Part shown: positions 1 to 64,000 of the stretch, piece after piece
Layout of the letters: each line of letters starts with the position of its first letter
Numbering within the stretch: the first letter of the stretch is position 1
Source: Arthrobacter beigongshangensis
Lineage (GTDB): Bacteria; Bacillota; Bacilli; Bacillales_A; Planococcaceae
Assembly (NCBI RefSeq): GCF_016820585.1
Contig: NZ_JADHDX010000003.1
Coordinates: 124,001-188,000, forward strand
DNA: 64,000 nt
Direction: 5' to 3'
Program-made: the position numbers and the translations under genes
Notes under the pieces: model-generated
Database searches by the model: none
What the model was told of the DNA's origin: nothing
Seen by the model: the letters and a program-made list of their open reading frames with translations, nothing else

Positions 1-1085
1 TCGGCGTTACAATTGAAGTCGTTATGCTGATTTTCTGGTCTGCAGGCTTCCTTGAAACAATCAACGTCATGGTCAGCCGAACACTATTTTGGGCTTTTGG
101 CCATACACTGGTAAATATTTGGTATCTAACAGCCGTATCTGCTTGGTACGTCATTGTACCAAAAGTTATTGGTGGCAGACGCTTTAGTGATACGCTAACA
201 CGTATCGTTGTCATCATGCTGGTCATTACAAATATTCCTGGTGGGTTCCACCACCAAATTGTTGACCCAGGAATGGCGGAAACATTGAAATTCTTGCATG
301 TCTTTATGAGTTTATCAATCGGTTTACCATCTCTTATGACAGCGTTCGCGATGTTCTCAGTATTTGAACGCACAGGTAGAAGAAAAGGCGGTAAAGGGCT
401 ACTTGGTTGGTATAAAAAATTGCCATGGGGAGATGTTCGCTTCCTCGCACCGATGATTGCGATGATTGCATTCATCCCAGCAGGAGCAGGTGGTATTGCA
501 CAAACAACAAACCAATTGAACCAAGTTGTTCACAATACATTATGGGTTGTTGGACACTTCCACTTAACAGTAGGTACATCCGTTATTCTAACATTCTTTG
601 GAATTAGTTATTGGTTAGTGCCTTACTTATCCAAACGGGTATTAACACCGGCGATGAATAAATTAGGGGTTATCCAAACGATTATTTGGACAGCAGGTAT
701 GCTGTTCATGTCGGGTTCGATGCACTGGGTTGGCTTACTCGGCTCACCACGTCGAACATCTTATACAACATACGGCGATAACGCAACCGCGCTTGGTTGG
801 GATCCATACATGATCCTACTCGCTATTGGTGGAACACTACTAATCATCGGTGTTGTAATCCAAGTATACGCAGTTTTCAATATGATGTTCCTAGCACCAA
901 AAGGCGTAACAGAATTCCCAATTGCTGAGCCAGAGGAAAACGAAACAAAAACACCGCTTTGGACAGATCGCTGGGGACTATGGATTATCATTATGCTGTT
1001 AGTCGTATCAATGGGCTATGTCGTTCCGTTAGTAGACTTAATTGTAAATGCACCACCAGGTTCGCCGCCAATTAAAACTTGGTAA
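1..1085 (+). CDS. ba3-type cytochrome c oxidase subunit I (C-terminal part)
   Basis: This is the last 360 residues of a heme-copper oxidase subunit I; the reading frame is open to the left edge, so the gene is partial. The product reduces oxygen at the heme-CuB centre in the membrane. Visible marks are a paired His-His in a GGFHHQ segment (CuB ligands) and a GHFHLT segment (heme ligands), set among many membrane helices. The short spacing and the sequence style fit the ba3 (type B) branch rather than the aa3 type. A SCO assembly factor and a Met/His-rich membrane protein follow, which agrees with an oxidase operon. A strong terminator follows the stop. Family assignment is firm; the exact gene name is not. 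Confidence 0.9.
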   Translation, partial: GVTIEVVMLIFWSAGFLETINVMVSRTLFWAFGHTLVNIWYLTAVSAWYVIVPKVIGGRRFSDTLTRIVVIMLVITNIPGGFHHQIVDPGMAETLKFLHVFMSLSIGLPSLMTAFAMFSVFERTGRRKGGKGLLGWYKKLPWGDVRFLAPMIAMIAFIPAGAGGIAQTTNQLNQVVHNTLWVVGHFHLTVGTSVILTFFGISYWLVPYLSKRVLTPAMNKLGVIQTIIWTAGMLFMSGSMHWVGLLGSPRRTSYTTYGDNATALGWDPYMILLAIGGTLLIIGVVIQVYAVFNMMFLAPKGVTEFPIAEPEENETKTPLWTDRWGLWIIIMLLVVSMGYVVPLVDLIVNAPPGSPPIKTW

Positions 1086-1097
1086 CGGACTAAACGG

Positions 1098-1133
1098 AGA
1101 GATAGCCAGTACCAAAGGGGCTATCTCTTTTCG
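1098..1133 (+). terminator. Terminator after the oxidase subunit I gene
   Basis: A GC-containing stem (AGAGATAGCC pairing with GGGCTATCTCT) is followed by a T-run, 13 bases past the oxidase stop codon. Confidence 0.85.
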
Positions 1134-1178
1134 TTTATCTAAATTCAGATAAAGCCTCCGGCGGATGTCACAGATTAA
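1134..1178 (+). repeat. Dispersed structured repeat, copy A (left half only)
   Basis: The copy has a left hairpin (TTTATCT/AGATAAA) followed by the conserved box GCCTCCGGCGGATGTCAC and AGATT. The long stem and right hairpin seen in full copies are absent. It ends about 20 bases before the start codon of the SCO gene and points the same way as that gene. Confidence 0.75.
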
Positions 1179-1199
1179 ACCATGAGGGAGTGATCGATT

Positions 1200-1835
1200 A
1201 TGATCCACAAGCGACATAATGTACTAGCGACAATCATCGTTCTACTCTTTGGCTTTGTTCTATTTTATGTAGGAACTGATCAGTTCAGTGCATTTACTGC
1301 GGAAACGGCGCGGGTGAATAAGTTAGTGGAGGAAAAACCGCAATTTCCTGATGTTACATTTGAAGATAGTAAGGGGCGCACTTATTCAATTGATGAATTT
1401 AAAGGAAAATATGTTTTCATTACATTTATTTATTCGATGTGCACAACAGTTTGTATTGATTTGGAAATGAATATGGACCAGGTATATGATTTAATTCCAA
1501 AAGAGTATATCGGAAAAGACATACAGTTTTTAAGTATTAGCTTTGACCCTGAACGCGATGATCCCGAAAGATTAGATATTTATAAAAATCTATTTACGAA
1601 TAGTGATGGAGAACTATGGCGAATGGCAAGGATTAAGGATCAGAAGGAACTACAATTCTTGTTGGATGAGTTTGGGGTTATTGTAATTCCCGATGAATAT
1701 GGAAACTTCGCGCATAATTCAGCATTCTATTTAGTTGACAGGCAAGGTACTTTAGCGGAGGTCTTAGATTATAAGAAGATTGAGGAAGCAGCGAATGCAG
1801 TCATCAAAATCCTTGATGAAGAAGCAGGTGTGTAG
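1200..1835 (+). CDS. SCO1/SenC/PrrC family copper chaperone
   Basis: A 211-residue membrane-anchored, thioredoxin-fold protein expected to deliver copper to the CuA site of cytochrome oxidase, or to keep its cysteines reduced, on the outer face of the membrane. Residues 10-30 form an N-terminal membrane anchor. The SCO copper motif CxxxC is present as CTTVC near residue 82, and the distal copper ligand His lies in an FAHNSAF segment near residue 168. Start ATG has GAGGGAG upstream. It lies downstream of an oxidase subunit and three bases before the next membrane protein gene, so it probably acts on the neighbouring oxidase. Length matches Bacillus SCO proteins. Confidence 0.9.
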   Translation: MIHKRHNVLATIIVLLFGFVLFYVGTDQFSAFTAETARVNKLVEEKPQFPDVTFEDSKGRTYSIDEFKGKYVFITFIYSMCTTVCIDLEMNMDQVYDLIPKEYIGKDIQFLSISFDPERDDPERLDIYKNLFTNSDGELWRMARIKDQKELQFLLDEFGVIVIPDEYGNFAHNSAFYLVDRQGTLAEVLDYKKIEEAANAVIKILDEEAGV

Positions 1836-1838
1836 GCT

Positions 1839-2399
1839 ATGAAACAATTTAAGTACGGTTTGGTACTCTATCTATTTTTAGTCCTTCCTCCGGTCGCAAA
1901 TGTGTTGGAGTCAATTATGATTATGCATATGCATATGCAAATGCCGTTATTTGTTATGGCAGGTTTTTTAATGGCGAAGCTATTCCAACAAAAGTTTCCA
2001 CGCTTCTTTGACAAATGGAATGGTAATGGGATACCTGGTATTTTGCTATTTTCTATCATTATGATGTATTGGATGATTCCCCGAACAATGGACGAAGCAT
2101 TGACTATGCAAAGTATAGAGTTATTTAAGTTCATCAGTTTACCTTTTTTAGCGGGGATTCCCCTGCGCGATAGCTGGGGAAAAGTGAGCTTACTCATAAA
2201 AAAGATTGTCTTTACTAGTTTTACAATTGTCTTTTTAGCGATGGGGATATTGTATATTATGGCACCTGTTCAATTATGTAATAATTATTTACTAATTGAG
2301 CAAATCATACTTGGGTGGGGCTTTTTAACGACCTCCTTCGTAATGATTATTTACTTATTCTATTTCCGATTTACTGATCGATCACCAGGGGAAGTATAA
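1839..2399 (+). CDS. Met/His-rich membrane protein of the oxidase cluster
   Basis: A 186-residue protein with about five predicted membrane segments and no family that I recognise. A striking Met/His stretch, IMHMHMQM, sits near residues 28-35 at the end of the first helix, and looks like a possible copper-binding run. The gene starts three bases after the SCO gene stop and is followed by a terminator, so both are co-transcribed. Copper handling or oxidase assembly is inferred from position and composition only. Confidence 0.65.
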   Translation: MKQFKYGLVLYLFLVLPPVANVLESIMIMHMHMQMPLFVMAGFLMAKLFQQKFPRFFDKWNGNGIPGILLFSIIMMYWMIPRTMDEALTMQSIELFKFISLPFLAGIPLRDSWGKVSLLIKKIVFTSFTIVFLAMGILYIMAPVQLCNNYLLIEQIILGWGFLTTSFVMIIYLFYFRFTDRSPGEV

Positions 2400-2407
2400 T
2401 GTCGATG

Positions 2408-2439
2408 AAAAGCTGATTGCATAAAGCGGTCAGCTTTTT
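2408..2439 (+). terminator. Terminator after the SCO/membrane protein genes
   Basis: Stem AAAAGCTGA/TCAGCTTTTT with a 13-base loop, 8 bases after the stop codon. Confidence 0.8.
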
Positions 2440-2455
2440 GCATTCTAATTATCTA

Positions 2456-2484
2456 TTGAATAGGTCGTTCTACTCGTATATAAT
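2456..2484 (+). promoter_or_regulatory. Sigma-A promoter of the amino acid ABC transporter
   Basis: TTGAAT at 2456-2461 and TATAAT at 2479-2484 are separated by exactly 17 bases, about 75 bases before the first gene of the transporter operon. Confidence 0.75.
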
Positions 2485-2558
2485 GATAAATAACTATCTG
2501 GAAGATTCAGATAATTTAAATTGATAGTAGCAAAAAAATTATGCAGGGGGGAATTATT

Positions 2559-3371
2559 ATGAAGAAGACAGGTCGTTTCTTGTTATTCGGAGTTCTTTTA
2601 GTTAGTTTAAGTGTTGTATTGTTTGGATGTGGGACAAAGGATTCAGGTTCATCAACGAATGTTGGGGGGGGAGAAGTTGAGGAAGATGCTGAAGGCGTTC
2701 GCAAGCTGACTGTTGGAACTGATGCAACGTATGCGCCGATGGAATCGATGGACGAAAAAGGGAATATTGTTGGGATTGACATTGATATTGTGAAAGCGAT
2801 TGCAGAGGCGGCAGGCTTTGAAGTGGAATTTAAAAATATAGGATGGGAACCACTATTTCCAGCAGTAGATAACGGTGAAGTAGATTTTGCTGTTTCTTCC
2901 ATAACGATTACAGAAGACCGTCAGAAAACATATGACTTCACAGATCCATATTTTAGCGCCAACCAACTTATTCTAGTTCCTGAAGATTCTTCAGTAGAAA
3001 ATTTTGAAGACTTGAAGGATAAGCGTGTAGCTGTTCAAATTAATACAACTGGCCATATTGTTACAAAGGGCTTGTTAGGGGACACAAGCTCTAAAATTGT
3101 GGCAGCAGAAACTATGCCATTGGCGATTAGTGAAATGATCAACGGTAATGCTGATGCTGCTGTAGGGGATAATGCTGTTATTATCGATTACAAAGCTAAT
3201 AATCCGAAAGTACAATTGAAAACAATTGAGGATGCTAGTTTTGAAAAAGAATTTTACGGATTAATGGTTAAAAAAGGGAATACAGAAATTGTAGAATTGT
3301 TGAATGAAGGAATTCAAATCATCAAAGACAACGGGAAATTGAAAGAAATCACAGGTTTTGATTTAGAGTAA
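2559..3371 (+). CDS. Polar amino acid ABC transporter, substrate-binding lipoprotein
   Basis: A 270-residue solute-binding protein of the family 3 (HisJ/GlnH-like) type, which captures a polar amino acid outside the membrane and hands it to the permease. It has a lipoprotein signal with lipobox LFGC near residue 23, followed by a low-complexity Gly/Glu linker. The core shows GTDATYAPMES and FTDPYFSANQ signatures of the family. The ATG at 2559 is chosen over an in-frame ATG at 2541 because GGGGGGA sits at the right distance. The permease and ATPase genes follow, so this is a complete importer. The substrate cannot be told from sequence. Confidence 0.92.
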   Translation: MKKTGRFLLFGVLLVSLSVVLFGCGTKDSGSSTNVGGGEVEEDAEGVRKLTVGTDATYAPMESMDEKGNIVGIDIDIVKAIAEAAGFEVEFKNIGWEPLFPAVDNGEVDFAVSSITITEDRQKTYDFTDPYFSANQLILVPEDSSVENFEDLKDKRVAVQINTTGHIVTKGLLGDTSSKIVAAETMPLAISEMINGNADAAVGDNAVIIDYKANNPKVQLKTIEDASFEKEFYGLMVKKGNTEIVELLNEGIQIIKDNGKLKEITGFDLE

Positions 3372-3411
3372 AGAGCTCTCTACATCAAGCTGTGATAGGG
3401 GAGTGGTAGAT

Positions 3412-4134
3412 TTGGATTTCTTAGATATACGTTGGGATATGTGGGGGATTATTTGGAATTATCGTGAATTATTTATTCGCGGGATCGGAATTACAGTATC
3501 ACTCACGCTAATTAGTTACGTATTAGGGCTTATCTTAGGGTTATTCGTCGGTATGGGGAAGCTGTCAAAAAAGAAATGGCTGTACTATCCATGTAAGTTC
3601 TATGTAGACTTTTTCCGTGGGACGCCGTTGTTAGTACAAATTTTATTAATTCATACAGCGGTGATCCCGGGGATTTTCGGTCATTCCTTAGGCTATTTCA
3701 CATCAGGGGTCATTGCGTTAACCTTGAATAGTGCCGCTTATAATGCGGAAATTATTCGTGCAGGTATTCAGTCGATTGAAAAAGGGCAGATGGAAGCGGC
3801 AAGATCCCTCGGTATGACAACAGTGATTGCGATGAAGAATATTATTTTACCGCAAGCTTTTCGCCGCATGGTCCCACCACTGGGGAATGAATTGATTGCC
3901 TTGTTAAAAGATTCATCATTATTGATGGTCATCGCAGCAAATGATATATTGTTTGCAGGTAAAGTTGTTGCTGGAGCTACGCTAAGATTTTGGGAGCCAT
4001 ATATTATGGTTGCGATTCTTTACTTATGCTTAACCTTTGTACTAGGGAAATTGATTTCGTATGTGGAAAAACGCTTTAGTAATAGTTATATCCCGATGCG
4101 AAGAAAAAGCTCTTTTTTATCACGGCGTTCTTGA
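3412..4134 (+). CDS. Polar amino acid ABC transporter, permease
   Basis: A 240-residue inner membrane permease of the His/Glu/Gln/Arg/opine family, with about five helices. The EAA loop that docks to the ATPase is visible as [10 protein letters not shown] near residue 125. [10 protein letters not shown] segment is also typical of the family. The first in-frame candidate, GTG at 3403, overlaps the Shine-Dalgarno AGGGGAG at 3397-3403, so the TTG at 3412, with 8-base spacing, is the likely start. It lies between the binding protein and ATPase genes in one operon. Confidence 0.9.
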
Positions 4135-4153
4135 AAGTAGGAAGGTGAATAAG

Positions 4154-4876
4154 ATGATCAAGGTCCAAGGGTTAGTGAAATCATTTGGGAAGTTGGAAGT
4201 GTTAAAGGGCATTGATTATGAAGTGAGAGAAAAAGAAATTATTTGTGTCATTGGCCCAAGTGGTTCAGGAAAAAGTACTTTTTTGCGATGCATTAATTTG
4301 CTGGAGGATATTACGGCTGGGGAAGTTTTTATTGACGGTGTGAAGGTCAATGATCCCAAAACGGATATTAATGAGATTCGCAAAGAAGTGGGGATGGTGT
4401 TTCAGCAGTTTAACCTGTTTCCGCATATGCGCGTCATAGATAACATTACAATTGCTCCGAAAAAAATTAAAAAAATGAATGCGGCGGATGCTGAGACGCT
4501 CGCTCATCAATTGCTAAAAAAGGTCGGACTTGCGGATAAGGCGAATGTTTATCCCGAGCAATTATCAGGTGGTCAAATGCAGCGTGTTGCGATTGCTAGG
4601 GCTTTGGCTATGCAACCGAAAATCATGCTATTCGACGAACCAACTTCGGCACTTGATCCAGAGATGGTCAATGAAGTGTTAGATGTGATGAAGCAGTTGG
4701 CGCAGGAAGGCATGACAATGGTTGTTGTTACGCATGAAATGGGCTTTGCGAAAGAAATGGGCGACCGTGTGTTATTCATGGATGGCGGTTATCTAGTAGA
4801 AGAGGGAACGCCTGACCAGGTGTTCAATGCGCCGAAAAATGAACGGACGAAAGCATTTCTGAGCAAAGTACTGTAA
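4154..4876 (+). CDS. Polar amino acid ABC transporter, ATP-binding protein
   Basis: A 240-residue ABC ATPase that powers the upstream permease. Walker A (GPSGSGKST) is near residue 35, the Q-loop near residue 86 (FQQFNLF), the signature LSGGQ near residue 138, and Walker B with DEPTSALD near residue 160; the switch His is in VVTHEM. The ATG at 4154 with AGGAAGGTG upstream is chosen over a frame extension to 4061 that overlaps the permease gene. Closest in style to GlnQ/ArtP-type ATPases. Confidence 0.94.
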
Positions 4877-4879
4877 GGG

Positions 4880-4923
4880 AAAGCCGTACTATTTCAAAAT
4901 GATTTGAGATAGTATGGCTTTTT
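4880..4923 (+). terminator. Terminator of the amino acid transporter operon
   Basis: A long stem starting AAGCC(G)TACTAT and closing with ATAGTATGGCTT, followed by TTTTT, directly after the ATPase stop. Confidence 0.85.
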
Positions 4924-4988
4924 GGCGTCGTTGTTTCTATTAGGTGTAGCATTAAATGATTGATGAATAGGACAAGGTGGTTGTTAGG

Positions 4989-5438
4989 ATGAAAAAATGG
5001 ACGAGCGAAGTTGAGATTAATGCATCGATTGAGAAGGTGTGGCAGTTATTTGACGGTTCTTTAGAAAATATGCAAAAAATTATGCCGAAAGTTGTTGAAA
5101 ACAAGCCAGTAACGATAACGGAGGAAAAGGTTGGAAGTATCTATTTGCAACAATATCAAGAAGGTAAGCGTGTGATGGAATACGAGGTAAAAACGTTAGA
5201 GTATAGCGATTCTGCGGACGCAAAAAAGATGAAAGCCGGTTTTACACTCGCTAACATGTTTGATATAACAGCACGCTACGAATTGACCAAAATTGATAAT
5301 ACTACAACCTTGTTTACCTATACAACGACAAATCGCCCATTAAAATGGTTTGTGAAATTATTTTTACTATTTGGCAATGATAAAGTGGTTGTTGAATTTG
5401 TACAACGCGTAAAAAAAGTCGCTGAATCGGAAAACTAA
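4989..5438 (+). CDS. SRPBCC (START-like) family protein
   Basis: A 149-residue soluble protein. The opening WTSEVEINASIEKVWQLF segment is characteristic of the SRPBCC/polyketide cyclase-like ligand-binding fold, which binds a hydrophobic ligand in a deep pocket. No catalytic residues can be assigned. The ATG at 4989 is chosen because AAGGTGG lies 8 bases upstream; an in-frame GTG at 4977 overlaps that site. It stands alone between two terminators, so neighbours give no clue to its role. Confidence 0.75.
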   Translation: MKKWTSEVEINASIEKVWQLFDGSLENMQKIMPKVVENKPVTITEEKVGSIYLQQYQEGKRVMEYEVKTLEYSDSADAKKMKAGFTLANMFDITARYELTKIDNTTTLFTYTTTNRPLKWFVKLFLLFGNDKVVVEFVQRVKKVAESEN

Positions 5439-5457
5439 AGTGTGGTTGACGTAAACG

Positions 5458-5489
5458 AGCCATTCCATCATTGAGATAGAATGGCTTTT
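5458..5489 (+). terminator. Terminator after the SRPBCC gene
   Basis: Stem AGCCATTC/GAATGGCT with a 13-base loop and a TTTT tail. Confidence 0.75.
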
Positions 5490-5552
5490 ACATATCTACT
5501 TATTTGGGAATATAGCGCTATAGCGGGGACTATATATATGACTCGCACTGGA

Positions 5553-6263
5553 TCAGTGATATAAGTAAATCTTCAAATCATCATGGTCATCAAGTGTAGC
5601 AAGTAAAATATCCTGTGCATTCACGTTAAAGATTGAAAATTTATTGTCCAACCATACATTATCTTTACCCGATTGATGTAATGCGTTGAAGTCGATTTTT
5701 CCTTCTTTAATGATTATGTTTGGAAATGAAAATGGCTTTTTGACCAATTGCATATCCTCTGGGGTCAGTGCTTGTAGCTGAGGCGACAGGAAAAATGAAA
5801 TGGTACCATCCGGTTCCCATTGTGCTAGAGTAACCTGACTGACAGCCTCGATTTTTTCCTTGCGTAATTCTGATAATAAATGATCGATTGTGATTCTTGC
5901 TTTTGCTAAGCTTGCATAAATTATTTCACCATTTTTGATCAAGGGATAAGGGGGAGGCTCAAACCACTTTCTGAAAGTATTCCATTTTAAACTCAAAAAC
6001 ACGAAAAAAATATATAAAATAATTAATACTGTCGTTGTGATCAAGGATCCTTTCATTCCTAATTTTTCGTCTGATAACGGGTGCGCAAGAATATTTCCGA
6101 GTATTAAAGCAATGGTAAAATCAATGAGTCGTAACTGTGAAATCGATCGTGCACCCATCATTTTCGTTGCGATTAGCAGGAAGAAGAATGAAATAATTGC
6201 TCGCAAAATCCATTGGATGGACGTCAGTGTCTCTTGTCCATAAAAAAATCCATAGATCCTCAC
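5553..6263 (-). CDS. DUF421 (YetF-like) membrane protein
   Basis: A 236-residue protein with three N-terminal membrane helices and a soluble C-terminal domain typical of DUF421/YetF proteins. The family marker region after helix 1 (ATKMMGARSISQLRLIDF, residues 37-54) is present. In the known family these proteins sit in the membrane and some have been linked to spore or germination functions, but the biochemical role is unclear. A second, separate DUF421 gene lies at about 40.8 kb. The two differ greatly outside the core, so they are old paralogues. The region between this gene and corA (6264-6518) holds no gene. Confidence 0.8.
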   Translation of the reverse strand: MRIYGFFYGQETLTSIQWILRAIISFFFLLIATKMMGARSISQLRLIDFTIALILGNILAHPLSDEKLGMKGSLITTTVLIILYIFFVFLSLKWNTFRKWFEPPPYPLIKNGEIIYASLAKARITIDHLLSELRKEKIEAVSQVTLAQWEPDGTISFFLSPQLQALTPEDMQLVKKPFSFPNIIIKEGKIDFNALHQSGKDNVWLDNKFSIFNVNAQDILLATLDDHDDLKIYLYH

Positions 6264-6518
6264 ATCCCTAATGATTGTTAGATTTCAGTCATTAGTCTTT
6301 CCGATAATCCGAAAATTATGTGATGAAATGTGAGATGATTTCAAATGACAGGTTATTGTTATGAAAAATCTCTCACTACGTATGGCATCATGTACAATCG
6401 AGAAGAACTATTGCATGAAGAGAAGTCGATGCTATACATAAAGGTGATCAATTGGACAAATAGGATTTGAAGTTATCGAGGTATCGTGACAATAGTGGAA
6501 AAGAGAGAAGGTGGAACA

Positions 6519-7481
6519 ATGATTCGGACGATAGGACTTACACATAACGATGAATTTATTTTTGATTTTCCATTGGCCGAAATATCGACCCATTCATTGA
6601 AGTGGTACTGGGTGGATTTTGATCAGCCAGATACCGATGAGGAATTGATGCTTCATTCGGTCTTCAATTTTCATCCGCTTGCTATCGAAGATTGCCTACA
6701 TCGTTTACAACGGCCGAAGCTAGATTACTATGATGAGTATGCATTCTTTGTACTGCATTCCCTACGTCATGACGATTTAGCAGCTGAAGAGTTAAATCTG
6801 TTTCTTGGTAAAAATTTTGTTGTGACGTTTCATTACGAGGATATACAAGAATTGACGCAAGTACGCGAAAAGATTGTGCACAATACGAAAAAGTGGGATC
6901 GGGATCATGTGTTTACTGCCTATCAAATCATTGATCAAGTCGTCGATCACTATTTCCCCATCCTTTATAAAATTGAAGACCATTTGAATGAAATCGAAGA
7001 TCAGCTGTCGCCAACAACCGTTCATTTGTCAATGGATTATGTCTTTGAAGTTCGTAGTGACTTGTTGCGTTTACGGCGTACGATTTTTCCGATGCAGGAG
7101 CTTTTATATCGAATGCTCTATTCAGAGCGATTAGGCTTAACTTCAAATGAGCGAGCTTATTTCACAGATATTTACGATCATTTGCTGCGGTTAGGAGAAA
7201 TCATAGAAGCGAATCGTGAACTAACGGCTGATATAAGGGATAGCCAGCTATCCATCAATTCGAATCGGATGAACAGTATTATGATGACCTTGACAATTAT
7301 TTCGTCCATCTTTATCCCGTTAACATTCATAGCTGGTGTGTATGGGATGAATTTCGATTACATGCCGGAATTGCATTGGCGTTATGGCTATGGAATTGTC
7401 CTTGGAGTTATGCTCATGATAGGAGTAGCTATGGGGATGTTCTTTAGAAGCAAGGGATGGTTGCGCATATTTAAGTCTTAA
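6519..7481 (+). CDS. corA: CorA family magnesium/divalent cation transporter
   Basis: A 320-residue CorA-type channel for Mg2+ or related divalent cations. It has a long cytoplasmic alpha/beta domain, a long stalk helix and two C-terminal membrane helices. The signature YGMN follows the first helix near residue 284 (VYGMNFDYMPEL). ATG at 6519 is preceded by GAAGGTGG; the frame is open to 6486 but that start has no ribosome-binding site. A terminator follows. Whether it carries Mg2+, Co2+ or Ni2+ cannot be told. Confidence 0.92.
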   Translation: MIRTIGLTHNDEFIFDFPLAEISTHSLKWYWVDFDQPDTDEELMLHSVFNFHPLAIEDCLHRLQRPKLDYYDEYAFFVLHSLRHDDLAAEELNLFLGKNFVVTFHYEDIQELTQVREKIVHNTKKWDRDHVFTAYQIIDQVVDHYFPILYKIEDHLNEIEDQLSPTTVHLSMDYVFEVRSDLLRLRRTIFPMQELLYRMLYSERLGLTSNERAYFTDIYDHLLRLGEIIEANRELTADIRDSQLSINSNRMNSIMMTLTIISSIFIPLTFIAGVYGMNFDYMPELHWRYGYGIVLGVMLMIGVAMGMFFRSKGWLRIFKS

Positions 7482-7503
7482 TCATCATTCCGGTTGTAAA
7501 AAT

Positions 7504-7542
7504 AAATGCCATTGCATCCGTTTGAGATGTAATGGCATTTTT
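7504..7542. terminator. Bidirectional terminator between corA and cynS
   Basis: AAATGCCATT...AATGGCATTTTT stem, between two convergent genes, with A- and T-rich flanks that suit both strands. Confidence 0.75.
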
Positions 7543-7571
7543 ACTAGTATGGGAACATCTTTATTCGTCAC

Positions 7572-8024
7572 TCACCATTTTTTATACGGCAAAAACTTAC
7601 CGTCTAATGTGACAACGACACGATCGCCAGCAGGGTCTTCTTTTTTATCGATATCCATTGTGAAGTCGATTGCGCTCATAATGCCATCGCCAAACTTTTC
7701 GTGAATGACACCTTTGATAGTAGTACCATACACTTGCAAAATTTCATGGAAGCGATAGAGCAACGGGTCGACTGGAACACTTTCATCCAATGAACCTTTT
7801 AATGGGATTTGTTGCAGTGAAGCTGAAATGGATGCATCTAATTCTAGTAAGTTTACTAATTTATCGGCTTCTTCAGCACTCATCGTTGCCTGTCCCATAA
7901 TTGCGGAGGCTGTCCAAACAGGGTGGCGTCCAACAGCTGCTGCAATCGCGTCGAACGTTAATCCTTTATCCCTTTTTGCTAATAAAATCGCTTCTGTTGC
8001 CATTTCTTTAGAAATATTCGTCAT
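7572..8024 (-). CDS. cynS: Cyanate hydratase (cyanase)
   Basis: A 150-residue enzyme that turns cyanate and bicarbonate into ammonia and CO2. It has an N-terminal helix-turn-helix-like domain and a C-terminal catalytic domain. The conserved segment MYRF/YRFHEILQVYGTT and EKFGDGIMSAIDF carry the Arg, Glu and Ser active-site residues known from E. coli CynS. Start ATG at 8024 has AAAGGAG nine bases upstream; the frame continues to 8099 without a ribosome site. No cyanate transporter or carbonic anhydrase gene lies nearby, so it is a solitary cynS. Confidence 0.93.
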   Translation of the reverse strand: MTNISKEMATEAILLAKRDKGLTFDAIAAAVGRHPVWTASAIMGQATMSAEEADKLVNLLELDASISASLQQIPLKGSLDESVPVDPLLYRFHEILQVYGTTIKGVIHEKFGDGIMSAIDFTMDIDKKEDPAGDRVVVTLDGKFLPYKKW

Positions 8025-8157
8025 GGAAATTAGCTCCTTTGCTAGTAGAGGATTTGTTACTACTAGTTTACCATTTTGATAATTGTGGAAGCCATTCATT
8101 CGAGTGAAATGTGCATTTTAAATATAGATTTAGGGCGGAATTGTGACTTAGACCTTA

Positions 8158-8700
8158 TTAGCTAAGTTCAAACGTTTGTATTGCCTCATATTTTGGTGAT
8201 TGATTAGGATGTACAGCAAAAAGTGAAAATGACTCGACCGGCACTTCAATCGGGTGGATCTTCTTCTTTTGAATCGAAGAAGCCTCTGTCGTTTTACGTT
8301 TTTTGGCAATGGTGATATGGGGAGTGAAACGCTCTGAAATCGATTTCTCCAATTGTTGGGCAACGCTGTGCTCAATCTCATGCTGTAGAGAGGATAGAGT
8401 GATTGATTGTTCAACTGATAAATAGACTACGCGTGGGCCAGATGCAGCACCGAAATACGATAATCCGTTTACGGTGATAGGAAATGCACGATGTTGTACA
8501 GCAATTTTAGCAAGTCTACTCTTTAGCGAGGGTAGATGCTCATCCGACACCGCACCTAAATAAAGCAATGTCACATGTAAATCCTCCACATGTGGGATTA
8601 CTTTATAAGCTGTCTCAAGTTGATATTTCATTTTAAACAATTCAACAGTGTCTTTAAAGGTTGATGGAATGGGAATCCCAATGAAATAATGTTGTTGCAA
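8158..8700 (-). CDS. thpR: RNA 2',3'-cyclic phosphodiesterase (2H family)
   Basis: A 180-residue member of the LigT/ThpR 2H phosphoesterase family, which opens 2',3'-cyclic phosphates on RNA ends. The two catalytic HxT motifs are visible: HVTLLYLG near residue 42 and HITIAKK near residue 127. Start is TTG at 8700, with GGGAGG seven bases upstream; a TTG at 8715 lies inside that ribosome site. Length and motif spacing match the family. Confidence 0.88.
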   Translation of the reverse strand: MQQHYFIGIPIPSTFKDTVELFKMKYQLETAYKVIPHVEDLHVTLLYLGAVSDEHLPSLKSRLAKIAVQHRAFPITVNGLSYFGAASGPRVVYLSVEQSITLSSLQHEIEHSVAQQLEKSISERFTPHITIAKKRKTTEASSIQKKKIHPIEVPVESFSLFAVHPNQSPKYEAIQTFELS

Positions 8701-8761
8701 AAAAATACCTCCCAAGTTTAGAATTTTTTTTTTGGATAGGATAGCATATTGTTCGATATGT

Positions 8762-8770
8762 TGATATAAT
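8762..8770 (+). promoter_or_regulatory. Extended -10 promoter upstream of ilvE
   Basis: TGATATAAT is a consensus extended -10 element (TGnTATAAT). No good -35 box is seen. Transcription would begin near 8777, giving an untranslated leader of about 135 bases that includes the hairpin at 8812-8863. Confidence 0.5.
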
Positions 8771-8811
8771 CTATATTATTAGAAAAATGAATTCCGCAAA
8801 TCGCAATTAGG

Positions 8812-8866
8812 AAGGAATATCATTTAAGCTATCTAATTGAGCTTATCTTGGTATTCCTTTTTAGTA
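8812..8866 (+). promoter_or_regulatory. Hairpin leader (possible attenuator) before ilvE
   Basis: Two nested stems: outer AAGGAATATCA with TGGTATTCCTT and inner TAAGCT with AGCTTA, followed at once by TTTT. This has terminator shape but sits 45 bases before the ilvE start codon and downstream of its only visible promoter. It may act as an attenuator; no leader peptide or T-box sequence was found. Confidence 0.5.
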
Positions 8867-8910
8867 CCAATTGATTGGAATGAAAAATAGGAAAAGGGAG
8901 ATGCAACATC

Positions 8911-9999
8911 ATGGGAAAACACATAATCGACATTACATTAAGTGAAACAAAAAAGCAAAAACCGTTATCCGATCAATTGGAATTTGGAAGAGTATTTACA
9001 GACCATATGTTTATTGCGGATTACACGGAAGGGCAAGGCTGGGGTGGGCATCGAATCGTTCCCTATGCACCGATTGCATTAGATCCAGCGGCTACTGTTT
9101 TTCACTACGGTCAATCTGTATTTGAAGGCATGAAAGCCTATGTAGGTAAGGATGGTAAGGTTCTCTTATTCCGTCCAGAGGAAAATATGCGTCGTATGAA
9201 TCTGTCATGTGATCGCTTATGTATGCCTCAATTTACGGAGCAAAGTGCAATTGAAGCATTGGAGGAACTGTTAGTCATTGATAAAGAATGGATTCCTACA
9301 GCCGAGGGTACATCATTATACATACGCCCATACATGATCGCAACTGAGCCTTATTTAGGTGTAGCACCAGCGAGAAAATATCAATTCGTTATTATTCTTT
9401 CCCCAGTTGGATCGTATTATAAGGAAGGTATTCACCCGGTTAAAATTTTGGTTGAAGATGATTATGTGCGTGCGGTTGCAGGCGGAACTGGGATGGCGAA
9501 AACGGCTGGTAACTACGCATCTGGTTTAAGAGCGCAGGAAATTGCTGATCGAAAAGGCTATTCTCAGGTGCTATGGTTGGACGGAGTGGAACGAAAATAT
9601 ATTGAAGAAGTGGGTAGTATGAACGTCTTCTTTAAGATTAACGGCGAAGTAATAACACCTGCTTTGAATGGTAGTATTTTAGAGGGAATAACGAGAAAAT
9701 CGATTATCCAGCTATTAAAGCATTGGGATATTCCGGTCATTGAGCGTAAAATTTCGGTTGAAGAAATTTACGAAGCAAACCGTGCAGGCACTTTAGAGGA
9801 AGCATTCGGAACTGGGACGGCAGCTGTCGTATCTCCGATTGGTGAGCTGAATTGGCGTGATGAAAAGCTAGTCGTTAATAACGGCGATATTGGCAGTTTA
9901 TCGGAAAAACTATATAACGAGTTAACGGGTATTCAGTACGGTAAAATAGCAGATCCATTTGATTGGGTTGTTGAAGTTGTAGAACCGGCTAAGGCGTGA
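8911..9999 (+). CDS. ilvE: Branched-chain amino acid aminotransferase
   Basis: A 362-residue fold-type IV, PLP-dependent aminotransferase for the last step of Leu, Ile and Val synthesis (and first step of their breakdown). The PLP lysine lies in the GGTGMAKTAGNYA region near residue 200, and the phosphate-binding segment GTGTAAVVSPIG is near residue 302. ATG has GGGAG upstream. It is monocistronic with its own leader hairpin and its own terminator. Confidence 0.94.
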   Translation: MGKHIIDITLSETKKQKPLSDQLEFGRVFTDHMFIADYTEGQGWGGHRIVPYAPIALDPAATVFHYGQSVFEGMKAYVGKDGKVLLFRPEENMRRMNLSCDRLCMPQFTEQSAIEALEELLVIDKEWIPTAEGTSLYIRPYMIATEPYLGVAPARKYQFVIILSPVGSYYKEGIHPVKILVEDDYVRAVAGGTGMAKTAGNYASGLRAQEIADRKGYSQVLWLDGVERKYIEEVGSMNVFFKINGEVITPALNGSILEGITRKSIIQLLKHWDIPVIERKISVEEIYEANRAGTLEEAFGTGTAAVVSPIGELNWRDEKLVVNNGDIGSLSEKLYNELTGIQYGKIADPFDWVVEVVEPAKA

Positions 10000-10012
10000 T
10001 GAATATTGGACG

Positions 10013-10044
10013 AAAAGGGTAGCTCCATAGGGGGCTACCCTTTT
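10013..10044 (+). terminator. Terminator after ilvE
   Basis: AAAAGGGTAGC paired with GGCTACCCTTTT, 13 bases after the stop. Confidence 0.9.
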
Positions 10045-10113
10045 GTTGTGCCAGTCGTTGGGTGAATTGCATATAGTAATGATGCATCTATAGGCAAAAT
10101 GGAAGGGGATTAC

Positions 10114-12180
10114 GTGGACAAATCATCTGAAAATGACAGGCAGATTGTCGCTGGAAATAGCAAGGATCGGCAGTTGGAACAGTATCGTGTGGATAACTTT
10201 GGCAAGAAGATGACGACCAATCAAGCGATGAAAGTTTCGAATGACGAGGAGTCGTTAAAAGCAGGGGTGCGCGGTCCGACGTTAATGGAGGATTTTCATT
10301 TCCGGGAAAAAGTGACGCATTTTGACCATGAACGAATTCCGGAGCGAGTTGTTCATGCGCGAGGATATGCGGCGCATGGGGAATTTGAATTGTATAAGTC
10401 GATGAAGGAATTTACAACAGCGGGATTTCTACAGGAACCTGGAACGATTACGCCTGTATTTACTCGTTTTTCGAATGTTGTAGGTAGCTCAGGATCGGCA
10501 GACACCGTACGGGATGTTAAGGGGTTCGCTGTAAAGTTTTATACGGAACAAGGGAATTATGATCTTGTTGGTAATAATATTCCGGTGTTTTTCATTCAGG
10601 ATGGATTGAAGTTTCCAGATTTGATTCATGCAATTAAGCCTGAGCCCCATAATGAAATACCGCAAGCTTCCTCCGCACATGATACATTTTGGGATTTCGT
10701 TGCTAACAATCAAGAATCAGCACATATGATTATGTGGCTAATGTCAGACCGAACAATTGCAAAAAACTTTCGCATGATGGAAGGATTCGGCGTTCATACT
10801 TTTCGATTTGTCAATGCACAGGGAATATCTAGATTTGTGAAGTTTCACTGGAAGCCTTTGCTTGGCGTCCATTCACTTGTGTGGGATGAAGCACAAAAAA
10901 TATCTGGTAAAGATCCTGACTTCCAACGACGTGATTTATGGGAGTCCATTGAACATGGCAATTTTGCTGAGTATGAGCTTGGCGTCCAAATGATCAATGA
11001 AGAAGACGAATTCATGTTTGATTTTGATATTTTGGATGCGACGAAACTATGGCCAGAAGAGATTGTCCCTGTTCAGATATTCGGCAAGATGACGCTAAAT
11101 CGCAATGTAGATAATGTTTTTGCGGAAACAGAGCAAGTGGCTTTTCATCCTGGCAATGTAATCCCGGGCATTGATTTTACGAATGATCCGCTCCTGCAAG
11201 GAAGGCTGTTCTCTTATTTGGATACGCAGCTGATTCGACTTGGGGGACCAAACTTCACGGAAATTCCGATTAACCGCCCTGTTTGTCCATTTCATAACAA
11301 TCAACGCAATGGGTACAGCCGGCAAACGATTAATGTTGGGCAAATCAGCTATCATAAAAATTCGCTTGCGGATAACACACCGTCGACATCTACGGCACAA
11401 GAAGGCGGATTTGTTCATTATGCAGAAAAAGTAGAGGGGCGTGTCATTCAAGCACGCAGTGAGTCGTTTAAGGATTTCTTTTCACAGGCGAGGCTTTTCT
11501 GGAACAGTATGTCGCCTTGGGAGAAGCAGCATATTATTGATGCGTTCACCTTCGAAGTTGGCAAAGTGAAAAGCAGGAGTGTCCGTCAGCAGGTAGTCGA
11601 TATGTTTGCACATGTGGATAGGGAGATGGCAACGCTGATTGCAGAAGGCGTTGGCGTAAACCCACCAACTGCCGAACAGTCTACTGTCACAGCGTCATCA
11701 CCAGCGCTGAGTCAGGCTAATACGCTACACGTGCCGCAGACGCTGAGGGTTGGTGTGCTAATCGGTAATGATTTTAATGGTGCGGAAGTGAAGGCAGCTG
11801 TGCGGACGTTTAGGGATTATGGAGTCACGGTTGATATTGTTGGTGAAAAGTTAGGGACTGTGCAAGGGGCAGATGGGCTAAAAGTAATGGTAAATGAGAC
11901 GTTTTTGACGACGGATCCTGTGTTGTTTGATGCATTGTATGTTGTGGGCGGAACTGCGACTAATCAAGCAAAGTTTAACTATGATATTGAGTATTTTATT
12001 GATGAGGCATTTAAGCATTTCAAGCCGATTGGTTTTGCAACAACAGGTTTGCCATTTTTTGAAGCATCGGATGCAAAAGCAGGGCCGGGCATTGTCTTTG
12101 CGAGCGATAATCCAAATTTTGATCAAGAATTTGTGAAGGCAATTGCGCAGCAGCGGTTTTGGGATAGGCAGGTTTATTAG
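10114..12180 (+). CDS. Large-subunit (clade 2, HPII-type) monofunctional catalase
   Basis: A 688-residue heme catalase that breaks down hydrogen peroxide. The distal His is in RVVHARGYAAHG near residue 80, the essential Asn in LVGNNIPVFF, and the proximal heme-ligand Tyr in RLFSYLDTQ near residue 370. After the core, a Pro/Ser/Thr-rich linker near residue 535 leads to a C-terminal DJ-1/PfpI-like domain (LRVGVLIGNDFNGAEV), as in E. coli HPII and Bacillus KatE. GTG at 10114 has GAAGGGGA directly upstream; an ATG at 10099 in frame is weaker. An inverted repeat overlaps the stop codon. In Bacillus this class is often under sigma-B control; no such promoter could be confirmed. Confidence 0.93.
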   Translation: MDKSSENDRQIVAGNSKDRQLEQYRVDNFGKKMTTNQAMKVSNDEESLKAGVRGPTLMEDFHFREKVTHFDHERIPERVVHARGYAAHGEFELYKSMKEFTTAGFLQEPGTITPVFTRFSNVVGSSGSADTVRDVKGFAVKFYTEQGNYDLVGNNIPVFFIQDGLKFPDLIHAIKPEPHNEIPQASSAHDTFWDFVANNQESAHMIMWLMSDRTIAKNFRMMEGFGVHTFRFVNAQGISRFVKFHWKPLLGVHSLVWDEAQKISGKDPDFQRRDLWESIEHGNFAEYELGVQMINEEDEFMFDFDILDATKLWPEEIVPVQIFGKMTLNRNVDNVFAETEQVAFHPGNVIPGIDFTNDPLLQGRLFSYLDTQLIRLGGPNFTEIPINRPVCPFHNNQRNGYSRQTINVGQISYHKNSLADNTPSTSTAQEGGFVHYAEKVEGRVIQARSESFKDFFSQARLFWNSMSPWEKQHIIDAFTFEVGKVKSRSVRQQVVDMFAHVDREMATLIAEGVGVNPPTAEQSTVTASSPALSQANTLHVPQTLRVGVLIGNDFNGAEVKAAVRTFRDYGVTVDIVGEKLGTVQGADGLKVMVNETFLTTDPVLFDALYVVGGTATNQAKFNYDIEYFIDEAFKHFKPIGFATTGLPFFEASDAKAGPGIVFASDNPNFDQEFVKAIAQQRFWDRQVY

Positions 12181-12208
12181 GGAGGAATGCAGTTCAATTC
12201 CTCCCTAA
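12177..12208 (+). terminator. Perfect inverted repeat at the catalase stop codon
   Basis: A perfect 12-bp stem (TTAGGGAGGAAT/ATTCCTCCCTAA) with loop GCAGTTCA. It begins inside the catalase stop and runs into repeat copy B. There is no T-run, so it may be an RNA processing or repeat-associated hairpin rather than a terminator. Related hairpins with a CAGTTCA-like loop occur near 28.6 and 40.1 kb. Confidence 0.5.
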
Positions 12209-12237
12209 TAAAGTCTCCGGCGGATGTCACGGATTAA
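12207..12237 (+). repeat. Dispersed structured repeat, copy B (left half only)
   Basis: Conserved box (GTCTCCGGCGGATGTCAC, one change from copy A) plus GGATT, directly following the catalase hairpin, which takes the place of the left hairpin. It lies about 110 bases before the next start codon, in the same direction. Confidence 0.7.
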
Positions 12238-12346
12238 AAGAAATGCCGCCCTAAGTAGGTATTTGGGGCGGTGTTTCTTTATCTCGCTAAAGAGTCTGAA
12301 AATGATGTATACTGGATTGTATATGAAAAAAAGGAGATGATTCAAT

Positions 12347-13156
12347 ATGATAACAACACTAATTTTCGATTTAGACGATACATTACTATGGGATAAAAAA
12401 AGTGTGGCGACGGCGTTTCGGAAGACGTGTGAACGGGCGGCGCAGGTGCATGCTGCTGTTGATCCGGTAGAGCTTGAAGAAGCGGTTCGGGCAGTGGCAA
12501 AGGATTTATATGCTGCATATGATACATATGAGTTTACAAAAATGATTGGCATTAATCCATTCGAAGGGCTTTGGGGTACGTTTGACGACGCTGCGGAATC
12601 CTTTCAGAAGATGAAGGAGATTGTGCCAGGGTATCGCCGCGAAGCATGGACAAAAGGATTGCAAAGGCTTGGAATTAAGGATATTGAGTTAGGTAGTGAG
12701 TTGGCGGAATTATTCCCTGCGGAGCGGAAAAAGTATCCTTTCTTATACGAAGAAACGTTTAGTGTGTTAGATAAGTTAAAGGGTGCCTATCAACTTGCAT
12801 TATTAACGAATGGCTCGCCGAGCTTACAGCAGACAAAGCTAGAAATTACGCCTGAAATTGCTCCTTATTTTGACCATATCGTCATTTCGGGTGCATTCGG
12901 TAAAGGGAAGCCGGACGTGTCAATTTTTCATCATGTACTAGAAACTTGCGGTGTCACAGAAGGTGAAGCGTTGATGATTGGTGATAATTTGATGACGGAT
13001 ATTTTAGGTGCGTCACACGTAGGGATGCGCTCGGTTTGGATTAACCGAGAAGGTATGGAGCTGGCAGAGGGCAGCACGCCGACGTATGAGATTGATAATT
13101 TGGAGAAGCTGTTCCCAATTTTAGAGACGTTAACGAAGGAGGAGGCCATCCGATAA
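12347..13156 (+). CDS. HAD family hydrolase (YjjG/YsbA-like)
   Basis: A 269-residue HAD-superfamily phosphatase. Motif I is FDLDDTLLW at residues 7-15 (catalytic Asp pair), motif II LLTNGSP near residue 152, the motif III Lys in FGKGKPD, and motif IV IGDNLMTDI near residue 212. A large helical cap between residues 20 and 110 fits the type I cap group with YjjG-like nucleotidases and phosphoglycolate phosphatases. The substrate is unknown. ATG is preceded by AAAAGGAGATG. Monocistronic. Confidence 0.85.
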   Translation: MITTLIFDLDDTLLWDKKSVATAFRKTCERAAQVHAAVDPVELEEAVRAVAKDLYAAYDTYEFTKMIGINPFEGLWGTFDDAAESFQKMKEIVPGYRREAWTKGLQRLGIKDIELGSELAELFPAERKKYPFLYEETFSVLDKLKGAYQLALLTNGSPSLQQTKLEITPEIAPYFDHIVISGAFGKGKPDVSIFHHVLETCGVTEGEALMIGDNLMTDILGASHVGMRSVWINREGMELAEGSTPTYEIDNLEKLFPILETLTKEEAIR

Positions 13157-13189
13157 GGAGGCTTCTTTTTTTATGAGGGTATTCGCGGA

Positions 13190-13475
13190 CTGTCAGAGTA
13201 ATTTGGTGAACTGTAAGGGTAATTCGGTGAACTGTAAGAGAAAACGGTAAAACTGTAAGAGAAAGTACTGAAACTGTAAGAGTATTCGCGGACTGTCAGA
13301 GTAATTCAGTGAACTGTAAGAGAAAACGATAAAACTGTATGAGCAGGTATTGAAACTGCAAGAGTATTCGCGGGCTGTCAGAGTAATTTGGTGAACTGTA
13401 AGAGAAAGTGATAAAACTGTATGAGAAAGTACTGAAACTGCAAGAGTATAGACGGACTGTCATGGAAATCTATGA
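13190..13475. repeat. Phased tandem repeat, 21-bp unit in an 82-bp superrepeat
   Basis: Fourteen degenerate units beginning CTGTAAGAG or CTGTCAGAG start at 13190, 13211, 13232, 13253, 13274, 13293, 13314, 13335, 13356, 13375, 13396, 13417, 13438 and 13457. Spacing is 21 bases, except that every fourth step in the regular part is 19, giving an 82-base superperiod repeated from 13211. No open reading frame spans it because the 19-base steps break the frame. It lies between convergent HAD and serA genes. Function unknown. Confidence 0.9.
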
Positions 13476-13504
13476 TTCTACGCCAATACCTAATTCAACC
13501 CCAT

Positions 13505-13556
13505 AAAACCCCACTTCATCGCCCAAAAGCATTCTTGGGGATGAAGTGGGGTTTTT
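13505..13556. terminator. Bidirectional terminator between HAD gene and serA
   Basis: A 16-bp stem (AAAACCCCACTTCATC with GATGAAGTGGGGTTTT) flanked by T-runs on both strands, ending 14 bases from the serA stop. Confidence 0.9.
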
Positions 13557-13569
13557 CGATCAACACAAA

Positions 13570-15156
13570 TTAAAGATCAATTGCAATTACATCATAAATA
13601 TCTTCAAGCTCTTTTAATCGTTCGACGTTTGTTTTTTCTACATGATGATCGACAGTTAGCATCATGATTGCATTGCCGCCAACTGTTGACCGGCCAACTT
13701 GCATTGTTGCGATATTGATATTCTCGACGGCGAGCAATGTGCCAACGCGTCCTATTGCACCTGGTTGGTCCTTATGCTTGATGAACAGTAGGTGACCCTC
13801 AGGACTAATATCTACCAGATTATCGTCGACTTTGACGATACGAGCGCCTAGTCCGTTTAGTAGCGTTCCAGAAACGCGCCGCACGCCGCTTGCTGTTGTC
13901 ACTTCAACAGTTACCAGGTTAGAGAAGCCTTTTGTCGTAGATGTCTTGTGTTCATTCACCTTGATACCAAAACGCTCTGTCAAAAACTTAGCATTGACGT
14001 CGTTAACATGGTTGCCTAGGTTACGTGTTAGCAAACCTTTCAAAGTGTTGCGTGTCAATGGACGAACGTCCGACTCAGCAAGATCACCAGAGTAGTAAAT
14101 GTTCACTTCTTCAATTACTTTATTAGATAGACGAGATAAGAAAATCCCAAGTTTTTCTGCCAAGTCAAAGAAGGGCTCAATTTTAGCCAATACTTCCTTC
14201 GATACGGACGGTAGATTCACGGGATTGCGAACCGTACCTCCACTGAAGAAATTGACAACGTCGCGGCTGACATCGATTGCGACGCTTTCCTGTGCTTCGA
14301 TTGTGCTTGCGCCTAAATGTGGTGTCGCAATGACTTCTGGCAATGTCAGTAGCTTGTGACCGACAAACGGCTCTGTTTCAAAGACGTCGAGTGCAGCTCC
14401 TGCTACTTTCTTCGCAACAATTGCATCGTACAATGCGTCTTCGTCGATAATACCACCGCGTGCACAGTTCACAATTTGCACGCCGTCCTTCATAATTTCA
14501 AATGCTTCTTTATTAATCATATGCTTTGTTTCTTTCAATAAAGGTGTATGGACGGTAATGAAATCAGCTGCTCTAAGCACTTCTTCGACTGTACCTAACG
14601 TGATACCCATTTTCTTCGCTTTTTCCTCTGTTAAAAATGGATCGTAAGCAATGACGCTCATTCGTTGTCCTTTCGCCCTTGCAGCTACTTCTGCACCGAT
14701 TCGTCCAAGGCCAACAACACCGAGTGTTTTATTTTTTAATTCCACGCCGATGAATGATTTACGATCCCATTGCCCATTTTTTAATGAATTAAAGGCTTGT
14801 GGGATTTTACGAGCGAGTGACATAAGCATAGCGATTGTATGTTCAGCTGCTGAGTTTGTATTGCCATCAGGAGCGTTGACAACGATAATTCCTCGCTCCG
14901 TTGCGGCATCTAAGTCGATATTATCAACGCCAACACCTGCACGTCCAATGATTTTTAGATTAGTTGCTTTTTCGATGATTCCGCGTGTGACCTGTGTTTG
15001 GCTTCGGACGATTAATGCATCAAACTTTTCGATTTTTTCAGCGAGTTGTTCTGGTGTATTTGTTGTATCTATGACAATATTAAAACCTTCTGCTTGTCGT
15101 AATGGAAAAATACCGTCTTCACTTAGTGGGTCACTGATGAGTATATTAAAAGCCAT
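13570..15156 (-). CDS. serA: D-3-phosphoglycerate dehydrogenase
   Basis: A 528-residue enzyme for the first step of serine synthesis, oxidising 3-phosphoglycerate with NAD+. Domains in order are substrate-binding, NAD-binding (Rossmann GLGRIGAEVA near residue 150), the catalytic Arg/Glu/His set (HLGAS near residue 281), an allosteric substrate-binding domain, and a C-terminal ACT domain (residues about 455-528) for serine feedback. Length matches the long Bacillus form. It begins right after the aminotransferase stop with AAGGAGTG upstream, and belongs to the T-box operon. Confidence 0.95.
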   Translation of the reverse strand: MAFNILISDPLSEDGIFPLRQAEGFNIVIDTTNTPEQLAEKIEKFDALIVRSQTQVTRGIIEKATNLKIIGRAGVGVDNIDLDAATERGIIVVNAPDGNTNSAAEHTIAMLMSLARKIPQAFNSLKNGQWDRKSFIGVELKNKTLGVVGLGRIGAEVAARAKGQRMSVIAYDPFLTEEKAKKMGITLGTVEEVLRAADFITVHTPLLKETKHMINKEAFEIMKDGVQIVNCARGGIIDEDALYDAIVAKKVAGAALDVFETEPFVGHKLLTLPEVIATPHLGASTIEAQESVAIDVSRDVVNFFSGGTVRNPVNLPSVSKEVLAKIEPFFDLAEKLGIFLSRLSNKVIEEVNIYYSGDLAESDVRPLTRNTLKGLLTRNLGNHVNDVNAKFLTERFGIKVNEHKTSTTKGFSNLVTVEVTTASGVRRVSGTLLNGLGARIVKVDDNLVDISPEGHLLFIKHKDQPGAIGRVGTLLAVENINIATMQVGRSTVGGNAIMMLTVDHHVEKTNVERLKELEDIYDVIAIDL

Positions 15157-16317
15157 TTAAACCAACACTCCTTCATTTACATAGATTTGTTGTGCCGCCG
15201 CAACGCCTGTGCCTAATGTAATTTGTTTGCCGACTTTGAGTAAGCCGATTTCAATCATACTAATCGTCTGAAGAACGTCTGCTGGCGAGCAATAGCCCAT
15301 ATGACCAACACGGAATATTTTGCCGCTTAAATGCTGTTGTCCGCCTGCTACTGTGAGCCCGAACTCTTGTTTAACTACTTTTCTGAATGCCTCAGCGTCA
15401 AAGTCCTCTGGTTGAACAGCCGTTACAGTAGGAGCAGCGTCGGCGTCAGTTGTTAATAAAGGAATACCGAGTGCTTTGAAAGCTGCACGTGTCATGTTCA
15501 TCATTAATGTATGTCGCGCATACACTTGCTCCAAGCCTTCTGCCGCAATCAATTCAAGCACTTGCTGTAAGCCGAATAATAAAGAAACGGCCGGTGTAAA
15601 AGGTGTTGCATCATTTTGAAGATTATCACGGTATTTTGTGAGATCTAAGTAAAAGCCTCGTTTTGTATTTGATTCGATAACAGTCCATGCACGTTCACTT
15701 GCTGCGACGAACGTCAGACCAGCCGGTAGCATAAATGCTTTCTGAGAGCCCGTTACCATAATGTCGATTCCCCAAGCATCCATTTCTGTTTGCACACCGC
15801 CGACACAAGATACGCCATCGACGACGATGAGCGCATCTGATACTTCGCGGACTGCCGTTGCTAGCTCGTGGACAGGATTCAAAATACCTGTAGAAGTTTC
15901 GCAATATGTAGAGAAGACAGCTTTAATCGTTGGATTCGTCTGTACATATTGTTTAACGTCTTCTGCCTGGAGTGCTTGACCCCATTTCACATCTAAGCGA
16001 TGGACTTTAATGCTATACGCGTTACAAATTTTCGTGAAACGATCACCAAATGCCCCTGTGACAACAACGAGTACTTCATCGCCTGGCTGAACGATATTGA
16101 CAACAGCTGCTTCTAAGCCTGCTGTTCCACTGCCTGTAATGACTGCAACATCTTGTGTTGTACCAAAGATTTGTTGAAGGCCAGGTTTGACAGACTTCAC
16201 TATAGCTGACACTTCTTTCCCACGGTGCCCAAGCATTGGTTGGCTCATCGCTCGTTGCACACTTGGCGGAATCGGACTTGGTCCTGGAATTCTTAGAAAC
16301 TGTTGATCTTGTAACAT
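15157..16317 (-). CDS. Class V aminotransferase (serine-pathway alanine-glyoxylate type)
   Basis: A 386-residue PLP-dependent class V aminotransferase. The opening RIPGPSPIPPSV and the PLP lysine in VTGSQKAFMLP near residue 195 fit the alanine/serine-glyoxylate and type-2 phosphoserine aminotransferase group. It is the first gene of a two-gene operon with serA, behind a T-box leader that appears to read a serine codon. It is therefore inferred to act as phosphoserine aminotransferase, although it is not a classical SerC sequence. Start ATG has AGGAGGAG upstream. Alternative roles are purine catabolism (PucG-like) or glycine/serine exchange, but the operon argues against these. Confidence 0.88.
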   Translation of the reverse strand: MLQDQQFLRIPGPSPIPPSVQRAMSQPMLGHRGKEVSAIVKSVKPGLQQIFGTTQDVAVITGSGTAGLEAAVVNIVQPGDEVLVVVTGAFGDRFTKICNAYSIKVHRLDVKWGQALQAEDVKQYVQTNPTIKAVFSTYCETSTGILNPVHELATAVREVSDALIVVDGVSCVGGVQTEMDAWGIDIMVTGSQKAFMLPAGLTFVAASERAWTVIESNTKRGFYLDLTKYRDNLQNDATPFTPAVSLLFGLQQVLELIAAEGLEQVYARHTLMMNMTRAAFKALGIPLLTTDADAAPTVTAVQPEDFDAEAFRKVVKQEFGLTVAGGQQHLSGKIFRVGHMGYCSPADVLQTISMIEIGLLKVGKQITLGTGVAAAQQIYVNEGVLV

Positions 16318-16354
16318 ACTGTTCTCCTCCTAATGAATGGTTTTATTAATAAAA

Positions 16355-16489
16355 ATCAATTACGCCTCGGCGTAATTGCGTCTGGATTTTGAATTGAGCA
16401 AGCTCGATTAATTCCTTTCAAAATCCGTGACATCCGCCGGAGGCTTTATTTTTATTCAGCAGGAACTTGAACTTCTGCTGAATAAAAAT
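16355..16489 (-). repeat. Dispersed structured repeat, copy C (full, compact)
   Basis: Read on the minus strand it has a left hairpin with a 14-bp perfect stem (TTTTTATTCAGCAG/CTGCTGAATAAAAA), the box GCCTCCGGCGGATGTCAC, a long stem GGATTTTGAA/TTCAAAATCC, and a right hairpin AATTACGCC/GGCGTAATT. It sits between the T-box terminator and the ribosome-binding site of the aminotransferase gene, so it forms part of that mRNA leader. Confidence 0.85.
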
Positions 16490-16765
16490 AAAAAAAGCCT
16501 TCCGTCCCTTACAAATAATTGTAAGGGGCGAAAAGCTAGATTAGCTCACGCGGTACCACCCTGATTTACTGTCAGCAACTATATACACAATCTGACAGTC
16601 TTCGTTAGCATGCTTAACGGGCATGTGGCGGATTGGCTTACTGCAAATTTCAGCCTCTCAATTCCGAAGTGCTACTTTACGTTGAAATCACTGATTCACA
16701 CCATCCATCAGCTCTCTTAAGATTTCATCACTTAAAGCCTGTCTTCATCATTACATTTTGAATTG
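16490..16765 (-). promoter_or_regulatory. T-box riboswitch, probable serine type
   Basis: On the minus strand the T-box sequence AGGGTGGTACCGCG (plus-strand 16549-16562) is exact. It is followed by a terminator stem (16503-16530) and a T-run. Upstream lies a Stem I region with AGAGAGC and a GGTGTGAATC segment. The most likely specifier codon is AGC (serine) at plus-strand 16671-16673, followed by A as usual. Uncharged tRNA-Ser would allow read-through into the aminotransferase-serA operon. T-box identity is firm; the codon is inferred. Confidence 0.9.
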
Positions 16766-16783
16766 TTATTGAATTTAGAACTT

Positions 16784-16811
16784 ATCATAACAAATGAAAA
16801 ACAAATGTCAA
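16784..16811 (-). promoter_or_regulatory. Sigma-A promoter of the T-box-serA operon
   Basis: TTGACA and TATGAT with 16-base spacing on the minus strand, just upstream of the T-box leader. Confidence 0.8.
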
Positions 16812-16855
16812 GCATCTATTTCACTTTAATGCGCTAAAACATTAAAAAAGTTTTT

Positions 16856-16869
16856 TGTAAGCGCTTTAA
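16856..16869. promoter_or_regulatory. Possible CcpA (cre) site
   Basis: TGTAAGCGCTTTAA matches the cre consensus TGWAANCGNTNWCA at all but one position. It lies between the serA operon promoter and the oxidoreductase gene. Confidence 0.4.
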
Positions 16870-16972
16870 ACGGAAAATATTCGAAAAAACGAATGTTAGA
16901 GTCGGATTGGTAGAGGAATTTTGTTAGGAGCGGTATCATTTTATATGACAATGAATTAAGGAGTGAATTCAA

Positions 16973-17974
16973 ATAAAGACATTCAATTCGATTCCATTAT
17001 CTGTGTTGGATCTTGCACCTATCAATGTGGGAAGCAATGCCACGCAGTCGTTTAAAAATAGTGTTGAACTTGCGCAACATGTAGAGAGCTGGGGATTTAA
17101 TCGCTACTGGCTAGCTGAGCATCATAATATGCCGGGCATCGGCAGTTCCGCCACATCTGTACTGATTGGACATATTGCTGGTGCAACGAAAAAAATTCGT
17201 GTTGGCTCTGGAGGCATCATGTTGCCAAATCATGCACCGCTTGTCATAGCAGAGCAATTCGGTACGCTTGAATCAATGTATCCAGGGAGGATTGACTTAG
17301 GATTAGGACGTGCTCCTGGCTCAGATCAAGCTACAGCCTATGCGTTACGCCGTACTTTACAAAGTACTGGTGATGATTTTCCGGAACAGTTGGCTGAGCT
17401 ACAAGCGTATTTTGAGCCGAATCGCGTCGCCCGTGTTCGCGCATTCCCTGGCGAAGGACTCGATATACCAATTTGGTTACTCGGTTCAAGTGGTTTCAGT
17501 GCACAGCTTGCCGCGCAGGAAGGCTTGCCATTTTCCTTTGCCAGCCATTTTGCACCGGCCTATGTATTACAGGCTTTGCAGCTGTATCATCAAAACTTTA
17601 AACCATCGAAATTTTTGCAAATACCTTACGCGATGCTTGGCATAAATGTCATTGCTGCAGAGACGGATGAAAAAGCTCACTGGCTGGCAACTTCACAACA
17701 GCAGCAATTCCTGAGTTTAACAAGAGGTATGCCAACACAATTACAACCACCAATCGATAACATTAACGAGGTATGGTCAGCGCAAGAGCGAGCCTCTGTT
17801 GAGCAAACCCTCGATCCACGTTCAACAATTGTCGGTAGTCCCGAAACGGTTAAGCGGAAATTGGAGAGCTTTATTCAAGAAACGAAGACCAATGAGTTAA
17901 TTATTAATTCGCAAATTTTTGATCAGCAAGCTCGTTTACGCTCCTATGAAATTATTGCAGAGATGATGGACTGA
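16973..17974 (+). CDS. Luciferase-like (LLM class) flavin-dependent oxidoreductase
   Basis: A protein of about 333 residues in the bacterial luciferase-like FMN oxidoreductase family (YhbW/YddN-like). It has the LSVLDLAPI opening strand, AEHHNMPG and a central [22 protein letters not shown] signature stretch (quoted here only to its family). The start is abnormal. The ribosome site AAGGAG at 16958-16963 is followed nine bases later by ATA, in frame, where ATG would be expected. The first conventional start, GTG at 17003, would delete the first barrel strand and has no ribosome site. It is either an ATA-initiated gene or one damaged by a point change. Confidence 0.75.
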
Positions 17975-17983
17975 AATATCAAA

Positions 17984-18022
17984 TACAAAGCCCACAAGTC
18001 GTCATGGCCTGTGGGCTTTGTA
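17984..18022. terminator. Bidirectional terminator
   Basis: TACAAAGCCCACA/TGTGGGCTTTGTA stem between convergent genes, abutting the M23 gene stop. Confidence 0.8.
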
Positions 18023-18997
18023 CTATTTTCCATTGTCTTGTCGTTCCCAAATCCGAAGCGAAGGATATGGATCGAAAGCCCACTCGGTTCGACCATTATT
18101 TTTGTACATGCCATAATGGAGGTGGGGAGGGAATCGACCAGATGTGCCTTCCTTGCCATAACCGGAACTACCGACAAACCCGATGATGGTCCTTGGCTCA
18201 ACGATATCACCCACTTTGATGTCCTTATTGAAATAAGCTAAGTGGGCAAAGTAGTGGTACGTATTATGATTATCACGAATACCGACGCGCCAACCGCCAA
18301 ATTCATTCCACCCCATTATTTCAATAACACCGTAGGATGTAGCTCGAACGGGAGTCCCATATCCTGCAAAAATATCGGTCCCTTCATGAATTCTTCTGCC
18401 GCCCCATCCTCTACTCGCACCCCATGTTCCCCTATAGCTATAATCGTAATTCGTGGGGACGGGAAAGGCATGCTCGTCCAATTCTAAGGTTTCAAAATGC
18501 TGGTACAATTTGGCGATCGTCATAATTTGGGTAACAGTTTCTTCTCGTTTATAATAATCCCATAATGCCAATTTGAAATCTTCTTCCTCTTGACCATATC
18601 CACTTAAAAAGGTTGTCATTGCAGAAAGCACGTCTTGGGGGTTATCTGAATCAGCAATGCCATCACCGTCTCCGTCCTGCCCTCTACCGTTAAAGAAAGC
18701 GATAGATGCGGGAGAAGTATCTGTTTTGTTAGGATTCAGTTCCCCAGCCCAAAACTCGTCAGCGTATTGAATAGCAATAGGTCCATCTCTGCTAGGAATA
18801 TCATTGCGTACTTGTTGGATATTGCGCTCAAATTGATCAATAGCGGCTAAGTAGAACCAAGGAACAGTGATGCTGTCAAATTGTAAATACAGCTGCATGC
18901 GTTGTTCGTTTGTCGTTACTTCTTTGGCTACAACAACTGTATAAAACAGAAAGGATAACATGATGATATACGTTGGTAACAACAACCAGTGGCGCAC
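18023..18997 (-). CDS. M23 family peptidoglycan endopeptidase with an N-terminal lytic-type region
   Basis: A 324-residue exported protein. Residues 1-25 form a signal peptide or anchor. Residues about 50-170 resemble a lytic transglycosylase-like helical region, with an acidic DGDGDGIADSD stretch that looks like a calcium loop. The C-terminal LytM/M23 domain has zinc ligands in HEGTDIF near residue 210 and HLHYG near residue 292. It is expected to cut peptidoglycan peptides outside the membrane. The closest known style is YunA/LytH-like cell-wall endopeptidases of Bacillus. It is monocistronic. Confidence 0.82.
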   Translation of the reverse strand: MRHWLLLPTYIIMLSFLFYTVVVAKEVTTNEQRMQLYLQFDSITVPWFYLAAIDQFERNIQQVRNDIPSRDGPIAIQYADEFWAGELNPNKTDTSPASIAFFNGRGQDGDGDGIADSDNPQDVLSAMTTFLSGYGQEEEDFKLALWDYYKREETVTQIMTIAKLYQHFETLELDEHAFPVPTNYDYSYRGTWGASRGWGGRRIHEGTDIFAGYGTPVRATSYGVIEIMGWNEFGGWRVGIRDNHNTYHYFAHLAYFNKDIKVGDIVEPRTIIGFVGSSGYGKEGTSGRFPPHLHYGMYKNNGRTEWAFDPYPSLRIWERQDNGK

Positions 18998-19157
18998 GAA
19001 AAACCCTCCTTTAATACGTCTATATAGAATTCCCTAAACGGAATTTTTTATGACTACAAATTTTTCGAAGTGAAATTCACTGAAAATATGAACGAATCGT
19101 TCGGGTAATGATACAATTAAAATGCGTTAAATAATTAACTAACAGGAGTGATGACAA

Positions 19158-19475
19158 ATGGAAAAACTACAGTCGATAGAACAATTTGAACAGCTGAAAA
19201 ATGAGGAGCGCATAATTTTTATGTTTTCTGCGAATTGGTGCTCGGATTGCCGCGTGATTGAGCCGATTTTACCTGGTATTGAAGCGGATTACCCAGAGTA
19301 TACTTTTATCGAAGTGGATCGCGATGAGTTTATTGACTTATGTGGAGAGCTCGATATTTTTGGTATTCCAAGTTTTCTAGGATTCCATAGTGGTGTAGAA
19401 GTCGGACGGTTTGTCAGCAAGGATCGCAAAACACAGGCAGAGATTGAGGAATTTATTAATAGTCTTACAGCATAA
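19158..19475 (+). CDS. Thioredoxin family protein
   Basis: A 105-residue cytoplasmic thioredoxin-fold protein with redox motif WCSDC near residue 27 in place of the usual WCGPC, and the cis-Pro in FGIPSF near residue 75. It resembles YtpP-like thioredoxins of Bacillus. ATG has AGGAGTG upstream. A 13-bp dyad (GAACGA-A-TCGTTC, 19090-19102) lies in the likely promoter region and could bind a repressor. It is followed 57 bases later by the C26 amidase gene. Confidence 0.87.
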   Translation: MEKLQSIEQFEQLKNEERIIFMFSANWCSDCRVIEPILPGIEADYPEYTFIEVDRDEFIDLCGELDIFGIPSFLGFHSGVEVGRFVSKDRKTQAEIEEFINSLTA

Positions 19476-19532
19476 TATAAGGAAATAGGTTTTGAAATTG
19501 TACGATCCATTAGTGTACAAGGGGATTTGTGG

Positions 19533-20246
19533 ATGAAGCCGATAATTGGAGTTACACCAGATGTGGAGAAAGATGATAAGCACTTTCTAAGAAATGATTA
19601 TATGCAGGCAATAATCCGAGCAGGGGGATTGCCTTTCATTATCCCGATAGGTCATCGTGAAGACATTGCTCAAGTGGTTAGTCTATTGGACGGTCTTCTT
19701 TTGACCGGCGGAAATGATATTAATCCAATATTGTTCAATGAAGAACCTCACGCACATCTGGGAGAAGTTTCACCAAGCAGAGATTTGTTTGAACTCGAGC
19801 TGGCGCGACAAATGCTTACTGTGGATAAACCGATTTTAGGTATTTGTAGGGGTCTTCAATTGTTGAATGTTGCAGCAGGAGGAACGTTATATCAGGACAT
19901 TCATCAACAAAACACGGGACCTATTCTTCAACATATACAAAAAGCACCTGATGCTTATACTTCCCATTTTATTCAATTGGAAAAGGGCAGTTTACTGGAG
20001 GGAATTGCGGGGAGTGAACGCATTCAAGTGAACTCATTTCACCATCAAGCATTGAAGGACGTATCCACGGTGTTCAATGTTTCTGGTAGTGCGAGCGATG
20101 GCATTATCGAAGCAGTTGAAAGTATAGATAAAAAATTTGTCCTTGGTGTTCAGTGGCACCCTGAATTATTAGCTACAAAAGGGGATGCGGTTTCTCTGCG
20201 GATTTTTGATAGGTTTGTAGGTGCATGCGTAAATAAGAACAGCTGA
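19533..20246 (+). CDS. Gamma-glutamyl-gamma-aminobutyrate hydrolase family (peptidase C26)
   Basis: A 237-residue class I glutamine-amidotransferase-like hydrolase. The nucleophile Cys is in GICRGLQLLN near residue 110, and the catalytic His/Glu pair in VQWHPE near residue 213. PuuD-type enzymes cut gamma-glutamyl amides such as gamma-glutamyl-GABA; the true substrate here is unknown. ATG at 19533 has AAGGGG upstream, whereas the frame opens at a TTG two codons earlier. Confidence 0.86.
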   Translation: MKPIIGVTPDVEKDDKHFLRNDYMQAIIRAGGLPFIIPIGHREDIAQVVSLLDGLLLTGGNDINPILFNEEPHAHLGEVSPSRDLFELELARQMLTVDKPILGICRGLQLLNVAAGGTLYQDIHQQNTGPILQHIQKAPDAYTSHFIQLEKGSLLEGIAGSERIQVNSFHHQALKDVSTVFNVSGSASDGIIEAVESIDKKFVLGVQWHPELLATKGDAVSLRIFDRFVGACVNKNS

Positions 20247-20267
20247 TTTACTCAGCTGTTCTTATTT
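20231..20267. terminator. Bidirectional terminator overlapping two gene ends
   Basis: A 16-bp perfect stem (AAATAAGAACAGCTGA/TCAGCTGTTCTTATTT) overlaps the ends of both convergent genes. Confidence 0.85.
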
Positions 20268-20977
20268 AGATAGTTCAACATTTTTTCTGGAAAGTCAGTA
20301 AAAATAGCCGAGATACCGATATTTTGTAATGCCTTGGCGTATTGTTCTTCATTGACGGTGAAAGCACGTACTGCAGTACCGACTTCTAATGCTTGTTGAA
20401 TAGATGGGCGAAGTGCTGTTGGAAAAAATAAATGCAGTGCATCCGCAGGAATGGCGCGAATATAATCGAGTGGTTCCACCAAAACTTCCATGAATAAAGC
20501 AGCCGTTTCTAAACGTGGTGCCAATTGTTTTGCAGTTCGGATAGCTCCATGATCAAAAGAAGACAAGACGACCCGTGTCTCGATTTTCATCTCTTCAAGC
20601 ATTTCAATTACTTTCTCCACCATGCCCTCATATGGAAAAATATCCGATTTTAGTTCAATATTCAAATGATGTGTTGTATGGGCAAACAGTTGAAGTACTT
20701 CGTATAAGGTTGGAATCGTTTGTCCATTGAAATTTGGAGAAAACCAGCTACCAAAATCAAAGGACTTCAGTTCTGCAAGTGTCATGTCTTTGACGAATCC
20801 CGTTCCGTTTGACGTCCGATCAATTGTTTCATCATGGATGACGACAAGTTCGGTATCTTTTGTTAGATGGACATCAAATTCAACGCCGTGTACGGGAAGA
20901 CGCGCAGCTTCAGTGAAAGCGGCGATTGTATTTTCAGGGTGTGTGCCAGATGAACCGCGGTGTGCGTAAATATCCAT
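20252..20977 (-). CDS. Glycerophosphodiester phosphodiesterase
   Basis: A 241-residue cytoplasmic GDPD that releases sn-glycerol-3-phosphate from glycerophosphodiesters. The catalytic set is visible: HRGSSGTHPENT at residues 5-16, EFDVHLTKD, VIHDETIDRT near residue 50 and the ELK metal ligand. There is no signal peptide, so it is closer to UgpQ/YqiK than to secreted GlpQ. ATG at 20977 has AAAGGTGG upstream; the frame runs on to 21061 without a start site. It is preceded by an unusually long structured leader (see 21045-21259). Confidence 0.9.
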   Translation of the reverse strand: MDIYAHRGSSGTHPENTIAAFTEAARLPVHGVEFDVHLTKDTELVVIHDETIDRTSNGTGFVKDMTLAELKSFDFGSWFSPNFNGQTIPTLYEVLQLFAHTTHHLNIELKSDIFPYEGMVEKVIEMLEEMKIETRVVLSSFDHGAIRTAKQLAPRLETAALFMEVLVEPLDYIRAIPADALHLFFPTALRPSIQQALEVGTAVRAFTVNEEQYAKALQNIGISAIFTDFPEKMLNYLNKNS

Positions 20978-21044
20978 AGGTGAACCACCTTTTCTTTTTC
21001 GTTTATTGTAATACGTGTTAAAAAGCGAAGCAAATAACCATTGG

Positions 21045-21259
21045 AAAAGGGATGCTCTCAATTTGAGAACACCCCTTTATTTGGTCGGTAACATTTAAGT
21101 TTTGAATGTAATTTTTCATCCCGAATGTTCGGGGAATAATTTCCATAGAAAGGATAAGCTTTCAGTGCCGCGGTCATTGTTCCACTGGGTGTTCTCTAAC
21201 CTAAGCAACGCAAACCCTACCTACTTTTGCGTCCTTGCGACCCTATAGTCGCGCCAGTG
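21045..21259 (-). promoter_or_regulatory. Structured leader of the GDPD gene, riboswitch-like, class unknown
   Basis: On the minus strand a three-way junction can form. P1 is CACTGG (21259-21254) with CCAGTG (21188-21183); P2 is GCGAC/GTCGC (21252-21237); P3 is ACGCAAA/TTTGCGT (21232-21208). Downstream is a 16-bp hairpin (21078-21045) ending in TTTT. It pairs fully only on this strand, through G-U pairs that would be mismatches on the other. GAGAACACCC, next to the P1 3' arm (21196-21187), is an exact complement of the 5' arm of that hairpin, so two alternative folds are possible. I do not recognise the aptamer. Confidence 0.55.
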
Positions 21260-21379
21260 TGAATAAGTATTCTCAAAAACATTTGTAGAATGCCAGATAT
21301 TCAAGTCTTGACAGTTACCTATTTGTTAACTGATTGACTATAGCACGAAGAGTTCAGTTTGTCAAATGAAATCGAGAAA

Positions 21380-21937
21380 TCAATACCATTCACTCAGCTG
21401 TTCTTCTTCTGCTATGGCTTGCAAATCATCGGCAGTAATTGTGAATACTTGATAATCGGAACGTTCAGCATAGCTTTCAGCTGCTTTCTTGATAAATTTT
21501 GGTGAGCCATCGTTCTCTTCATCATAAATAATCAATATTCCATCGGAATTACGCATGAAAAACTTATCTTTTTCGATAAATTGCCATGGGGCTTCATAGG
21601 GTCTTTTCGTGAGACTTGTATGGTAATCGGCAAGGGCAACAATCCGGTGATACGTTTCTTTTTTCATGTCATTCCAATTTTTCTCTTGTTCAAGGAAAGG
21701 AGTGATAACAGCATATTTCAATTCGGTGTATTCTTTTTTTAAGTCGATAACCACTTCTGCAGCCCATAATTCAGTGCCTAACTGTCCACTGATAATAACC
21801 CACTCTAATCCTTCATCGATTAAGGCGACAAGTCGTTTTTCTAATGCTTTTTTAATAAAACGAATACCGGGGTGTTTATCATCAAATATGCCAAGCTCAT
21901 GCTGTTTATACCCTGTGACAACTAAGCGTTTTACGAT
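21380..21937 (-). CDS. ypsA: YpsA family protein (DUF1273, SLOG fold)
   Basis: A 185-residue protein of the UPF0398/YpsA family, linked in Bacillus to cell division and nucleotide-like ligand binding. The TGYK motif is at residues 7-10, with ISGQLGTELWAAE near residue 52 and AVITPF near residue 76. Only the last two thirds (from GTG at 21754) follow a normal start codon. The conserved N-terminus is intact in the same frame back to 21937, where GGAGGTG stands nine bases before an ATC codon. No ATG, GTG or TTG lies between the stop at about 21946 and residue 61. So the gene either uses ATC as its start or has lost its start codon. Confidence 0.82.
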   Translation of the reverse strand: MVKRLVVTGYKQHELGIFDDKHPGIRFIKKALEKRLVALIDEGLEWVIISGQLGTELWAAEVVIDLKKEYTELKYAVITPFLEQEKNWNDMKKETYHRIVALADYHTSLTKRPYEAPWQFIEKDKFFMRNSDGILIIYDEENDGSPKFIKKAAESYAERSDYQVFTITADDLQAIAEEEQLSEWY

Positions 21938-22064
21938 ATTGTTTCACCTCCGACAATTATATAAAGTTAGAAAAATCAGCTTCCAATAGGAAACCGATTT
22001 TGATTGTTGAATGAACCTTTATGTTACCAGAAATAGAATGCTATCAGATAGTACTTCTACTTTA

Positions 22065-22823
22065 TTATTCAACTTTCGAAATCTGTCCACTGACGCCAAA
22101 AATTTTTACCTCATCAATTTCTAAAGTGAGCTGTTCTATTTTCTGTTCCAATGAATGAAGGGCGAGAAGTTTGGTAGCCAATTTTTCTTCGTATTCCAAC
22201 GATTGACTAAGTAATTTTTTAATTTGTGCATCGACTTGCAAAAATGTTTCAGTGTTAATCGGAGGTTCGCTATTCTGGGCTATTAGCTTGTCGTTTTCTT
22301 TTTGTAACAGCGATAATTCAAATTGAAGTTTAGCAATTATATTATTTTTAGCTTCTATCTCTTGTAGTACATACTGTTTATCTTGAGTAGACTCAGAATG
22401 TTCTTTATTTGCTTGCGCTAATTGATTGATTAGTGGTAGAAGTGGTTTCGTTGCATTTTGAATATGGTTCATCAGTCTATATTCAAGCTGTTTAAGCATC
22501 ATTGAGGTGCTTTCGGTTTGTTGTAAAGCATCGATAGTTTCTAACTGCTTTTTACTTTGTATTTCATGCAAGTGTATACGTTCCTTATAATCACTCGTCC
22601 GTTTGACCAACTCTTTATTGAGTCTAAATAAATTCTCGGTAAGCTCATTTTTTTCTGCTGTTAATTGTTCATTGTCATAGGTTAATTTTTCTGCAAGGGA
22701 GTAATAATAATCGCTTTGAACTTTGTTCACTTCATTTTTATATTTAGCCAATTCCGCCCTTAAATAGATAATTGTTTGCTCAAGCTGATGTAAGCTGTTT
22801 CGTCTAGTGTTCTCACTAATCAT
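22065..22823 (-). CDS. Coiled-coil protein of the spore-type cluster
   Basis: A 252-residue protein, almost entirely predicted alpha-helical coiled coil with heptad-like Leu/Ile spacing and Glu/Lys/Gln-rich composition. No known domain is recognised. ATG at 22823 has GGAGG seven bases upstream, and the open frame extends to 22904. It is the last gene of a four-gene minus-strand cluster that begins with a Cys-rich protein. A structural or tethering role on the spore surface is only inferred from that setting. Confidence 0.65.
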   Translation of the reverse strand: MISENTRRNSLHQLEQTIIYLRAELAKYKNEVNKVQSDYYYSLAEKLTYDNEQLTAEKNELTENLFRLNKELVKRTSDYKERIHLHEIQSKKQLETIDALQQTESTSMMLKQLEYRLMNHIQNATKPLLPLINQLAQANKEHSESTQDKQYVLQEIEAKNNIIAKLQFELSLLQKENDKLIAQNSEPPINTETFLQVDAQIKKLLSQSLEYEEKLATKLLALHSLEQKIEQLTLEIDEVKIFGVSGQISKVE

Positions 22824-22866
22824 GTTTATACCTCCAATCTTAGATGTTACCGAGGCAAATGCTGGA

Positions 22867-23139
22867 TTAGGATCTTTCTTTAAGAAACGTGATAATCGCT
22901 TCAAACTCCTTTTGATTATCTGTGATAATTTGTTCTAGTACTTCTATCATTTTTACTTGTGAATCATCTGATGCTCTTTGTTTTGTATTGTTCAGTAGAT
23001 GGTTCATCAACATATCCAACGTTTCTTTTTCCAAAAAAATAAAGCTGTTATCAGTTTCCGGGTTATCTTTTTTTCGGTCATGCAGTTGGTCTTTCATAAA
23101 CTGCCGAATAACTTGCTCATCTTCAGTTAGATTACTCAT
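22867..23139 (-). CDS. Small acidic helical protein
   Basis: A 90-residue, hydrophilic, mostly helical protein with no recognised domain. ATG at 23139 overlaps the stop of the upstream gene by four bases (translational coupling), with GGAGGCGGGAG upstream. The tight coupling to the genes on both sides suggests a common complex or structure. Confidence 0.62.
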   Translation of the reverse strand: MSNLTEDEQVIRQFMKDQLHDRKKDNPETDNSFIFLEKETLDMLMNHLLNNTKQRASDDSQVKMIEVLEQIITDNQKEFEAIITFLKERS

Positions 23140-23699
23140 TCTCCCGCCTCCTGCATAGGAATGGTGCCGTTGAGATTGATGGGATTAATGACAGCAATGC
23201 CTTCCTTCATCTGATCGCTATACGTAACCCCCATAATACTTCCGGCATAGGATTTTGTAGGAGTCCATTTAATCTGGAAATTTGAGAACGAAATGGTTTC
23301 ATAGGGTTCAATAGAAGCATTCCCCATAGGTCTCAGCCAAAATTCCTCTGTATTTGTTTGTTCATTTATGCGCTCCCATTCGCTCGCATTTTTCAAAGAT
23401 TGCTTGAAATTTTCATGAACATAGCGTCCAGAGAATGAGAAAGGGGACTCCGTGGGGACTTTTATGCAAATATAGGGATTTGTAATTGGTTGACTACCTA
23501 AATTATGTACGTGGTAAGAGCCGAGGCATAGGCTCTCTTGTTCTAGGTTATGGGAAATATTTAAAGAATAAGTAAAGTAGCTTATGATATTTAATTTGCT
23601 GGAATCATTTGGTCCATCTATTAATTTTTTAATTTCAATTAAGTAGGATTTTGTTTGTTGATGGAGTTCGGCAATCTTTTGTTCGACTTCATTATTCAT
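23136..23699 (-). CDS. Uncharacterised protein of the spore-type cluster
   Basis: A 187-residue protein. Residues 1-30 look like a short coiled coil and the remainder is beta-rich, with alternating hydrophobic strands and no Cys cluster. It is not recognised. It overlaps the next gene by four bases and follows the Cys-rich protein gene after a terminator-like hairpin. A strong ribosome site (AGGAGG) precedes the ATG. Confidence 0.65.
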   Translation of the reverse strand: MNNEVEQKIAELHQQTKSYLIEIKKLIDGPNDSSKLNIISYFTYSLNISHNLEQESLCLGSYHVHNLGSQPITNPYICIKVPTESPFSFSGRYVHENFKQSLKNASEWERINEQTNTEEFWLRPMGNASIEPYETISFSNFQIKWTPTKSYAGSIMGVTYSDQMKEGIAVINPINLNGTIPMQEAGE

Positions 23700-23725
23700 G
23701 ATGACTTCCTCCTATTCAAAAAAAA

Positions 23726-23750
23726 TAAAGAGAGGGATATCCTCTCTTTA
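23726..23750 (-). terminator. Terminator after the Cys-rich protein gene
   Basis: TAAAGAGAGG/CCTCTCTTTA stem with a T-rich tail on the minus strand, between the first and second genes of the cluster. It would reduce expression of the downstream genes relative to the first. Confidence 0.7.
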
Positions 23751-23791
23751 TAATATGTTTGGTACTTCCTCATTATCACCATCAGTCGATA

Positions 23792-24445
23792 TCATCCGCA
23801 GCAGTTGCCGCCGGCGTCGGGGAAAACGACAGAGCATTGCTGTGGACGTGTTGGTGCGGCACAGCCTGATACTATATCTGCCCTTGGGTCGCAGAAATCA
23901 GCTAAAAATTCAACAGTAACTGGGAATGTCGATTGAATGCTTTGACAAGTAGCTACTGAGATAGTTAGTGCAGAGAAGGTAATGGTGCCTTCGCCTGCGA
24001 CAAGTGTACCAGTAGTACATACAAAACAATCTAGATTCGTGTATGTCACTTCAACATCAGTTCCTTCAGGAGCACATAAAGTGACTTGTTCACAACGAGA
24101 AACAGGGATATCCGCGCTTGTTAGCATTGTTCCATTTGGAAAAGTAAGAATAATTGTGACAACAAAATTCTTTTGGATATTAAGCTGTTGAAGGCATACG
24201 TTTGTTCCGTCAATGCAGAACGTGCGATCTTCTCGATGTAGGATAACGACCGGGTTCATTGCTGCCGGCGTTACTTCACATGTAACAGTTGCACCTACTA
24301 AACTTGTCGTTGCAGTAACGCCTGGGAAGGAAATTGGTCCTGTTGGAGTAATATCAAATGAGTTTTCTTTAACAATCCAGTCATATACCTTATCGACATT
24401 AATACAAATTAGTTCTTTGCCATCAAACGGCTTATTTTCTTGCAT
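23792..24445 (-). CDS. Cys-rich spore-surface-like protein
   Basis: A 217-residue protein with about 14 cysteines and a C-terminal CCG. The opening KELICINVDKVYDW segment, followed by Thr/Val-rich beta repeats, resembles uncharacterised exosporium or coat-associated proteins of spore formers. ATG at 24445 has GGAGGTG ten bases upstream. A CATAnnnTA box (minus strand, plus 24483-24491) lies upstream, as in sigma-E/sigma-K promoters. A cross-linked surface layer or appendage role is inferred. Confidence 0.6.
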   Translation of the reverse strand: MQENKPFDGKELICINVDKVYDWIVKENSFDITPTGPISFPGVTATTSLVGATVTCEVTPAAMNPVVILHREDRTFCIDGTNVCLQQLNIQKNFVVTIILTFPNGTMLTSADIPVSRCEQVTLCAPEGTDVEVTYTNLDCFVCTTGTLVAGEGTITFSALTISVATCQSIQSTFPVTVEFLADFCDPRADIVSGCAAPTRPQQCSVVFPDAGGNCCG

Positions 24446-24482
24446 TTTTGCAGACACCTCCAAATTTTTTATCTTTCACCCG

Positions 24483-24491
24483 TAGCATATG
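24483..24491 (-). promoter_or_regulatory. Possible sporulation (sigma-E/K type) -10 box
   Basis: CATATGCTA fits the CATAnnnTA -10 pattern of late sporulation sigma factors and lies about 38 bases before the Cys-rich protein start. The -35 region (AC) is too loose to confirm. Confidence 0.3.
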
Positions 24492-24712
24492 ATGGGGAAA
24501 AATGAGTGTCTGGGCAGGAAATAACTTATCGAGATATTTTTTAACTTTATTAACTAGAAAAGATATTTGTACAAACAATAGTTAGGAAGGGGTATTGATG
24601 GTTAAGAATCTGGCACATTATCCTATTAGTATTCAGCATTAAAGGTGATAATATGTCACGTAATGAAAGCATGAGCAATAGAATAGGTATGTACTGTAAA
24701 GGAGGAATAGTG

Positions 24713-25654
24713 ATGGCTGATGCTCAGTTATACTCTGCTCAAGACATCGAAAAACTAAAACAGAAAATCGCGACCTATAGAGATACCTTAACAACATTGA
24801 AATCGGGAAATACAATTGATGACTATCTCTTCATGAAAAGTGAATTGACAGGCTTTAAAATGCAAGTCTCGCATTTAGAAGAGGTAATGGAACGACTGAA
24901 TGACAAACGGAGTACGCAGTTAGAGGAGTATGAGCAACAAATTGACACATTTGCACAACAGATAGGCTCACTTAACAAAACTGTCGAGGAGTTAAACAAG
25001 GATTTTTCCGTAGTTATGAATCAATTAACAAATGATCGCAAAGAAAAAGTGAATACTTCTAGCGATATGCAAGATCCAGTGAATAGTCATCATAATACGG
25101 ACGTATTGGAAGCCACGGAGGCATCTCGCCAATTGGAAGGGAAAACGTCCATTTCTTCGATTCAACAGTCGAATCGTCCACCCTCATATAAGTATTTGCA
25201 AAGCCTTGTAGCGGGGGCTAATGATATCCAAGACGCTTCAAGTACTGTTACGCCAACAGTAAGTAAGCATCAAGTGCATGTTAAACAAAGTTTCCCGGCA
25301 ATTGGTAATCAGCCAAATCAAATCTATAATGGTTTGAATAGAAATTTAAATAGGGAACCAATGATTCATTTCAATAATGCTACAACAAAGAAGGCCATGC
25401 CAACAAATGGTGTTAATCTTGTCCCCGCCATATCCCAACCGATTTTAGAGGTTGAGAAAAACGAAGAAGCAGAAGTAGCATCTGAGGAAGTGTTTTATAA
25501 AGTAGCACTTGAGGAGATTGCGCCTCATATTGAGGAATTTGAAAGAGAAATAAGTCCAGAGGCTTCGATAGAAATCACTAGTGAAATGAAACGTCAGCAA
25601 CATAAAAATAAAGAAGCATCATCATTGTTTAATTTTTTTCGAAGGAAGTCTTAA
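24713..25654 (+). CDS. Coiled-coil protein with disordered C-terminus
   Basis: A 313-residue hydrophilic protein. Residues about 10-110 form a coiled coil, residues 120-260 are Ser/Asn/Gln-rich and probably disordered, and the end is basic (FNFFRRKS). No domain is recognised. ATG at 24713 has GGAGG upstream; the frame extends to 24653. It is divergent from the Cys-rich protein cluster and followed by the BclB-like gene, so it may share a spore-surface role. A 14-codon open frame with a good ribosome site lies upstream (24598-24642). Confidence 0.62.
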   Translation: MADAQLYSAQDIEKLKQKIATYRDTLTTLKSGNTIDDYLFMKSELTGFKMQVSHLEEVMERLNDKRSTQLEEYEQQIDTFAQQIGSLNKTVEELNKDFSVVMNQLTNDRKEKVNTSSDMQDPVNSHHNTDVLEATEASRQLEGKTSISSIQQSNRPPSYKYLQSLVAGANDIQDASSTVTPTVSKHQVHVKQSFPAIGNQPNQIYNGLNRNLNREPMIHFNNATTKKAMPTNGVNLVPAISQPILEVEKNEEAEVASEEVFYKVALEEIAPHIEEFEREISPEASIEITSEMKRQQHKNKEASSLFNFFRRKS

Positions 25655-25704
25655 GATTAACTTCCGGGAATTATCAAAAGTAAAAATCATTTTATACCAT
25701 TACG

Positions 25705-25744
25705 ACAACCATTTTGACTTTCTTGTCAGGATGGTTGTTTTTTC
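25705..25744 (+). terminator. Terminator after the coiled-coil gene
   Basis: ACAACCAT/ATGGTTGT stem with a TTTTTT tail. Confidence 0.85.
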
Positions 25745-25887
25745 TTGGAGATTCCCAGTCTTCGTTAGAAAGTATATTTTTAAAAATGCATGTCATGCTG
25801 TTTAAAAAACCGCTAAACGCAAGTGGTTGATAGCCCGTCCGCCCTGCTACTGGCTTGAATAGGATAGTGGAGAAAGGAGGTGTTAAT

Positions 25888-26505
25888 ATGAGTTTTAATC
25901 ATGGATGTTGTGGTCGCCAGGCTCCTAGCAATGGAAGTGTCAATTGTACTGCGCTTGGACCATTCAGAGCGATTGACGCAGCCTGTATAGTTCCACCGGC
26001 ATTAACGGGTTCAATCATCCCATTTGCCTCTGGTGCGACAGCTGTCGCTTTGACTTCTCTTGCAGGCGGATTAGTAGGTACGCCTAGTTTAATTGGATTT
26101 GGCACAGCGGTTCCCGGTGTGTTTCTTGCGGGTAATGCAATAGACTTGACAGGTTTAATAAACGAAGCCTTTTCGGTTCCAAGACCTGGTCTTCTAACAG
26201 CTATTTCAGCATCGTTTACGTTAACGGCAGCATTGACTTTAGCTGAATCTGCAACGGTTTCTGCAGAAATCTATCGCGCACCAGCAGGAAGTAATACTTT
26301 CACTCCGACGGGCGTAAGGGTAGATCTAGCCCCAACCTTAACACCGCTAATAACTGTAGGTACTACACTAAGTGGAGCATCATCGAATTTTGCACCCGTG
26401 CCGGTAGCGGTAGGGGACCGTTTGCTAATGGTGTTTACACTAGGCGGATCTGTTTTGGCTGGTGCGGTTACAGGTACTGCTAGTGCAGGTGTTACGATTG
26501 CGTAA
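25888..26505 (+). CDS. Exosporium BclB-like C-terminal domain protein
   Basis: A 205-residue protein that matches the C-terminal beta-sandwich domain of BclB-type exosporium glycoproteins (pattern AEIYRAPAGSNTFTPTG and VGDRLLMVFTLGG). The collagen-like Gly-X-X repeats that normally precede this domain are absent. In their place is a short N-terminus with a Cys pair (GCCGRQ at residues 6-11). ATG at 25888 has AGGAGGTG upstream. The paired cysteines, together with the CCG end of the protein at 23.8 kb, suggest disulfide links in the spore coat. Low-complexity Ala/Gly/Thr content is typical for the family. Confidence 0.78.
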   Translation: MSFNHGCCGRQAPSNGSVNCTALGPFRAIDAACIVPPALTGSIIPFASGATAVALTSLAGGLVGTPSLIGFGTAVPGVFLAGNAIDLTGLINEAFSVPRPGLLTAISASFTLTAALTLAESATVSAEIYRAPAGSNTFTPTGVRVDLAPTLTPLITVGTTLSGASSNFAPVPVAVGDRLLMVFTLGGSVLAGAVTGTASAGVTIA

Positions 26506-26563
26506 TTGGTAGATACAAAGATCAAAATAAAGTATACGAAACGATTGTTCTTTTGTGCAAGCC

Positions 26564-26597
26564 AGCCCTTTTCATGTAAACGATGAAAAGGGTTTTA
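26564..26597 (+). terminator. Terminator after the BclB-like gene
   Basis: AGCCCTTTTCAT/ATGAAAAGGGTTTT stem. Confidence 0.8.
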
Positions 26598-26731
26598 TGT
26601 ATTTCTACCGGGTACGGCAGTTAAGTCGATTCCTCTAGATGTCAATATGAAAGTGGCTAACAAATCGTAATAAATAGCATTAGTTACGAAGAATTTTAAC
26701 GCCAGTTTAACAACAAGAGGATTTAATAAAA

Positions 26732-26759
26732 AAACACCACCCTCTAGAGGATGATGTTT
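26732..26759 (-). terminator. Minus-strand terminator-like hairpin
   Basis: AAACATCATCCTC and GAGGGTGGTGTTT pair fully on the minus strand (with U-G pairs) and are followed by a T-run there. It would end a minus-strand transcript that runs beyond the abrB-like gene. Confidence 0.55.
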
Positions 26760-26789
26760 ACTGATAAACCTTATAGGTATAATGTTTAA

Positions 26790-26956
26790 AAGAAAAGCCG
26801 CCTTTGCCGTACGGTCTTAGAAAGTTTTAAACCACCACTTCTCAAAGTGGGTGTTCGCAGAAACAATCCTGTTTGTCCTCGTTATCGAAAGAACGAGGTA
26901 TGCCATTCCCGTTTCTAGAAAAAACTCCCGTTTACAGCTTAAAGGTTAAAACTTAA
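26790..26956 (+). ncRNA. Candidate structured non-coding RNA
   Basis: A gene-free stretch behind a TATAAT box (26778-26783). It can form CCACTT/AAGTGG (near 26834-26850), CCTCGTT/AACGAGG (26876-26897), AGAAAC/GTTTCT around the latter, and an end stem AAGTTTTAAACC with GGTTAAAACTT. The rod-like shape with a wide bulge and a GTGGGTGTTC segment is loosely like 6S RNA, but I cannot confirm it. The strand is also uncertain. The rest of 26598-27087 shows only the hairpins listed. Confidence 0.35.
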
Positions 26957-27087
26957 TGTTGATACGCACAACGCAGCTTCTAGAACAAAGTCTACACCAA
27001 TTGAAGTGAATTATCAAATGAAATAGTTGGAAATAGGACATTAAGTATGACTATGAATTAAAGTTTTTCACTATAATTCATAGTCTC

Positions 27088-27357
27088 TTAGCTGTTTTTT
27101 GCGATTTCCTCCAACACAATTTGCGCGCCTTTGGGGCTTAAATACATACCATTCGAGTACATTTTATTCTCAGGCGTAATTTCGCCTGTTACGATACAAG
27201 CTTCATTGACTGTATACTTTCGTAGAATAATTTTATCTTCTTCTACGAATATTTCCATAGGTGAATTAGTGCTTAGATGCAGTGTTTTTCTAAGTTCTTT
27301 TGGGATGACAATTCTTCCAAGCTGGTCAACCTTTCTTACGATACCTAAACTTCGCAT
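27088..27357 (-). CDS. AbrB/SpoVT-type transition-state regulator
   Basis: An 89-residue DNA-binding regulator of the AbrB family. The N-terminal swapped-hairpin domain is clear (VRKVDQLGRIVIPKELRKTL, residues 7-26, with the GRIVIP core). The C-terminal half fits the AbrB/Abh multimerisation domain. Such proteins repress post-exponential genes during growth in Bacillus. ATG has AAAGGAGG upstream. It lies next to the spore-surface locus, but a link is not shown. It could be AbrB itself or Abh. Confidence 0.9.
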   Translation of the reverse strand: MRSLGIVRKVDQLGRIVIPKELRKTLHLSTNSPMEIFVEEDKIILRKYTVNEACIVTGEITPENKMYSNGMYLSPKGAQIVLEEIAKNS

Positions 27358-27540
27358 AGAATCCTCCTTTAAATAATATTTTTAATATAACTTATGCCTA
27401 TTATACTATAAAAAACTAATAAATCCAAAAGTAAGTTCGCGCTCTTATGTATGCTAATCTAGCTTTTGTTTTTTGAAAAAAGATGATGATTGGATGATTT
27501 TTTGTTAAAATGGAAAGGTTGAAGGTGAGGGTATTGAATA

Positions 27541-28413
27541 ATGGCGATACAACAATTTAGAAAAACAGTTATTTTTGAATATATTCAAGTTATTTTTGGG
27601 GCAGCCCTCGTTGGTTTGGCATTTAATATTTTCTTCTTACCGGCGAGGCTGGCAGCAGGCGGAGTTTCAGGAATTAGTACGATTCTTTATGAACTTTTTC
27701 TATTCAATCCGGCTTACGTGCAGTGGCTTATTAATATCCCACTTTTACTACTCGGAGTTGTCCTTGTGGGAAAAGAGTTTAGCTTGAAAACATTAATCGG
27801 TACTTTTTTTGTGCCGTTCGTTATTTGGATAACCGCGGATATCAAGCTCTCTGTCGATAATCCCTTGCTGAGTGCAATTTACGGGGGAATTATGCTTGGT
27901 GTCGGGCTAGGGATTGTTTATCGAGGAAATGGTTCGACAGGTGGAACGGCTTTAATTGCTCAATTGGTGAAGAAATTCACCGGACTTTCGAGTGGTTTTT
28001 CACAGCTACTCGTTGATGGGCTCGTCGTCCTGACATCTGCGTTTGTTTTTAATTTTGAGCTTGCGCTATATGCGATGATTGCTATTTATGTGACAAGTAA
28101 AGTGATTGACTTTGTCCAACTGCAAACGTCTCCAACAAAATTGGTAATGATTATTACGGATAAAGAAGAGGAAGTACAAGCCATCATCAAAGATGAAATT
28201 AACCGTGGCTTAACGAAGATTAAATCAGTTGGCGGCTACTCGAATCAAGAAAAGACGATGATCCTCTGTGTCGTGGAGCAATCAGAGGCTGTTTATTTTA
28301 AAAAAGTACTTCAAAAGCTTGAACCAACTTCGTTTGTTATTTTCTTGAATGCGTCGGAAATTCTCGGTCGTGGTTTTTCAAGGGCACAAGTGGACGGAGA
28401 TGTAGAGAAATAG
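27541..28413 (+). CDS. YitT family membrane protein (DUF161/DUF2179)
   Basis: A 290-residue protein with five or six membrane helices (residues 10-200, with GGVSGIST and the GGTALIAQL segments of YitT proteins) and a soluble C-terminal DUF2179 domain (residues 205-285). Function is unknown in the family. ATG at 27541 follows a GAGGG stretch. Monocistronic with its own terminator. Confidence 0.9.
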   Translation: MAIQQFRKTVIFEYIQVIFGAALVGLAFNIFFLPARLAAGGVSGISTILYELFLFNPAYVQWLINIPLLLLGVVLVGKEFSLKTLIGTFFVPFVIWITADIKLSVDNPLLSAIYGGIMLGVGLGIVYRGNGSTGGTALIAQLVKKFTGLSSGFSQLLVDGLVVLTSAFVFNFELALYAMIAIYVTSKVIDFVQLQTSPTKLVMIITDKEEEVQAIIKDEINRGLTKIKSVGGYSNQEKTMILCVVEQSEAVYFKKVLQKLEPTSFVIFLNASEILGRGFSRAQVDGDVEK

Positions 28414-28420
28414 TAATCGC

Positions 28421-28462
28421 AAAATAACTCACTACGTGATAAACGTATGTGGGTTATTTTTG
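28421..28462 (+). terminator. Terminator after the yitT-like gene
   Basis: AAAATAACTCAC/GTGGGTTATTTTT stem. Confidence 0.75.
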
Positions 28463-28525
28463 TTTGTTGCGATAAAGGGAGGTTTTTTTAATGAAGTTGT
28501 TGAAAGGTACTAGTAGGAAAAATCA

Positions 28526-28706
28526 CTTTATCTGAACTCAGATAAAGCCTTCGGCGGATGTCATGGATTTTTACGGGGTGCTTAAGAAGGCAGCCTAAGT
28601 GCGCGACGTCCTGTCGCAGTAAGGAAGGATCAGTTCAATCCTTCCCCCCTGTAGGCCTAAAGCTCGAAAAAATCCGGACGCAATTATGCCGGGCCATAAT
28701 TGATTA
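28526..28706 (+). repeat. Dispersed structured repeat, copy D (full, long)
   Basis: Left hairpin TTTATCTGA/TCAGATAAA, the box GCCTTCGGCGGATGTCAT, and a long stem GGATTTTT/AAAAATCC. It encloses a branched centre with a hairpin GGAAGGAT/ATCCTTCC, then right hairpin AATTATGCC/GGCCATAATT. It ends 17 bases before the next start codon. The flanks share AAAGGGAGG (28474-28482 and 28706-28714). Confidence 0.85.
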
Positions 28707-28722
28707 AAGGGAGGAAAAAGCA

Positions 28723-29202
28723 ATGACATTTTCAGTAGAACGGGTTGAGGATTTACAGGCAATTACGATTTCTCATTTAGTAAAAGAAAGTGAAACGGAA
28801 GGCTATCGTTTTTTATCACGCCTCGTTAATGATTTTCAAGATGGTACCAATCGGTTTAACAAACCTGGAGAGGCCTTATTCGCTGTTCAAAATGAAGCTG
28901 GCAATGTTGTTGCGATTGGTGGTGTCAATCAATCACCTTTTTCCGACGATACACAAGTTGCACGTTTGCAAAGGTTTTACGTGTTAGACGATGCGAGGCG
29001 GCAAGGTGTAGGCTCGCTTTTGCTTAAACAAATTATTGACCATTCTCGTGGTACATTCAATGAAATGACTGTTCGAACAGAATCCTCGAAGGCAGATGCT
29101 TTTTATCGGTCGAATGGGTTTGAATTAGATGATTCTGCTTCCGAGACAACGCATGTGATGCAGTTGAGGGGTTTTATCAATAAAGAAATGGAAAATGATT
29201 AA
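28723..29202 (+). CDS. GNAT family N-acetyltransferase
   Basis: A 159-residue acetyltransferase of unknown substrate. The acetyl-CoA pyrophosphate-binding motif is DDARRQGVGSLLLKQ near residue 90, after a beta strand LQRFYV. ATG has AAAGGGAGG eight bases upstream. It lies directly behind repeat copy D, so its mRNA leader very likely contains that element. Confidence 0.85.
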   Translation: MTFSVERVEDLQAITISHLVKESETEGYRFLSRLVNDFQDGTNRFNKPGEALFAVQNEAGNVVAIGGVNQSPFSDDTQVARLQRFYVLDDARRQGVGSLLLKQIIDHSRGTFNEMTVRTESSKADAFYRSNGFELDDSASETTHVMQLRGFINKEMEND

Positions 29203-29221
29203 GTCAACCTATCCTTATAAA

Positions 29222-29271
29222 ACTCCGTTTGGCAACTTAAAACAAGATACATGCCAGTTGCCAAACGGAGT
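29222..29271 (+). terminator. Long perfect inverted repeat after the GNAT gene
   Basis: A 16-bp perfect stem (ACTCCGTTTGGCAACT/AGTTGCCAAACGGAGT) with an 18-base loop. It lacks a T-run. Confidence 0.55.
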
Positions 29272-29297
29272 CATGTCTTCAAAGAAGGGGTGAGTGC

Positions 29298-29837
29298 ATG
29301 GAAAGTAATGGTCATGCGCTAGTGATTGGCGGAACGGGTATGCTTGCTGGGGTTTGTATCGATCTTGCACGTGATGGCTATTCCGTTTCTGTCATTGGTC
29401 GTGCAGTACCGAAATTTAAACGGTTACAAGTAGAAAGTCCACCGAATTCTATATTTCCACTTATAACTGATTATGATACAGACGCTGTCTTTGACGAAAT
29501 TAATAAAGCGATTAGGAAACGCGGTCCGTTTAACCTTATTATCAGCTGGACACCCAATTACAGTGTGCTTGAGCATATTTGTGAGTTGAATCATGGGGCT
29601 AAATCTTTTCGGTTATTTCATGTAAAGGGTAGTCGGCGATATTTCGAAGATGAGCCCATTCAAATTCCTAGTCAGTGTAACTATCGAAAAGTCTTTTTAG
29701 GATTTGTAATGGAAGATAGGGGTTCACGTTGGCTCACACACGATGAGATTGCGCATGGAGTCATTCAACAAATCACCGCCGATGAAAAAGAGGGAATAAT
29801 AGGTCAAATACATCCTTATGAAGCACGGCCGGGTTAA
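29298..29837 (+). CDS. Short-chain dehydrogenase-like NAD(P)-binding protein
   Basis: A 179-residue, short Rossmann-fold protein. The nucleotide-binding GGTGMLAG is at residues 12-19. The catalytic SDR YxxxK motif is not clearly present (a YR follows QCNYRKVF), and the length is shorter than classical SDR enzymes, so activity is uncertain. ATG has GAAGGGGTGAG upstream. It is the first gene of a run of small accessory genes. Confidence 0.7.
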   Translation: MESNGHALVIGGTGMLAGVCIDLARDGYSVSVIGRAVPKFKRLQVESPPNSIFPLITDYDTDAVFDEINKAIRKRGPFNLIISWTPNYSVLEHICELNHGAKSFRLFHVKGSRRYFEDEPIQIPSQCNYRKVFLGFVMEDRGSRWLTHDEIAHGVIQQITADEKEGIIGQIHPYEARPG

Positions 29838-29903
29838 GTTTTCAATCGAAAGATATATCTGCGGAATAGGAGAATACGGAAATAATAAGAAATGAGGATA
29901 TTG

Positions 29904-30467
29904 ATGTTGAAGCGGAAATTTGGAAATAGGTATGATTGGAAACGGGTGAAAAAGAGGGCGTATACCGAGCTCTTCATTGAAACGGAAGCATTTAAGGGGT
30001 ATGTTAGTCTGCTTCATATGAAGGAAGTTATGGAGCCCCTTTACATGAGCTACGAAGGTAGGACGGTTTGCATTGGAAATGACGGCTATTATTGGATGCA
30101 ACATTTTCCGGAAGGGCAGCAATATTCGGTTACTACAGTATTTGATCCTTCTGGCAGCATTGTGCAATGGTATATCGATATCTGTAAAGAGATAGGGTAC
30201 TGCACGAAAAATGGTCCGTGGATGGATGATTTGTATTTGGACCTCATTGTATTGCCAACTGGGGAAGTGATTGAAAAGGATATTGATGAGTTGGAAATCG
30301 CCTTTAAGAACAATGAGATTTCCGTTAGTGAATATGAAACTGCCTGGGCGGAGTTTAAAAGGCTGAAAATCTTATTGGCAGAGGGACGTTTGAAATTAAA
30401 GGAATTGACGATACCCCATTTCAAACTGTTAGCTCAAACGGTGAACGATAAGGAAAGGGACGGTTGA
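29904..30467 (+). CDS. DUF402 domain protein
   Basis: A 187-residue member of the DUF402 (FomD/Ntdp-like) family. The W-Y-IDICKEIG segment near residue 90 and the DDLYLDLIVLPTG segment near residue 112 hold the acidic residues that bind metal in this family, some members of which cut nucleoside di- or triphosphates. ATG at 29904 has GAGG upstream; ATG at 29892 lacks one. The next gene starts a base after this stop, so both are coupled. Confidence 0.85.
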   Translation: MLKRKFGNRYDWKRVKKRAYTELFIETEAFKGYVSLLHMKEVMEPLYMSYEGRTVCIGNDGYYWMQHFPEGQQYSVTTVFDPSGSIVQWYIDICKEIGYCTKNGPWMDDLYLDLIVLPTGEVIEKDIDELEIAFKNNEISVSEYETAWAEFKRLKILLAEGRLKLKELTIPHFKLLAQTVNDKERDG

Positions 30468-30468
30468 C

Positions 30469-30987
30469 GTGTTAATTCGCAAGGCGGAATTAGAAGATGC
30501 GGTAGGTATTGCGAAAGTCCATGTGGATAGCTGGCGGACGACGTATAAGGGAATTGTGCCGGATACGTATTTAGCTAGTCTGTCGTACGAAAGCCGTGAG
30601 AAGATATGGATGAATGGCATAGAGCAAAATAATGTATACATAGTAGAAGATGATAATGGCCAGATTGTGGGATTTGCTTCAGGTGGCAAAGAGCGTACTG
30701 GTAAATATGAAGCCTATGTTGGTGAACTTTATGCTATTTACTTATTAGAAGCGCAGCAAGGGAATGGGCTTGGACGAAAGTTAGTCCAGACGGTAGTGGA
30801 TGATTTAAAAGAGAAAAAGCTGAACTCGATGCTCATTTGGGCACTCAAAGAAAACCCTGCATGCCGTTTTTATGAAACGCTTGGAGGAAAGGAAGTCGAC
30901 ACTGCAGAAATCGAAATTGAAGGCAAGAAGTTGAGTGAAATCGCCTATGGATGGGATGATCTTACTAATTTGAAAGGGCGAGAATAA
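30469..30987 (+). CDS. GNAT family N-acetyltransferase
   Basis: A 172-residue acetyltransferase. The opening IRKAELEDAVGIAKVHVDSWRTTYKGI is typical of YvbK/PhnO-like GNATs (cited only in outline), and the acetyl-CoA site is AQQGNGLGRKLVQ near residue 100. Start is GTG just after the DUF402 stop. Its stop overlaps the start of the DUF2087 gene. The substrate is unknown. Confidence 0.87.
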   Translation: MLIRKAELEDAVGIAKVHVDSWRTTYKGIVPDTYLASLSYESREKIWMNGIEQNNVYIVEDDNGQIVGFASGGKERTGKYEAYVGELYAIYLLEAQQGNGLGRKLVQTVVDDLKEKKLNSMLIWALKENPACRFYETLGGKEVDTAEIEIEGKKLSEIAYGWDDLTNLKGRE

Positions 30988-31292
30988 TGGATGAACGTTT
31001 TTTAATTACGGATGAAGAAAGAGAAAAAGTGTTGGGGAATTATTTCAAGCAAGGTACAAATGGTCCGCTTGATGTATTTCCAAGTAAGGAAAAAAGAAAA
31101 TACATTATTGCACAGGAAATTATTAAGCGTTTTGACGTTGGAAAAGTCTATTTGGAAAAAGAGGTAAATGAATTATTAATAACAATCCATGATGACTTTG
31201 CTACGATTAGACGATTTTTGATTGATTATCGTTTTATGAATCGCAGTGATGATGGTAGGGAGTATTGGATTGATGATGTTGATTCAAAATGA
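30987..31292 (+). CDS. DUF2087 domain protein
   Basis: A 101-residue small basic-acidic protein with the DUF2087 pattern (FPSKEKRKYIIAQEI near residue 33 and DFATIRRFLIDYRFM near residue 71), often found fused or next to transcription regulators. Its ATG overlaps the upstream GNAT stop, and its end overlaps the start of the broken nucleotidyltransferase gene. It may be a nucleic-acid-binding protein, but this is inferred. Confidence 0.82.
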   Translation: MDERFLITDEEREKVLGNYFKQGTNGPLDVFPSKEKRKYIIAQEIIKRFDVGKVYLEKEVNELLITIHDDFATIRRFLIDYRFMNRSDDGREYWIDDVDSK

Positions 31293-31846
31293 AGAAGATA
31301 TTATTAACCTTATTCAAGAAGACGAATGGATGATGGACCTATTAAGTTGTGCTAAATCATTGAATTTACCTGATTGGTGGATTTGTGCGATCTAAAATTT
31401 GGGACGTGATGCATGTTTTCGATGAAAGAACTCCGCTTCCAGACATTGATGTAATCTATTACGATCAATTGAATGTTGAAGAGAGTGTAGAGAAGAATCA
31501 CGAGGAAGCATTGAATAAACTACTTCCTACTGTCCACTGGTCAGTCAAAAATCAGGCAAGAATGCATATGACAAATCATATTCCTCCCTATTCATCATCC
31601 GCTGATGCAATTGCAAAATTTCCCGAAACGGCAACAGCTTTAGGTGTGAAGCTAGTTGAGAGAAACAATGTCATTTTGACGGCGCCTCATGGTATACAGG
31701 ATGTTGTCAATTTGATAGTGAAGCCGACTCCTTATTTCTTGGAATCGCAGGACAGGTTGATGATTTATGAAAAAAGGGTTAGGAAAAAGAATTGGCAAGC
31801 TAGATGGAGTAATATTGAAGTGATGAACTTGGGGCTACTTAAATAG
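31276..31846 (+). pseudogene. Nucleotidyltransferase-like gene (DUF925) broken by a frameshift
   Basis: The first part (31276-31395) starts MLIQNEED and runs to NLPDWWICA, then stops. The second part (31385-31846) resumes with VRSKIWD and runs to the end with the expected domain (PLPDIDVIYYD catalytic Asp region, TAPHGIQDVVNLIVKPT). The family normally reads WWIxAGFVRxKxWD across the junction. The missing GF codons fit loss of one copy of an 11-base tandem direct repeat of form GGATTTGTGCG, giving a -11 frameshift. Overlap with the previous gene suggests it was once coupled to it. Confidence 0.75.
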
Positions 31847-31856
31847 GGGGATCTGT

Positions 31857-32987
31857 ATGGATTTTAAAGTAAATTGTTCTTTATTTATAAATGCGATGTC
31901 TGATATTAATAAAGTTATTTCATCAAGAAATGTTATTCCGATACTTGCTGGAATAAAAATAGAGGCCAACAAAAATGGCTTAACCTTAACGGGAAGCAAT
32001 TCGGATGTAGTTATAGAAAGAACAATTCCTTCTTTCATTAATGAAGAAAAAGTTGTGGAAATAAGTGAATTTGGTAGTGTTGTTGTACTATCAAAATATT
32101 TAAATGAACTCATAAAAAAATTACCTGATGATATTCATATGAAAGCAGATTTCAATGGTTCAGTCACAATTAAATCAGGGACTATTGAAACGAGGCTAAA
32201 TGGATTTGATTCGAATGAATATCCAAAACTCCCGGAGATGGACCGTGAGAATAACGTGAAGGTCCCGTTTGGAAAATTAACAGAGGCTATAAAACAAACT
32301 GTGTTTGCTGTTGCTAAAAGTGAGTCTAGACCCGTACTAACGGGTGTGAAAATGGAGTTTGAACAAAATAAGCTGATTTGTACCGCAACTGACTCACATA
32401 GATTAGCGCGGAGGGAAGTACATATACAATCGGACATACAAGAATCATTTATCGTTCCAAGTACGAGTCTGTCTGAATTGATGCATCTGAAAGAGTCTGA
32501 GTCTTCAACCTTAGATATCTATTATACAAATAGCTTCATCGTATTTAAGACTGCTAATAGTTCACTTTATTCGAGGTTAATAGAAGGAAGCTTTCCAAAC
32601 GTCCAAGCCCTAGTACCTTCAGAATCAAAATCTACGGTAACAATTAACACGAAAGCACTAATGGAGGGGATTGACCGAGCTTGTGTTTTCTCGACTGAAT
32701 GGAAAAATAACAACGTCAATTTAGAAATTGTAAATGATGCAAGGATTAAAATAGCATCAAATGCTACAGAAGTTGGAATGATTGAGGAATATCAAAAAAT
32801 TATAGAAATGGATGGTCAGGACGACATCCAAATGACTTTTGATGGTCGCTTTATGCTGGATGCGCTGAAAGGGATACAAGAAGAAAATGTAACAATAAGT
32901 TTTGGTGGCATGATGAAGCCGATTGTCATTAAACCACAACATAGCGGGGCTTGTTTACACCTGATCTCGCCATTGCGGACTTATTAA
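31857..32987 (+). CDS. Second DNA polymerase III beta subunit (sliding clamp) paralogue
   Basis: A 376-residue three-domain sliding clamp. Domain 1 opens with the FINAMSDINKVISSRNVIPILAGI pattern of DnaN (outline), and domain 2 has CTATDSHRLARREV near residue 170. The C-terminus ends ISPLRTY where Bacillus DnaN usually has ILPVRTY. That is next to the pocket where polymerase and repair proteins bind. It is not near dnaA, recF or gyrB, so it is not the main dnaN. A canonical chromosomal copy must exist elsewhere. ATG has AGGGGG upstream. Confidence 0.88.
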   Translation: MDFKVNCSLFINAMSDINKVISSRNVIPILAGIKIEANKNGLTLTGSNSDVVIERTIPSFINEEKVVEISEFGSVVVLSKYLNELIKKLPDDIHMKADFNGSVTIKSGTIETRLNGFDSNEYPKLPEMDRENNVKVPFGKLTEAIKQTVFAVAKSESRPVLTGVKMEFEQNKLICTATDSHRLARREVHIQSDIQESFIVPSTSLSELMHLKESESSTLDIYYTNSFIVFKTANSSLYSRLIEGSFPNVQALVPSESKSTVTINTKALMEGIDRACVFSTEWKNNNVNLEIVNDARIKIASNATEVGMIEEYQKIIEMDGQDDIQMTFDGRFMLDALKGIQEENVTISFGGMMKPIVIKPQHSGACLHLISPLRTY

Positions 32988-33029
32988 AATAAGAATAAAA
33001 AAATTAAGAGAAATAGGCGGTAGTGAGCA

Positions 33030-33473
33030 ATGAATAACGCAGCACAAAAATATTGGGATGAATTTTGGAAGGCGGAGGGGAAACCAACATCTGTTACTGC
33101 ATGGATGTTTGGTGGTTTGCCTGATGAGCTTGCACAGCTTGTCATAGATGGGAAAAAGACAGCGACGTGTTCAGGACATGTACTCTATGAGCTGGAGAAT
33201 GAGGCATTGCCTCGGGTAAATGACTACAGCATTATTTTAAATAGTGAGGAACAGCCGGTTGCCATTATTAAAACGGTTGAAGTGTCATTTGTGCCGATGA
33301 ATCAAGTGTCGGAGGAATTCGCGGTAGCTGAAGGTGAAGGACCTTATGAAGCCTGGAAATCAGCGCACGTAACATTTTTCACTGGTGAATTAGAGAATCA
33401 TGGACTTGAATTTTCAGAGGATATGCTTCTTGTTTGCGAACGATTTACGCTGATTGACGTAAAGAATAAGTAA
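33030..33473 (+). CDS. ASCH domain protein
   Basis: A 147-residue ASCH (PUA-like) protein, with GKKTATCSGHVLYE near residue 40 and a C-terminal FTLIDV strand. ASCH proteins bind RNA or act as amidohydrolases on modified nucleosides (YqfB type). ATG has GGCGG near and follows the clamp gene by about 40 bases. It is part of the accessory gene run; the exact role is unknown. Confidence 0.85.
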   Translation: MNNAAQKYWDEFWKAEGKPTSVTAWMFGGLPDELAQLVIDGKKTATCSGHVLYELENEALPRVNDYSIILNSEEQPVAIIKTVEVSFVPMNQVSEEFAVAEGEGPYEAWKSAHVTFFTGELENHGLEFSEDMLLVCERFTLIDVKNK

Positions 33474-33524
33474 GATGGAGAAAGTGCTTGTATGTAGCAC
33501 TATTTAATAGGAGTGGAAATAGTA

Positions 33525-34340
33525 ATGTTGACCACAACACTAGAAAGTTATCTCGATGATAGAATACCACAGTTAACGCCGGAAATTAGGCAAGAAATGT
33601 TGAGTGAGATTGGCAATCCAGATAGTTATTTGCGTGACAATCTAATTTATATAAGCTTCGGAAAATTGATTTTTTCGGATCAATTAACCTCGGAAGAAAT
33701 CGAGGCGTTACTTGAAGTTGTAGTAGGGGAAGATTACCTGTGCTACAGTCTTGGAGAGTTTGGAACCGATTCCGTTTTCACAAGATCCTTTTCTGCACTT
33801 GTCATAGCAGCGATTATCGAATACGACATAGAGAAGAAAGTTGTGAAATCAGAACTTGTGCAACACACTGTAAATAAGGTCATTCACTATATGGTGGAAG
33901 AACAAGATACACGAGGGTTTATTGAAGGAAAAGGATGGGCGCATGCCGTTGCACATGGTGCGGACGTGTTGGATGCCTTAGCAAAACATCCTTTCCTTAA
34001 TAAAGAAGACATCGGTCGAATTCTTCACGCGATTCAACATTGCCTATGTATGCAAGTGGATTATTTGGATGAAGAGGAGGAACGGCTGGCGAACATAATC
34101 GCTTCCTTACTGGAGCACCAAAATGCTGAACGGGATATCCAAGCCTGGATGGCAGGGTTGACTGGAATGGTCGAAACACACTTGGATGAAAATAAAGGGT
34201 CAATTGACGCCTATCATACTAAACGGACAGTAAAGAATTTCTTGAAAGCTGTGTATATTATGTTGAACTCAAAAGAGATTGGTGTAGAGAGTAACAAGAA
34301 GATTTTTCAAGTTCTAGAAAAATGGATGTACCTTCGTTAG
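33525..34340 (+). CDS. DUF2785 domain protein
   Basis: A 271-residue helical protein. The GKGWAHAVAHGADVLDALA segment near residue 145 is the DUF2785 signature. Function is unknown. ATG at 33525 has AGGAG eleven bases upstream; a GTG at 33513 lies too near that site. It is the last gene before a short gap, and its length fits the family. Confidence 0.8.
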   Translation: MLTTTLESYLDDRIPQLTPEIRQEMLSEIGNPDSYLRDNLIYISFGKLIFSDQLTSEEIEALLEVVVGEDYLCYSLGEFGTDSVFTRSFSALVIAAIIEYDIEKKVVKSELVQHTVNKVIHYMVEEQDTRGFIEGKGWAHAVAHGADVLDALAKHPFLNKEDIGRILHAIQHCLCMQVDYLDEEEERLANIIASLLEHQNAERDIQAWMAGLTGMVETHLDENKGSIDAYHTKRTVKNFLKAVYIMLNSKEIGVESNKKIFQVLEKWMYLR

Positions 34341-34420
34341 AGACCATCGCAATTATCTTTTCCTGACATTGTGCATAGTATCTAATGAAACTAAATCCAG
34401 GTCAGGGAAGGTGAAAGCGC

Positions 34421-35071
34421 ATGTATTACCCATATGTACAACAATATACACATCAGCAACGCCGAGTTATGACCGTTACAGGAATCGGCAATTTGCCAGT
34501 TGCACCGGATACTGTGCAAATTCAGTTGGAAGTACATACAGAAAGTCAACAACTGAGTCAGGCACAGCAGGAAATTGCTGCTGTGATGAACCAAGTGATT
34601 GAGTCATTATTGCAATTAGGAATTGGCAGAGAGAATATCCAAACTGTGTCTTACAATGTTTTTCCGCAGTACGATTATGTCGAAGGAAAGCAAGTGTTCA
34701 GGGGCTATGAGGTTACAAATGCAATTTCTATTAAAACGACTAACATCCAACAGGTCGGAAATGTGATAGATGTTGCCGTTCAAAACGGTGTGAATAATGT
34801 ATCAAACATTCAATTCACGGTTGGGGATGAACAATTATACTATCAACGAGCATTGAGTTTAGCTTTAAAGAATGCTTTAGCAAAAGCGCAAACAATAGCT
34901 GATACGATGCAACTTCAGATTGACCCTACGCCGATTAAAATTGTCGAAGGGCATAGGGCTGAATCTGTGGCAACTCGAATGTTTGCGGCAAAAGAAATGA
35001 GAGGATCTACACCGATTGAACAAGGGGAAATCGTGATTAACGCTACAGTAGAGGTGCAATTTCAGTATTGA
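34421..35071 (+). CDS. SIMPL (DUF541) domain protein
   Basis: A 216-residue SIMPL-domain protein. It shows the VTGIGNLPVAPDTVQIQ opening (residues 13-29) and a YDYVEGKQVFRGYEVTNAISI stretch (given in outline). Two repeated halves have alternating strand and helix, as in BP26-like proteins. No signal peptide is seen, unlike many family members. GTGAAAGCGC precedes the ATG. Function unknown; a regulatory or stress role is reported for some homologues. Confidence 0.85.
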   Translation: MYYPYVQQYTHQQRRVMTVTGIGNLPVAPDTVQIQLEVHTESQQLSQAQQEIAAVMNQVIESLLQLGIGRENIQTVSYNVFPQYDYVEGKQVFRGYEVTNAISIKTTNIQQVGNVIDVAVQNGVNNVSNIQFTVGDEQLYYQRALSLALKNALAKAQTIADTMQLQIDPTPIKIVEGHRAESVATRMFAAKEMRGSTPIEQGEIVINATVEVQFQY

Positions 35072-35085
35072 AGAAAAGGTAGTGA

Positions 35086-35949
35086 ATGGAATGGAAGAAT
35101 ATTATTTCAAACGAATCAAATCCTATTTGGAAACGCATCGTCATGAATAATTTCTCTTGGGTTGGAAGTGAAAAAGCATTTGTTGATGAGCGTGATGTTC
35201 GGTGGATGAATCGTGTGGCAGTCGGACGTTTTGGTGGTAATTCATCAGCGGGTCAAACAAAGAATGAGGACGCTTGTATGGTCTGGCAAACTGATGATTG
35301 GGAATTCGCAGCTATTCTCGATGCACATAAAAGTGCTGAAAGCGCGGAACTTGTCATTCATACATTTGAACAGCATAGAGAAGGCTTGTCAGCGATTTTA
35401 TCATTGGACGGTCCTCCAAATTTTAAGAAATTGGAAGACAAGCTGCTTGAAATTTTTCAATCCGATGAACTTTTGGCTGCATGTAGAAATGTCACAGGAG
35501 AAACGGCTTGTCTTGTCGTCGTACGGAAAGATAACTATATATGGTGGTTTTCCGTCGGAGATTGCTTGGTCTATCTATTGCATCCAGAATTAATGGCCCT
35601 CAACCAATTTCAACTGAATCAAAGGCAGTTCTTCGAGTGGATCGGGCAAGTGAATACATTTGAAAAAACCGTTCCATGCTATACATCTGGGACAAGGGAA
35701 TTGAGAAAAGGGACAAATCACATTTTCATGACAACAGATGGCTTGGTAGAATGTCCAGGTGAACCTTATGCCAATCCGCAAAACTTGGTCGAAGCGTTGA
35801 ATGTAGAAGCACTTGATGAAAGTATTTCACTGATGTTGAAGGAGATTGAAAAGCATAATGTCCGCGATAGCACGACAATCATTTCTTGGACTGTAGATGT
35901 AGAAAAGGAAGGTAGCATTCCAAGCGATTATGAGGGGGAAGTCCAATGA
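35086..35949 (+). CDS. PP2C-like protein phosphatase
   Basis: A 287-residue protein with the layout of PP2C Ser/Thr phosphatases. It has GQTKNEDAC near residue 57 (a metal-binding Asp normally in NEDA), ILDAHKSAE in place of the usual DGHGG/DGMGG, SVGDCLVYL near residue 152 and TTDGLVEC near residue 212. The Asp-His in place of Asp-Gly-His is unusual, but two metal-site acids are kept. So it may be active on an unusual partner. Its stop overlaps the start of an antitoxin relic by several bases. Confidence 0.75.
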   Translation: MEWKNIISNESNPIWKRIVMNNFSWVGSEKAFVDERDVRWMNRVAVGRFGGNSSAGQTKNEDACMVWQTDDWEFAAILDAHKSAESAELVIHTFEQHREGLSAILSLDGPPNFKKLEDKLLEIFQSDELLAACRNVTGETACLVVVRKDNYIWWFSVGDCLVYLLHPELMALNQFQLNQRQFFEWIGQVNTFEKTVPCYTSGTRELRKGTNHIFMTTDGLVECPGEPYANPQNLVEALNVEALDESISLMLKEIEKHNVRDSTTIISWTVDVEKEGSIPSDYEGEVQ

Positions 35950-36104
35950 TGGAAATACGACCTATTTCGGATTTAAGAAATAATATTGATGAAATATATA
36001 TATAGTTAGCTGAAAGCGAAAGTACAAATCTGACGACCCTGAAAAAGACCCATCAAGAAGTAATGAATTGCTTGCGAGGAAGAATAAAAGAATTTAGAAA
36101 TTAG
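35946..36104 (+). pseudogene. Relic of a Phd/YefM-type antitoxin gene
   Basis: An ATG inside the end of the phosphatase gene opens MMEIRPISDLRNNIDEI, the typical start of a Phd/YefM antitoxin, but a TAG follows after 19 codons. In the same frame the next 32 codons end with LAESESTNLTT...VMNCLRGRIKEF, like the tail of this antitoxin family. The middle part of about 40 residues is missing. So it has an internal deletion plus a stop and no toxin gene beside it. Confidence 0.6.
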
Positions 36105-36116
36105 GTGGAGAAAAAC

Positions 36117-36566
36117 ATGGAATCACCACAAGTAAATGAAATCAAAGCCCTTTATCAAAGCTTAATACAAGCATGGAACAATCGTCAGGCACAAGAAATG
36201 GCAGATCAATTTACAATGCAAGGAGAGCTAATTGGATTTGACGGGAGCCAAGTAATTGGTCGTGACAATATTTTTGCACATGTGTACCCGATATTTGCGG
36301 ATCATCCAACTCCTCCATTCATTAGTGTTGTTAAAGATGTAAGACTTTTTACTACTGAAGTTGTACGATTACGTGCAATCGTCGGAATGATACCGCCTGG
36401 AACAACGGAACTAAACCCACAACTGAATGCGCATCAAACACTAATTGCGGTGAAAGAAAACGATGTATGGCGTATAGAGCTTTTTCAAAATACACCTGCC
36501 CAATTTCATGGAAGGCCTGATTTGGTTGAACAAATGACGAAAGAATTAAGCGAAGCCGTCATATAA
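36117..36566 (+). CDS. SnoaL-like (DUF4440/SgcJ type) protein
   Basis: A 149-residue NTF2-fold protein with ALYQSLIQAWNNRQAQEMADQF near the start (outline), and a C-terminal VWRIELFQNTPAQFHGRP. Such SgcJ/EcaC-like proteins are small ligand-binding or enzyme scaffolds of unknown substrate. ATG at 36117 has AGGTGG upstream; a GTG at 36105 sits on that site. Followed by a terminator. Confidence 0.82.
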   Translation: MESPQVNEIKALYQSLIQAWNNRQAQEMADQFTMQGELIGFDGSQVIGRDNIFAHVYPIFADHPTPPFISVVKDVRLFTTEVVRLRAIVGMIPPGTTELNPQLNAHQTLIAVKENDVWRIELFQNTPAQFHGRPDLVEQMTKELSEAVI

Positions 36567-36580
36567 GCTGACAATAAAGA

Positions 36581-36625
36581 ATACCCCGCACGAGCATCAT
36601 TGCTGCGCGGGGTACCGTCTTTTTC
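36581..36625. terminator. Bidirectional terminator
   Basis: ATACCCCGC...GCGGGGTAC stem with TTTTT on the plus strand, between convergent genes. Confidence 0.85.
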
Positions 36626-36661
36626 ATGGTAAGTTAGGTGCTATCCTCGCAAAAAAATGTG

Positions 36662-36841
36662 TCACTTTCTTTTCCGTTCGTTTGGATTCATGCGTTCCCG
36701 CTTTGGAACGAGATTGCTCAATTCTTCAAACTCACGTGCCATTTCTTCTTTCATATCGCCCGGTTGAATTTTTTGCCTTTTCGGCGTTTGGGGTAATGAA
36801 CGCGAATTGTTGGTGCTACCTTGTTTGTTATCTCTTCCCAT
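36662..36841 (-). CDS. Small charged protein (YfhD-like or SASP-like)
   Basis: A 59-residue, highly charged protein beginning MGRDNKQGSTNNSRSLPQTP, rich in Lys, Arg, Asn and Glu. It resembles small YfhD-like or minor spore proteins of Bacillus, but the match is only in style. ATG at 36841 has AAAGGAG upstream. It may be produced in the forespore; that is inferred. Confidence 0.6.
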   Translation of the reverse strand: MGRDNKQGSTNNSRSLPQTPKRQKIQPGDMKEEMAREFEELSNLVPKRERMNPNERKRK

Positions 36842-36958
36842 GAAAAATCTCCTTTCAAACATGTAGTACGAAGTTAATATGGCTCGAAGCGATGATTTTA
36901 TTCTGTGAAATTGGACGGAAGCTGCTACTTACAATTATCAAGAAAAGTAAAAAGACTG

Positions 36959-36986
36959 TTTACAATATAAAGTTAAAGCGTATAAT
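36959..36986 (+). promoter_or_regulatory. Promoter of the S-box-metA transcript
   Basis: TTTACA and TATAAT (36981-36986) with 16-base spacing, about 17 bases before the riboswitch. Confidence 0.65.
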
Positions 36987-37002
36987 AGAAACAAACTGAA
37001 TA

Positions 37003-37170
37003 CTCTTATCAAGAGAAGCTGAGGGATATGGCCCATTGAAGCTTCAGCAACCTCTGACGTTGTCAGAAAGGTGCTACCTCCAACAGGACTTTTTGTCTTG
37101 AGAGATAAGAACTGAGAGCCTAAAGCAAACCCTCTTTTCTTGTCATATAGAAAAGAAGGTTTTTCTTTTT
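37003..37170 (+). promoter_or_regulatory. SAM-I riboswitch (S-box) with terminator
   Basis: The aptamer (37003-37111) has P1 CTTATC/GATAAG, AGAGAAGCTGAGGGA, the GAAGCTTCAGCAACC block and AGGTGCTA. Those are the core S-box sequences. A terminator stem (CCTCTTTTCT with AGAAAAGAAGG) and T-run follow at 37127-37170. SAM would stop transcription into metA. Confidence 0.95.
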
Positions 37171-37214
37171 ACCCATTTAACATACATAGTAAATCCAAAA
37201 AGGAGAGATGAGTT

Positions 37215-38123
37215 ATGCCAATTAACATACCTAAACAATTGCCAGCCGGAGAATTATTGAAAAAGGAAAAAATATTTATCATGGATGAGGAGCGTGCAAC
37301 TTCCCAAGATATTCGACCGATAAATATTATTATTTTGAATTTAATGCCAGAAAAAGAACGTACAGAGTTACAACTTCTTCGCTTATTAGGTAATACACCG
37401 TTGCAAGTAGATGTGACATTTATGAATATGGCTACTCATGAATCGAAAAATGTTAGCAAGTCGCACTTAGATAAATTTTATACAACTTTTGGGCATGTTA
37501 AGCATCGTCGTTTTGACGGCATGATTATTACAGGTGCGCCAATCGAACATCTACAATTTGAAGATGTGAATTATTGGGACGAAATGAAGGAGATTATGGA
37601 CTGGACAAAATCTCATGTGACGTCAGTACTGCATATTTGTTGGGGTGCACAAGCGGCATTGTATCACCATTACGGTATTGATAAGTTTGATTTGTCGAAG
37701 AAATGCTCAGGTGTATTTACGCATCGTCTATCTGATCCGACAATCAATTTAGCACGCGGATTTAACGATGAATTTAGAGTGCCGCATTCACGTTATACAG
37801 CTGTTTCAGTGGAGGAAATTGAAAATGATCCCCGTTTACACCTACTTGCAAAGTCTGATGAAGCGGGTGCATTCATTATCATTTCTAACGATAATAAACA
37901 TATTATGATTACGGGTCATTTTGAATACGATGCAACGACGCTTGCTGAAGAGTATGCGCGTGATCTACAAAAAGGTATCGACATTGATCTGCCAGTGAAC
38001 TATTTCCCGAACGATGATCCGAGCGAAGAGCCACTAAATACATGGCGTTCACATACTCATCTGCTCTTCTCAAACTGGTTGAATTACTATGTCTATCAAG
38101 AAACACCTTTTGTCTGGGAGTAA
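37215..38123 (+). CDS. metA: Homoserine O-acyltransferase
   Basis: A 302-residue MetA-family enzyme, which acylates homoserine at the first committed step of methionine synthesis. The nucleophile Cys is in [15 protein letters not shown] near residue 142, and the catalytic His in GHFEYD near residue 235. In Bacilli this family commonly uses acetyl-CoA rather than succinyl-CoA, so homoserine O-acetyltransferase is the more likely activity. It is controlled by the S-box. Start ATG has AGGAGAG upstream. Confidence 0.94.
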
Positions 38124-38184
38124 CAACATGATAACCGCCTTGCCGACATTTGCATAAGATAGTACGACAAGGGGGCTTAGGTAA

Positions 38185-38892
38185 ATGGGGTTATTTATTA
38201 ACATTCAAAGTCATTCGGATGTTTTCAACAATGAAGCAAATCTTGTGGAGATAAACCAAAGTTATTCAAGAATAGATTCGTTAACGCAATGGATGCAAGA
38301 GCAGCATGAAGAAAACGCTTCGCTTCATCGTCATATAGGCGATCTTGAGATGCTTTTACAACAACAAAAAAAGGTACAGTCCAATCAATTAACTACAATC
38401 CGTAATCGTTTAAATGAACTACAAAAAATTGATTTTCAGCATGAGCAATTTAAAAATAATGTCATGAAATCGTTGAGGCAACTCGATGATCAACAGCAAG
38501 AACTGCATCAAATGTTAGTGGATGAACAGGTGCTGGAACAAGTATTCAGGATGCAAATCAGCGAGTCATCGAAAGAGATGGCCACTAAAATGAATGAACA
38601 TATGGACCACCAACAACAATTATCCAAACAAATTTTACAGCAAGGGGATGCCCAAAAAGTCGTCATTAGTAGACTGGACAATCAAGAAGGTTTGACAGAT
38701 AAAATGGCTAGGCAATTGGATCATCTTCGCGGAGTTCTTTATGAGCGAACTAATTTTCTGACAGAAAAAATAGAAAACAGCTATACGGTGACGGCTTCAT
38801 ATTTAGCAAAATTATTGACGAACCCAGAACAGCCAATGACGCGTTTTTTGATGAATCCAAAGTCTGAGGAGAAACAAAGAAGTTCTGATTGA
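38185..38892 (+). CDS. Gln-rich coiled-coil protein
   Basis: A 235-residue protein with long coiled-coil stretches (residues 25-210), rich in Gln, His and Met, and no recognised domain. ATG is near a GGGGGC stretch. It resembles the coiled-coil proteins of the 22 kb cluster in style only. Followed by a weak hairpin. Function unknown. Confidence 0.65.
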   Translation: MGLFINIQSHSDVFNNEANLVEINQSYSRIDSLTQWMQEQHEENASLHRHIGDLEMLLQQQKKVQSNQLTTIRNRLNELQKIDFQHEQFKNNVMKSLRQLDDQQQELHQMLVDEQVLEQVFRMQISESSKEMATKMNEHMDHQQQLSKQILQQGDAQKVVISRLDNQEGLTDKMARQLDHLRGVLYERTNFLTEKIENSYTVTASYLAKLLTNPEQPMTRFLMNPKSEEKQRSSD

Positions 38893-38930
38893 AGTGGAAA
38901 TCGACTACAAGAAAATGGACTTTATTATTG

Positions 38931-38966
38931 GAAAGCACTAGGTACAATTCATGTACTTTGTGCTTC
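38931..38966 (+). terminator. Hairpin after the coiled-coil gene
   Basis: GAAAGCAC...GTGCTTC stem with inner GTAC arms and a short T-run. Confidence 0.55.
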
Positions 38967-38999
38967 TTTGTTTAAATATAAAAGAAAGGAATGGTGTAC

Positions 39000-39542
39000 A
39001 TGGATAAACAGCAATCAAAAAATAGGGTTCAATTGAGGGAATTAGTGAAAGACGATTGGCCTAGTGTACATAGATATGCATCTATGGAAATAGTCTCCCG
39101 ATACCAACCGTGGGGACCAAACACCAAAGAGGAAACCTTGCTTTTTTTGGAAGCAGTACAAGAGGATGCAAAGAAAAAGCCCCGCAGTCGTTTTGTCTTT
39201 GCAGTTTTTGAAAAGAATACAGCTGTAATGATAGGTTCGGGAGAAATAAATATCAGAGATATTGTTAACCGCGAAGGAGAAATTGGCTACATCTTTCACC
39301 CTGATTATTGGGGGCAAGGATATGCAACTGAGGTAGCTCATTTACTCATAAATTTTGGTTTTCAAGAATTAAACCTGCACCGAATCTATGCAACCTGTGA
39401 CCCACGTAATAGTGCTTCTGTAAAAGTGCTGGAGAAAGTCGGGATGGTGAAAGAGGGATGCCTTCGTGAAAACCTACTTAATAAAGATAGCTGGCGAGAT
39501 TCATTCCTTTACGGCATATTAGAGCATGAGTGGAATGCATAA
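39000..39542 (+). CDS. GNAT family acetyltransferase (RimJ/RimL-like)
   Basis: A 180-residue acetyltransferase. It shows GEIGYIFHPDYWGQGYATEVAHLL (in outline, acetyl-CoA site WGQGYAT) near residue 95, and the RIYATCDPRNSASVKVLEKVGM segment typical of RimJ/RimL-type GNATs near residue 126. ATG at 39000 has AAAGGA nine bases upstream; an ATG at 38991 lies on it. The 9-bp target duplication of the mobile element starts 10 bases after the stop. Confidence 0.9.
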   Translation: MDKQQSKNRVQLRELVKDDWPSVHRYASMEIVSRYQPWGPNTKEETLLFLEAVQEDAKKKPRSRFVFAVFEKNTAVMIGSGEINIRDIVNREGEIGYIFHPDYWGQGYATEVAHLLINFGFQELNLHRIYATCDPRNSASVKVLEKVGMVKEGCLRENLLNKDSWRDSFLYGILEHEWNA

Positions 39543-39560
39543 CTTATATTTTTAAATACC

Positions 39561-40287
39561 CACGTCTGTTGATTAACCAAAAAATAACTTAATCAAACAC
39601 TAGGTACTCTGTGTAAAGTTTTCTTTTGTCTCGCTCTGGATTGAATGACTTCTATAACAATAGCCGAGATATTTTATGTGTAGGATACGACTTCGTCGCA
39701 TCCTACACATTCTGTTCGGTAATCGTATTGTGGTCGTTCATCCGTTACTCTACAAAAACATAGATACACAAAGTGCTAATGCTTTTGGAGACAAGGGAAT
39801 AGAGGGCTTTTTAACTGGAGAGGGCCGCCAAAGATACAATTTTGGTGGCTGAATCTTCTACTATGGTCTTTTCCACTGTTATTTTAGGTAGTGTCACCTT
39901 CTGATAAAACTTGCTAAAAGTAAAGTGAGAATACCTTGTTCAACGTGTAAGAGTGCCCGAAATTTCATCTTCGGGCACTTACAGCCTCAATAGAAAGTCA
40001 TCTATTCTTTTCTTCTCAAACAACTGCATTTTTCACTTAAACAGTGTAGGTACGCGACAGGCAACTATTCACAACAAAATGACCGAAAATAATGTATCTA
40101 GAAATGACAAAGTCATTTCTAGATACATTAACCACCGCGGGGGAGGAATGAACTGCAATTCCTCCTTGGTAATGATGTCGTGAATAGTTTGCCGAGAGCG
40201 AACCAGAAACGATTTAGTGAAAAAAATGATTTTCAAGCCTTTATTTACCGGCGATTTATGCAAGTAAATGGTTAATCAACAGACGTG
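39561..40287. mobile_element. Transposase-less mobile element with perfect terminal repeats
   Basis: A 727-bp element bounded by perfect 19-bp inverted repeats, CACGTCTGTTGATTAACCA (39561-39579) and its complement (40269-40287). It is flanked by a perfect 9-bp direct repeat TTAAATACC (39552-39560 and 40288-40296). No transposase frame is present; a minus-strand start of about 35 codons (MHKSPVNKGL) near the right end may be its relic. Inside are hairpins at 39676-39710, 39946-39980 and 40142-40165, and a 19-bp perfect palindrome at 40090-40130. It explains most of the gene-free 39543-40393 stretch. Confidence 0.85.
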
Positions 40288-40393
40288 TTAAATACCATTC
40301 ATTATCATGATTAACAACAGAGCCAAGTCACATCTTTCCCCAGCCTGAATAGAATGTAAAAGACTGCATGAACTTTGAATAGGAGGGGAATAG

Positions 40394-40651
40394 GTGACGC
40401 ATCAAAACCATGAGCGCCAAGATCAATACTGGGCAAACCATTGGCAAAACCCACAATACCGCAGGATTACGATGGATCAGGCGATGGCGATTGCCTTACA
40501 ACGTGTGCCAGGTCAGGTTGTAAAAGCGGAATTAGACTACGATGATGGAATGTTAATCTATGAAATTGATATTAGAACAGCAGAGGGACAGAAGTACGAA
40601 GTGAAAATTGATGCAAATACAGGAGTCATTCTTAGAGTGAAATTGGATTGA
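40394..40651 (+). CDS. PepSY domain protein
   Basis: An 85-residue protein, nearly all of it a PepSY domain (ITMDQAMAIALQRVPGQVVKAELD from residue 21, in outline). There is no signal peptide or membrane segment, unlike most PepSY proteins. Start GTG at 40394 has AGGAGGGG upstream. PepSY proteins are often inhibitors of proteases; here this is only family knowledge. Confidence 0.85.
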   Translation: MTHQNHERQDQYWANHWQNPQYRRITMDQAMAIALQRVPGQVVKAELDYDDGMLIYEIDIRTAEGQKYEVKIDANTGVILRVKLD

Positions 40652-40657
40652 CTAGGA

Positions 40658-40693
40658 GAGCTACAGCGGTAAGCGATACCGTTGTGGCTTTTC
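40658..40693 (+). terminator. Terminator after the PepSY gene
   Basis: AGCTACAGCGGTA with TACCGTTGTGGCT, followed by TTTT. Confidence 0.75.
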
Positions 40694-40788
40694 TGTCGGG
40701 ACCTGCAGTACCAATCTCCCTATTATCTCCATGTATAGCCACCAAGCAATAGTGGAACACTTTCTAAATGACGGGAGTGTGGCTACTT

Positions 40789-41505
40789 ATGGTTATGGAT
40801 GAATTATCGAAGATCCATTTTTGGGAAACGTTACTGAGGACAACACTTGCATTTATCGTTTTACTTATTATGGCAAGGGTAATGGGGAAAAAACAGATTT
40901 CCCAGCTAACATTTTTCCATTATGTAACGGGCATTACAATTGGTTCAATAGCAGCAGAAATTGCAGGACAAAACGAAACACCGTTTGTGGATGGGATTAT
41001 TGCAATGATTTGGTGGGCGCTATTAACGTTACTCATGAGCTATATCGCGCTTAAGTCAAGGAAAGCCCGCATACTACTAGATGACAAGCCGACGATTGTT
41101 ATGTTTGAGGGGAAACTCATTGAGGATGCAATGAAAAAGTCACGACTCCATTTGAGTGACTTAAACATGATGTTGCGGGAACAAAACATTTTCTCTATTA
41201 AGGATGTTCAATATGCAATACTGGAAACGAACGGGAATTTGAGTGTTTTGAAGAAAGCTGGTCAGGAGCCTGCGACAAAAAAAGATGTCAATGCCCCGGC
41301 ACCTGAGCCCAAATATATTCCATCTGAAATCATATCTGATGGGAAAATTGTTAAAAAGAATTTGGCCGAGCTCAATTTAACGGAAGAGTGGGTGTATGAA
41401 CAGCTGAAAAAACAAGGTATCGGTAAAGTTGAACATGTATTTTATGCTGAAATACAAACAGATGGAAGTCTTCATGTCGATTTGGGAGCCAAAGAGAATA
41501 AGTAG
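40789..41505 (+). CDS. DUF421 (YetF/YdfS-like) membrane protein
   Basis: A 238-residue protein with three N-terminal helices and a C-terminal soluble domain of the DUF421/DUF3290 type. The marker stretch MGKKQISQLTFFHYVTGI lies after helix 1. An insert rich in Pro and Lys (residues about 165-185) separates the two halves of the soluble region. The ATG at 40789 is chosen for the GGGAG before it, although 40768 and 40795 are also possible. It is the longer of two DUF421 genes in the window. Confidence 0.8.
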   Translation: MVMDELSKIHFWETLLRTTLAFIVLLIMARVMGKKQISQLTFFHYVTGITIGSIAAEIAGQNETPFVDGIIAMIWWALLTLLMSYIALKSRKARILLDDKPTIVMFEGKLIEDAMKKSRLHLSDLNMMLREQNIFSIKDVQYAILETNGNLSVLKKAGQEPATKKDVNAPAPEPKYIPSEIISDGKIVKKNLAELNLTEEWVYEQLKKQGIGKVEHVFYAEIQTDGSLHVDLGAKENK

Positions 41506-41507
41506 AG

Positions 41508-41552
41508 AAAAAGCGTCATCAATGCGGTCTGAATCGTATTGATGACGCTTTT
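41508..41552. terminator. Bidirectional terminator
   Basis: AAAAGCGTCATCAAT with ATTGATGACGCTTTT, between convergent DUF421 and malic enzyme genes. Confidence 0.9.
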
Positions 41553-41563
41553 CTAATTTGGAG

Positions 41564-42760
41564 TTATAAGATAGCATACTCTTTAATGGTGGAAGCGCCT
41601 GACTCAATCGCAGCTTTACTAACTGCCTCTGCCACAACTTTTACAACCCGCTCATCGAAAGGGTCGGGAATGATGTAATCGTCCCGTAGGTCAGATTCGT
41701 CAATCAATGAAGCAATGGCATAGGTTGCGGCCAATTTCATGCTTTCATTTATCTCCCTTGCACGGACATTGAGAGCACCGCGAAAGATACCCGGAAAGGC
41801 AAGAACATTATTCACTTGATTTGGATGATCAGATCGTCCTGTTGCGATAATGCGAACTCCGTAATCCTGCGCTTTGTCAGGAGACAGTTCTGGATTTGGA
41901 TTAGCAAGACCAAAGATAATAGGGTTATCATTCATACAAGCAATGAGCTCCTTCGTCAATAAATTAGCAACTGAAACCCCTATGAACACATCTGCACCAG
42001 CCATAGCATCTTGCAGAGAGCCTGTAAGGCCATCAGGATTTGTTAGAGCAGCAATTTCATGTTTGGTGGAATTCATGCCATTTGGTCGTTCTTTATAAAT
42101 GACGCCCTGTGAATCACAAACGGTAATTTGTTCAAATCCAATTGTAAGTAGAAGTTTTGTAATTGCAATCCCAGCTGCCCCAGCGCCGTTGACTACAATT
42201 TTAGCCAATTGTATGTCTTTATTGACGACTTTTAAAGCATTTAATAAACCTGCACCAACGACAATTGCGGTGCCGTGTTGATCGTCATGAAAAACTGGAA
42301 TATCGCACTCTTCACGTAGTCTCTGCTCAATTTCGAAACATCGTGGCGCAGAAATATCCTCTAAATTGATAGCGCCAAATGTAGGGCTAATTGCCTTTAC
42401 GGTCTGGACAATCTCCTCAACATCCGTCGTTGCTAAACAGATTGGAAAAGCATCGATGTTCGCATATCTTTTTAACAGCAACGCTTTTCCTTCCATGACC
42501 GGTAGAGCTGCCTCAGGCCCGATATCCCCTAATCCTAATACAGCTGTTCCATCTGTCACCACCGCAACTAAATTTCCCTTGATGGTATACTCGTATACTG
42601 CTGCGGGATTTTCGGCAATTTCTAAACAAGGTTCGGCCACTCCTGGAGAGTAAGCTAAACTTAAGTCCACTCTATTTTCTAGCGGAACTTTAGACACGGT
42701 TTCCATTTTTCCCGTATGAAGCCGATGCATTTCTAATGAAGACTGATAATGATTCGTCAA
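41564..42760 (-). CDS. NAD(P)-dependent malic enzyme (short form)
   Basis: A 398-residue malic enzyme, which converts malate to pyruvate and CO2. Active-site segments are present: SLAYSPGVAEPC near residue 36, LEDISAPRCFE near residue 132 and PVFHDDQHGTA near residue 153. The Rossmann motif is VVNGAGAAGIAI near residue 188. Length and lack of a C-terminal acyltransferase-like domain fit YtsJ/MaeB short forms. Gly-Ala-Gly-Ala-Ala at the cofactor loop does not decide between NAD and NADP. A cre-like site lies upstream at 42868-42881. Start ATG has AGGGAATGGGGG upstream. Confidence 0.92.
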   Translation of the reverse strand: MTNHYQSSLEMHRLHTGKMETVSKVPLENRVDLSLAYSPGVAEPCLEIAENPAAVYEYTIKGNLVAVVTDGTAVLGLGDIGPEAALPVMEGKALLLKRYANIDAFPICLATTDVEEIVQTVKAISPTFGAINLEDISAPRCFEIEQRLREECDIPVFHDDQHGTAIVVGAGLLNALKVVNKDIQLAKIVVNGAGAAGIAITKLLLTIGFEQITVCDSQGVIYKERPNGMNSTKHEIAALTNPDGLTGSLQDAMAGADVFIGVSVANLLTKELIACMNDNPIIFGLANPNPELSPDKAQDYGVRIIATGRSDHPNQVNNVLAFPGIFRGALNVRAREINESMKLAATYAIASLIDESDLRDDYIIPDPFDERVVKVVAEAVSKAAIESGASTIKEYAIL

Positions 42761-42867
42761 TGAATATCCCCCATTCCCTACAGTATTTTATTGAGTATTA
42801 AATTTTTACCATGAAAGCAGAAAAAATACAAGTCAGAAAATTTAGTTGAGTTTGAAAATTCTTTGAA

Positions 42868-42881
42868 ATAAAGCGCTTTCA
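42868..42881. promoter_or_regulatory. Possible CcpA (cre) site upstream of malic enzyme gene
   Basis: ATAAAGCGCTTTCA matches 12 of 14 cre consensus positions. It lies about 110 bases before the malic enzyme start codon, next to a divergent extended -10 box. Confidence 0.4.
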
Positions 42882-42888
42882 TTGCTTT

Positions 42889-42897
42889 TGTTATAAT
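42889..42897 (+). promoter_or_regulatory. Extended -10 promoter firing into a gene-free region
   Basis: TGTTATAAT is a consensus extended -10 box on the plus strand. The only thing downstream is a 250-base stretch with nested inverted repeats and the tail of a convergent gene. Confidence 0.45.
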
Positions 42898-42993
42898 GTT
42901 TTCAATGAATATAATTTTTTGAAAAATAAATTGTTATTAGTTTGATTTATGTTACGTTATTGGAAGCATTGAGGTTATACTACTGATGAAAAA

Positions 42994-43117
42994 AGCGGTT
43001 ATGTGATGGGGGAAATAATCATTATTAGCCTAATGTGATGGATTTTGAGGATGAATTTGTTATTCGATAACGTATTTCTGGAAAAAGAATACGTTATCGA
43101 ATTTAGAAATAACCGCT
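42994..43117. repeat. Nested inverted repeats in the gene-free stretch 42761-43170
   Basis: An outer pair AGCGGTTAT (42994-43002)/ATAACCGCT (43109-43117) encloses a perfect 15-bp pair ATTCGATAACGTATT (43062-43076)/AATACGTTATCGAAT (43087-43101). No T-run follows on either strand. It may be a small RNA or an operator. Confidence 0.5.
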
Positions 43118-43170
43118 AGGAGCGTTCTTTTAAAGCTGAAGACAAATTGTATGAAAAACGAGTTGTACTT

Positions 43171-43830
43171 TTAGATGATTTCCCACATACGTTGTGTAGC
43201 AATAGCCTGTAATCGGGGTTCGGGTCGCACAGCCACAGGATGGCCAACTAGTTCCAAGACCGAAAGGTCTGAAAGACTATCTCCATAAGCAAAGCTATTC
43301 TGCCAGTCGATATTTTTCCCTTTCAGGGCCCGTTCAATTTTCTCGTTTTTTCTTAGACCGTGAACATGATGAATCGGTGCTCGGAAATCAATATTTTTCC
43401 CATTTACAGGGACTTCTGTGCCAATGATTGTATCGAATTGCAATTCTTTTGTAACGGATTGTAATAATGGAATATAGGCACCGGAAACGAGCATTACATG
43501 GACGCCGTCGACAATATGCTGTTGTAATCGTGACAATACGTCTGGATTGAAGCCCTGTTGTACTTTATCGGTCAATTCCTCGAAATACTGATCTAACTCG
43601 ATTTTCGATTGTTGTCCGAGTGCATCTAAATAGATTTGCATGGACTGTTCTTTCATTTTAGCTTCAGGAACGAGTTTCATTTTATACCCAATGTAAGGCT
43701 TAAGGATCGCCCGGTAAAACTTTTTGAATTTTGGATGGTGAACGGGATGATGTTTTAAATGGTCCATTAACAGCTGAAAGGTTTCTTCCGCATAGAGCGT
43801 TCCGTCAAAATCAAATATGGCAACTCGCAT
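43171..43830 (-). CDS. HAD-IB family phosphatase
   Basis: A 219-residue HAD hydrolase of the IB (SerB-like) branch. Motif I is FDFDGTLYAEE at residues 6-16, motif II VSGAYIPLL near residue 114, the motif III Lys is near residue 156, and motif IV YGDSLSDLSVLE near residue 182. It may act on phosphoserine-like or phospholipid substrates; the exact one is unknown. ATG has GGGGATTGTT upstream. Repeat copy E lies in its leader. Confidence 0.85.
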   Translation of the reverse strand: MRVAIFDFDGTLYAEETFQLLMDHLKHHPVHHPKFKKFYRAILKPYIGYKMKLVPEAKMKEQSMQIYLDALGQQSKIELDQYFEELTDKVQQGFNPDVLSRLQQHIVDGVHVMLVSGAYIPLLQSVTKELQFDTIIGTEVPVNGKNIDFRAPIHHVHGLRKNEKIERALKGKNIDWQNSFAYGDSLSDLSVLELVGHPVAVRPEPRLQAIATQRMWEII

Positions 43831-43854
43831 AACAATCCCCTTTTTTTCGTCATA

Positions 43855-43952
43855 TTCATCACGCCCAGCGTGATTGTGTCGGATTTTTTCGAGTGAGCTC
43901 GAAAGGCTTCCTTAGAAATCCGTGACATCCGCTAAAGGCTTTTCTGAATGTA
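43855..43952 (-). repeat. Dispersed structured repeat, copy E (full, compact)
   Basis: On the minus strand it has the box GCCTTTAGCGGATGTCAC, a long stem GGATTT/AAATCC, and a right hairpin ATCACGC/GCGTGAT. The right stem differs from the common AATTACGCC/GGCGTAATT, but the pairing is kept. It ends about 25 bases before the HAD-IB gene start, in that gene's direction. Confidence 0.8.
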
Positions 43953-44040
43953 AATAAATAATTCTCTTGTTCAATCATACAGTGTTTGTATTATGGAGGC
44001 AATTTGAGGATAATGAAGGTGAGAGTGAGGCGTTTTTAAT

Positions 44041-44949
44041 ATGCAAAAAGATCGTAAGAATTCAGTAAACAAAAAAGCAGATACATCGGTTTACACAGTA
44101 AAAGAATCGTCGGAGCTATTACCTTTTTTATTGAAAATGATGGTGGGTAGCGGGCGTAATGCAGTGAAATCCATATTGACACGTGGACAAGTGAATGTGG
44201 ATGGGAAAATGGTGAAACAACATAATCATTCACTTCAGCCCGGCCAAAGGATTGAAATTATTAAGAATCAAGCAGCTTTAAAGGGAGACACATTAGTAGG
44301 TGTCAGTATTTTGCATGAAGACGAAGATATTATTGTCATCAATAAAGATGCGGGACTGCTATCTGTTGCCTCAAAAAATGAAACAGAGATGACAGCATAT
44401 CGTCAAGTACGTGACTATGTGAGCAATGGCAATCCGAATAAGCGAATTTTTATTGTACACCGACTTGATAAGGATACGTCTGGTGTTATGTTATTTGCCA
44501 AAAGTGAAGAAGTGAAGGAATCCTTACAGGCGAATTGGAGTAAAGTGGTGAAAGAACGTGTCTATATTGCACTTGTAGAAGGTACTGTTCGCAAAAAGAC
44601 AGGTAAGATTGCATCGTGGTTGAAGGAAAGTAAAACATTTAAAGTGTATTCAAATCCGACAGACAACGGTGGACAACATGCCGTGACGCATTACACAACA
44701 CTGCAAGCGAATAAACAATTTTCACTGCTAGAAGTGCAGCTTGAAACGGGACGGAAAAACCAAATCCGAGTCCATATGGAAGAACTAGGCCACCCAGTTG
44801 TGGGTGACAAGCGATACGGAGCAACAGGAAATCCCATTAAACGATTGGGCCTTCATGCAACTCGACTAGTGCTGACACATCCACGAACAGGAGAGCTTGT
44901 TCGGTTTGAGGCGGATGCACCGAAGTCATTTTATGCAAAATCAAAATGA
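44041..44949 (+). CDS. RluA family pseudouridine synthase
   Basis: A 302-residue RNA pseudouridine synthase. An N-terminal S4-like domain (residues 28-80, with LLKMMVGSGRNAVKSIL) precedes the catalytic domain. The catalytic Asp is in HRLDKDTSGVMLFAKS near residue 143. The GRKNQIRVH segment near residue 235 binds RNA. It modifies uridines in rRNA or tRNA; the target site is unknown. Monocistronic with a terminator. Confidence 0.92.
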   Translation: MQKDRKNSVNKKADTSVYTVKESSELLPFLLKMMVGSGRNAVKSILTRGQVNVDGKMVKQHNHSLQPGQRIEIIKNQAALKGDTLVGVSILHEDEDIIVINKDAGLLSVASKNETEMTAYRQVRDYVSNGNPNKRIFIVHRLDKDTSGVMLFAKSEEVKESLQANWSKVVKERVYIALVEGTVRKKTGKIASWLKESKTFKVYSNPTDNGGQHAVTHYTTLQANKQFSLLEVQLETGRKNQIRVHMEELGHPVVGDKRYGATGNPIKRLGLHATRLVLTHPRTGELVRFEADAPKSFYAKSK

Positions 44950-44985
44950 CTAGTTCAAATGGGAATGTAAATCAAATCGAATAAA

Positions 44986-45023
44986 GAAGAGGTGCTCGCT
45001 TTTTGCTAAGTGAGCACCTTTTT
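44986..45023. terminator. Bidirectional terminator
   Basis: AGGTGCTC/GAGCACCT stem with TTTTT tail, between convergent genes. Confidence 0.85.
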
Positions 45024-45032
45024 GTATAGAAA

Positions 45033-45668
45033 TTATTGAACTGTGTGATTTGGCATCGCCGGTTGACCTACAGTGGCGAATGAATTCAGCAATTGTTGCA
45101 TATCTTGCTGGGCAAGCTGTGGCACTTGGTAATAATGATGCTTATTTTGATAAATCGCCATTTCGTAGGCCATTTCGATACAGTTGGGTACAGAGTCGGC
45201 GAGTACGCGGCGGACGACAGGGTTACATGTTTCGAGTGCAGCTACCGTTTTCATGGATGCTCCAGCTTTGGCGGAACTAAGTAAAAAGCCTGAAATGATT
45301 TGGTCTGATATTTCTGAATCAGATTGTATTGGCTTTGTCGGTTGAGATTGCTTCATGCCATAAACGAAGTCATTCCCTTGTTTCATTTCATAGCTACCCG
45401 TTGGATGCGATGGGTCTTGCCCGGTTTTAAAGCATTCGACAGTAATATTGTATTCATCTAAAGTAAAGCGGTATTGGCGATCCAAAATATCCAGTAACTC
45501 AGGATCTTTGACATGTGGGCGTAACAAAATAGCTTGGTTGAGCGCTCCGACAGTCCCTGATAATGCTTCGTGGATATCGAATAGCTCATGCCCACCGTGA
45601 TTCATCTGTTGCGAAACAGGTCCGGTATGCATATTTTCATGTGTTTGACCGAATGGATTTTGCGTCAC
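45033..45668 (-). CDS. CotF-type spore coat protein
   Basis: A 211-residue protein with a CotF/ferritin-like helical domain (ELFDIHEALSGTVGALNQAIL near residue 30, in outline), typical of spore coat proteins CotF and YhcQ. Start GTG at 45668 has GGAGG seven bases upstream. The open frame extends to 45767, but without a ribosome site. The Met, Gln and His content is typical of outer coat proteins. It is monocistronic and convergent with the pseudouridine synthase gene. Confidence 0.87.
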   Translation of the reverse strand: MTQNPFGQTHENMHTGPVSQQMNHGGHELFDIHEALSGTVGALNQAILLRPHVKDPELLDILDRQYRFTLDEYNITVECFKTGQDPSHPTGSYEMKQGNDFVYGMKQSQPTKPIQSDSEISDQIISGFLLSSAKAGASMKTVAALETCNPVVRRVLADSVPNCIEMAYEMAIYQNKHHYYQVPQLAQQDMQQLLNSFATVGQPAMPNHTVQ

Positions 45669-45770
45669 TACATATCCTCCTAAAGATTGATTATTTTTAT
45701 CGTCAGTAGTATGGATGTTGAAATGAAATCTATACATTAGAAATGATGCATAATTATCACTGCGCAAAAA

Positions 45771-45964
45771 TAGGCTTAGATAAAGCCTCTGGCAGATGTC
45801 GCGGATTTTTAAGTGAGCTTAAGAAGGCAGTCTAAGTGTGCCACTTCCTAAATATGTGCCTTAATTTCTGCAAAAGGCACAGAAATACGGCAAATCGAAC
45901 CCTCTGCAGTTCGATAGGCTTGAAAAAATCCGGACGCCATTACGCCAGGGCGTAATTGATTGAT
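45771..45964 (+). repeat. Dispersed structured repeat, copy F (full, long)
   Basis: Left arm GGCTTAGATAAAGCC, the box GCCTCTGGCAGATGTCGC, a long stem GGATTTTT/AAAAATCC with a branched centre, and the right hairpin ATTACGCC/GGCGTAAT. It ends about 20 bases before the LysM-GH18 gene start and points the same way. Its centre differs from that of copy D. Confidence 0.85.
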
Positions 45965-45982
45965 GAAAGGCAGATGATAAAC

Positions 45983-47269
45983 ATGCAAATTCATGTAGTT
46001 CAAAAGGGGCAAAGTTTGTACGGCATCGCTCAGGCTTATGGTATTAGTTATCAAGATATTGCAACAGCCAATGAAATCCCGAATCCTGCTCAAATTGTAG
46101 TTGGTCAAGCGTTGGTCATCCCGATTACAGGCAGCTATCACTGGGTGCAGCCGGGTCAATCGCTGTATCTCATTGCTCAATTATATGGCTTGACCGTCAA
46201 TGAACTGGCTACGATTAATCGTATCTCTCCGTCTAGCACGCTACAAGTGGGGCAGCGGCTTTACATCCCACCAAGACCTAAAAAATTGGCAGAGGCTTTG
46301 CTGTATGTCGAACCAAGAACACCGGTGGCACAATCGATGATTGATGAAGTGAGGAGGCGTGTCGATTCAATAACCTATTTAGCAATGTTTAGCTACGAGG
46401 TTATACGCGATGGCTCATTAAAAGCCCCGTCGATTGATGATATTCCGAATATCGCACAATCGGCTGGGGCGGCAAATGCACTTGTTGTTAGTAATTTAGA
46501 GGATTTTGCATTTAATGCAGATTTAGCACATGCAATCTTTACAGACCAAGCAGTCCAAGATCGCTTATTCAGTAATCTTATTCAAATCGCCAATGAAATC
46601 GGCTATAAAGACATTCATTTTGATTTTGAACTTTTACACCCAGAGGATCGTGAGCTCTATAATAGCTTCCTTCGAAGGGCTAGAGACCGTTTCCATCCAG
46701 AAGGGCTGACGCTATCGACTGCGCTTGCTCCTATGACAAGTGATATACGAACAGGGATTTATGGAGCGCATGACTATAGGGCGCATGGAGAAATTGTCGA
46801 TTTTGTTTCCCTTATGACATATGAATGGGGTTATACGTATAGCGATCCGCAAGCTGTAAGCCCGATTGGTCCTGTGCGGAATGTTGTGGAGTATGCTGTC
46901 AGTCAAATCCCAAGGGAGAAAATTTTCTTAGGCCAAAATTTATATGGCTATGACTGGTCTTCCCCTTATCCAAGCCAAGGTGGATCACCCGCTAAGGCAC
47001 TTAGTCCTCAGCAGGCGTTGGCAATCGCAGTTAGCCAAGAGGTTGACATCGACTATGATTATGTTGCACAGGCTCCGCATTTTAAGTATACGGACGATAC
47101 AGGTGTACATCATGAAGTATGGTTTGAGGATGCGCGTAGTATCCAAGCTAAATTTGATTTGGTCAAAGAATTTGGTTTGCGGGGCATGATGTATTGGAAG
47201 CTCGGCTTGGCCTTCCCACAAAACTGGCTGTTGTTAACAGATAATTTTACGATACGGAAAATCAAATGA
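45983..47269 (+). CDS. LysM-GH18 spore cortex-lytic type enzyme (SleL/YaaH-like)
   Basis: A 428-residue enzyme with two N-terminal LysM domains (residues 3-47 and 51-95; VQKGQSLYGIAQAYGI and VQPGQSLYLIAQLYGL) and a GH18 catalytic domain (residues about 105-428). The catalytic DxxDxE is present as HFDFELL near residue 213. No signal peptide is seen. In Bacillus this layout is found in the cortex-fragment lyase SleL/YaaH, which acts at spore germination. ATG at 45983 is chosen over 45974 because of ribosome site spacing. Confidence 0.88.
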   Translation: MQIHVVQKGQSLYGIAQAYGISYQDIATANEIPNPAQIVVGQALVIPITGSYHWVQPGQSLYLIAQLYGLTVNELATINRISPSSTLQVGQRLYIPPRPKKLAEALLYVEPRTPVAQSMIDEVRRRVDSITYLAMFSYEVIRDGSLKAPSIDDIPNIAQSAGAANALVVSNLEDFAFNADLAHAIFTDQAVQDRLFSNLIQIANEIGYKDIHFDFELLHPEDRELYNSFLRRARDRFHPEGLTLSTALAPMTSDIRTGIYGAHDYRAHGEIVDFVSLMTYEWGYTYSDPQAVSPIGPVRNVVEYAVSQIPREKIFLGQNLYGYDWSSPYPSQGGSPAKALSPQQALAIAVSQEVDIDYDYVAQAPHFKYTDDTGVHHEVWFEDARSIQAKFDLVKEFGLRGMMYWKLGLAFPQNWLLLTDNFTIRKIK

Positions 47270-47311
47270 AAAAAATGAACCGCTGTGATGTACACAAGCG
47301 GTTCATTTTTT
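47270..47311 (+). terminator. Terminator after the LysM-GH18 gene
   Basis: AAAAAATGAACCGCT with AGCGGTTCATTTTTT, directly after the stop. Confidence 0.85.
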
Positions 47312-47323
47312 AATTGAAAAGGC

Positions 47324-47464
47324 TTACTCTTTATTAATATAATTGATGAAGCTTTGAAGGACTTCAATATCAGGGTTCAGCGCAAGGACAGGTAAAAACG
47401 CAAAGGTCATAAGTAACATGACAACCCCACCTATAGATACTCGAAAAATTTTGCTGATCTTCAT
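47324..47464 (-). CDS. Small membrane protein, 46 residues
   Basis: A short frame with ATG at 47464 and AGGGAGAG upstream encodes 46 residues. It starts with basic residues (MKISKIFR), followed by a hydrophobic stretch (residues 10-30) and a charged tail ending FINYINKE. It looks like a small membrane protein or an exported peptide. No known family is recognised. It is convergent with the LysM-GH18 gene. Confidence 0.5.
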   Translation of the reverse strand: MKISKIFRVSIGGVVMLLMTFAFLPVLALNPDIEVLQSFINYINKE

Positions 47465-47737
47465 AATGCTCTCCCTCTTTCTGTGAGCTACCAATTTTCA
47501 AACAACTGTCTAATCCATTGAATTGTTTGACTACTTAAATAATAACTCCTGACCAAAGAAAAGTAAATATTTTTTTAATTCTTTATACATAAATAGGACA
47601 CAATATAGTATAATTATTGATTATCCACAAAAAATATGTTGTATCTCTTCCTTTTTTCAGCGATAATATTTAAAAACGATTCAATTTTTTGAAATATCAA
47701 TATACGATTGATATTGGAGATTCACTAAGATTCTCTA

Positions 47738-47875
47738 TTAACTTCATTCACTAGAAGTCTCCGACTTTTGCTGAATGAAGTTAAGTCTCCGGCGGAAGTC
47801 ACAGATTTTCAAATGAATTTTTCAATCGGGCTCGATGAAAATCTGGACGTAATTACGCCTAGGCGTAATTGATTA
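47738..47875 (+). repeat. Dispersed structured repeat, copy G (full, compact)
   Basis: Left hairpin AACTTCATTCA/TGAATGAAGTT with a long loop, the box GTCTCCGGCGGAAGTCAC, a long stem AGATTTTCA/TGAAAATCT and right hairpin AATTACGCC/GGCGTAATT. The A-T closing pair of the long stem replaces the G-C of other copies. It ends about 30 bases before the gdhA start. Confidence 0.85.
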
Positions 47876-47906
47876 TATAGCATTTTTACGAAAGGGATGA
47901 GCGAGA

Positions 47907-49289
47907 ATGACTAAATTGGATTCAATTCATACAGATAATAAAAAAAGGGCTAATGATTACGTTCATGAAGTATATGAATTAGTGAAGAAGCGTAATCCAG
48001 ATGAAAAGGAATTTCTACAAGCGACAAGAGAAATCTTCGACTCCCTTCGCCCCGTTTTTGCCCAGCATCCCGAGTATATTACGAATGGAATACTTGAGCG
48101 TATTACAGAACCGGAGCGTATTATTACATTTCGTGTTGCATGGGAAGATGATCAAGGAAAAGTTCATGTGAACCGTGGTTTCCGGGTTCAATTTAATAGC
48201 GATCTAGGACCTTATAAGGGCGGTATTCGTTTCCATCCATCAGTAAACGCCAGTATTATGAAGTTCCTTGCTTTTGAACAAATCTTTAAAAATTCTTTGA
48301 CAGGCCAACCAATAGGAGCCGGTAAAGGAGGCTCCGATTTTGATCCGAAGGGGAAATCGGATCGTGAAATTATGCGCTTCACACAAAGCTTTATTACAGA
48401 ATTAAGTAAGTATATTGGTCCGGATCGAGACGTTCCGGCGGGGGATATCGGTGTTGGCAAAAGAGAGATTGGGTATATGTTTGGGCAATACAACCGCTTG
48501 AAGGGCGGATACGAGGCTGGTGTTTTCACCGGAAAAGATCCGAATCACGGTGGAAGTCTTGGTCGTAAAGAAGCAACGGGTTATGGTACTGTCTATTTTG
48601 TAGAGGAAATGCTCAAGGTGAAAAATGAGAGTTTCGATGGGCAAACGGTTATTGTTTCTGGCTCGGGGAATGTCTCAATTTATGCAATGGAAAAGGCCAT
48701 GCAATTAGGTGCAAAAGTAGTCGCCTGTAGTGATTCAGGTGGTTATATTTATGATGAAAATGGCATCAACTTAGATACGGTGAAACGTTTGAAAGAAGTT
48801 GAGAACAAACGAATTTCCGAATATACGAAAGAGCATCTGCAAGCAGAGTATCATGACGACTGTTCAGCAATTTGGTCTATTCCTTGTGATATCGCTCTTC
48901 CATGTGCAACGCAAAATGAAATTGATGAGATTGCTGCCCGGATGCTTGTAGCCAATTCGGTGAAGGCGATTGGTGAAGGTGCCAATATGCCTTGTACGCT
49001 AGAGGCGATGGCATTGTTCCAGGAGAATGGTGTATTATTTGGTCCGGCAAAAGCTGCCAATGCAGGCGGCGTGGCTGTTTCAGCAATGGAAATGTCGCAA
49101 AATAGTATGCGTCTGTCATGGACAGCTGAAGAAGTTGATGAAAAACTTCATCTTGTCATGAAAAATATTTATACAAGTTGCGTGGATGCTGCAGATCGCT
49201 TTGGTCATCCCGGCAATTTAGTCATGGGTGCCAACATCGCAGGCTTTTTGAAAGTTGCAGATGCCATGGTCGCACACGGTCTTAGTTAA
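47907..49289 (+). CDS. gdhA: NADP-specific glutamate dehydrogenase
   Basis: A 460-residue GDH that links 2-oxoglutarate and ammonia with glutamate. The substrate-site segments KGGIRFHPSVN near residue 110, GAGKGGSDFDPKG near residue 131 (catalytic Lys) and VPAGDIGVGKREIG near residue 171 are present, and the NADP-binding region GSGNVSIYAMEKA starts near residue 250. Length and segments fit the hexameric, biosynthetic type. ATG has AAAGGGATGAG upstream. Repeat copy G lies in its leader. Confidence 0.95.
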   Translation: MTKLDSIHTDNKKRANDYVHEVYELVKKRNPDEKEFLQATREIFDSLRPVFAQHPEYITNGILERITEPERIITFRVAWEDDQGKVHVNRGFRVQFNSDLGPYKGGIRFHPSVNASIMKFLAFEQIFKNSLTGQPIGAGKGGSDFDPKGKSDREIMRFTQSFITELSKYIGPDRDVPAGDIGVGKREIGYMFGQYNRLKGGYEAGVFTGKDPNHGGSLGRKEATGYGTVYFVEEMLKVKNESFDGQTVIVSGSGNVSIYAMEKAMQLGAKVVACSDSGGYIYDENGINLDTVKRLKEVENKRISEYTKEHLQAEYHDDCSAIWSIPCDIALPCATQNEIDEIAARMLVANSVKAIGEGANMPCTLEAMALFQENGVLFGPAKAANAGGVAVSAMEMSQNSMRLSWTAEEVDEKLHLVMKNIYTSCVDAADRFGHPGNLVMGANIAGFLKVADAMVAHGLS

Positions 49290-49306
49290 GATATGTTGGG
49301 GCAAAT

Positions 49307-49346
49307 AAAACGTCTACACAAGTTACTTATTGTGTGGACGTTTTTT
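49307..49346 (+). terminator. Terminator after gdhA
   Basis: AAAACGTCTACACAA with TTGTGTGGACGTTTTTT. The rest of the gap up to 49613 holds nothing recognised. Confidence 0.9.
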
Positions 49347-49613
49347 GTTGGTTTTACGGACATGGTCATTCGAAGGTCTGACGTTCTCTTGTAAGATAAA
49401 CCGGGCTTTCCACTTGATTAGTGTGTGGTGTTCTTTTCAGATGAATCTATTGGTATAATTTCCTCAATAGTGATTACTAGTCATTTAGTAGGTTTAGGTG
49501 AATTCTCCCATATTTATTTTGAGTAAAGGTATTATTTATGATAATATGAAAAAATGTGAATAAGGGGAAATTTTGACCAAGTTCACGATGGGATTGTGAG
49601 GGGGAAGAAGCTG

Positions 49614-51182
49614 ATGGAAGAAACAGTGGTTAAGAAAAAATCGTTTAAGACTTTAATTGTTCTGATTGTTACGGCTTTAGTCGTGGTAGGCGGAAGTGCA
49701 TCAGCATTTTTCCTATTGAATAAGTCATCAAAAGTCCAGTACTTTTTGGCTGAAGTGGAGACGTACAAACAAATGAGTACACTCGCAGAGGAACGCTATA
49801 AAAATGAAGTGAATTGGATGAAGGTTCAACAAGAGAAACCAGTGGAAACTAGGTATGATTTATCTGGTGAATGGAATGATTCATCTGTTGACTATATGAT
49901 GCAGGAAATTCAAAGTATCGTCAATAGTGTTACATTGTCTATGAATCAAGTATACGATCCAACGAACAAAGAGCTTGAAGTAGCATTGAGTGGAGAGCTT
50001 GGCAATCTATCTGTCGATTTCGGCTCCATTTTTGCGACGACTGAAAAGCTAGTGGCAGAATTGCCGTTTGTGGATGAACTTATCCGATTTGACGATAAGG
50101 ATTTCGGGAAAGTAATGAGAGAGTTTGACGAGAATTTTGAAGGTAATGAAAATCTGGGATTGCCTCAGTTATTTGAAAGTAGTTCTTCGTCAATGGAAGA
50201 AATGAATATGTATATCGAAAAAGAGTATATTGAATTCTTAATAAAAGAGCTTCCAGAAGATGCCTTTACGACTGACAAAGAAGAAATACTTGTAGCAGAT
50301 CAAAAGGTGAAAGCGAAAAAAATAACAATGAACCTCTCTGAAGAACAAGTGAAAACACTGTTGAAGGATCTATTGGCGAAAGCAAAAACGGATGAAAAGT
50401 TGAAAGAAATCGTCAAGAATCAATTGGGTGTTTCCGCATTTGCTGGGGATTTATCTGCAAGTGATCTTGCAATTGTTGTTGAGGAGTTTGACAAAGGCAT
50501 TGACGCTGCTATTGAAGGTGTGGATACATTAAGCATTCCAAACGGTCTTCAATCAACTATTTGGCACCAGTCTAACCATATTGTGAAGCGGGACTTTGCG
50601 TTGACAATTGGTTCTAATGAAGTTGATATAGTAGCAATTAATGTTACGGGTACACAATTACTGGAAAAAACGGCTCAGCAATTAGATTATAAGCTTGCTT
50701 TCACAGATTCCTTTGGTGACGAGAATGCTGTGAATATTAAAGGGAATTTATCATGGAAAGATCAAAAAGCTGACGACTCTATTGCTATTTCTGTAGAGGA
50801 TTTGAAGTTTAGTTATGATGGGCAAGAGGAATTGAAAGATAACAAAAGGACATTTACCCGTACTTTCAAATTTACAGATGGTTTCAGCGAACCAGCACTT
50901 ATTTGGAAAGGTAGTGCAACGCATGATAGCGATGCAATGAAGGCCAACCATGAATTTACAGTGAGTGAACGAGGCTTAGATGGAGATATGTTCAATTTAC
51001 TGATAAAGCAACAAGGGAAAGTCGTGAAAAAGGTAGATATGCCGGAAGAAACGGCTAATACGGTAAACGTTGGTCAGATGGACAGAGAACAGATTGAAAG
51101 TTTTATAGAATTAGAAGTAGTACCGAAAGTGGAAGACTGGTTTTACGATTTAATGGGTGATGTTGAAGGAGAACTTTATTAA
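49614..51182 (+). CDS. DUF6583 family membrane-anchored protein
   Basis: A 522-residue protein with one N-terminal membrane helix (residues 15-38, LIVLIVTALVVVGG) and a large external part without recognised enzymes. The pattern agrees with the DUF6583 proteins of Bacillales. Many internal repeats of acidic and Lys-rich helices are seen, and no Cys. ATG at 49614 has GAGGGGG upstream. It directly precedes the ABC exporter operon but is separated by repeat copy H. Function unknown. Confidence 0.72.
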   Translation: MEETVVKKKSFKTLIVLIVTALVVVGGSASAFFLLNKSSKVQYFLAEVETYKQMSTLAEERYKNEVNWMKVQQEKPVETRYDLSGEWNDSSVDYMMQEIQSIVNSVTLSMNQVYDPTNKELEVALSGELGNLSVDFGSIFATTEKLVAELPFVDELIRFDDKDFGKVMREFDENFEGNENLGLPQLFESSSSSMEEMNMYIEKEYIEFLIKELPEDAFTTDKEEILVADQKVKAKKITMNLSEEQVKTLLKDLLAKAKTDEKLKEIVKNQLGVSAFAGDLSASDLAIVVEEFDKGIDAAIEGVDTLSIPNGLQSTIWHQSNHIVKRDFALTIGSNEVDIVAINVTGTQLLEKTAQQLDYKLAFTDSFGDENAVNIKGNLSWKDQKADDSIAISVEDLKFSYDGQEELKDNKRTFTRTFKFTDGFSEPALIWKGSATHDSDAMKANHEFTVSERGLDGDMFNLLIKQQGKVVKKVDMPEETANTVNVGQMDREQIESFIELEVVPKVEDWFYDLMGDVEGELY

Positions 51183-51254
51183 CTTGATTCAAGTTAAGCC
51201 TCCGACGTACAGGATGTGGCGTTATTGTCGGCCGGCGGATGTTAAGGATTTTGA
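51178..51254 (+). repeat. Dispersed structured repeat, copy H (left half with an insertion)
   Basis: Left hairpin TTAACTTG/CAAGTTAA, then GCCTCCG, then about 29 extra bases (with GACGTACAGG), then GGCGGATGTTAAGGATTTT. The extra part splits the conserved box. It ends 24 bases before the ABC permease start, in the same direction. No right half is seen. Confidence 0.7.
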
Positions 51255-51278
51255 CTGAATAGGATGGAAGTGAGCTGT

Positions 51279-52502
51279 ATGCTGTCTGTTAGAAGATTAT
51301 TATTTTTTATGCAGCAATATACGAAACAATTGAGGAAGAAGTGGGCGACCCTTCTTCTTCTTTTTCTATTTCCTATTCTTTTAATAGGGCTGTTATTGGG
51401 GCTTGTCGCTGGCTTGTTAGTGCCTGATGAACATTCTTCTATTCGGGTTGCCTTGGTGGATGAGGACGACACAAAGGAGTCGCGGTTATTTGCAAGCTTG
51501 CTAGAGGAGACGGCAGCGGGCGGAGCCTATATTCAAATCATTGCCTTATCGAAGGAGCAAGCACAGCAACTAATACTGCAAAATGAAATCAGTACATATT
51601 TTTCATTCCCAGAAGGGTTCACGGCGGATTTGTATGAAGGAGAATCTGTAACGATTCCGATTGTTGGGAATCCTTCCAAACCTACGGATAGCTATTTGGT
51701 GAAAGAGTTAGTAGAAAGTATGATGCGCTATATTGGTGCGGCACAGGCTAATATATTGACCGTTCATGACTATGCTAAAAAAACAGATATGTCGCAAGAA
51801 CAGCGACAACAATTGATGTTGCAGCAATTTATAGATTTTACATTGTATACACTTGGTAAGGATAAATTGCTGGATGAAGAGGTGCTGACGAATGTCGCCA
51901 CGTCCACTCCGCTTCATTATTATGTATTAGCGGGCTGGTTTATAAGCTTGTCGATTTGGGTGTTCGCTTTATATAGTATGCTAGGAAAAGAGCAACACCA
52001 GGCTATGCATATTCGTCTAACTTTAGCAGGCGTAACACTGGGGCAACGTGTTTTTGCGCGTATGCTCGTTGCTCTAGGTGGAAGTGTTGTCTATGCAGCC
52101 ATTTTATTTTTCATCGCTAGTCAGTTTGTTCATTATGACTTGTACTTGTTAGACTATTTGCGCTTTGCATTGTTTACCGTTTTATATACCTGGTTACTAG
52201 TAGTAGGAATTGCTGTGCTAGATATATGGGTTACGTCGCAGAAACTGGCTCTGCTCTTGCAAGGCTTGTGGACTTTTGTACTGATTTTCACAAGTGGTGC
52301 TGTGATTCCAACAATCTATTTTCCACTAGTCGTGCAACAGCTTGTGCCATATATCTTTTCTTATGATAGCTTGAGCTGGATGATTGATATTGTGCTGGAA
52401 GAACGTAATTATGCTGATTTCACGTTCCTGATGATTATAGCTGGTGCTGGAATGCTAGTAGTTTGGCTGTCAACAGCTACCAAAGAGAGGTGGACCCGAT
52501 GA
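51279..52502 (+). CDS. ABC-2 type transporter permease
   Basis: A 407-residue ABC-2 permease. An N-terminal helix (residues 22-50) is followed by an external loop of about 140 residues (residues 55-200), then five C-terminal helices. This is the layout of NatB/YhaP-type exporters. The start codon of the next permease overlaps its stop by four bases (ATGA). Both form a heterodimer with the ATPase gene behind them. The substrate is unknown. ATG at 51279 is favoured over 51264. Confidence 0.82.
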   Translation: MLSVRRLLFFMQQYTKQLRKKWATLLLLFLFPILLIGLLLGLVAGLLVPDEHSSIRVALVDEDDTKESRLFASLLEETAAGGAYIQIIALSKEQAQQLILQNEISTYFSFPEGFTADLYEGESVTIPIVGNPSKPTDSYLVKELVESMMRYIGAAQANILTVHDYAKKTDMSQEQRQQLMLQQFIDFTLYTLGKDKLLDEEVLTNVATSTPLHYYVLAGWFISLSIWVFALYSMLGKEQHQAMHIRLTLAGVTLGQRVFARMLVALGGSVVYAAILFFIASQFVHYDLYLLDYLRFALFTVLYTWLLVVGIAVLDIWVTSQKLALLLQGLWTFVLIFTSGAVIPTIYFPLVVQQLVPYIFSYDSLSWMIDIVLEERNYADFTFLMIIAGAGMLVVWLSTATKERWTR

Positions 52503-53632
52503 AGACGATTCTGGTTACTCGGTGGATGCGTTGGCAGAAGGAATGGAAAAGCCTCGTATGCTGGTTGCTTTTGCCGATTGTCTTGACTGTTCTGCTCGTG
52601 ATGAGTATCGGTCTGTGGCAAGAAGAAATGACGGTACCAATTGGACTGATCGTAGAGGAACAGACGGAATTGGTGCAACAGCTTGTTGCAGACATTGAGG
52701 GCGTAGAATTGTTGCATATCCATTATATAGAGCTAGAAGATGCACTTGGCAAGCTACAGCAGCATGAATTAGATAGCGTGTTTGTTATTCGAGAAGGTTA
52801 TACAGACACAATCCTTGCAGGAGGACGCACTCAACTGATTGAAGCTTACTCATCGAATCGTTCTTATGCCTATCAGACTGTTGTTGAAGCGATTACGTCT
52901 TTCGCGCAACAAGATGCAGCTCGTTCCAAGGCGGCATTTGTTGTCAAACAATTGTTCAAAGATGCACATATCGAGGATGAATGGAACTACACAGAAATCA
53001 TTGAAAGTAGTCGCGCACGTCAGCAAAAGGAAGCATTGCTGAAGTCCAGTTTTTCGTATGCCAATAAAGAAAGTGAAGTGCTAGATCAAAAATTACGCAT
53101 CATACCTGTATGGGGTGTCTGGGCATTCAGTGCGATGATTACCGTGTTTTTCTTATTTGATTGGCTATTGAAGGAAAATCGAACGGCTATGCAAGCTCGC
53201 TGGCATTTTACGACGTTGTCATTTTGGCAATATGCAGCAGGTACGTTTATGATTTATACATTTTTGTTAGTTGCTGTGGACATCTTTGCGCTACTGATTT
53301 TTGCAGGTTTATGGGATGAAAAAGTAACAGTCCAAGTGATCATATCTCTTGTCACTTTTCGACTCACCATCAATTTGCTCGCCTTTTTAACGGCTAGTGT
53401 ATTCAGGCAATTGTTCATGTATTATGTGAGCGGCATAGCCATTGCATTAATACTCACTGTAACCGGAGGGGCAATTATACCTCTAGATGGGCTTATACGA
53501 AAGTGGCCATGGATGGAAGTACTTAGTCCGGTTCATGCCTTATTGGACGAGGCGATTCCTGTTGTTTGGCTCATGACGTTAGTAGTCTTATGGCTTGTAT
53601 GGCTTTGGAAAGGGAGGTATTCATATGCTTGA
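52499..53632 (+). CDS. ABC-2 type transporter permease
   Basis: A 377-residue ABC-2 permease with the same layout as the previous one: one N-terminal helix, a long external loop (residues 50-190) and five C-terminal helices. It overlaps the permease upstream (ATGA) and the ATPase downstream (its stop lies within the ATPase gene). So the three genes are translationally coupled. Ribosome site GAGGTGG lies before ATG at 52499. Confidence 0.82.
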   Translation: MKTILVTRWMRWQKEWKSLVCWLLLPIVLTVLLVMSIGLWQEEMTVPIGLIVEEQTELVQQLVADIEGVELLHIHYIELEDALGKLQQHELDSVFVIREGYTDTILAGGRTQLIEAYSSNRSYAYQTVVEAITSFAQQDAARSKAAFVVKQLFKDAHIEDEWNYTEIIESSRARQQKEALLKSSFSYANKESEVLDQKLRIIPVWGVWAFSAMITVFFLFDWLLKENRTAMQARWHFTTLSFWQYAAGTFMIYTFLLVAVDIFALLIFAGLWDEKVTVQVIISLVTFRLTINLLAFLTASVFRQLFMYYVSGIAIALILTVTGGAIIPLDGLIRKWPWMEVLSPVHALLDEAIPVVWLMTLVVLWLVWLWKGRYSYA

Positions 53633-54299
53633 AGTATCTGGACTTCAAAAAAAGTATAAGAATAAGGTGGTCATTGAAAACCTATCATTTCAAATGAAAC
53701 CAGGGGAGATTGTCGGACTGGTTGGAGAAAATGGTGCGGGTAAATCGACATTGCTGCAACTATTGGCGACGGTGATGCAACCGACACGAGGCGATATTCA
53801 ATTGGACGGGCTTTGCTATCGACAAGATGTTAAGGGAATTCGACGGAAGATTGGCTATGTGCCGCAAGATATTTCAATTTGGGATGAATTCACCGTAGAG
53901 GAAAATATGCTTTTTTTTGAAAAGCTATCGTGGAAAAGACGGTCCAAAGAACAATGTCGCCAGCTGTGCTTAGATATGCAATTAACACAGTGGAAGGAAA
54001 GTATTGCGTCATTGTCGGGTGGTATGAAAAGGAAATTGAATTTGGCGATTAGCCTGTTGAATGACCCCATATTGCTACTATTGGATGAGCCAACGGTTGG
54101 CATTGATCTTAAATCGAAAACGGAAATTGGAACGTATTTGCATAACTTGGCGAAAAGTGAAGGGAAAATGATTATGTATACATCGCATGATATGGACGAA
54201 ATTACGAACGTCTGTGACCGCGTTTATGCAATCGGTAAAGATCCATTTTATGCGGATTTATTGCAGAAGAAAATGGCGAAAGTTGAGGTGATGGCATGA
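53625..54299 (+). CDS. ABC-2 transporter ATP-binding protein
   Basis: A 224-residue ABC ATPase. Walker A is GENGAGKST near residue 36, the signature LSGGMKRKL near residue 130 and Walker B LLLLDEPTVGID near residue 150. The short length and SGGMKRK variant are typical of ATPases for ABC-2 exporters. ATG at 53625 has GGGAGGT upstream. Export of a peptide, drug or ion is likely, not import, because no binding protein is present. Confidence 0.9.
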   Translation: MLEVSGLQKKYKNKVVIENLSFQMKPGEIVGLVGENGAGKSTLLQLLATVMQPTRGDIQLDGLCYRQDVKGIRRKIGYVPQDISIWDEFTVEENMLFFEKLSWKRRSKEQCRQLCLDMQLTQWKESIASLSGGMKRKLNLAISLLNDPILLLLDEPTVGIDLKSKTEIGTYLHNLAKSEGKMIMYTSHDMDEITNVCDRVYAIGKDPFYADLLQKKMAKVEVMA

Positions 54300-54877
54300 C
54301 AATATCGCAAAGGAAAATTGTACTAGCCTGCCTGGTAGTTGTTGCTATTGGCATTTTCTGCTGGTGGAGAACAGGGAAATGGATAACGGCAGGCATGGAG
54401 CCAGTAGCAGATGGCACAAATGACTATGCGATTGTGCTGGGGGCGAAGGTAAAACAAGATAGCCTATCGTTATCATTACGCTATCGTTTGGATGCTGCAC
54501 TAGATTACGCCAATGAACATCCTCATGTGACACTGATTTTATCGGGTGGGCAGGGCCCGGATGAACCGATGAGTGAAGCCGAAGCGATGCGGCAGTTTTT
54601 GACAGACAATGGCATTGAGGAAAGCCGGCTATTGCTAGAGGATGCATCGACTTCAACGTATGAAAATATTCTTTTTTCGAAAAAACTACTGCCAGCCGAT
54701 GTCGATTCCATCACAATTATTTCAAGTGATTTTCATTTAGCGAGAGCTCAAAAGATTGCGGGGAGTCTGGACTTGCAATCCGATGTAGTAGCGGCACAAA
54801 CGCCGAAAGTAGTAGAAGCAAAATCGAACTTTCGTGAGCGTCTTGCGCTGGTGAAAACGTTTATTTTGGGGAAGTAA
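54296..54877 (+). CDS. YdcF/SanA-like (DUF218) membrane protein
   Basis: A 193-residue DUF218 protein with one N-terminal helix (residues 8-25) and an external domain. It has AIVLGAKVKQD near residue 45, the LSGGQGPDEPMSEAEAM segment near residue 82 and STSTYENILFS near residue 118, as in SanA/YdcF. It is the last gene of the exporter operon (ATGA overlap). It may act in cell envelope maintenance. Confidence 0.88.
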   Translation: MTISQRKIVLACLVVVAIGIFCWWRTGKWITAGMEPVADGTNDYAIVLGAKVKQDSLSLSLRYRLDAALDYANEHPHVTLILSGGQGPDEPMSEAEAMRQFLTDNGIEESRLLLEDASTSTYENILFSKKLLPADVDSITIISSDFHLARAQKIAGSLDLQSDVVAAQTPKVVEAKSNFRERLALVKTFILGK

Positions 54878-54918
54878 GTGATAAGTCCTCTCTATTTTTA
54901 CAGGAGAGGATTACTACA

Positions 54919-54985
54919 TATCAATTACGTCTTGGCGTAATTGCGTCCTGATTTTTTCGAGCTCGAAAAGCTCCACTTAAACTTT
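54919..54985 (-). repeat. Dispersed structured repeat, copy I (right half only)
   Basis: On the minus strand the right hairpin (AATTACGCC/GGCGTAATT with one change) follows a long-stem arm with GAGCTCGAAAAAATC. There is no left box. It lies in opposite direction to the next gene, unlike most copies. Confidence 0.7.
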
Positions 54986-54989
54986 TCTA

Positions 54990-55018
54990 TTGCAAAAGAA
55001 AGCGTAATCATTTATAGT
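54990..55018 (+). promoter_or_regulatory. Promoter of the licT-bgl operon with an internal cre-like site
   Basis: TTGCAA (54990-54995) and TATAGT (55013-55018) are 17 bases apart. Between them AGAAAGCGTAATCA (54997-55010) matches 12 of 14 cre positions. Glucose repression through CcpA would block this promoter. Confidence 0.65.
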
Positions 55019-55031
55019 GAAAGTAATCAGA

Positions 55032-55120
55032 GGATTGTTACTGTTTGGCAGGCAAAACCTGAATTGATTTAATTTATGGAAATGTTTATTTTCTATGAAT
55101 TACATTAGTTCAGGTTTTTA
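55032..55120 (+). promoter_or_regulatory. LicT antiterminator site (RAT) 1 with terminator
   Basis: GGATTGTTACTG...GGCAGGCAAAACC (55032-55060) is a canonical ribonucleic antiterminator. It overlaps the start of a terminator stem AACCTGAA/TTCAGGTT that ends in a T-run. Located before licT, so LicT regulates its own synthesis. Confidence 0.9.
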
Positions 55121-55145
55121 ATTTTTAAAAGGAAAAGTGGTGCCT

Positions 55146-55991
55146 ATGAAAATAAAAAAAGTATTCAATAACAATGTCGTTTTAACAGAAGATGTTAATC
55201 AAGTCGAAATGGTTGTTATGGGAAGAGGTCTGTCATTCCAGAAAAAAGTAGGAGACAGTATTGATACCGAACGAATAGAAAAGACATTCGTTATGCCTTC
55301 AGAGAGCTTTGCCAATAAGTTATCTGAGCTACTTGACGAGATCCCATATGAAATCATGTCACTTTCAAAAGACATTATCGACCTAGCAACGAAGGAATTA
55401 CAGACAGAGTTAAATGAATCTCTTTATTTATCATTAGCAGATCATATCCACTTTGCCTTAACAAGGTTACATGAAGGGCTGTCTATTAAAAATGCACTGA
55501 TGTGGGAAGTACAAAAGTTTTATAAAGAGGAATATCGAGTCGCACGCAAGGCATTAGATTTGATCGAAGCTAGAACTAAAGTAAGATTACCAGAAGATGA
55601 AACGGCTTCAATTGCGCTTCATTTGTTTAATGCAAGGCAAGATAGTGCTGGAATGGAAGAGACAATGGAAATGACGAACATTGTTAATGATGTCACGACG
55701 ATTGTAAAGTATCATTATGGCATTGATTTTGAGGAAGAGTCTATGAACTATAGTCGGTTTATTACTCATCTTCGTTATTTTGCTTATCGAATGCTACGGG
55801 GTGAGTTAAATGATGATCACCAGGATGCATTATATGAGCAAGTGAAGAGTCAATATCCAAAAGCTTATGCGTGCACGGAAAAAGTTCAAGCTTATTTAAA
55901 CAAGCAATACAAGATGGAAATGACAAAAGAAGAATTAACTTATTTTATGATTCATATCCATCGGGTTTCATATCGGGAAAAAAGTGAATAG
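55146..55991 (+). CDS. licT: BglG/LicT family transcription antiterminator
   Basis: A 281-residue antiterminator. The N-terminal RNA-binding domain (residues 1-55, KIKKVFNNNVVL, MGRGLSFQKK) is followed by two PRD domains (residues about 65-170 and 170-281) with conserved His in SLADHIHFAL and HLF. PTS-dependent phosphorylation of these His controls dimer formation. ATG at 55146 is chosen over GTG at 55137 from homology to the LicT start. It is likely to bind the two sites at 55.03 and 56.0 kb. Confidence 0.94.
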   Translation: MKIKKVFNNNVVLTEDVNQVEMVVMGRGLSFQKKVGDSIDTERIEKTFVMPSESFANKLSELLDEIPYEIMSLSKDIIDLATKELQTELNESLYLSLADHIHFALTRLHEGLSIKNALMWEVQKFYKEEYRVARKALDLIEARTKVRLPEDETASIALHLFNARQDSAGMEETMEMTNIVNDVTTIVKYHYGIDFEEESMNYSRFITHLRYFAYRMLRGELNDDHQDALYEQVKSQYPKAYACTEKVQAYLNKQYKMEMTKEELTYFMIHIHRVSYREKSE

Positions 55992-57971
<1,980 letters not shown>

Positions 57972-57978
57972 AAATTGA

Positions 57979-59448
<1,470 letters not shown>

Positions 59449-59456
59449 TTTTAAAT

Positions 59457-59493
59457 AAAAACACATCGACGCCCAATGTCGATGTGTTTTTTT
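59457..59493 (+). terminator. Terminator of the bgl operon
   Basis: AAAAACACATCGAC/GTCGATGTGTTTTTTT. Confidence 0.9.
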
Positions 59494-59643
59494 ATGTATA
59501 TAAAATTTATGAAGGAAAACTATTAATCTATGTCGAATAAGTGTGAATAGTCATATTAATCTCGCTGCAGAGGAGGGATGTCGAAAACCAGGTCAATGAG
59601 TAAGAAGGAAGATTCACAAAATCGGAAATAGGAGGTAAACAAT

Positions 59644-61305
59644 GTGATGAAAAAGTTCAAATTTCGATTTCTTTTTGTAGTTGCACTCATGTTCCAAATG
59701 ATGGTAGTACCGTATCATTTTTCAGCGGATGAATTAGATACGAGCTCACCTACTTGGGCAGCACCAATCGATTATCTAGCTATAGGCGATTCATTGGCAG
59801 CTGGTGTTACCCCGAATAAGGAGTTAGGAAAAGGCTATGCGGATTATCTTGCGGAACTTCTTCATAGCAATGGGGTATTGAAGTCCTTTAACAAAGGTTT
59901 CTCGGCACCGGGATATAAAACGACAGATGTGTTGAACGATATTCAAAAGAATGTGACAAAGGACATTTATGGGGTTGGTTACGCAGAAAAGACAGCACAG
60001 CTTCAACAATCTATTAAAGATGCTGAACTAATTACGATAAGTGTCGGGGCGAATGATATTATACCTTTACTACAAAAAGATCCCGCTACTGGAATGGCTT
60101 CAGTAGATCAGCATGCGTTATTACAAGCACTTCAGCAAGTCGGTATAAACTACAAAATGCTGATGGCACAAATTAACCAATTGAATCCTAAGGCGCAGGT
60201 CTATGTCATGGGTTATTACAACTCGTTCCCTTATATGCCAGCGGTAATGCAACCAGAACTTAAGAAAATGCAAGATGCGTTGAATCAAGCCATTGCAACT
60301 GGGATAGTAGGCACACAAGCTGTTTTAGTAGCAACGGGCGATCAAATTGCGGCAGATTATAAGACATACCTTCCAAATCCAGAAGATATTCATTTGAGTG
60401 AAGCAGGTTATAAGAAGGTAACGGAGCAATTTTGGTCAAGTATGGAGAAGACTTATCCTTGGGTTTCGGCGAATGCACTATCAGCCACAGCTATTGAAGG
60501 GAACTCAGTAAATCTAAACTGGCAAGCAGCTGTTGATAATGTAGGGATTGTAAGTTATGAATTGTTTAATGGGAAAGAAAAACTGGCGACAGTTAATGGG
60601 GATGCCACTTCTTTTAAAGTTGAAAAACTTGCGGAAGGTACAGCATATACTTTTTCCGTGATAGCAATTGATAAAGCAGGAAATAAGAGTATTTTTAATC
60701 CTACTACCACTGTGAAGACGAAAGGTTCAGCGGGAACACCAACTCCGAAGCCGACGCCAGCACTGTTCTCGGATATTGCAGGGACAAATTTGAAAGCTTA
60801 TATTGAGCAAGCAGCGGCAGCGGGAATCGTTAGTGGATACAAGGATGGCACATTTAAGCCAAATGAAAACTTAACTCGATCACAAGCGGCTTCAATCATT
60901 GTACGTGCGCTAGGCATGAAAACAGATCAAGCAGCTCCATTTGGCGATATTGCTAACTTCTCTAATCAAACGAAAGCTGAGATCAATGCAGCATATAAAT
61001 ACGGTATCATACTCGGAAGTGGGGGTAATTTTAGACCGAATGCAGCAGTGACACGGGTAGAACTAGCGATGATGCTTGAACGTTCATATGTGTTTGCGAC
61101 AGAATCATCTTATAAGGCTTCTGGACATCCACCGTTTTCTGATATAGGAAATTATAGTGCAGGTACAATTAACGCAATCGCAATGGTTTATGAATTGAAA
61201 ATCGCGAGTGGATCTGCAGGCAAATTTATGCCGAATAATCCAACTACACGCGGACAAGCTGCAAAAATGTTTGTTAACTTCATGGCTTTGAGCCAAGCGA
61301 ATTAA
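59644..61305 (+). CDS. Secreted SGNH/GDSL hydrolase with fibronectin III and SLH domains
   Basis: A 553-residue cell-surface enzyme. Residues 1-28 are a signal peptide. The SGNH lipase/esterase domain (residues 38-280) has AIGDSLAAG near residue 46 (Ser nucleophile), VGANDI near residue 138, and the DIHLSEAGY catalytic Asp/His near residue 248. A fibronectin III domain (residues 283-360) and three SLH domains (residues 378-553) follow. SLH domains anchor it to the wall polymer. Start GTG at 59644 or ATG at 59647, both after GGAGG. Confidence 0.9.
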   Translation: MMKKFKFRFLFVVALMFQMMVVPYHFSADELDTSSPTWAAPIDYLAIGDSLAAGVTPNKELGKGYADYLAELLHSNGVLKSFNKGFSAPGYKTTDVLNDIQKNVTKDIYGVGYAEKTAQLQQSIKDAELITISVGANDIIPLLQKDPATGMASVDQHALLQALQQVGINYKMLMAQINQLNPKAQVYVMGYYNSFPYMPAVMQPELKKMQDALNQAIATGIVGTQAVLVATGDQIAADYKTYLPNPEDIHLSEAGYKKVTEQFWSSMEKTYPWVSANALSATAIEGNSVNLNWQAAVDNVGIVSYELFNGKEKLATVNGDATSFKVEKLAEGTAYTFSVIAIDKAGNKSIFNPTTTVKTKGSAGTPTPKPTPALFSDIAGTNLKAYIEQAAAAGIVSGYKDGTFKPNENLTRSQAASIIVRALGMKTDQAAPFGDIANFSNQTKAEINAAYKYGIILGSGGNFRPNAAVTRVELAMMLERSYVFATESSYKASGHPPFSDIGNYSAGTINAIAMVYELKIASGSAGKFMPNNPTTRGQAAKMFVNFMALSQAN

Positions 61306-61314
61306 TAGCATGTG

Positions 61315-61361
61315 AAAAATGGTCTCGACCTTCAGTCAATAGAAGGTGAGACCATTTTTTT
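61315..61361. terminator. Bidirectional terminator
   Basis: AAAAATGGTCTC...GAGACCATTTTTT with inner ACCTTC/GAAGGT arms, between convergent genes. Confidence 0.9.
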
Positions 61362-61398
61362 ATCTGGATGCAATTACGCCGAGGCTTAATTGATATCA
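61361..61398 (+). repeat. Dispersed structured repeat, copy J (right half only)
   Basis: ATCTGGATGC followed by the right hairpin AATTACGCC/GGCTTAATT. It overlaps the end of the histidinol-phosphatase gene. No left half is present. Confidence 0.65.
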
Positions 61399-62193
61399 TA
61401 ATAAACGCGAAATCGCATGAAATTCCGGTTGTTGCTCGTCAAATGTTGTAATATAGTCGAATCCAATCGATTGTAGCAATTGTAACGACTCGCGGAATTG
61501 GAAGGCGATATCGTCTGGTTTATGCGCATCTGAACCGAGTGTAATAATTTCACCACCACTTTGCTTGTAAAGCTTTAAAATATCGTCACTTGGCATTCCG
61601 TTCGTTAATCCATAACGAACACCTGACGTATTCAACTCAATGCCTTTCCCCTCGGGAATGATGACGTTGAAAATCTCACGTAGTTCATCGTGAAAAGGAT
61701 TATCGCAATGTTGTTTCGTATAACGTTTGACAAGGTCAGCATGTCCGAGAATGTTAAATTGTTTGTAGTTTTGTACGCAGTACAATAACTCGCCATAATA
61801 AATCCCATATGATTTTTCAAGGGTTTTATTTTCAAAAAACTCACCAAAATGTAAACCTTTTTTCTCGACGGTATGCATGGAGCAGATGATGAAATCGAAT
61901 GTCTCATTGTCCATTAATTCTTTGTACTGGTCTAAAACATGGGGCTGTACACCGACTTCAACGCCTTTTTTAATGCGGATACGGCCTTCGAATTGTTGTT
62001 GCATGTCATTGATTTTATTGGCGTATTGCTGTTTATCGAAATCAAAAATGAAATCTTCGTATGGATAGTCATAGTCGATATGCTCCGTGAAACAAATTTC
62101 TGTAAGTCCTTTTTTGATGGCGCCTTTAATCATTTCTTCCATTGGAATGGGGCAATCAGCAGAAAAAGAACTGTGTAGATGATAATCAAACAT
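61396..62193 (-). CDS. hisJ: Histidinol-phosphatase (PHP family)
   Basis: A 265-residue PHP-type phosphatase for the eighth step of histidine synthesis. The metal-binding HLHSSFSADC is at residues 5-14, with CFTEHIDYDYP near residue 36, CSMHTVEKKG near residue 105 and GSDAHKPDD near residue 224. ATG at 62193 has GAGGAG eleven bases upstream. It is divergent from hisZ-hisG, so the histidine genes share this region. Confidence 0.92.
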   Translation of the reverse strand: MFDYHLHSSFSADCPIPMEEMIKGAIKKGLTEICFTEHIDYDYPYEDFIFDFDKQQYANKINDMQQQFEGRIRIKKGVEVGVQPHVLDQYKELMDNETFDFIICSMHTVEKKGLHFGEFFENKTLEKSYGIYYGELLYCVQNYKQFNILGHADLVKRYTKQHCDNPFHDELREIFNVIIPEGKGIELNTSGVRYGLTNGMPSDDILKLYKQSGGEIITLGSDAHKPDDIAFQFRESLQLLQSIGFDYITTFDEQQPEFHAISRLL

Positions 62194-62213
62194 AAAAAAC
62201 TCATCTCCTCTTG

Positions 62214-62242
62214 TTGACATTTTGTCTGTATACCCTTATAGT
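62214..62242 (+). promoter_or_regulatory. Sigma-A promoter of the hisZG operon
   Basis: TTGACA (62214-62219) and TATAGT (62237-62242) with 17-base spacing, about 48 bases before hisZ. Confidence 0.8.
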
Positions 62243-62289
62243 ACTAAATAACTTTAGTGTAGTAAAGTGATAAAGTAGAGGTGTTGGAA

Positions 62290-63531
62290 TTGGTTAGAAA
62301 TGAAGTGTATCCCGAACGTATATTAGTAGACAATGAAAAAGTAGAACGAATCATTAAGACCATTAATAAACGTTTTACAACGTATGGCTATAAACGAATT
62401 AAAACATCGGCCTTCGAGCAATATGATTTATATTCTAAAGTGAAAAGTTCAATTAATCAAAATGAAATGATTAAGGTTATTGATTATACGGGGCAAGTGT
62501 TGGTATTGCGGCCAGATGTGACGATTCCAATTACGCGAGAATTGGCGGAGAATTATCCTAATCTAGCAGATGAGCTGCGTTACTTCTATGTTCAAGAAGT
62601 GTTTCGTCAGCCTGGGGATCGTAATGATAGTATTGAAAGTACACAGGCTGGTGTTGAATACTTTTGCCAAAGCTCAGCAGAGGCGGATGCAGAGGTCATT
62701 GCACTTGCTTGTCATACGATGAAGGATTTAGGCTTCATGGATATTAAAATCGAGATTGGTCATGCGGCATTTTTCAATGAGCTGGTGCAGGATCTGCCCT
62801 TGACAGCACAACAAATTAAGCAGTTGAAAATACTCATTCAAGCGAAAAATGTTGTGGAAATTGGTCCATTCCTTCAACGACTAAACATTGATGAGGGAGT
62901 GCGGGATGCCATTGAGCGAATTCCATTCCTCTATGGTAACCCAGAGGAAGTGAGTGAACGCGCACAAGGGATTGCTTTGACACCGAAAATGCAAGATACA
63001 CTCGATTACTTAATGGATGTTTATCACATATTGAAAATGTATGGGTTGGAGCAGTATATCGTCAGTGATTTAGGGTTAATCAACCATATGGGCTATTACT
63101 CAGGTGTTATTTTTCAAGGCTATGTTGAGAAGTTCGGTAAGCCAGTGTTAATGGGTGGGCGTTATGACCAACTAGGTGACGAGTTTGGTGCAACATTGCC
63201 GGCAATTGGCTTTGCATGTGAAATTGAATCATTGGTGAAGGCGAAGGAAAGTAGAGAAGTTAGTTCCCGTTTTCCAATTGATGTCAACATCATTTATGAC
63301 GATACGCGGTTAGAGCAGGCTATTGGGATTGCGAATGAATTGCGAGAGAGAAACTATAGCGTGTTATCATTTCCGATGCAAAAGAAACAAGTGAATCGTC
63401 AGCAAAGTGTGTATACCATTCAACTTGAAAAAGAGGGCAATCGACTGAATTATAAAGAAAAAACCATTCCATTTTTAGATTTGAAAGAGGTTTTGGGTTT
63501 ACTTGTAGGGGTAAAGGGGGCTACACAATGA
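62290..63531 (+). CDS. hisZ: ATP phosphoribosyltransferase regulatory subunit
   Basis: A 413-residue HisRS-like protein that joins the short HisG to form an active, histidine-regulated ATP phosphoribosyltransferase. Class II synthetase-like motifs are present (VLRPDVTIPITRELA near residue 71, QEVFRQPGDRNDS near residue 98, and MGGRYDQLGDEFG near residue 287), but it lacks the anticodon-binding domain. The TTG at 62290 is chosen because AGAGG stands 8 bases upstream; GTG at 62281 lies on it. It overlaps hisG by four bases. Confidence 0.93.
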   Translation: MVRNEVYPERILVDNEKVERIIKTINKRFTTYGYKRIKTSAFEQYDLYSKVKSSINQNEMIKVIDYTGQVLVLRPDVTIPITRELAENYPNLADELRYFYVQEVFRQPGDRNDSIESTQAGVEYFCQSSAEADAEVIALACHTMKDLGFMDIKIEIGHAAFFNELVQDLPLTAQQIKQLKILIQAKNVVEIGPFLQRLNIDEGVRDAIERIPFLYGNPEEVSERAQGIALTPKMQDTLDYLMDVYHILKMYGLEQYIVSDLGLINHMGYYSGVIFQGYVEKFGKPVLMGGRYDQLGDEFGATLPAIGFACEIESLVKAKESREVSSRFPIDVNIIYDDTRLEQAIGIANELRERNYSVLSFPMQKKQVNRQQSVYTIQLEKEGNRLNYKEKTIPFLDLKEVLGLLVGVKGATQ

Positions 63532-64000
63532 CACATCTTACCGTTGCGATGGCGAAAGGTCGCACTGCTGATCAGGCATTCGGATTTTTGGACAAGGCAG
63601 GTATCCGATTTTCTGAATTTCATGATGCCAGTAGAAAACTAGTCATCTATGATGATGCTGACAAAGTGAAGCTTATTTTTGTAAAGGCTGTAGATGTACC
63701 CATTTACGTAGAAAAAGGGGCAGCGGATATTGGCATTGTAGGGAAGGATACGATTATGGAAGATCCTGTAGATGTCTATGAGCTTTTGGATCTAGGCATT
63801 GGTAAATGCCAGCTGGCAGTCGCTGGATTTCCAGATAAAGAGTTTTCAAGTAGTACTTCATTGACGGTCGCGTCGAAATATCCATCTGTCGCCAAAGAGT
63901 ATTTTGAAGGTAAGGGTATTCGTGTTGAAACGATTAAATTGAATGGTTCCGTTGAATTGGCTCCTCTCATAGGTATGTCGGACGTCATCGTTGATATTGT
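63528..64000 (+). CDS. hisG: ATP phosphoribosyltransferase, short form (partial)
   Basis: The first 157 codons of HisG are present and run off the right edge. It catalyses the first step of histidine synthesis. MTHLTVAMAKGR opens the protein, and the PPi-binding stretch ADIGIVGKDTIME is near residue 64. The short form needs HisZ, which is encoded right upstream (ATGA overlap). No stop or frameshift was seen within the part present. Confidence 0.93.
   Translation, partial: MTHLTVAMAKGRTADQAFGFLDKAGIRFSEFHDASRKLVIYDDADKVKLIFVKAVDVPIYVEKGAADIGIVGKDTIMEDPVDVYELLDLGIGKCQLAVAGFPDKEFSSSTSLTVASKYPSVAKEYFEGKGIRVETIKLNGSVELAPLIGMSDVIVDI

Follow-up and report, generated by a model that had tools for sequence, protein, structure and literature searches.

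The window analysed here, a stretch of 64,000 nucleotides, carries about ten copies of a palindromic repeat that holds no gene. This raises the question of what keeps the repeat in shape and how it came to be scattered. The initial annotation of the window saw in it a structure under selection, as RNA or DNA, rather than a mobile repeat. We have followed this up in the window, in the whole host genome and in related genomes.

Copies of the repeat in the window

A sequence scan of the window found all ten copies, named A to J, near the positions at which they had been annotated. When a box on the scale of 18 nt was searched with up to three mismatches, seven matches were obtained, compared to a mean of 0.01 in shuffled sequence. 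Two modules, a left hairpin with the box and a right hairpin, had been described as common to all copies. Both are present in C, D, E, F and G, but the remaining copies carry only one part.

Copy C (16355–16492, minus strand) is complete, with the target TTTAT at 16492–16488, the box at 16444–16427 and the right hairpin at 16382–16355; it has a T-box leader on one side and the ORF of that leader on the other. No match to this copy was found when plasmids and phages were searched, and a scan of viral contigs with one protein of the window was likewise negative. Copy D (28527–28704, plus strand) is also complete and contains inner hairpin modules, its target TTTAT starting at 28527 and its right hairpin spanning 28677–28704. 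Copy E (43854–43959, minus strand; approximate boundaries) is complete and diverged, and copy F (45764–45960, plus strand) combines a complete core and inner modules with a decayed left arm and a right hairpin at 45933–45960. In the complete copy G (47738–47873, plus strand) the target is TTAA (47738–47741), the guide lies immediately 5′ of the box at 47785 and the right hairpin is found at 47846–47873.

Three copies on the plus strand have the left module without the right half. Copy A (1134–1175) consists of the target TTTAT (1134–1138), left hairpin, guide ATAAA and box, and ends in CACAGAT. Copy B (12173–12234) has the target TTTAT, a left hairpin of the AGGGAGGAAT type and the box, whereas copy H (51180–51250) has the left hairpin TTAACTTG/CAAGTTAA and a box with an insert. 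The right part alone is present in copy I (54920–54990, minus strand; approximate start), with the right hairpin (54947–54920) and part of the long stem, and in copy J (61359–61394, plus strand), a minimal form made of TTTAT, CTG and the right hairpin (61367–61394).

Anatomy of the repeat and paired changes in its stems

A full copy starts at the host target, TTTAT or TTAA, which is followed by a left hairpin with variable arms, a guide of 4–5 nt and the box GCCTCCGGCGGAT. Downstream of the box come a long stem that contains a bulged A as well as an inner stem, then the right hairpin CAATTACGCC/GGCGTAATTG and AT, and the element ends in AATTGAT, with GAT at its terminus. The mobile unit is 130–250 bp in size, and many copies have extra modules inside the loops of both the long stem and the left hairpin. 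The long stem first given as GGATTTT/AAAATCC is indeed present; it is longer, however, than this pairing (GTC-A-CRGATTTTG / CAAAATCYG-GAC) and has a nearly constant bulged A.

As initially noted, the left hairpins vary in sequence between copies and keep their complementarity. The left stem is variable in part because its outer 4–5 nt are host target DNA, which pairs with the guide. Pairing was quantified in 62 of the 63 short-spacing copies (one was omitted) among 91 box hits in 863 kb of the host genome, and in this set three stems hold under compensatory change, as had been proposed. Paired cells amounted to 96.8%, compared to 88.0% after shuffling and 23–45% with slid partners. Changes on both sides were observed in 15 of the 30 pairs, and 149 cells were doubly changed, compared to 42.3 in the shuffled set; many of these paired changes are common to subfamilies, so that the cells are not independent events. 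At the position following the bulged A, C-G, G-C, U-A and A-U all occur. When folded as DNA, the top strand was far better than its shuffles.

Distribution in the host genome and its relatives

In the host genome (3.65 Mb, 49 contigs) the box pattern had 132 matches and a reversed control pattern none. A covariance model built from the 62 copies gave at least 121 matches at E ≤ 0.001, with 150 of 2288 candidates scored, so that about ten copies in 64 kb, as first counted, is the ordinary density for this genome. The search of related genomes that had been suggested along with this one also recovered the repeat in the genus and the family. Within the genus, the model matched in 55 of 61 genomes, with 0 to at least 70 copies each; within the family, the repeat was found in 151 of 250 sampled genomes and in 13 of 19 genera. 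Across the class, 19 of 398 genomes matched the model, 17 of them belonging to the same family. Named genomes among the matches listed are those of Sporosarcina, Lysinibacillus, Psychrobacillus, Metasolibacillus, Rummeliibacillus, Filibacter and Bacillus ndiopicus. None of the Rfam covariance models overlapped a copy in the window up to E 10, which rules out a known Rfam RNA family and agrees with the earlier remark that the repeat has no named family. We also did not find it described in the open-licence literature that was searched.

Empty and filled sites in close relatives

Two close relatives, G040 (89% identity over the syntenic piece) and G014 (83–86%), were compared with the host genome. 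The sites of copies A and G are empty in both, copy G being exactly missing with a clean empty site, and the site of copy J is empty in G040, the one relative for which that comparison was resolved. Copies B, D, E, F and H have occupied sites in both relatives, with a longer copy at the site of B in G014, shorter copies at that of F and longer ones at that of H in both; the site of copy C is filled in G040. The 138 copies that have a right end allowed 85 copy-by-relative comparisons, of which 33 were empty within 25 bases and 52 were filled or otherwise different.

Empty alleles run from TTTAT or TTAA directly into the flank, whereas filled alleles run from TTTAT through the element (CTTC...AATTGAT) into the flank. 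Insertion is precise: the element comes to lie on the 3′ side of a short T-rich target, and this target remains part of the left flank. Under the best model, 3–5 nt of the 5′ arm are kept once in 20 of 27 sites with a flank identity of at least 0.7; the target is therefore host DNA and as a rule not duplicated. Window position 19130 and L051:10606 are ambiguous, and a duplication of 3–4 nt is possible there. In low-copy genomes decayed copies were found at shared places, as is expected for old insertions. A MITE moved by a DDE transposase was considered and rejected, since the repeat lacks the combination of terminal inverted repeats and target duplication.

These results bear directly on the initial annotation. 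Its view that the structure is kept by paired changes stands, but the repeat is mobile too, with empty sites in relatives, and the opposition of a selected structure to a mobile repeat is a false choice.

A guide complementary to the target

The 5′ arm finds its complement in the 16 nt preceding the box. The last four of these, immediately 5′ of the box, form the guide, which is the complement of a 4-nt target located outside the element. The 5′ arm was chosen by its inner 12 nt only, and 110 of the 138 copies passed. A full guide:target match was found in 75 of these 110, compared to 21.0 ± 3.5 (maximum 34) in 5000 permutations, and the other 35 had no full match. Identity by position was 0.79–0.95 over the target and 0.14–0.35 just past it, and pairing falls to background exactly at the box. 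As an independent set, other named genomes contributed 117 copies, 92 of them with arms, and here 62 of 92 matched in full, compared to 27.6 ± 3.0 when permuted (maximum 41); guides other than TTTA and TTAA matched in only 10 of 25 cases.

When the guide was compared with the target in the empty allele, 3.22 of 4 letters matched (permuted 2.25, maximum 2.70). Clean rare targets that the empty allele already contains and that match the guide of the copy were TCAA (L046:12162), CTGA (L070:6734) and TGAA (L056:7112, in two relatives). CTAA (L053:12163) is a rare-target match as well, but with one A fewer in an A run. Altogether, rare guides made up 14 entries of the empty-allele set, with six full matches (TGAA twice, CTGA, TCAA, TTTT and a doubtful TTGA), the rest being partial or absent. 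TTGA was not taken as a clean rare target, since its match depends on a gapped alignment. Among the mismatched rare guides, two TTTC stood opposite TTTT and TTTA and one TCAA opposite TTAA, and two others failed.

Among 52 non-orthologous pairs whose cores had an identity of 96% or more, guide sharing was 54% and target sharing 37%, and only 66% and 63% of the arm letters were shared. Such low sharing next to near-identical cores indicates that left hairpins are exchanged or rewritten quickly while staying paired. The match between guide and target may have arisen by a guide that mutated first and then found its target, or by correction of the guide to the target after insertion.

Orientation with respect to genes and replication

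Gene context was determined for 90 copies of the host genome, with one further copy at an edge left out. Between co-directional genes 51 copies were in sense and 13 in antisense, while 17 were located between divergent and 9 between convergent genes. The right end is in many cases no more than about 40 nt upstream of a start codon. With replication direction taken from GC skew, the top strand lies on the lagging-strand template in a ratio of 104:34 for the 138 copies, replication and gene direction being largely confounded. Outside co-directional leading-strand genes the bias towards the lagging-strand template was 36:19 (p = 0.03), and in lagging-strand gene pairs 5 of 7 copies, a small number, followed replication and not the genes. 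Orientation tracks replication at least as well as transcription.

On the sense strand we counted 32 G.T pairs and 60 A.C mismatches, which are partly inherited subfamily changes; that A.C is the more frequent of the two does not speak for the top strand. As a strand test for a sense RNA this comparison was given up, being confounded by the inherited changes and without an excess of G.T. Nothing in our analysis supports a sense RNA.

Probable relationship to IS200/IS605 elements

Elements of the IS200/IS605 family are described as inserting 3′ of a 4–5 nt target that is kept in the left flank, without target duplication, and as having a guide just 5′ of the hairpin foot and a lagging-strand bias (PMC6006769, PMC7290912, PMC8612924, PMC5934647). 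As far as these descriptions of IS608 and ISDra2 go, the repeat behaves alike: it inserts 3′ of a short target, mostly without duplication, with a guide and with a lagging-strand bias. Unlike these elements, it has no gene and several hairpins, the pairing of target and guide continues into a long stem-loop, and one repeat family contains many natural combinations of guide and target. The structure is best read as the ends of a single-stranded-DNA transposon, and the matching guides suggest movement as folded single-stranded DNA with the target picked by base pairing. We thus consider the repeat a non-autonomous single-strand transposon of the IS200/IS605 (HUH, Y1) type, with a probability of about 0.72. 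A Y1 transposase acting in trans would fold the top strand and cut it at two places, on the 3′ side of the target and behind the terminal GAT. The cut strand would form a single-strand circle, which would insert where the guide meets its complement on the exposed lagging-strand template, and mobilisation in trans would be provided by transient IS605 elements. Guides would change over time, so that different copies reach different short targets.

Guide-directed target choice has been reported for IS608 and engineered variants (PMC5934647). The family described here might be self-retargeting, a proposal to which we give somewhat less than even odds: the guide would be rewritten or exchanged between insertions, and guide and host target would co-vary (TTTAT, TTAA, TCAA, CTGA, TGAA, CTAA), as a natural counterpart of the engineered reprogramming of IS608 guides.

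An HMM from 27 copies with a longer left loop (spacing 95–112) was run against 36 loci. It gave weak matches to two left ends, one belonging to a Y1-transposase IS in G003 (L293, E 0.0033) and the other to a TnpB gene in the host genome (L222, E 0.0046), and one locus in G023 was below the threshold (E 0.17). By this profile, the left loops appear to resemble IS605 left ends weakly. In the genus, copies of each of two intact tnpA-tnpB elements were compared with one another; these elements were inserted at TTTAT and TTTAA, the same two main targets as those of the repeat, and ended in GTTCAA and GTTCA. The repeat, which ends at GAT, is unlike them at its right end, and it does not stop at its own GTTCAA but extends as far as the box and right hairpin, which makes it more than a simple ends-only derivative. 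Palindrome-associated transposable elements (PATEs) are described as such ends-only IS605 derivatives that are moved in trans (PMC7290912). The repeat would likewise be an IS605 derivative moved in trans, but differs from PATEs, as described there, in its high copy number and in the extra box, long stem and right hairpin past the IS605-like right end.

No transposase could be tied to the repeat family in the host genome, the genus genomes or 30 Y1 loci. Five TnpB genes are present in the host genome, where Y1 is represented by a single, broken match. Y1 genes are present in 51 of 68 genus genomes, but none was found in the copy-rich G051 (at least 70 copies) and G016 (35 copies). The idea that repeat ends flank Y1 genes led nowhere, as the complete-box or right-end pattern was found at 0 of 30 loci, with a weak short-box match at L312. 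With genomes entered at 70 standing for at least 70 copies, copy number did not correlate with intact small Y1 genes (p = 0.87); for longer Y1 genes p was 0.07, with fewer copies where they are present. A Y2/IS91-type HUH transposase was rejected as common mover, since it is missing from 5 of 6 high-copy genomes, with six present in G014. No known TnpA footprint matched the bulged A and right end.

REP and BIME sequences, which are linked with TnpA-REP, are described as intergenic palindromes with a tetranucleotide tag and, in one group, bulged hairpins; REPs measure 20–65 nt and have GTAG or CGTC tags (PMC3733652, PMC6006769, PMC8266576). The repeat is similarly palindromic with a four-letter tag and a bulged stem. 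GCGTC is found 5′ of the right hairpin on its bottom strand. In contrast to REPs as described, its unit is the 130–250 bp given above and its tag varies from copy to copy and is the complement of the flank.

Other explanations

The bcr1–bcr3 repeats of the Bacillus cereus group are described as mobile, 100–400 bp long, present in up to 130 copies and associated with a TTTAT motif (PMC6542083). The repeat is like them, as described there, in size, copy number, mobility and motif; it occurs in another bacterial family, and guide:target pairing is absent from the description compared. It is unlikely that the repeat is the Planococcaceae counterpart of bcr1, moved by another, site-specific-recombination-like mechanism that favours TTTAT. 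These likenesses to bcr1 and the lack of a transposase for the repeat in the genus genomes and 30 Y1 loci argue for such a mechanism. However, the model matched almost exclusively within the family of the host, and a recombinase with one core site accounts less well than guiding by base pairing for varied targets whose guides match them. If bcr1 itself is IS605-like, this explanation and the IS200/IS605 reading may be one and the same.

A slightly smaller chance is given to a plain palindromic repeat without guide function, in which nothing but template-switch (quasi-palindrome) correction maintains the stems. This would fit arms that are replaced fast and nevertheless stay complementary, and correction that follows insertion could account for the agreement of a guide with an imperfect target, but correction alone leaves the precise insertion 3′ of a short target unexplained. 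Finally, a cis-acting RNA element (a leader regulator) that has spread through the genome by copying and is under selection as RNA is very improbable, because the paired changes, the sense position of 51 of 64 copies between co-directional genes and the closeness to start codons have to be set against insertion polymorphism in relatives, copy numbers from 0 to at least 70 within one genus, the antisense and convergent copies, an orientation bias that follows replication, and the absence of a G-U preference and of an Rfam match.

As an IS200/IS605-type transposon, the repeat would offer more than 100 copies per genome, many natural guide/target pairs and pre-insertion sites in sister species, with which the evolution of guide reprogramming can be put to a direct test. 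This reading would also account for an unnamed repeat that is widespread in Sporosarcina, Lysinibacillus, Psychrobacillus and their relatives and that could otherwise pass for a regulatory RNA.

Copy C and other elements in the window

Within the window, copy C of the repeat (16355-16492, minus strand) lies downstream of a T-box leader on the same strand (16521-16760, 99.5 bits). It directly follows a T-run resembling the terminator of this leader, and it precedes the ORF start. Three further RNA elements scored above the Rfam gathering score, namely a SAM riboswitch (37003-37111), a 6S RNA (26791-26982, minus strand) and the BsrC sRNA (21195-21282).

Two other repeats were seen in the window. 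At 13190-13469, CTGTAAGAGTAAT... units, each about 21 nt long, form a tandem-like array with spacings of 21, 21, 61 and 82 nt. A 39-nt repeat occurs upstream of two ORFs (55024-55062 and 55993-56031; 87% alike), with matches to the bglG/LicT cis-regulatory family that are weak and fall below the threshold. This pair perhaps represents antiterminator sites.

Copy number, loops and inner modules

In genomes of the genus that carry a longer Y1 transposase gene (~170-390 aa), copies tended to be fewer (medians 2.5 vs 8, p = 0.07, phylogeny ignored). The left-hairpin loop is frequently GTTCAA, as in many copies (e.g. at the loci L048:16811 and L063:4652), and the same letters also end the right ends of the IS605 elements of the genus.

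Long copies hold inner modules in the form of small hairpins, whose stems differ but whose RTCCT loop is constant, such as GCGAC-GTCCT-GTCGC, CCCGC-ATCCT-GCGGG and CCTAC-ATCCT-GTAGG; they were found at the loci L040, L046, L054 and L066 and in window copies D and F. Some copies, e.g. L036:6954-7516, contain a large inner stem region or box insert (CCTCCGACGTACAGGACGTCG...), so that the element grows via hairpins set within hairpin loops.
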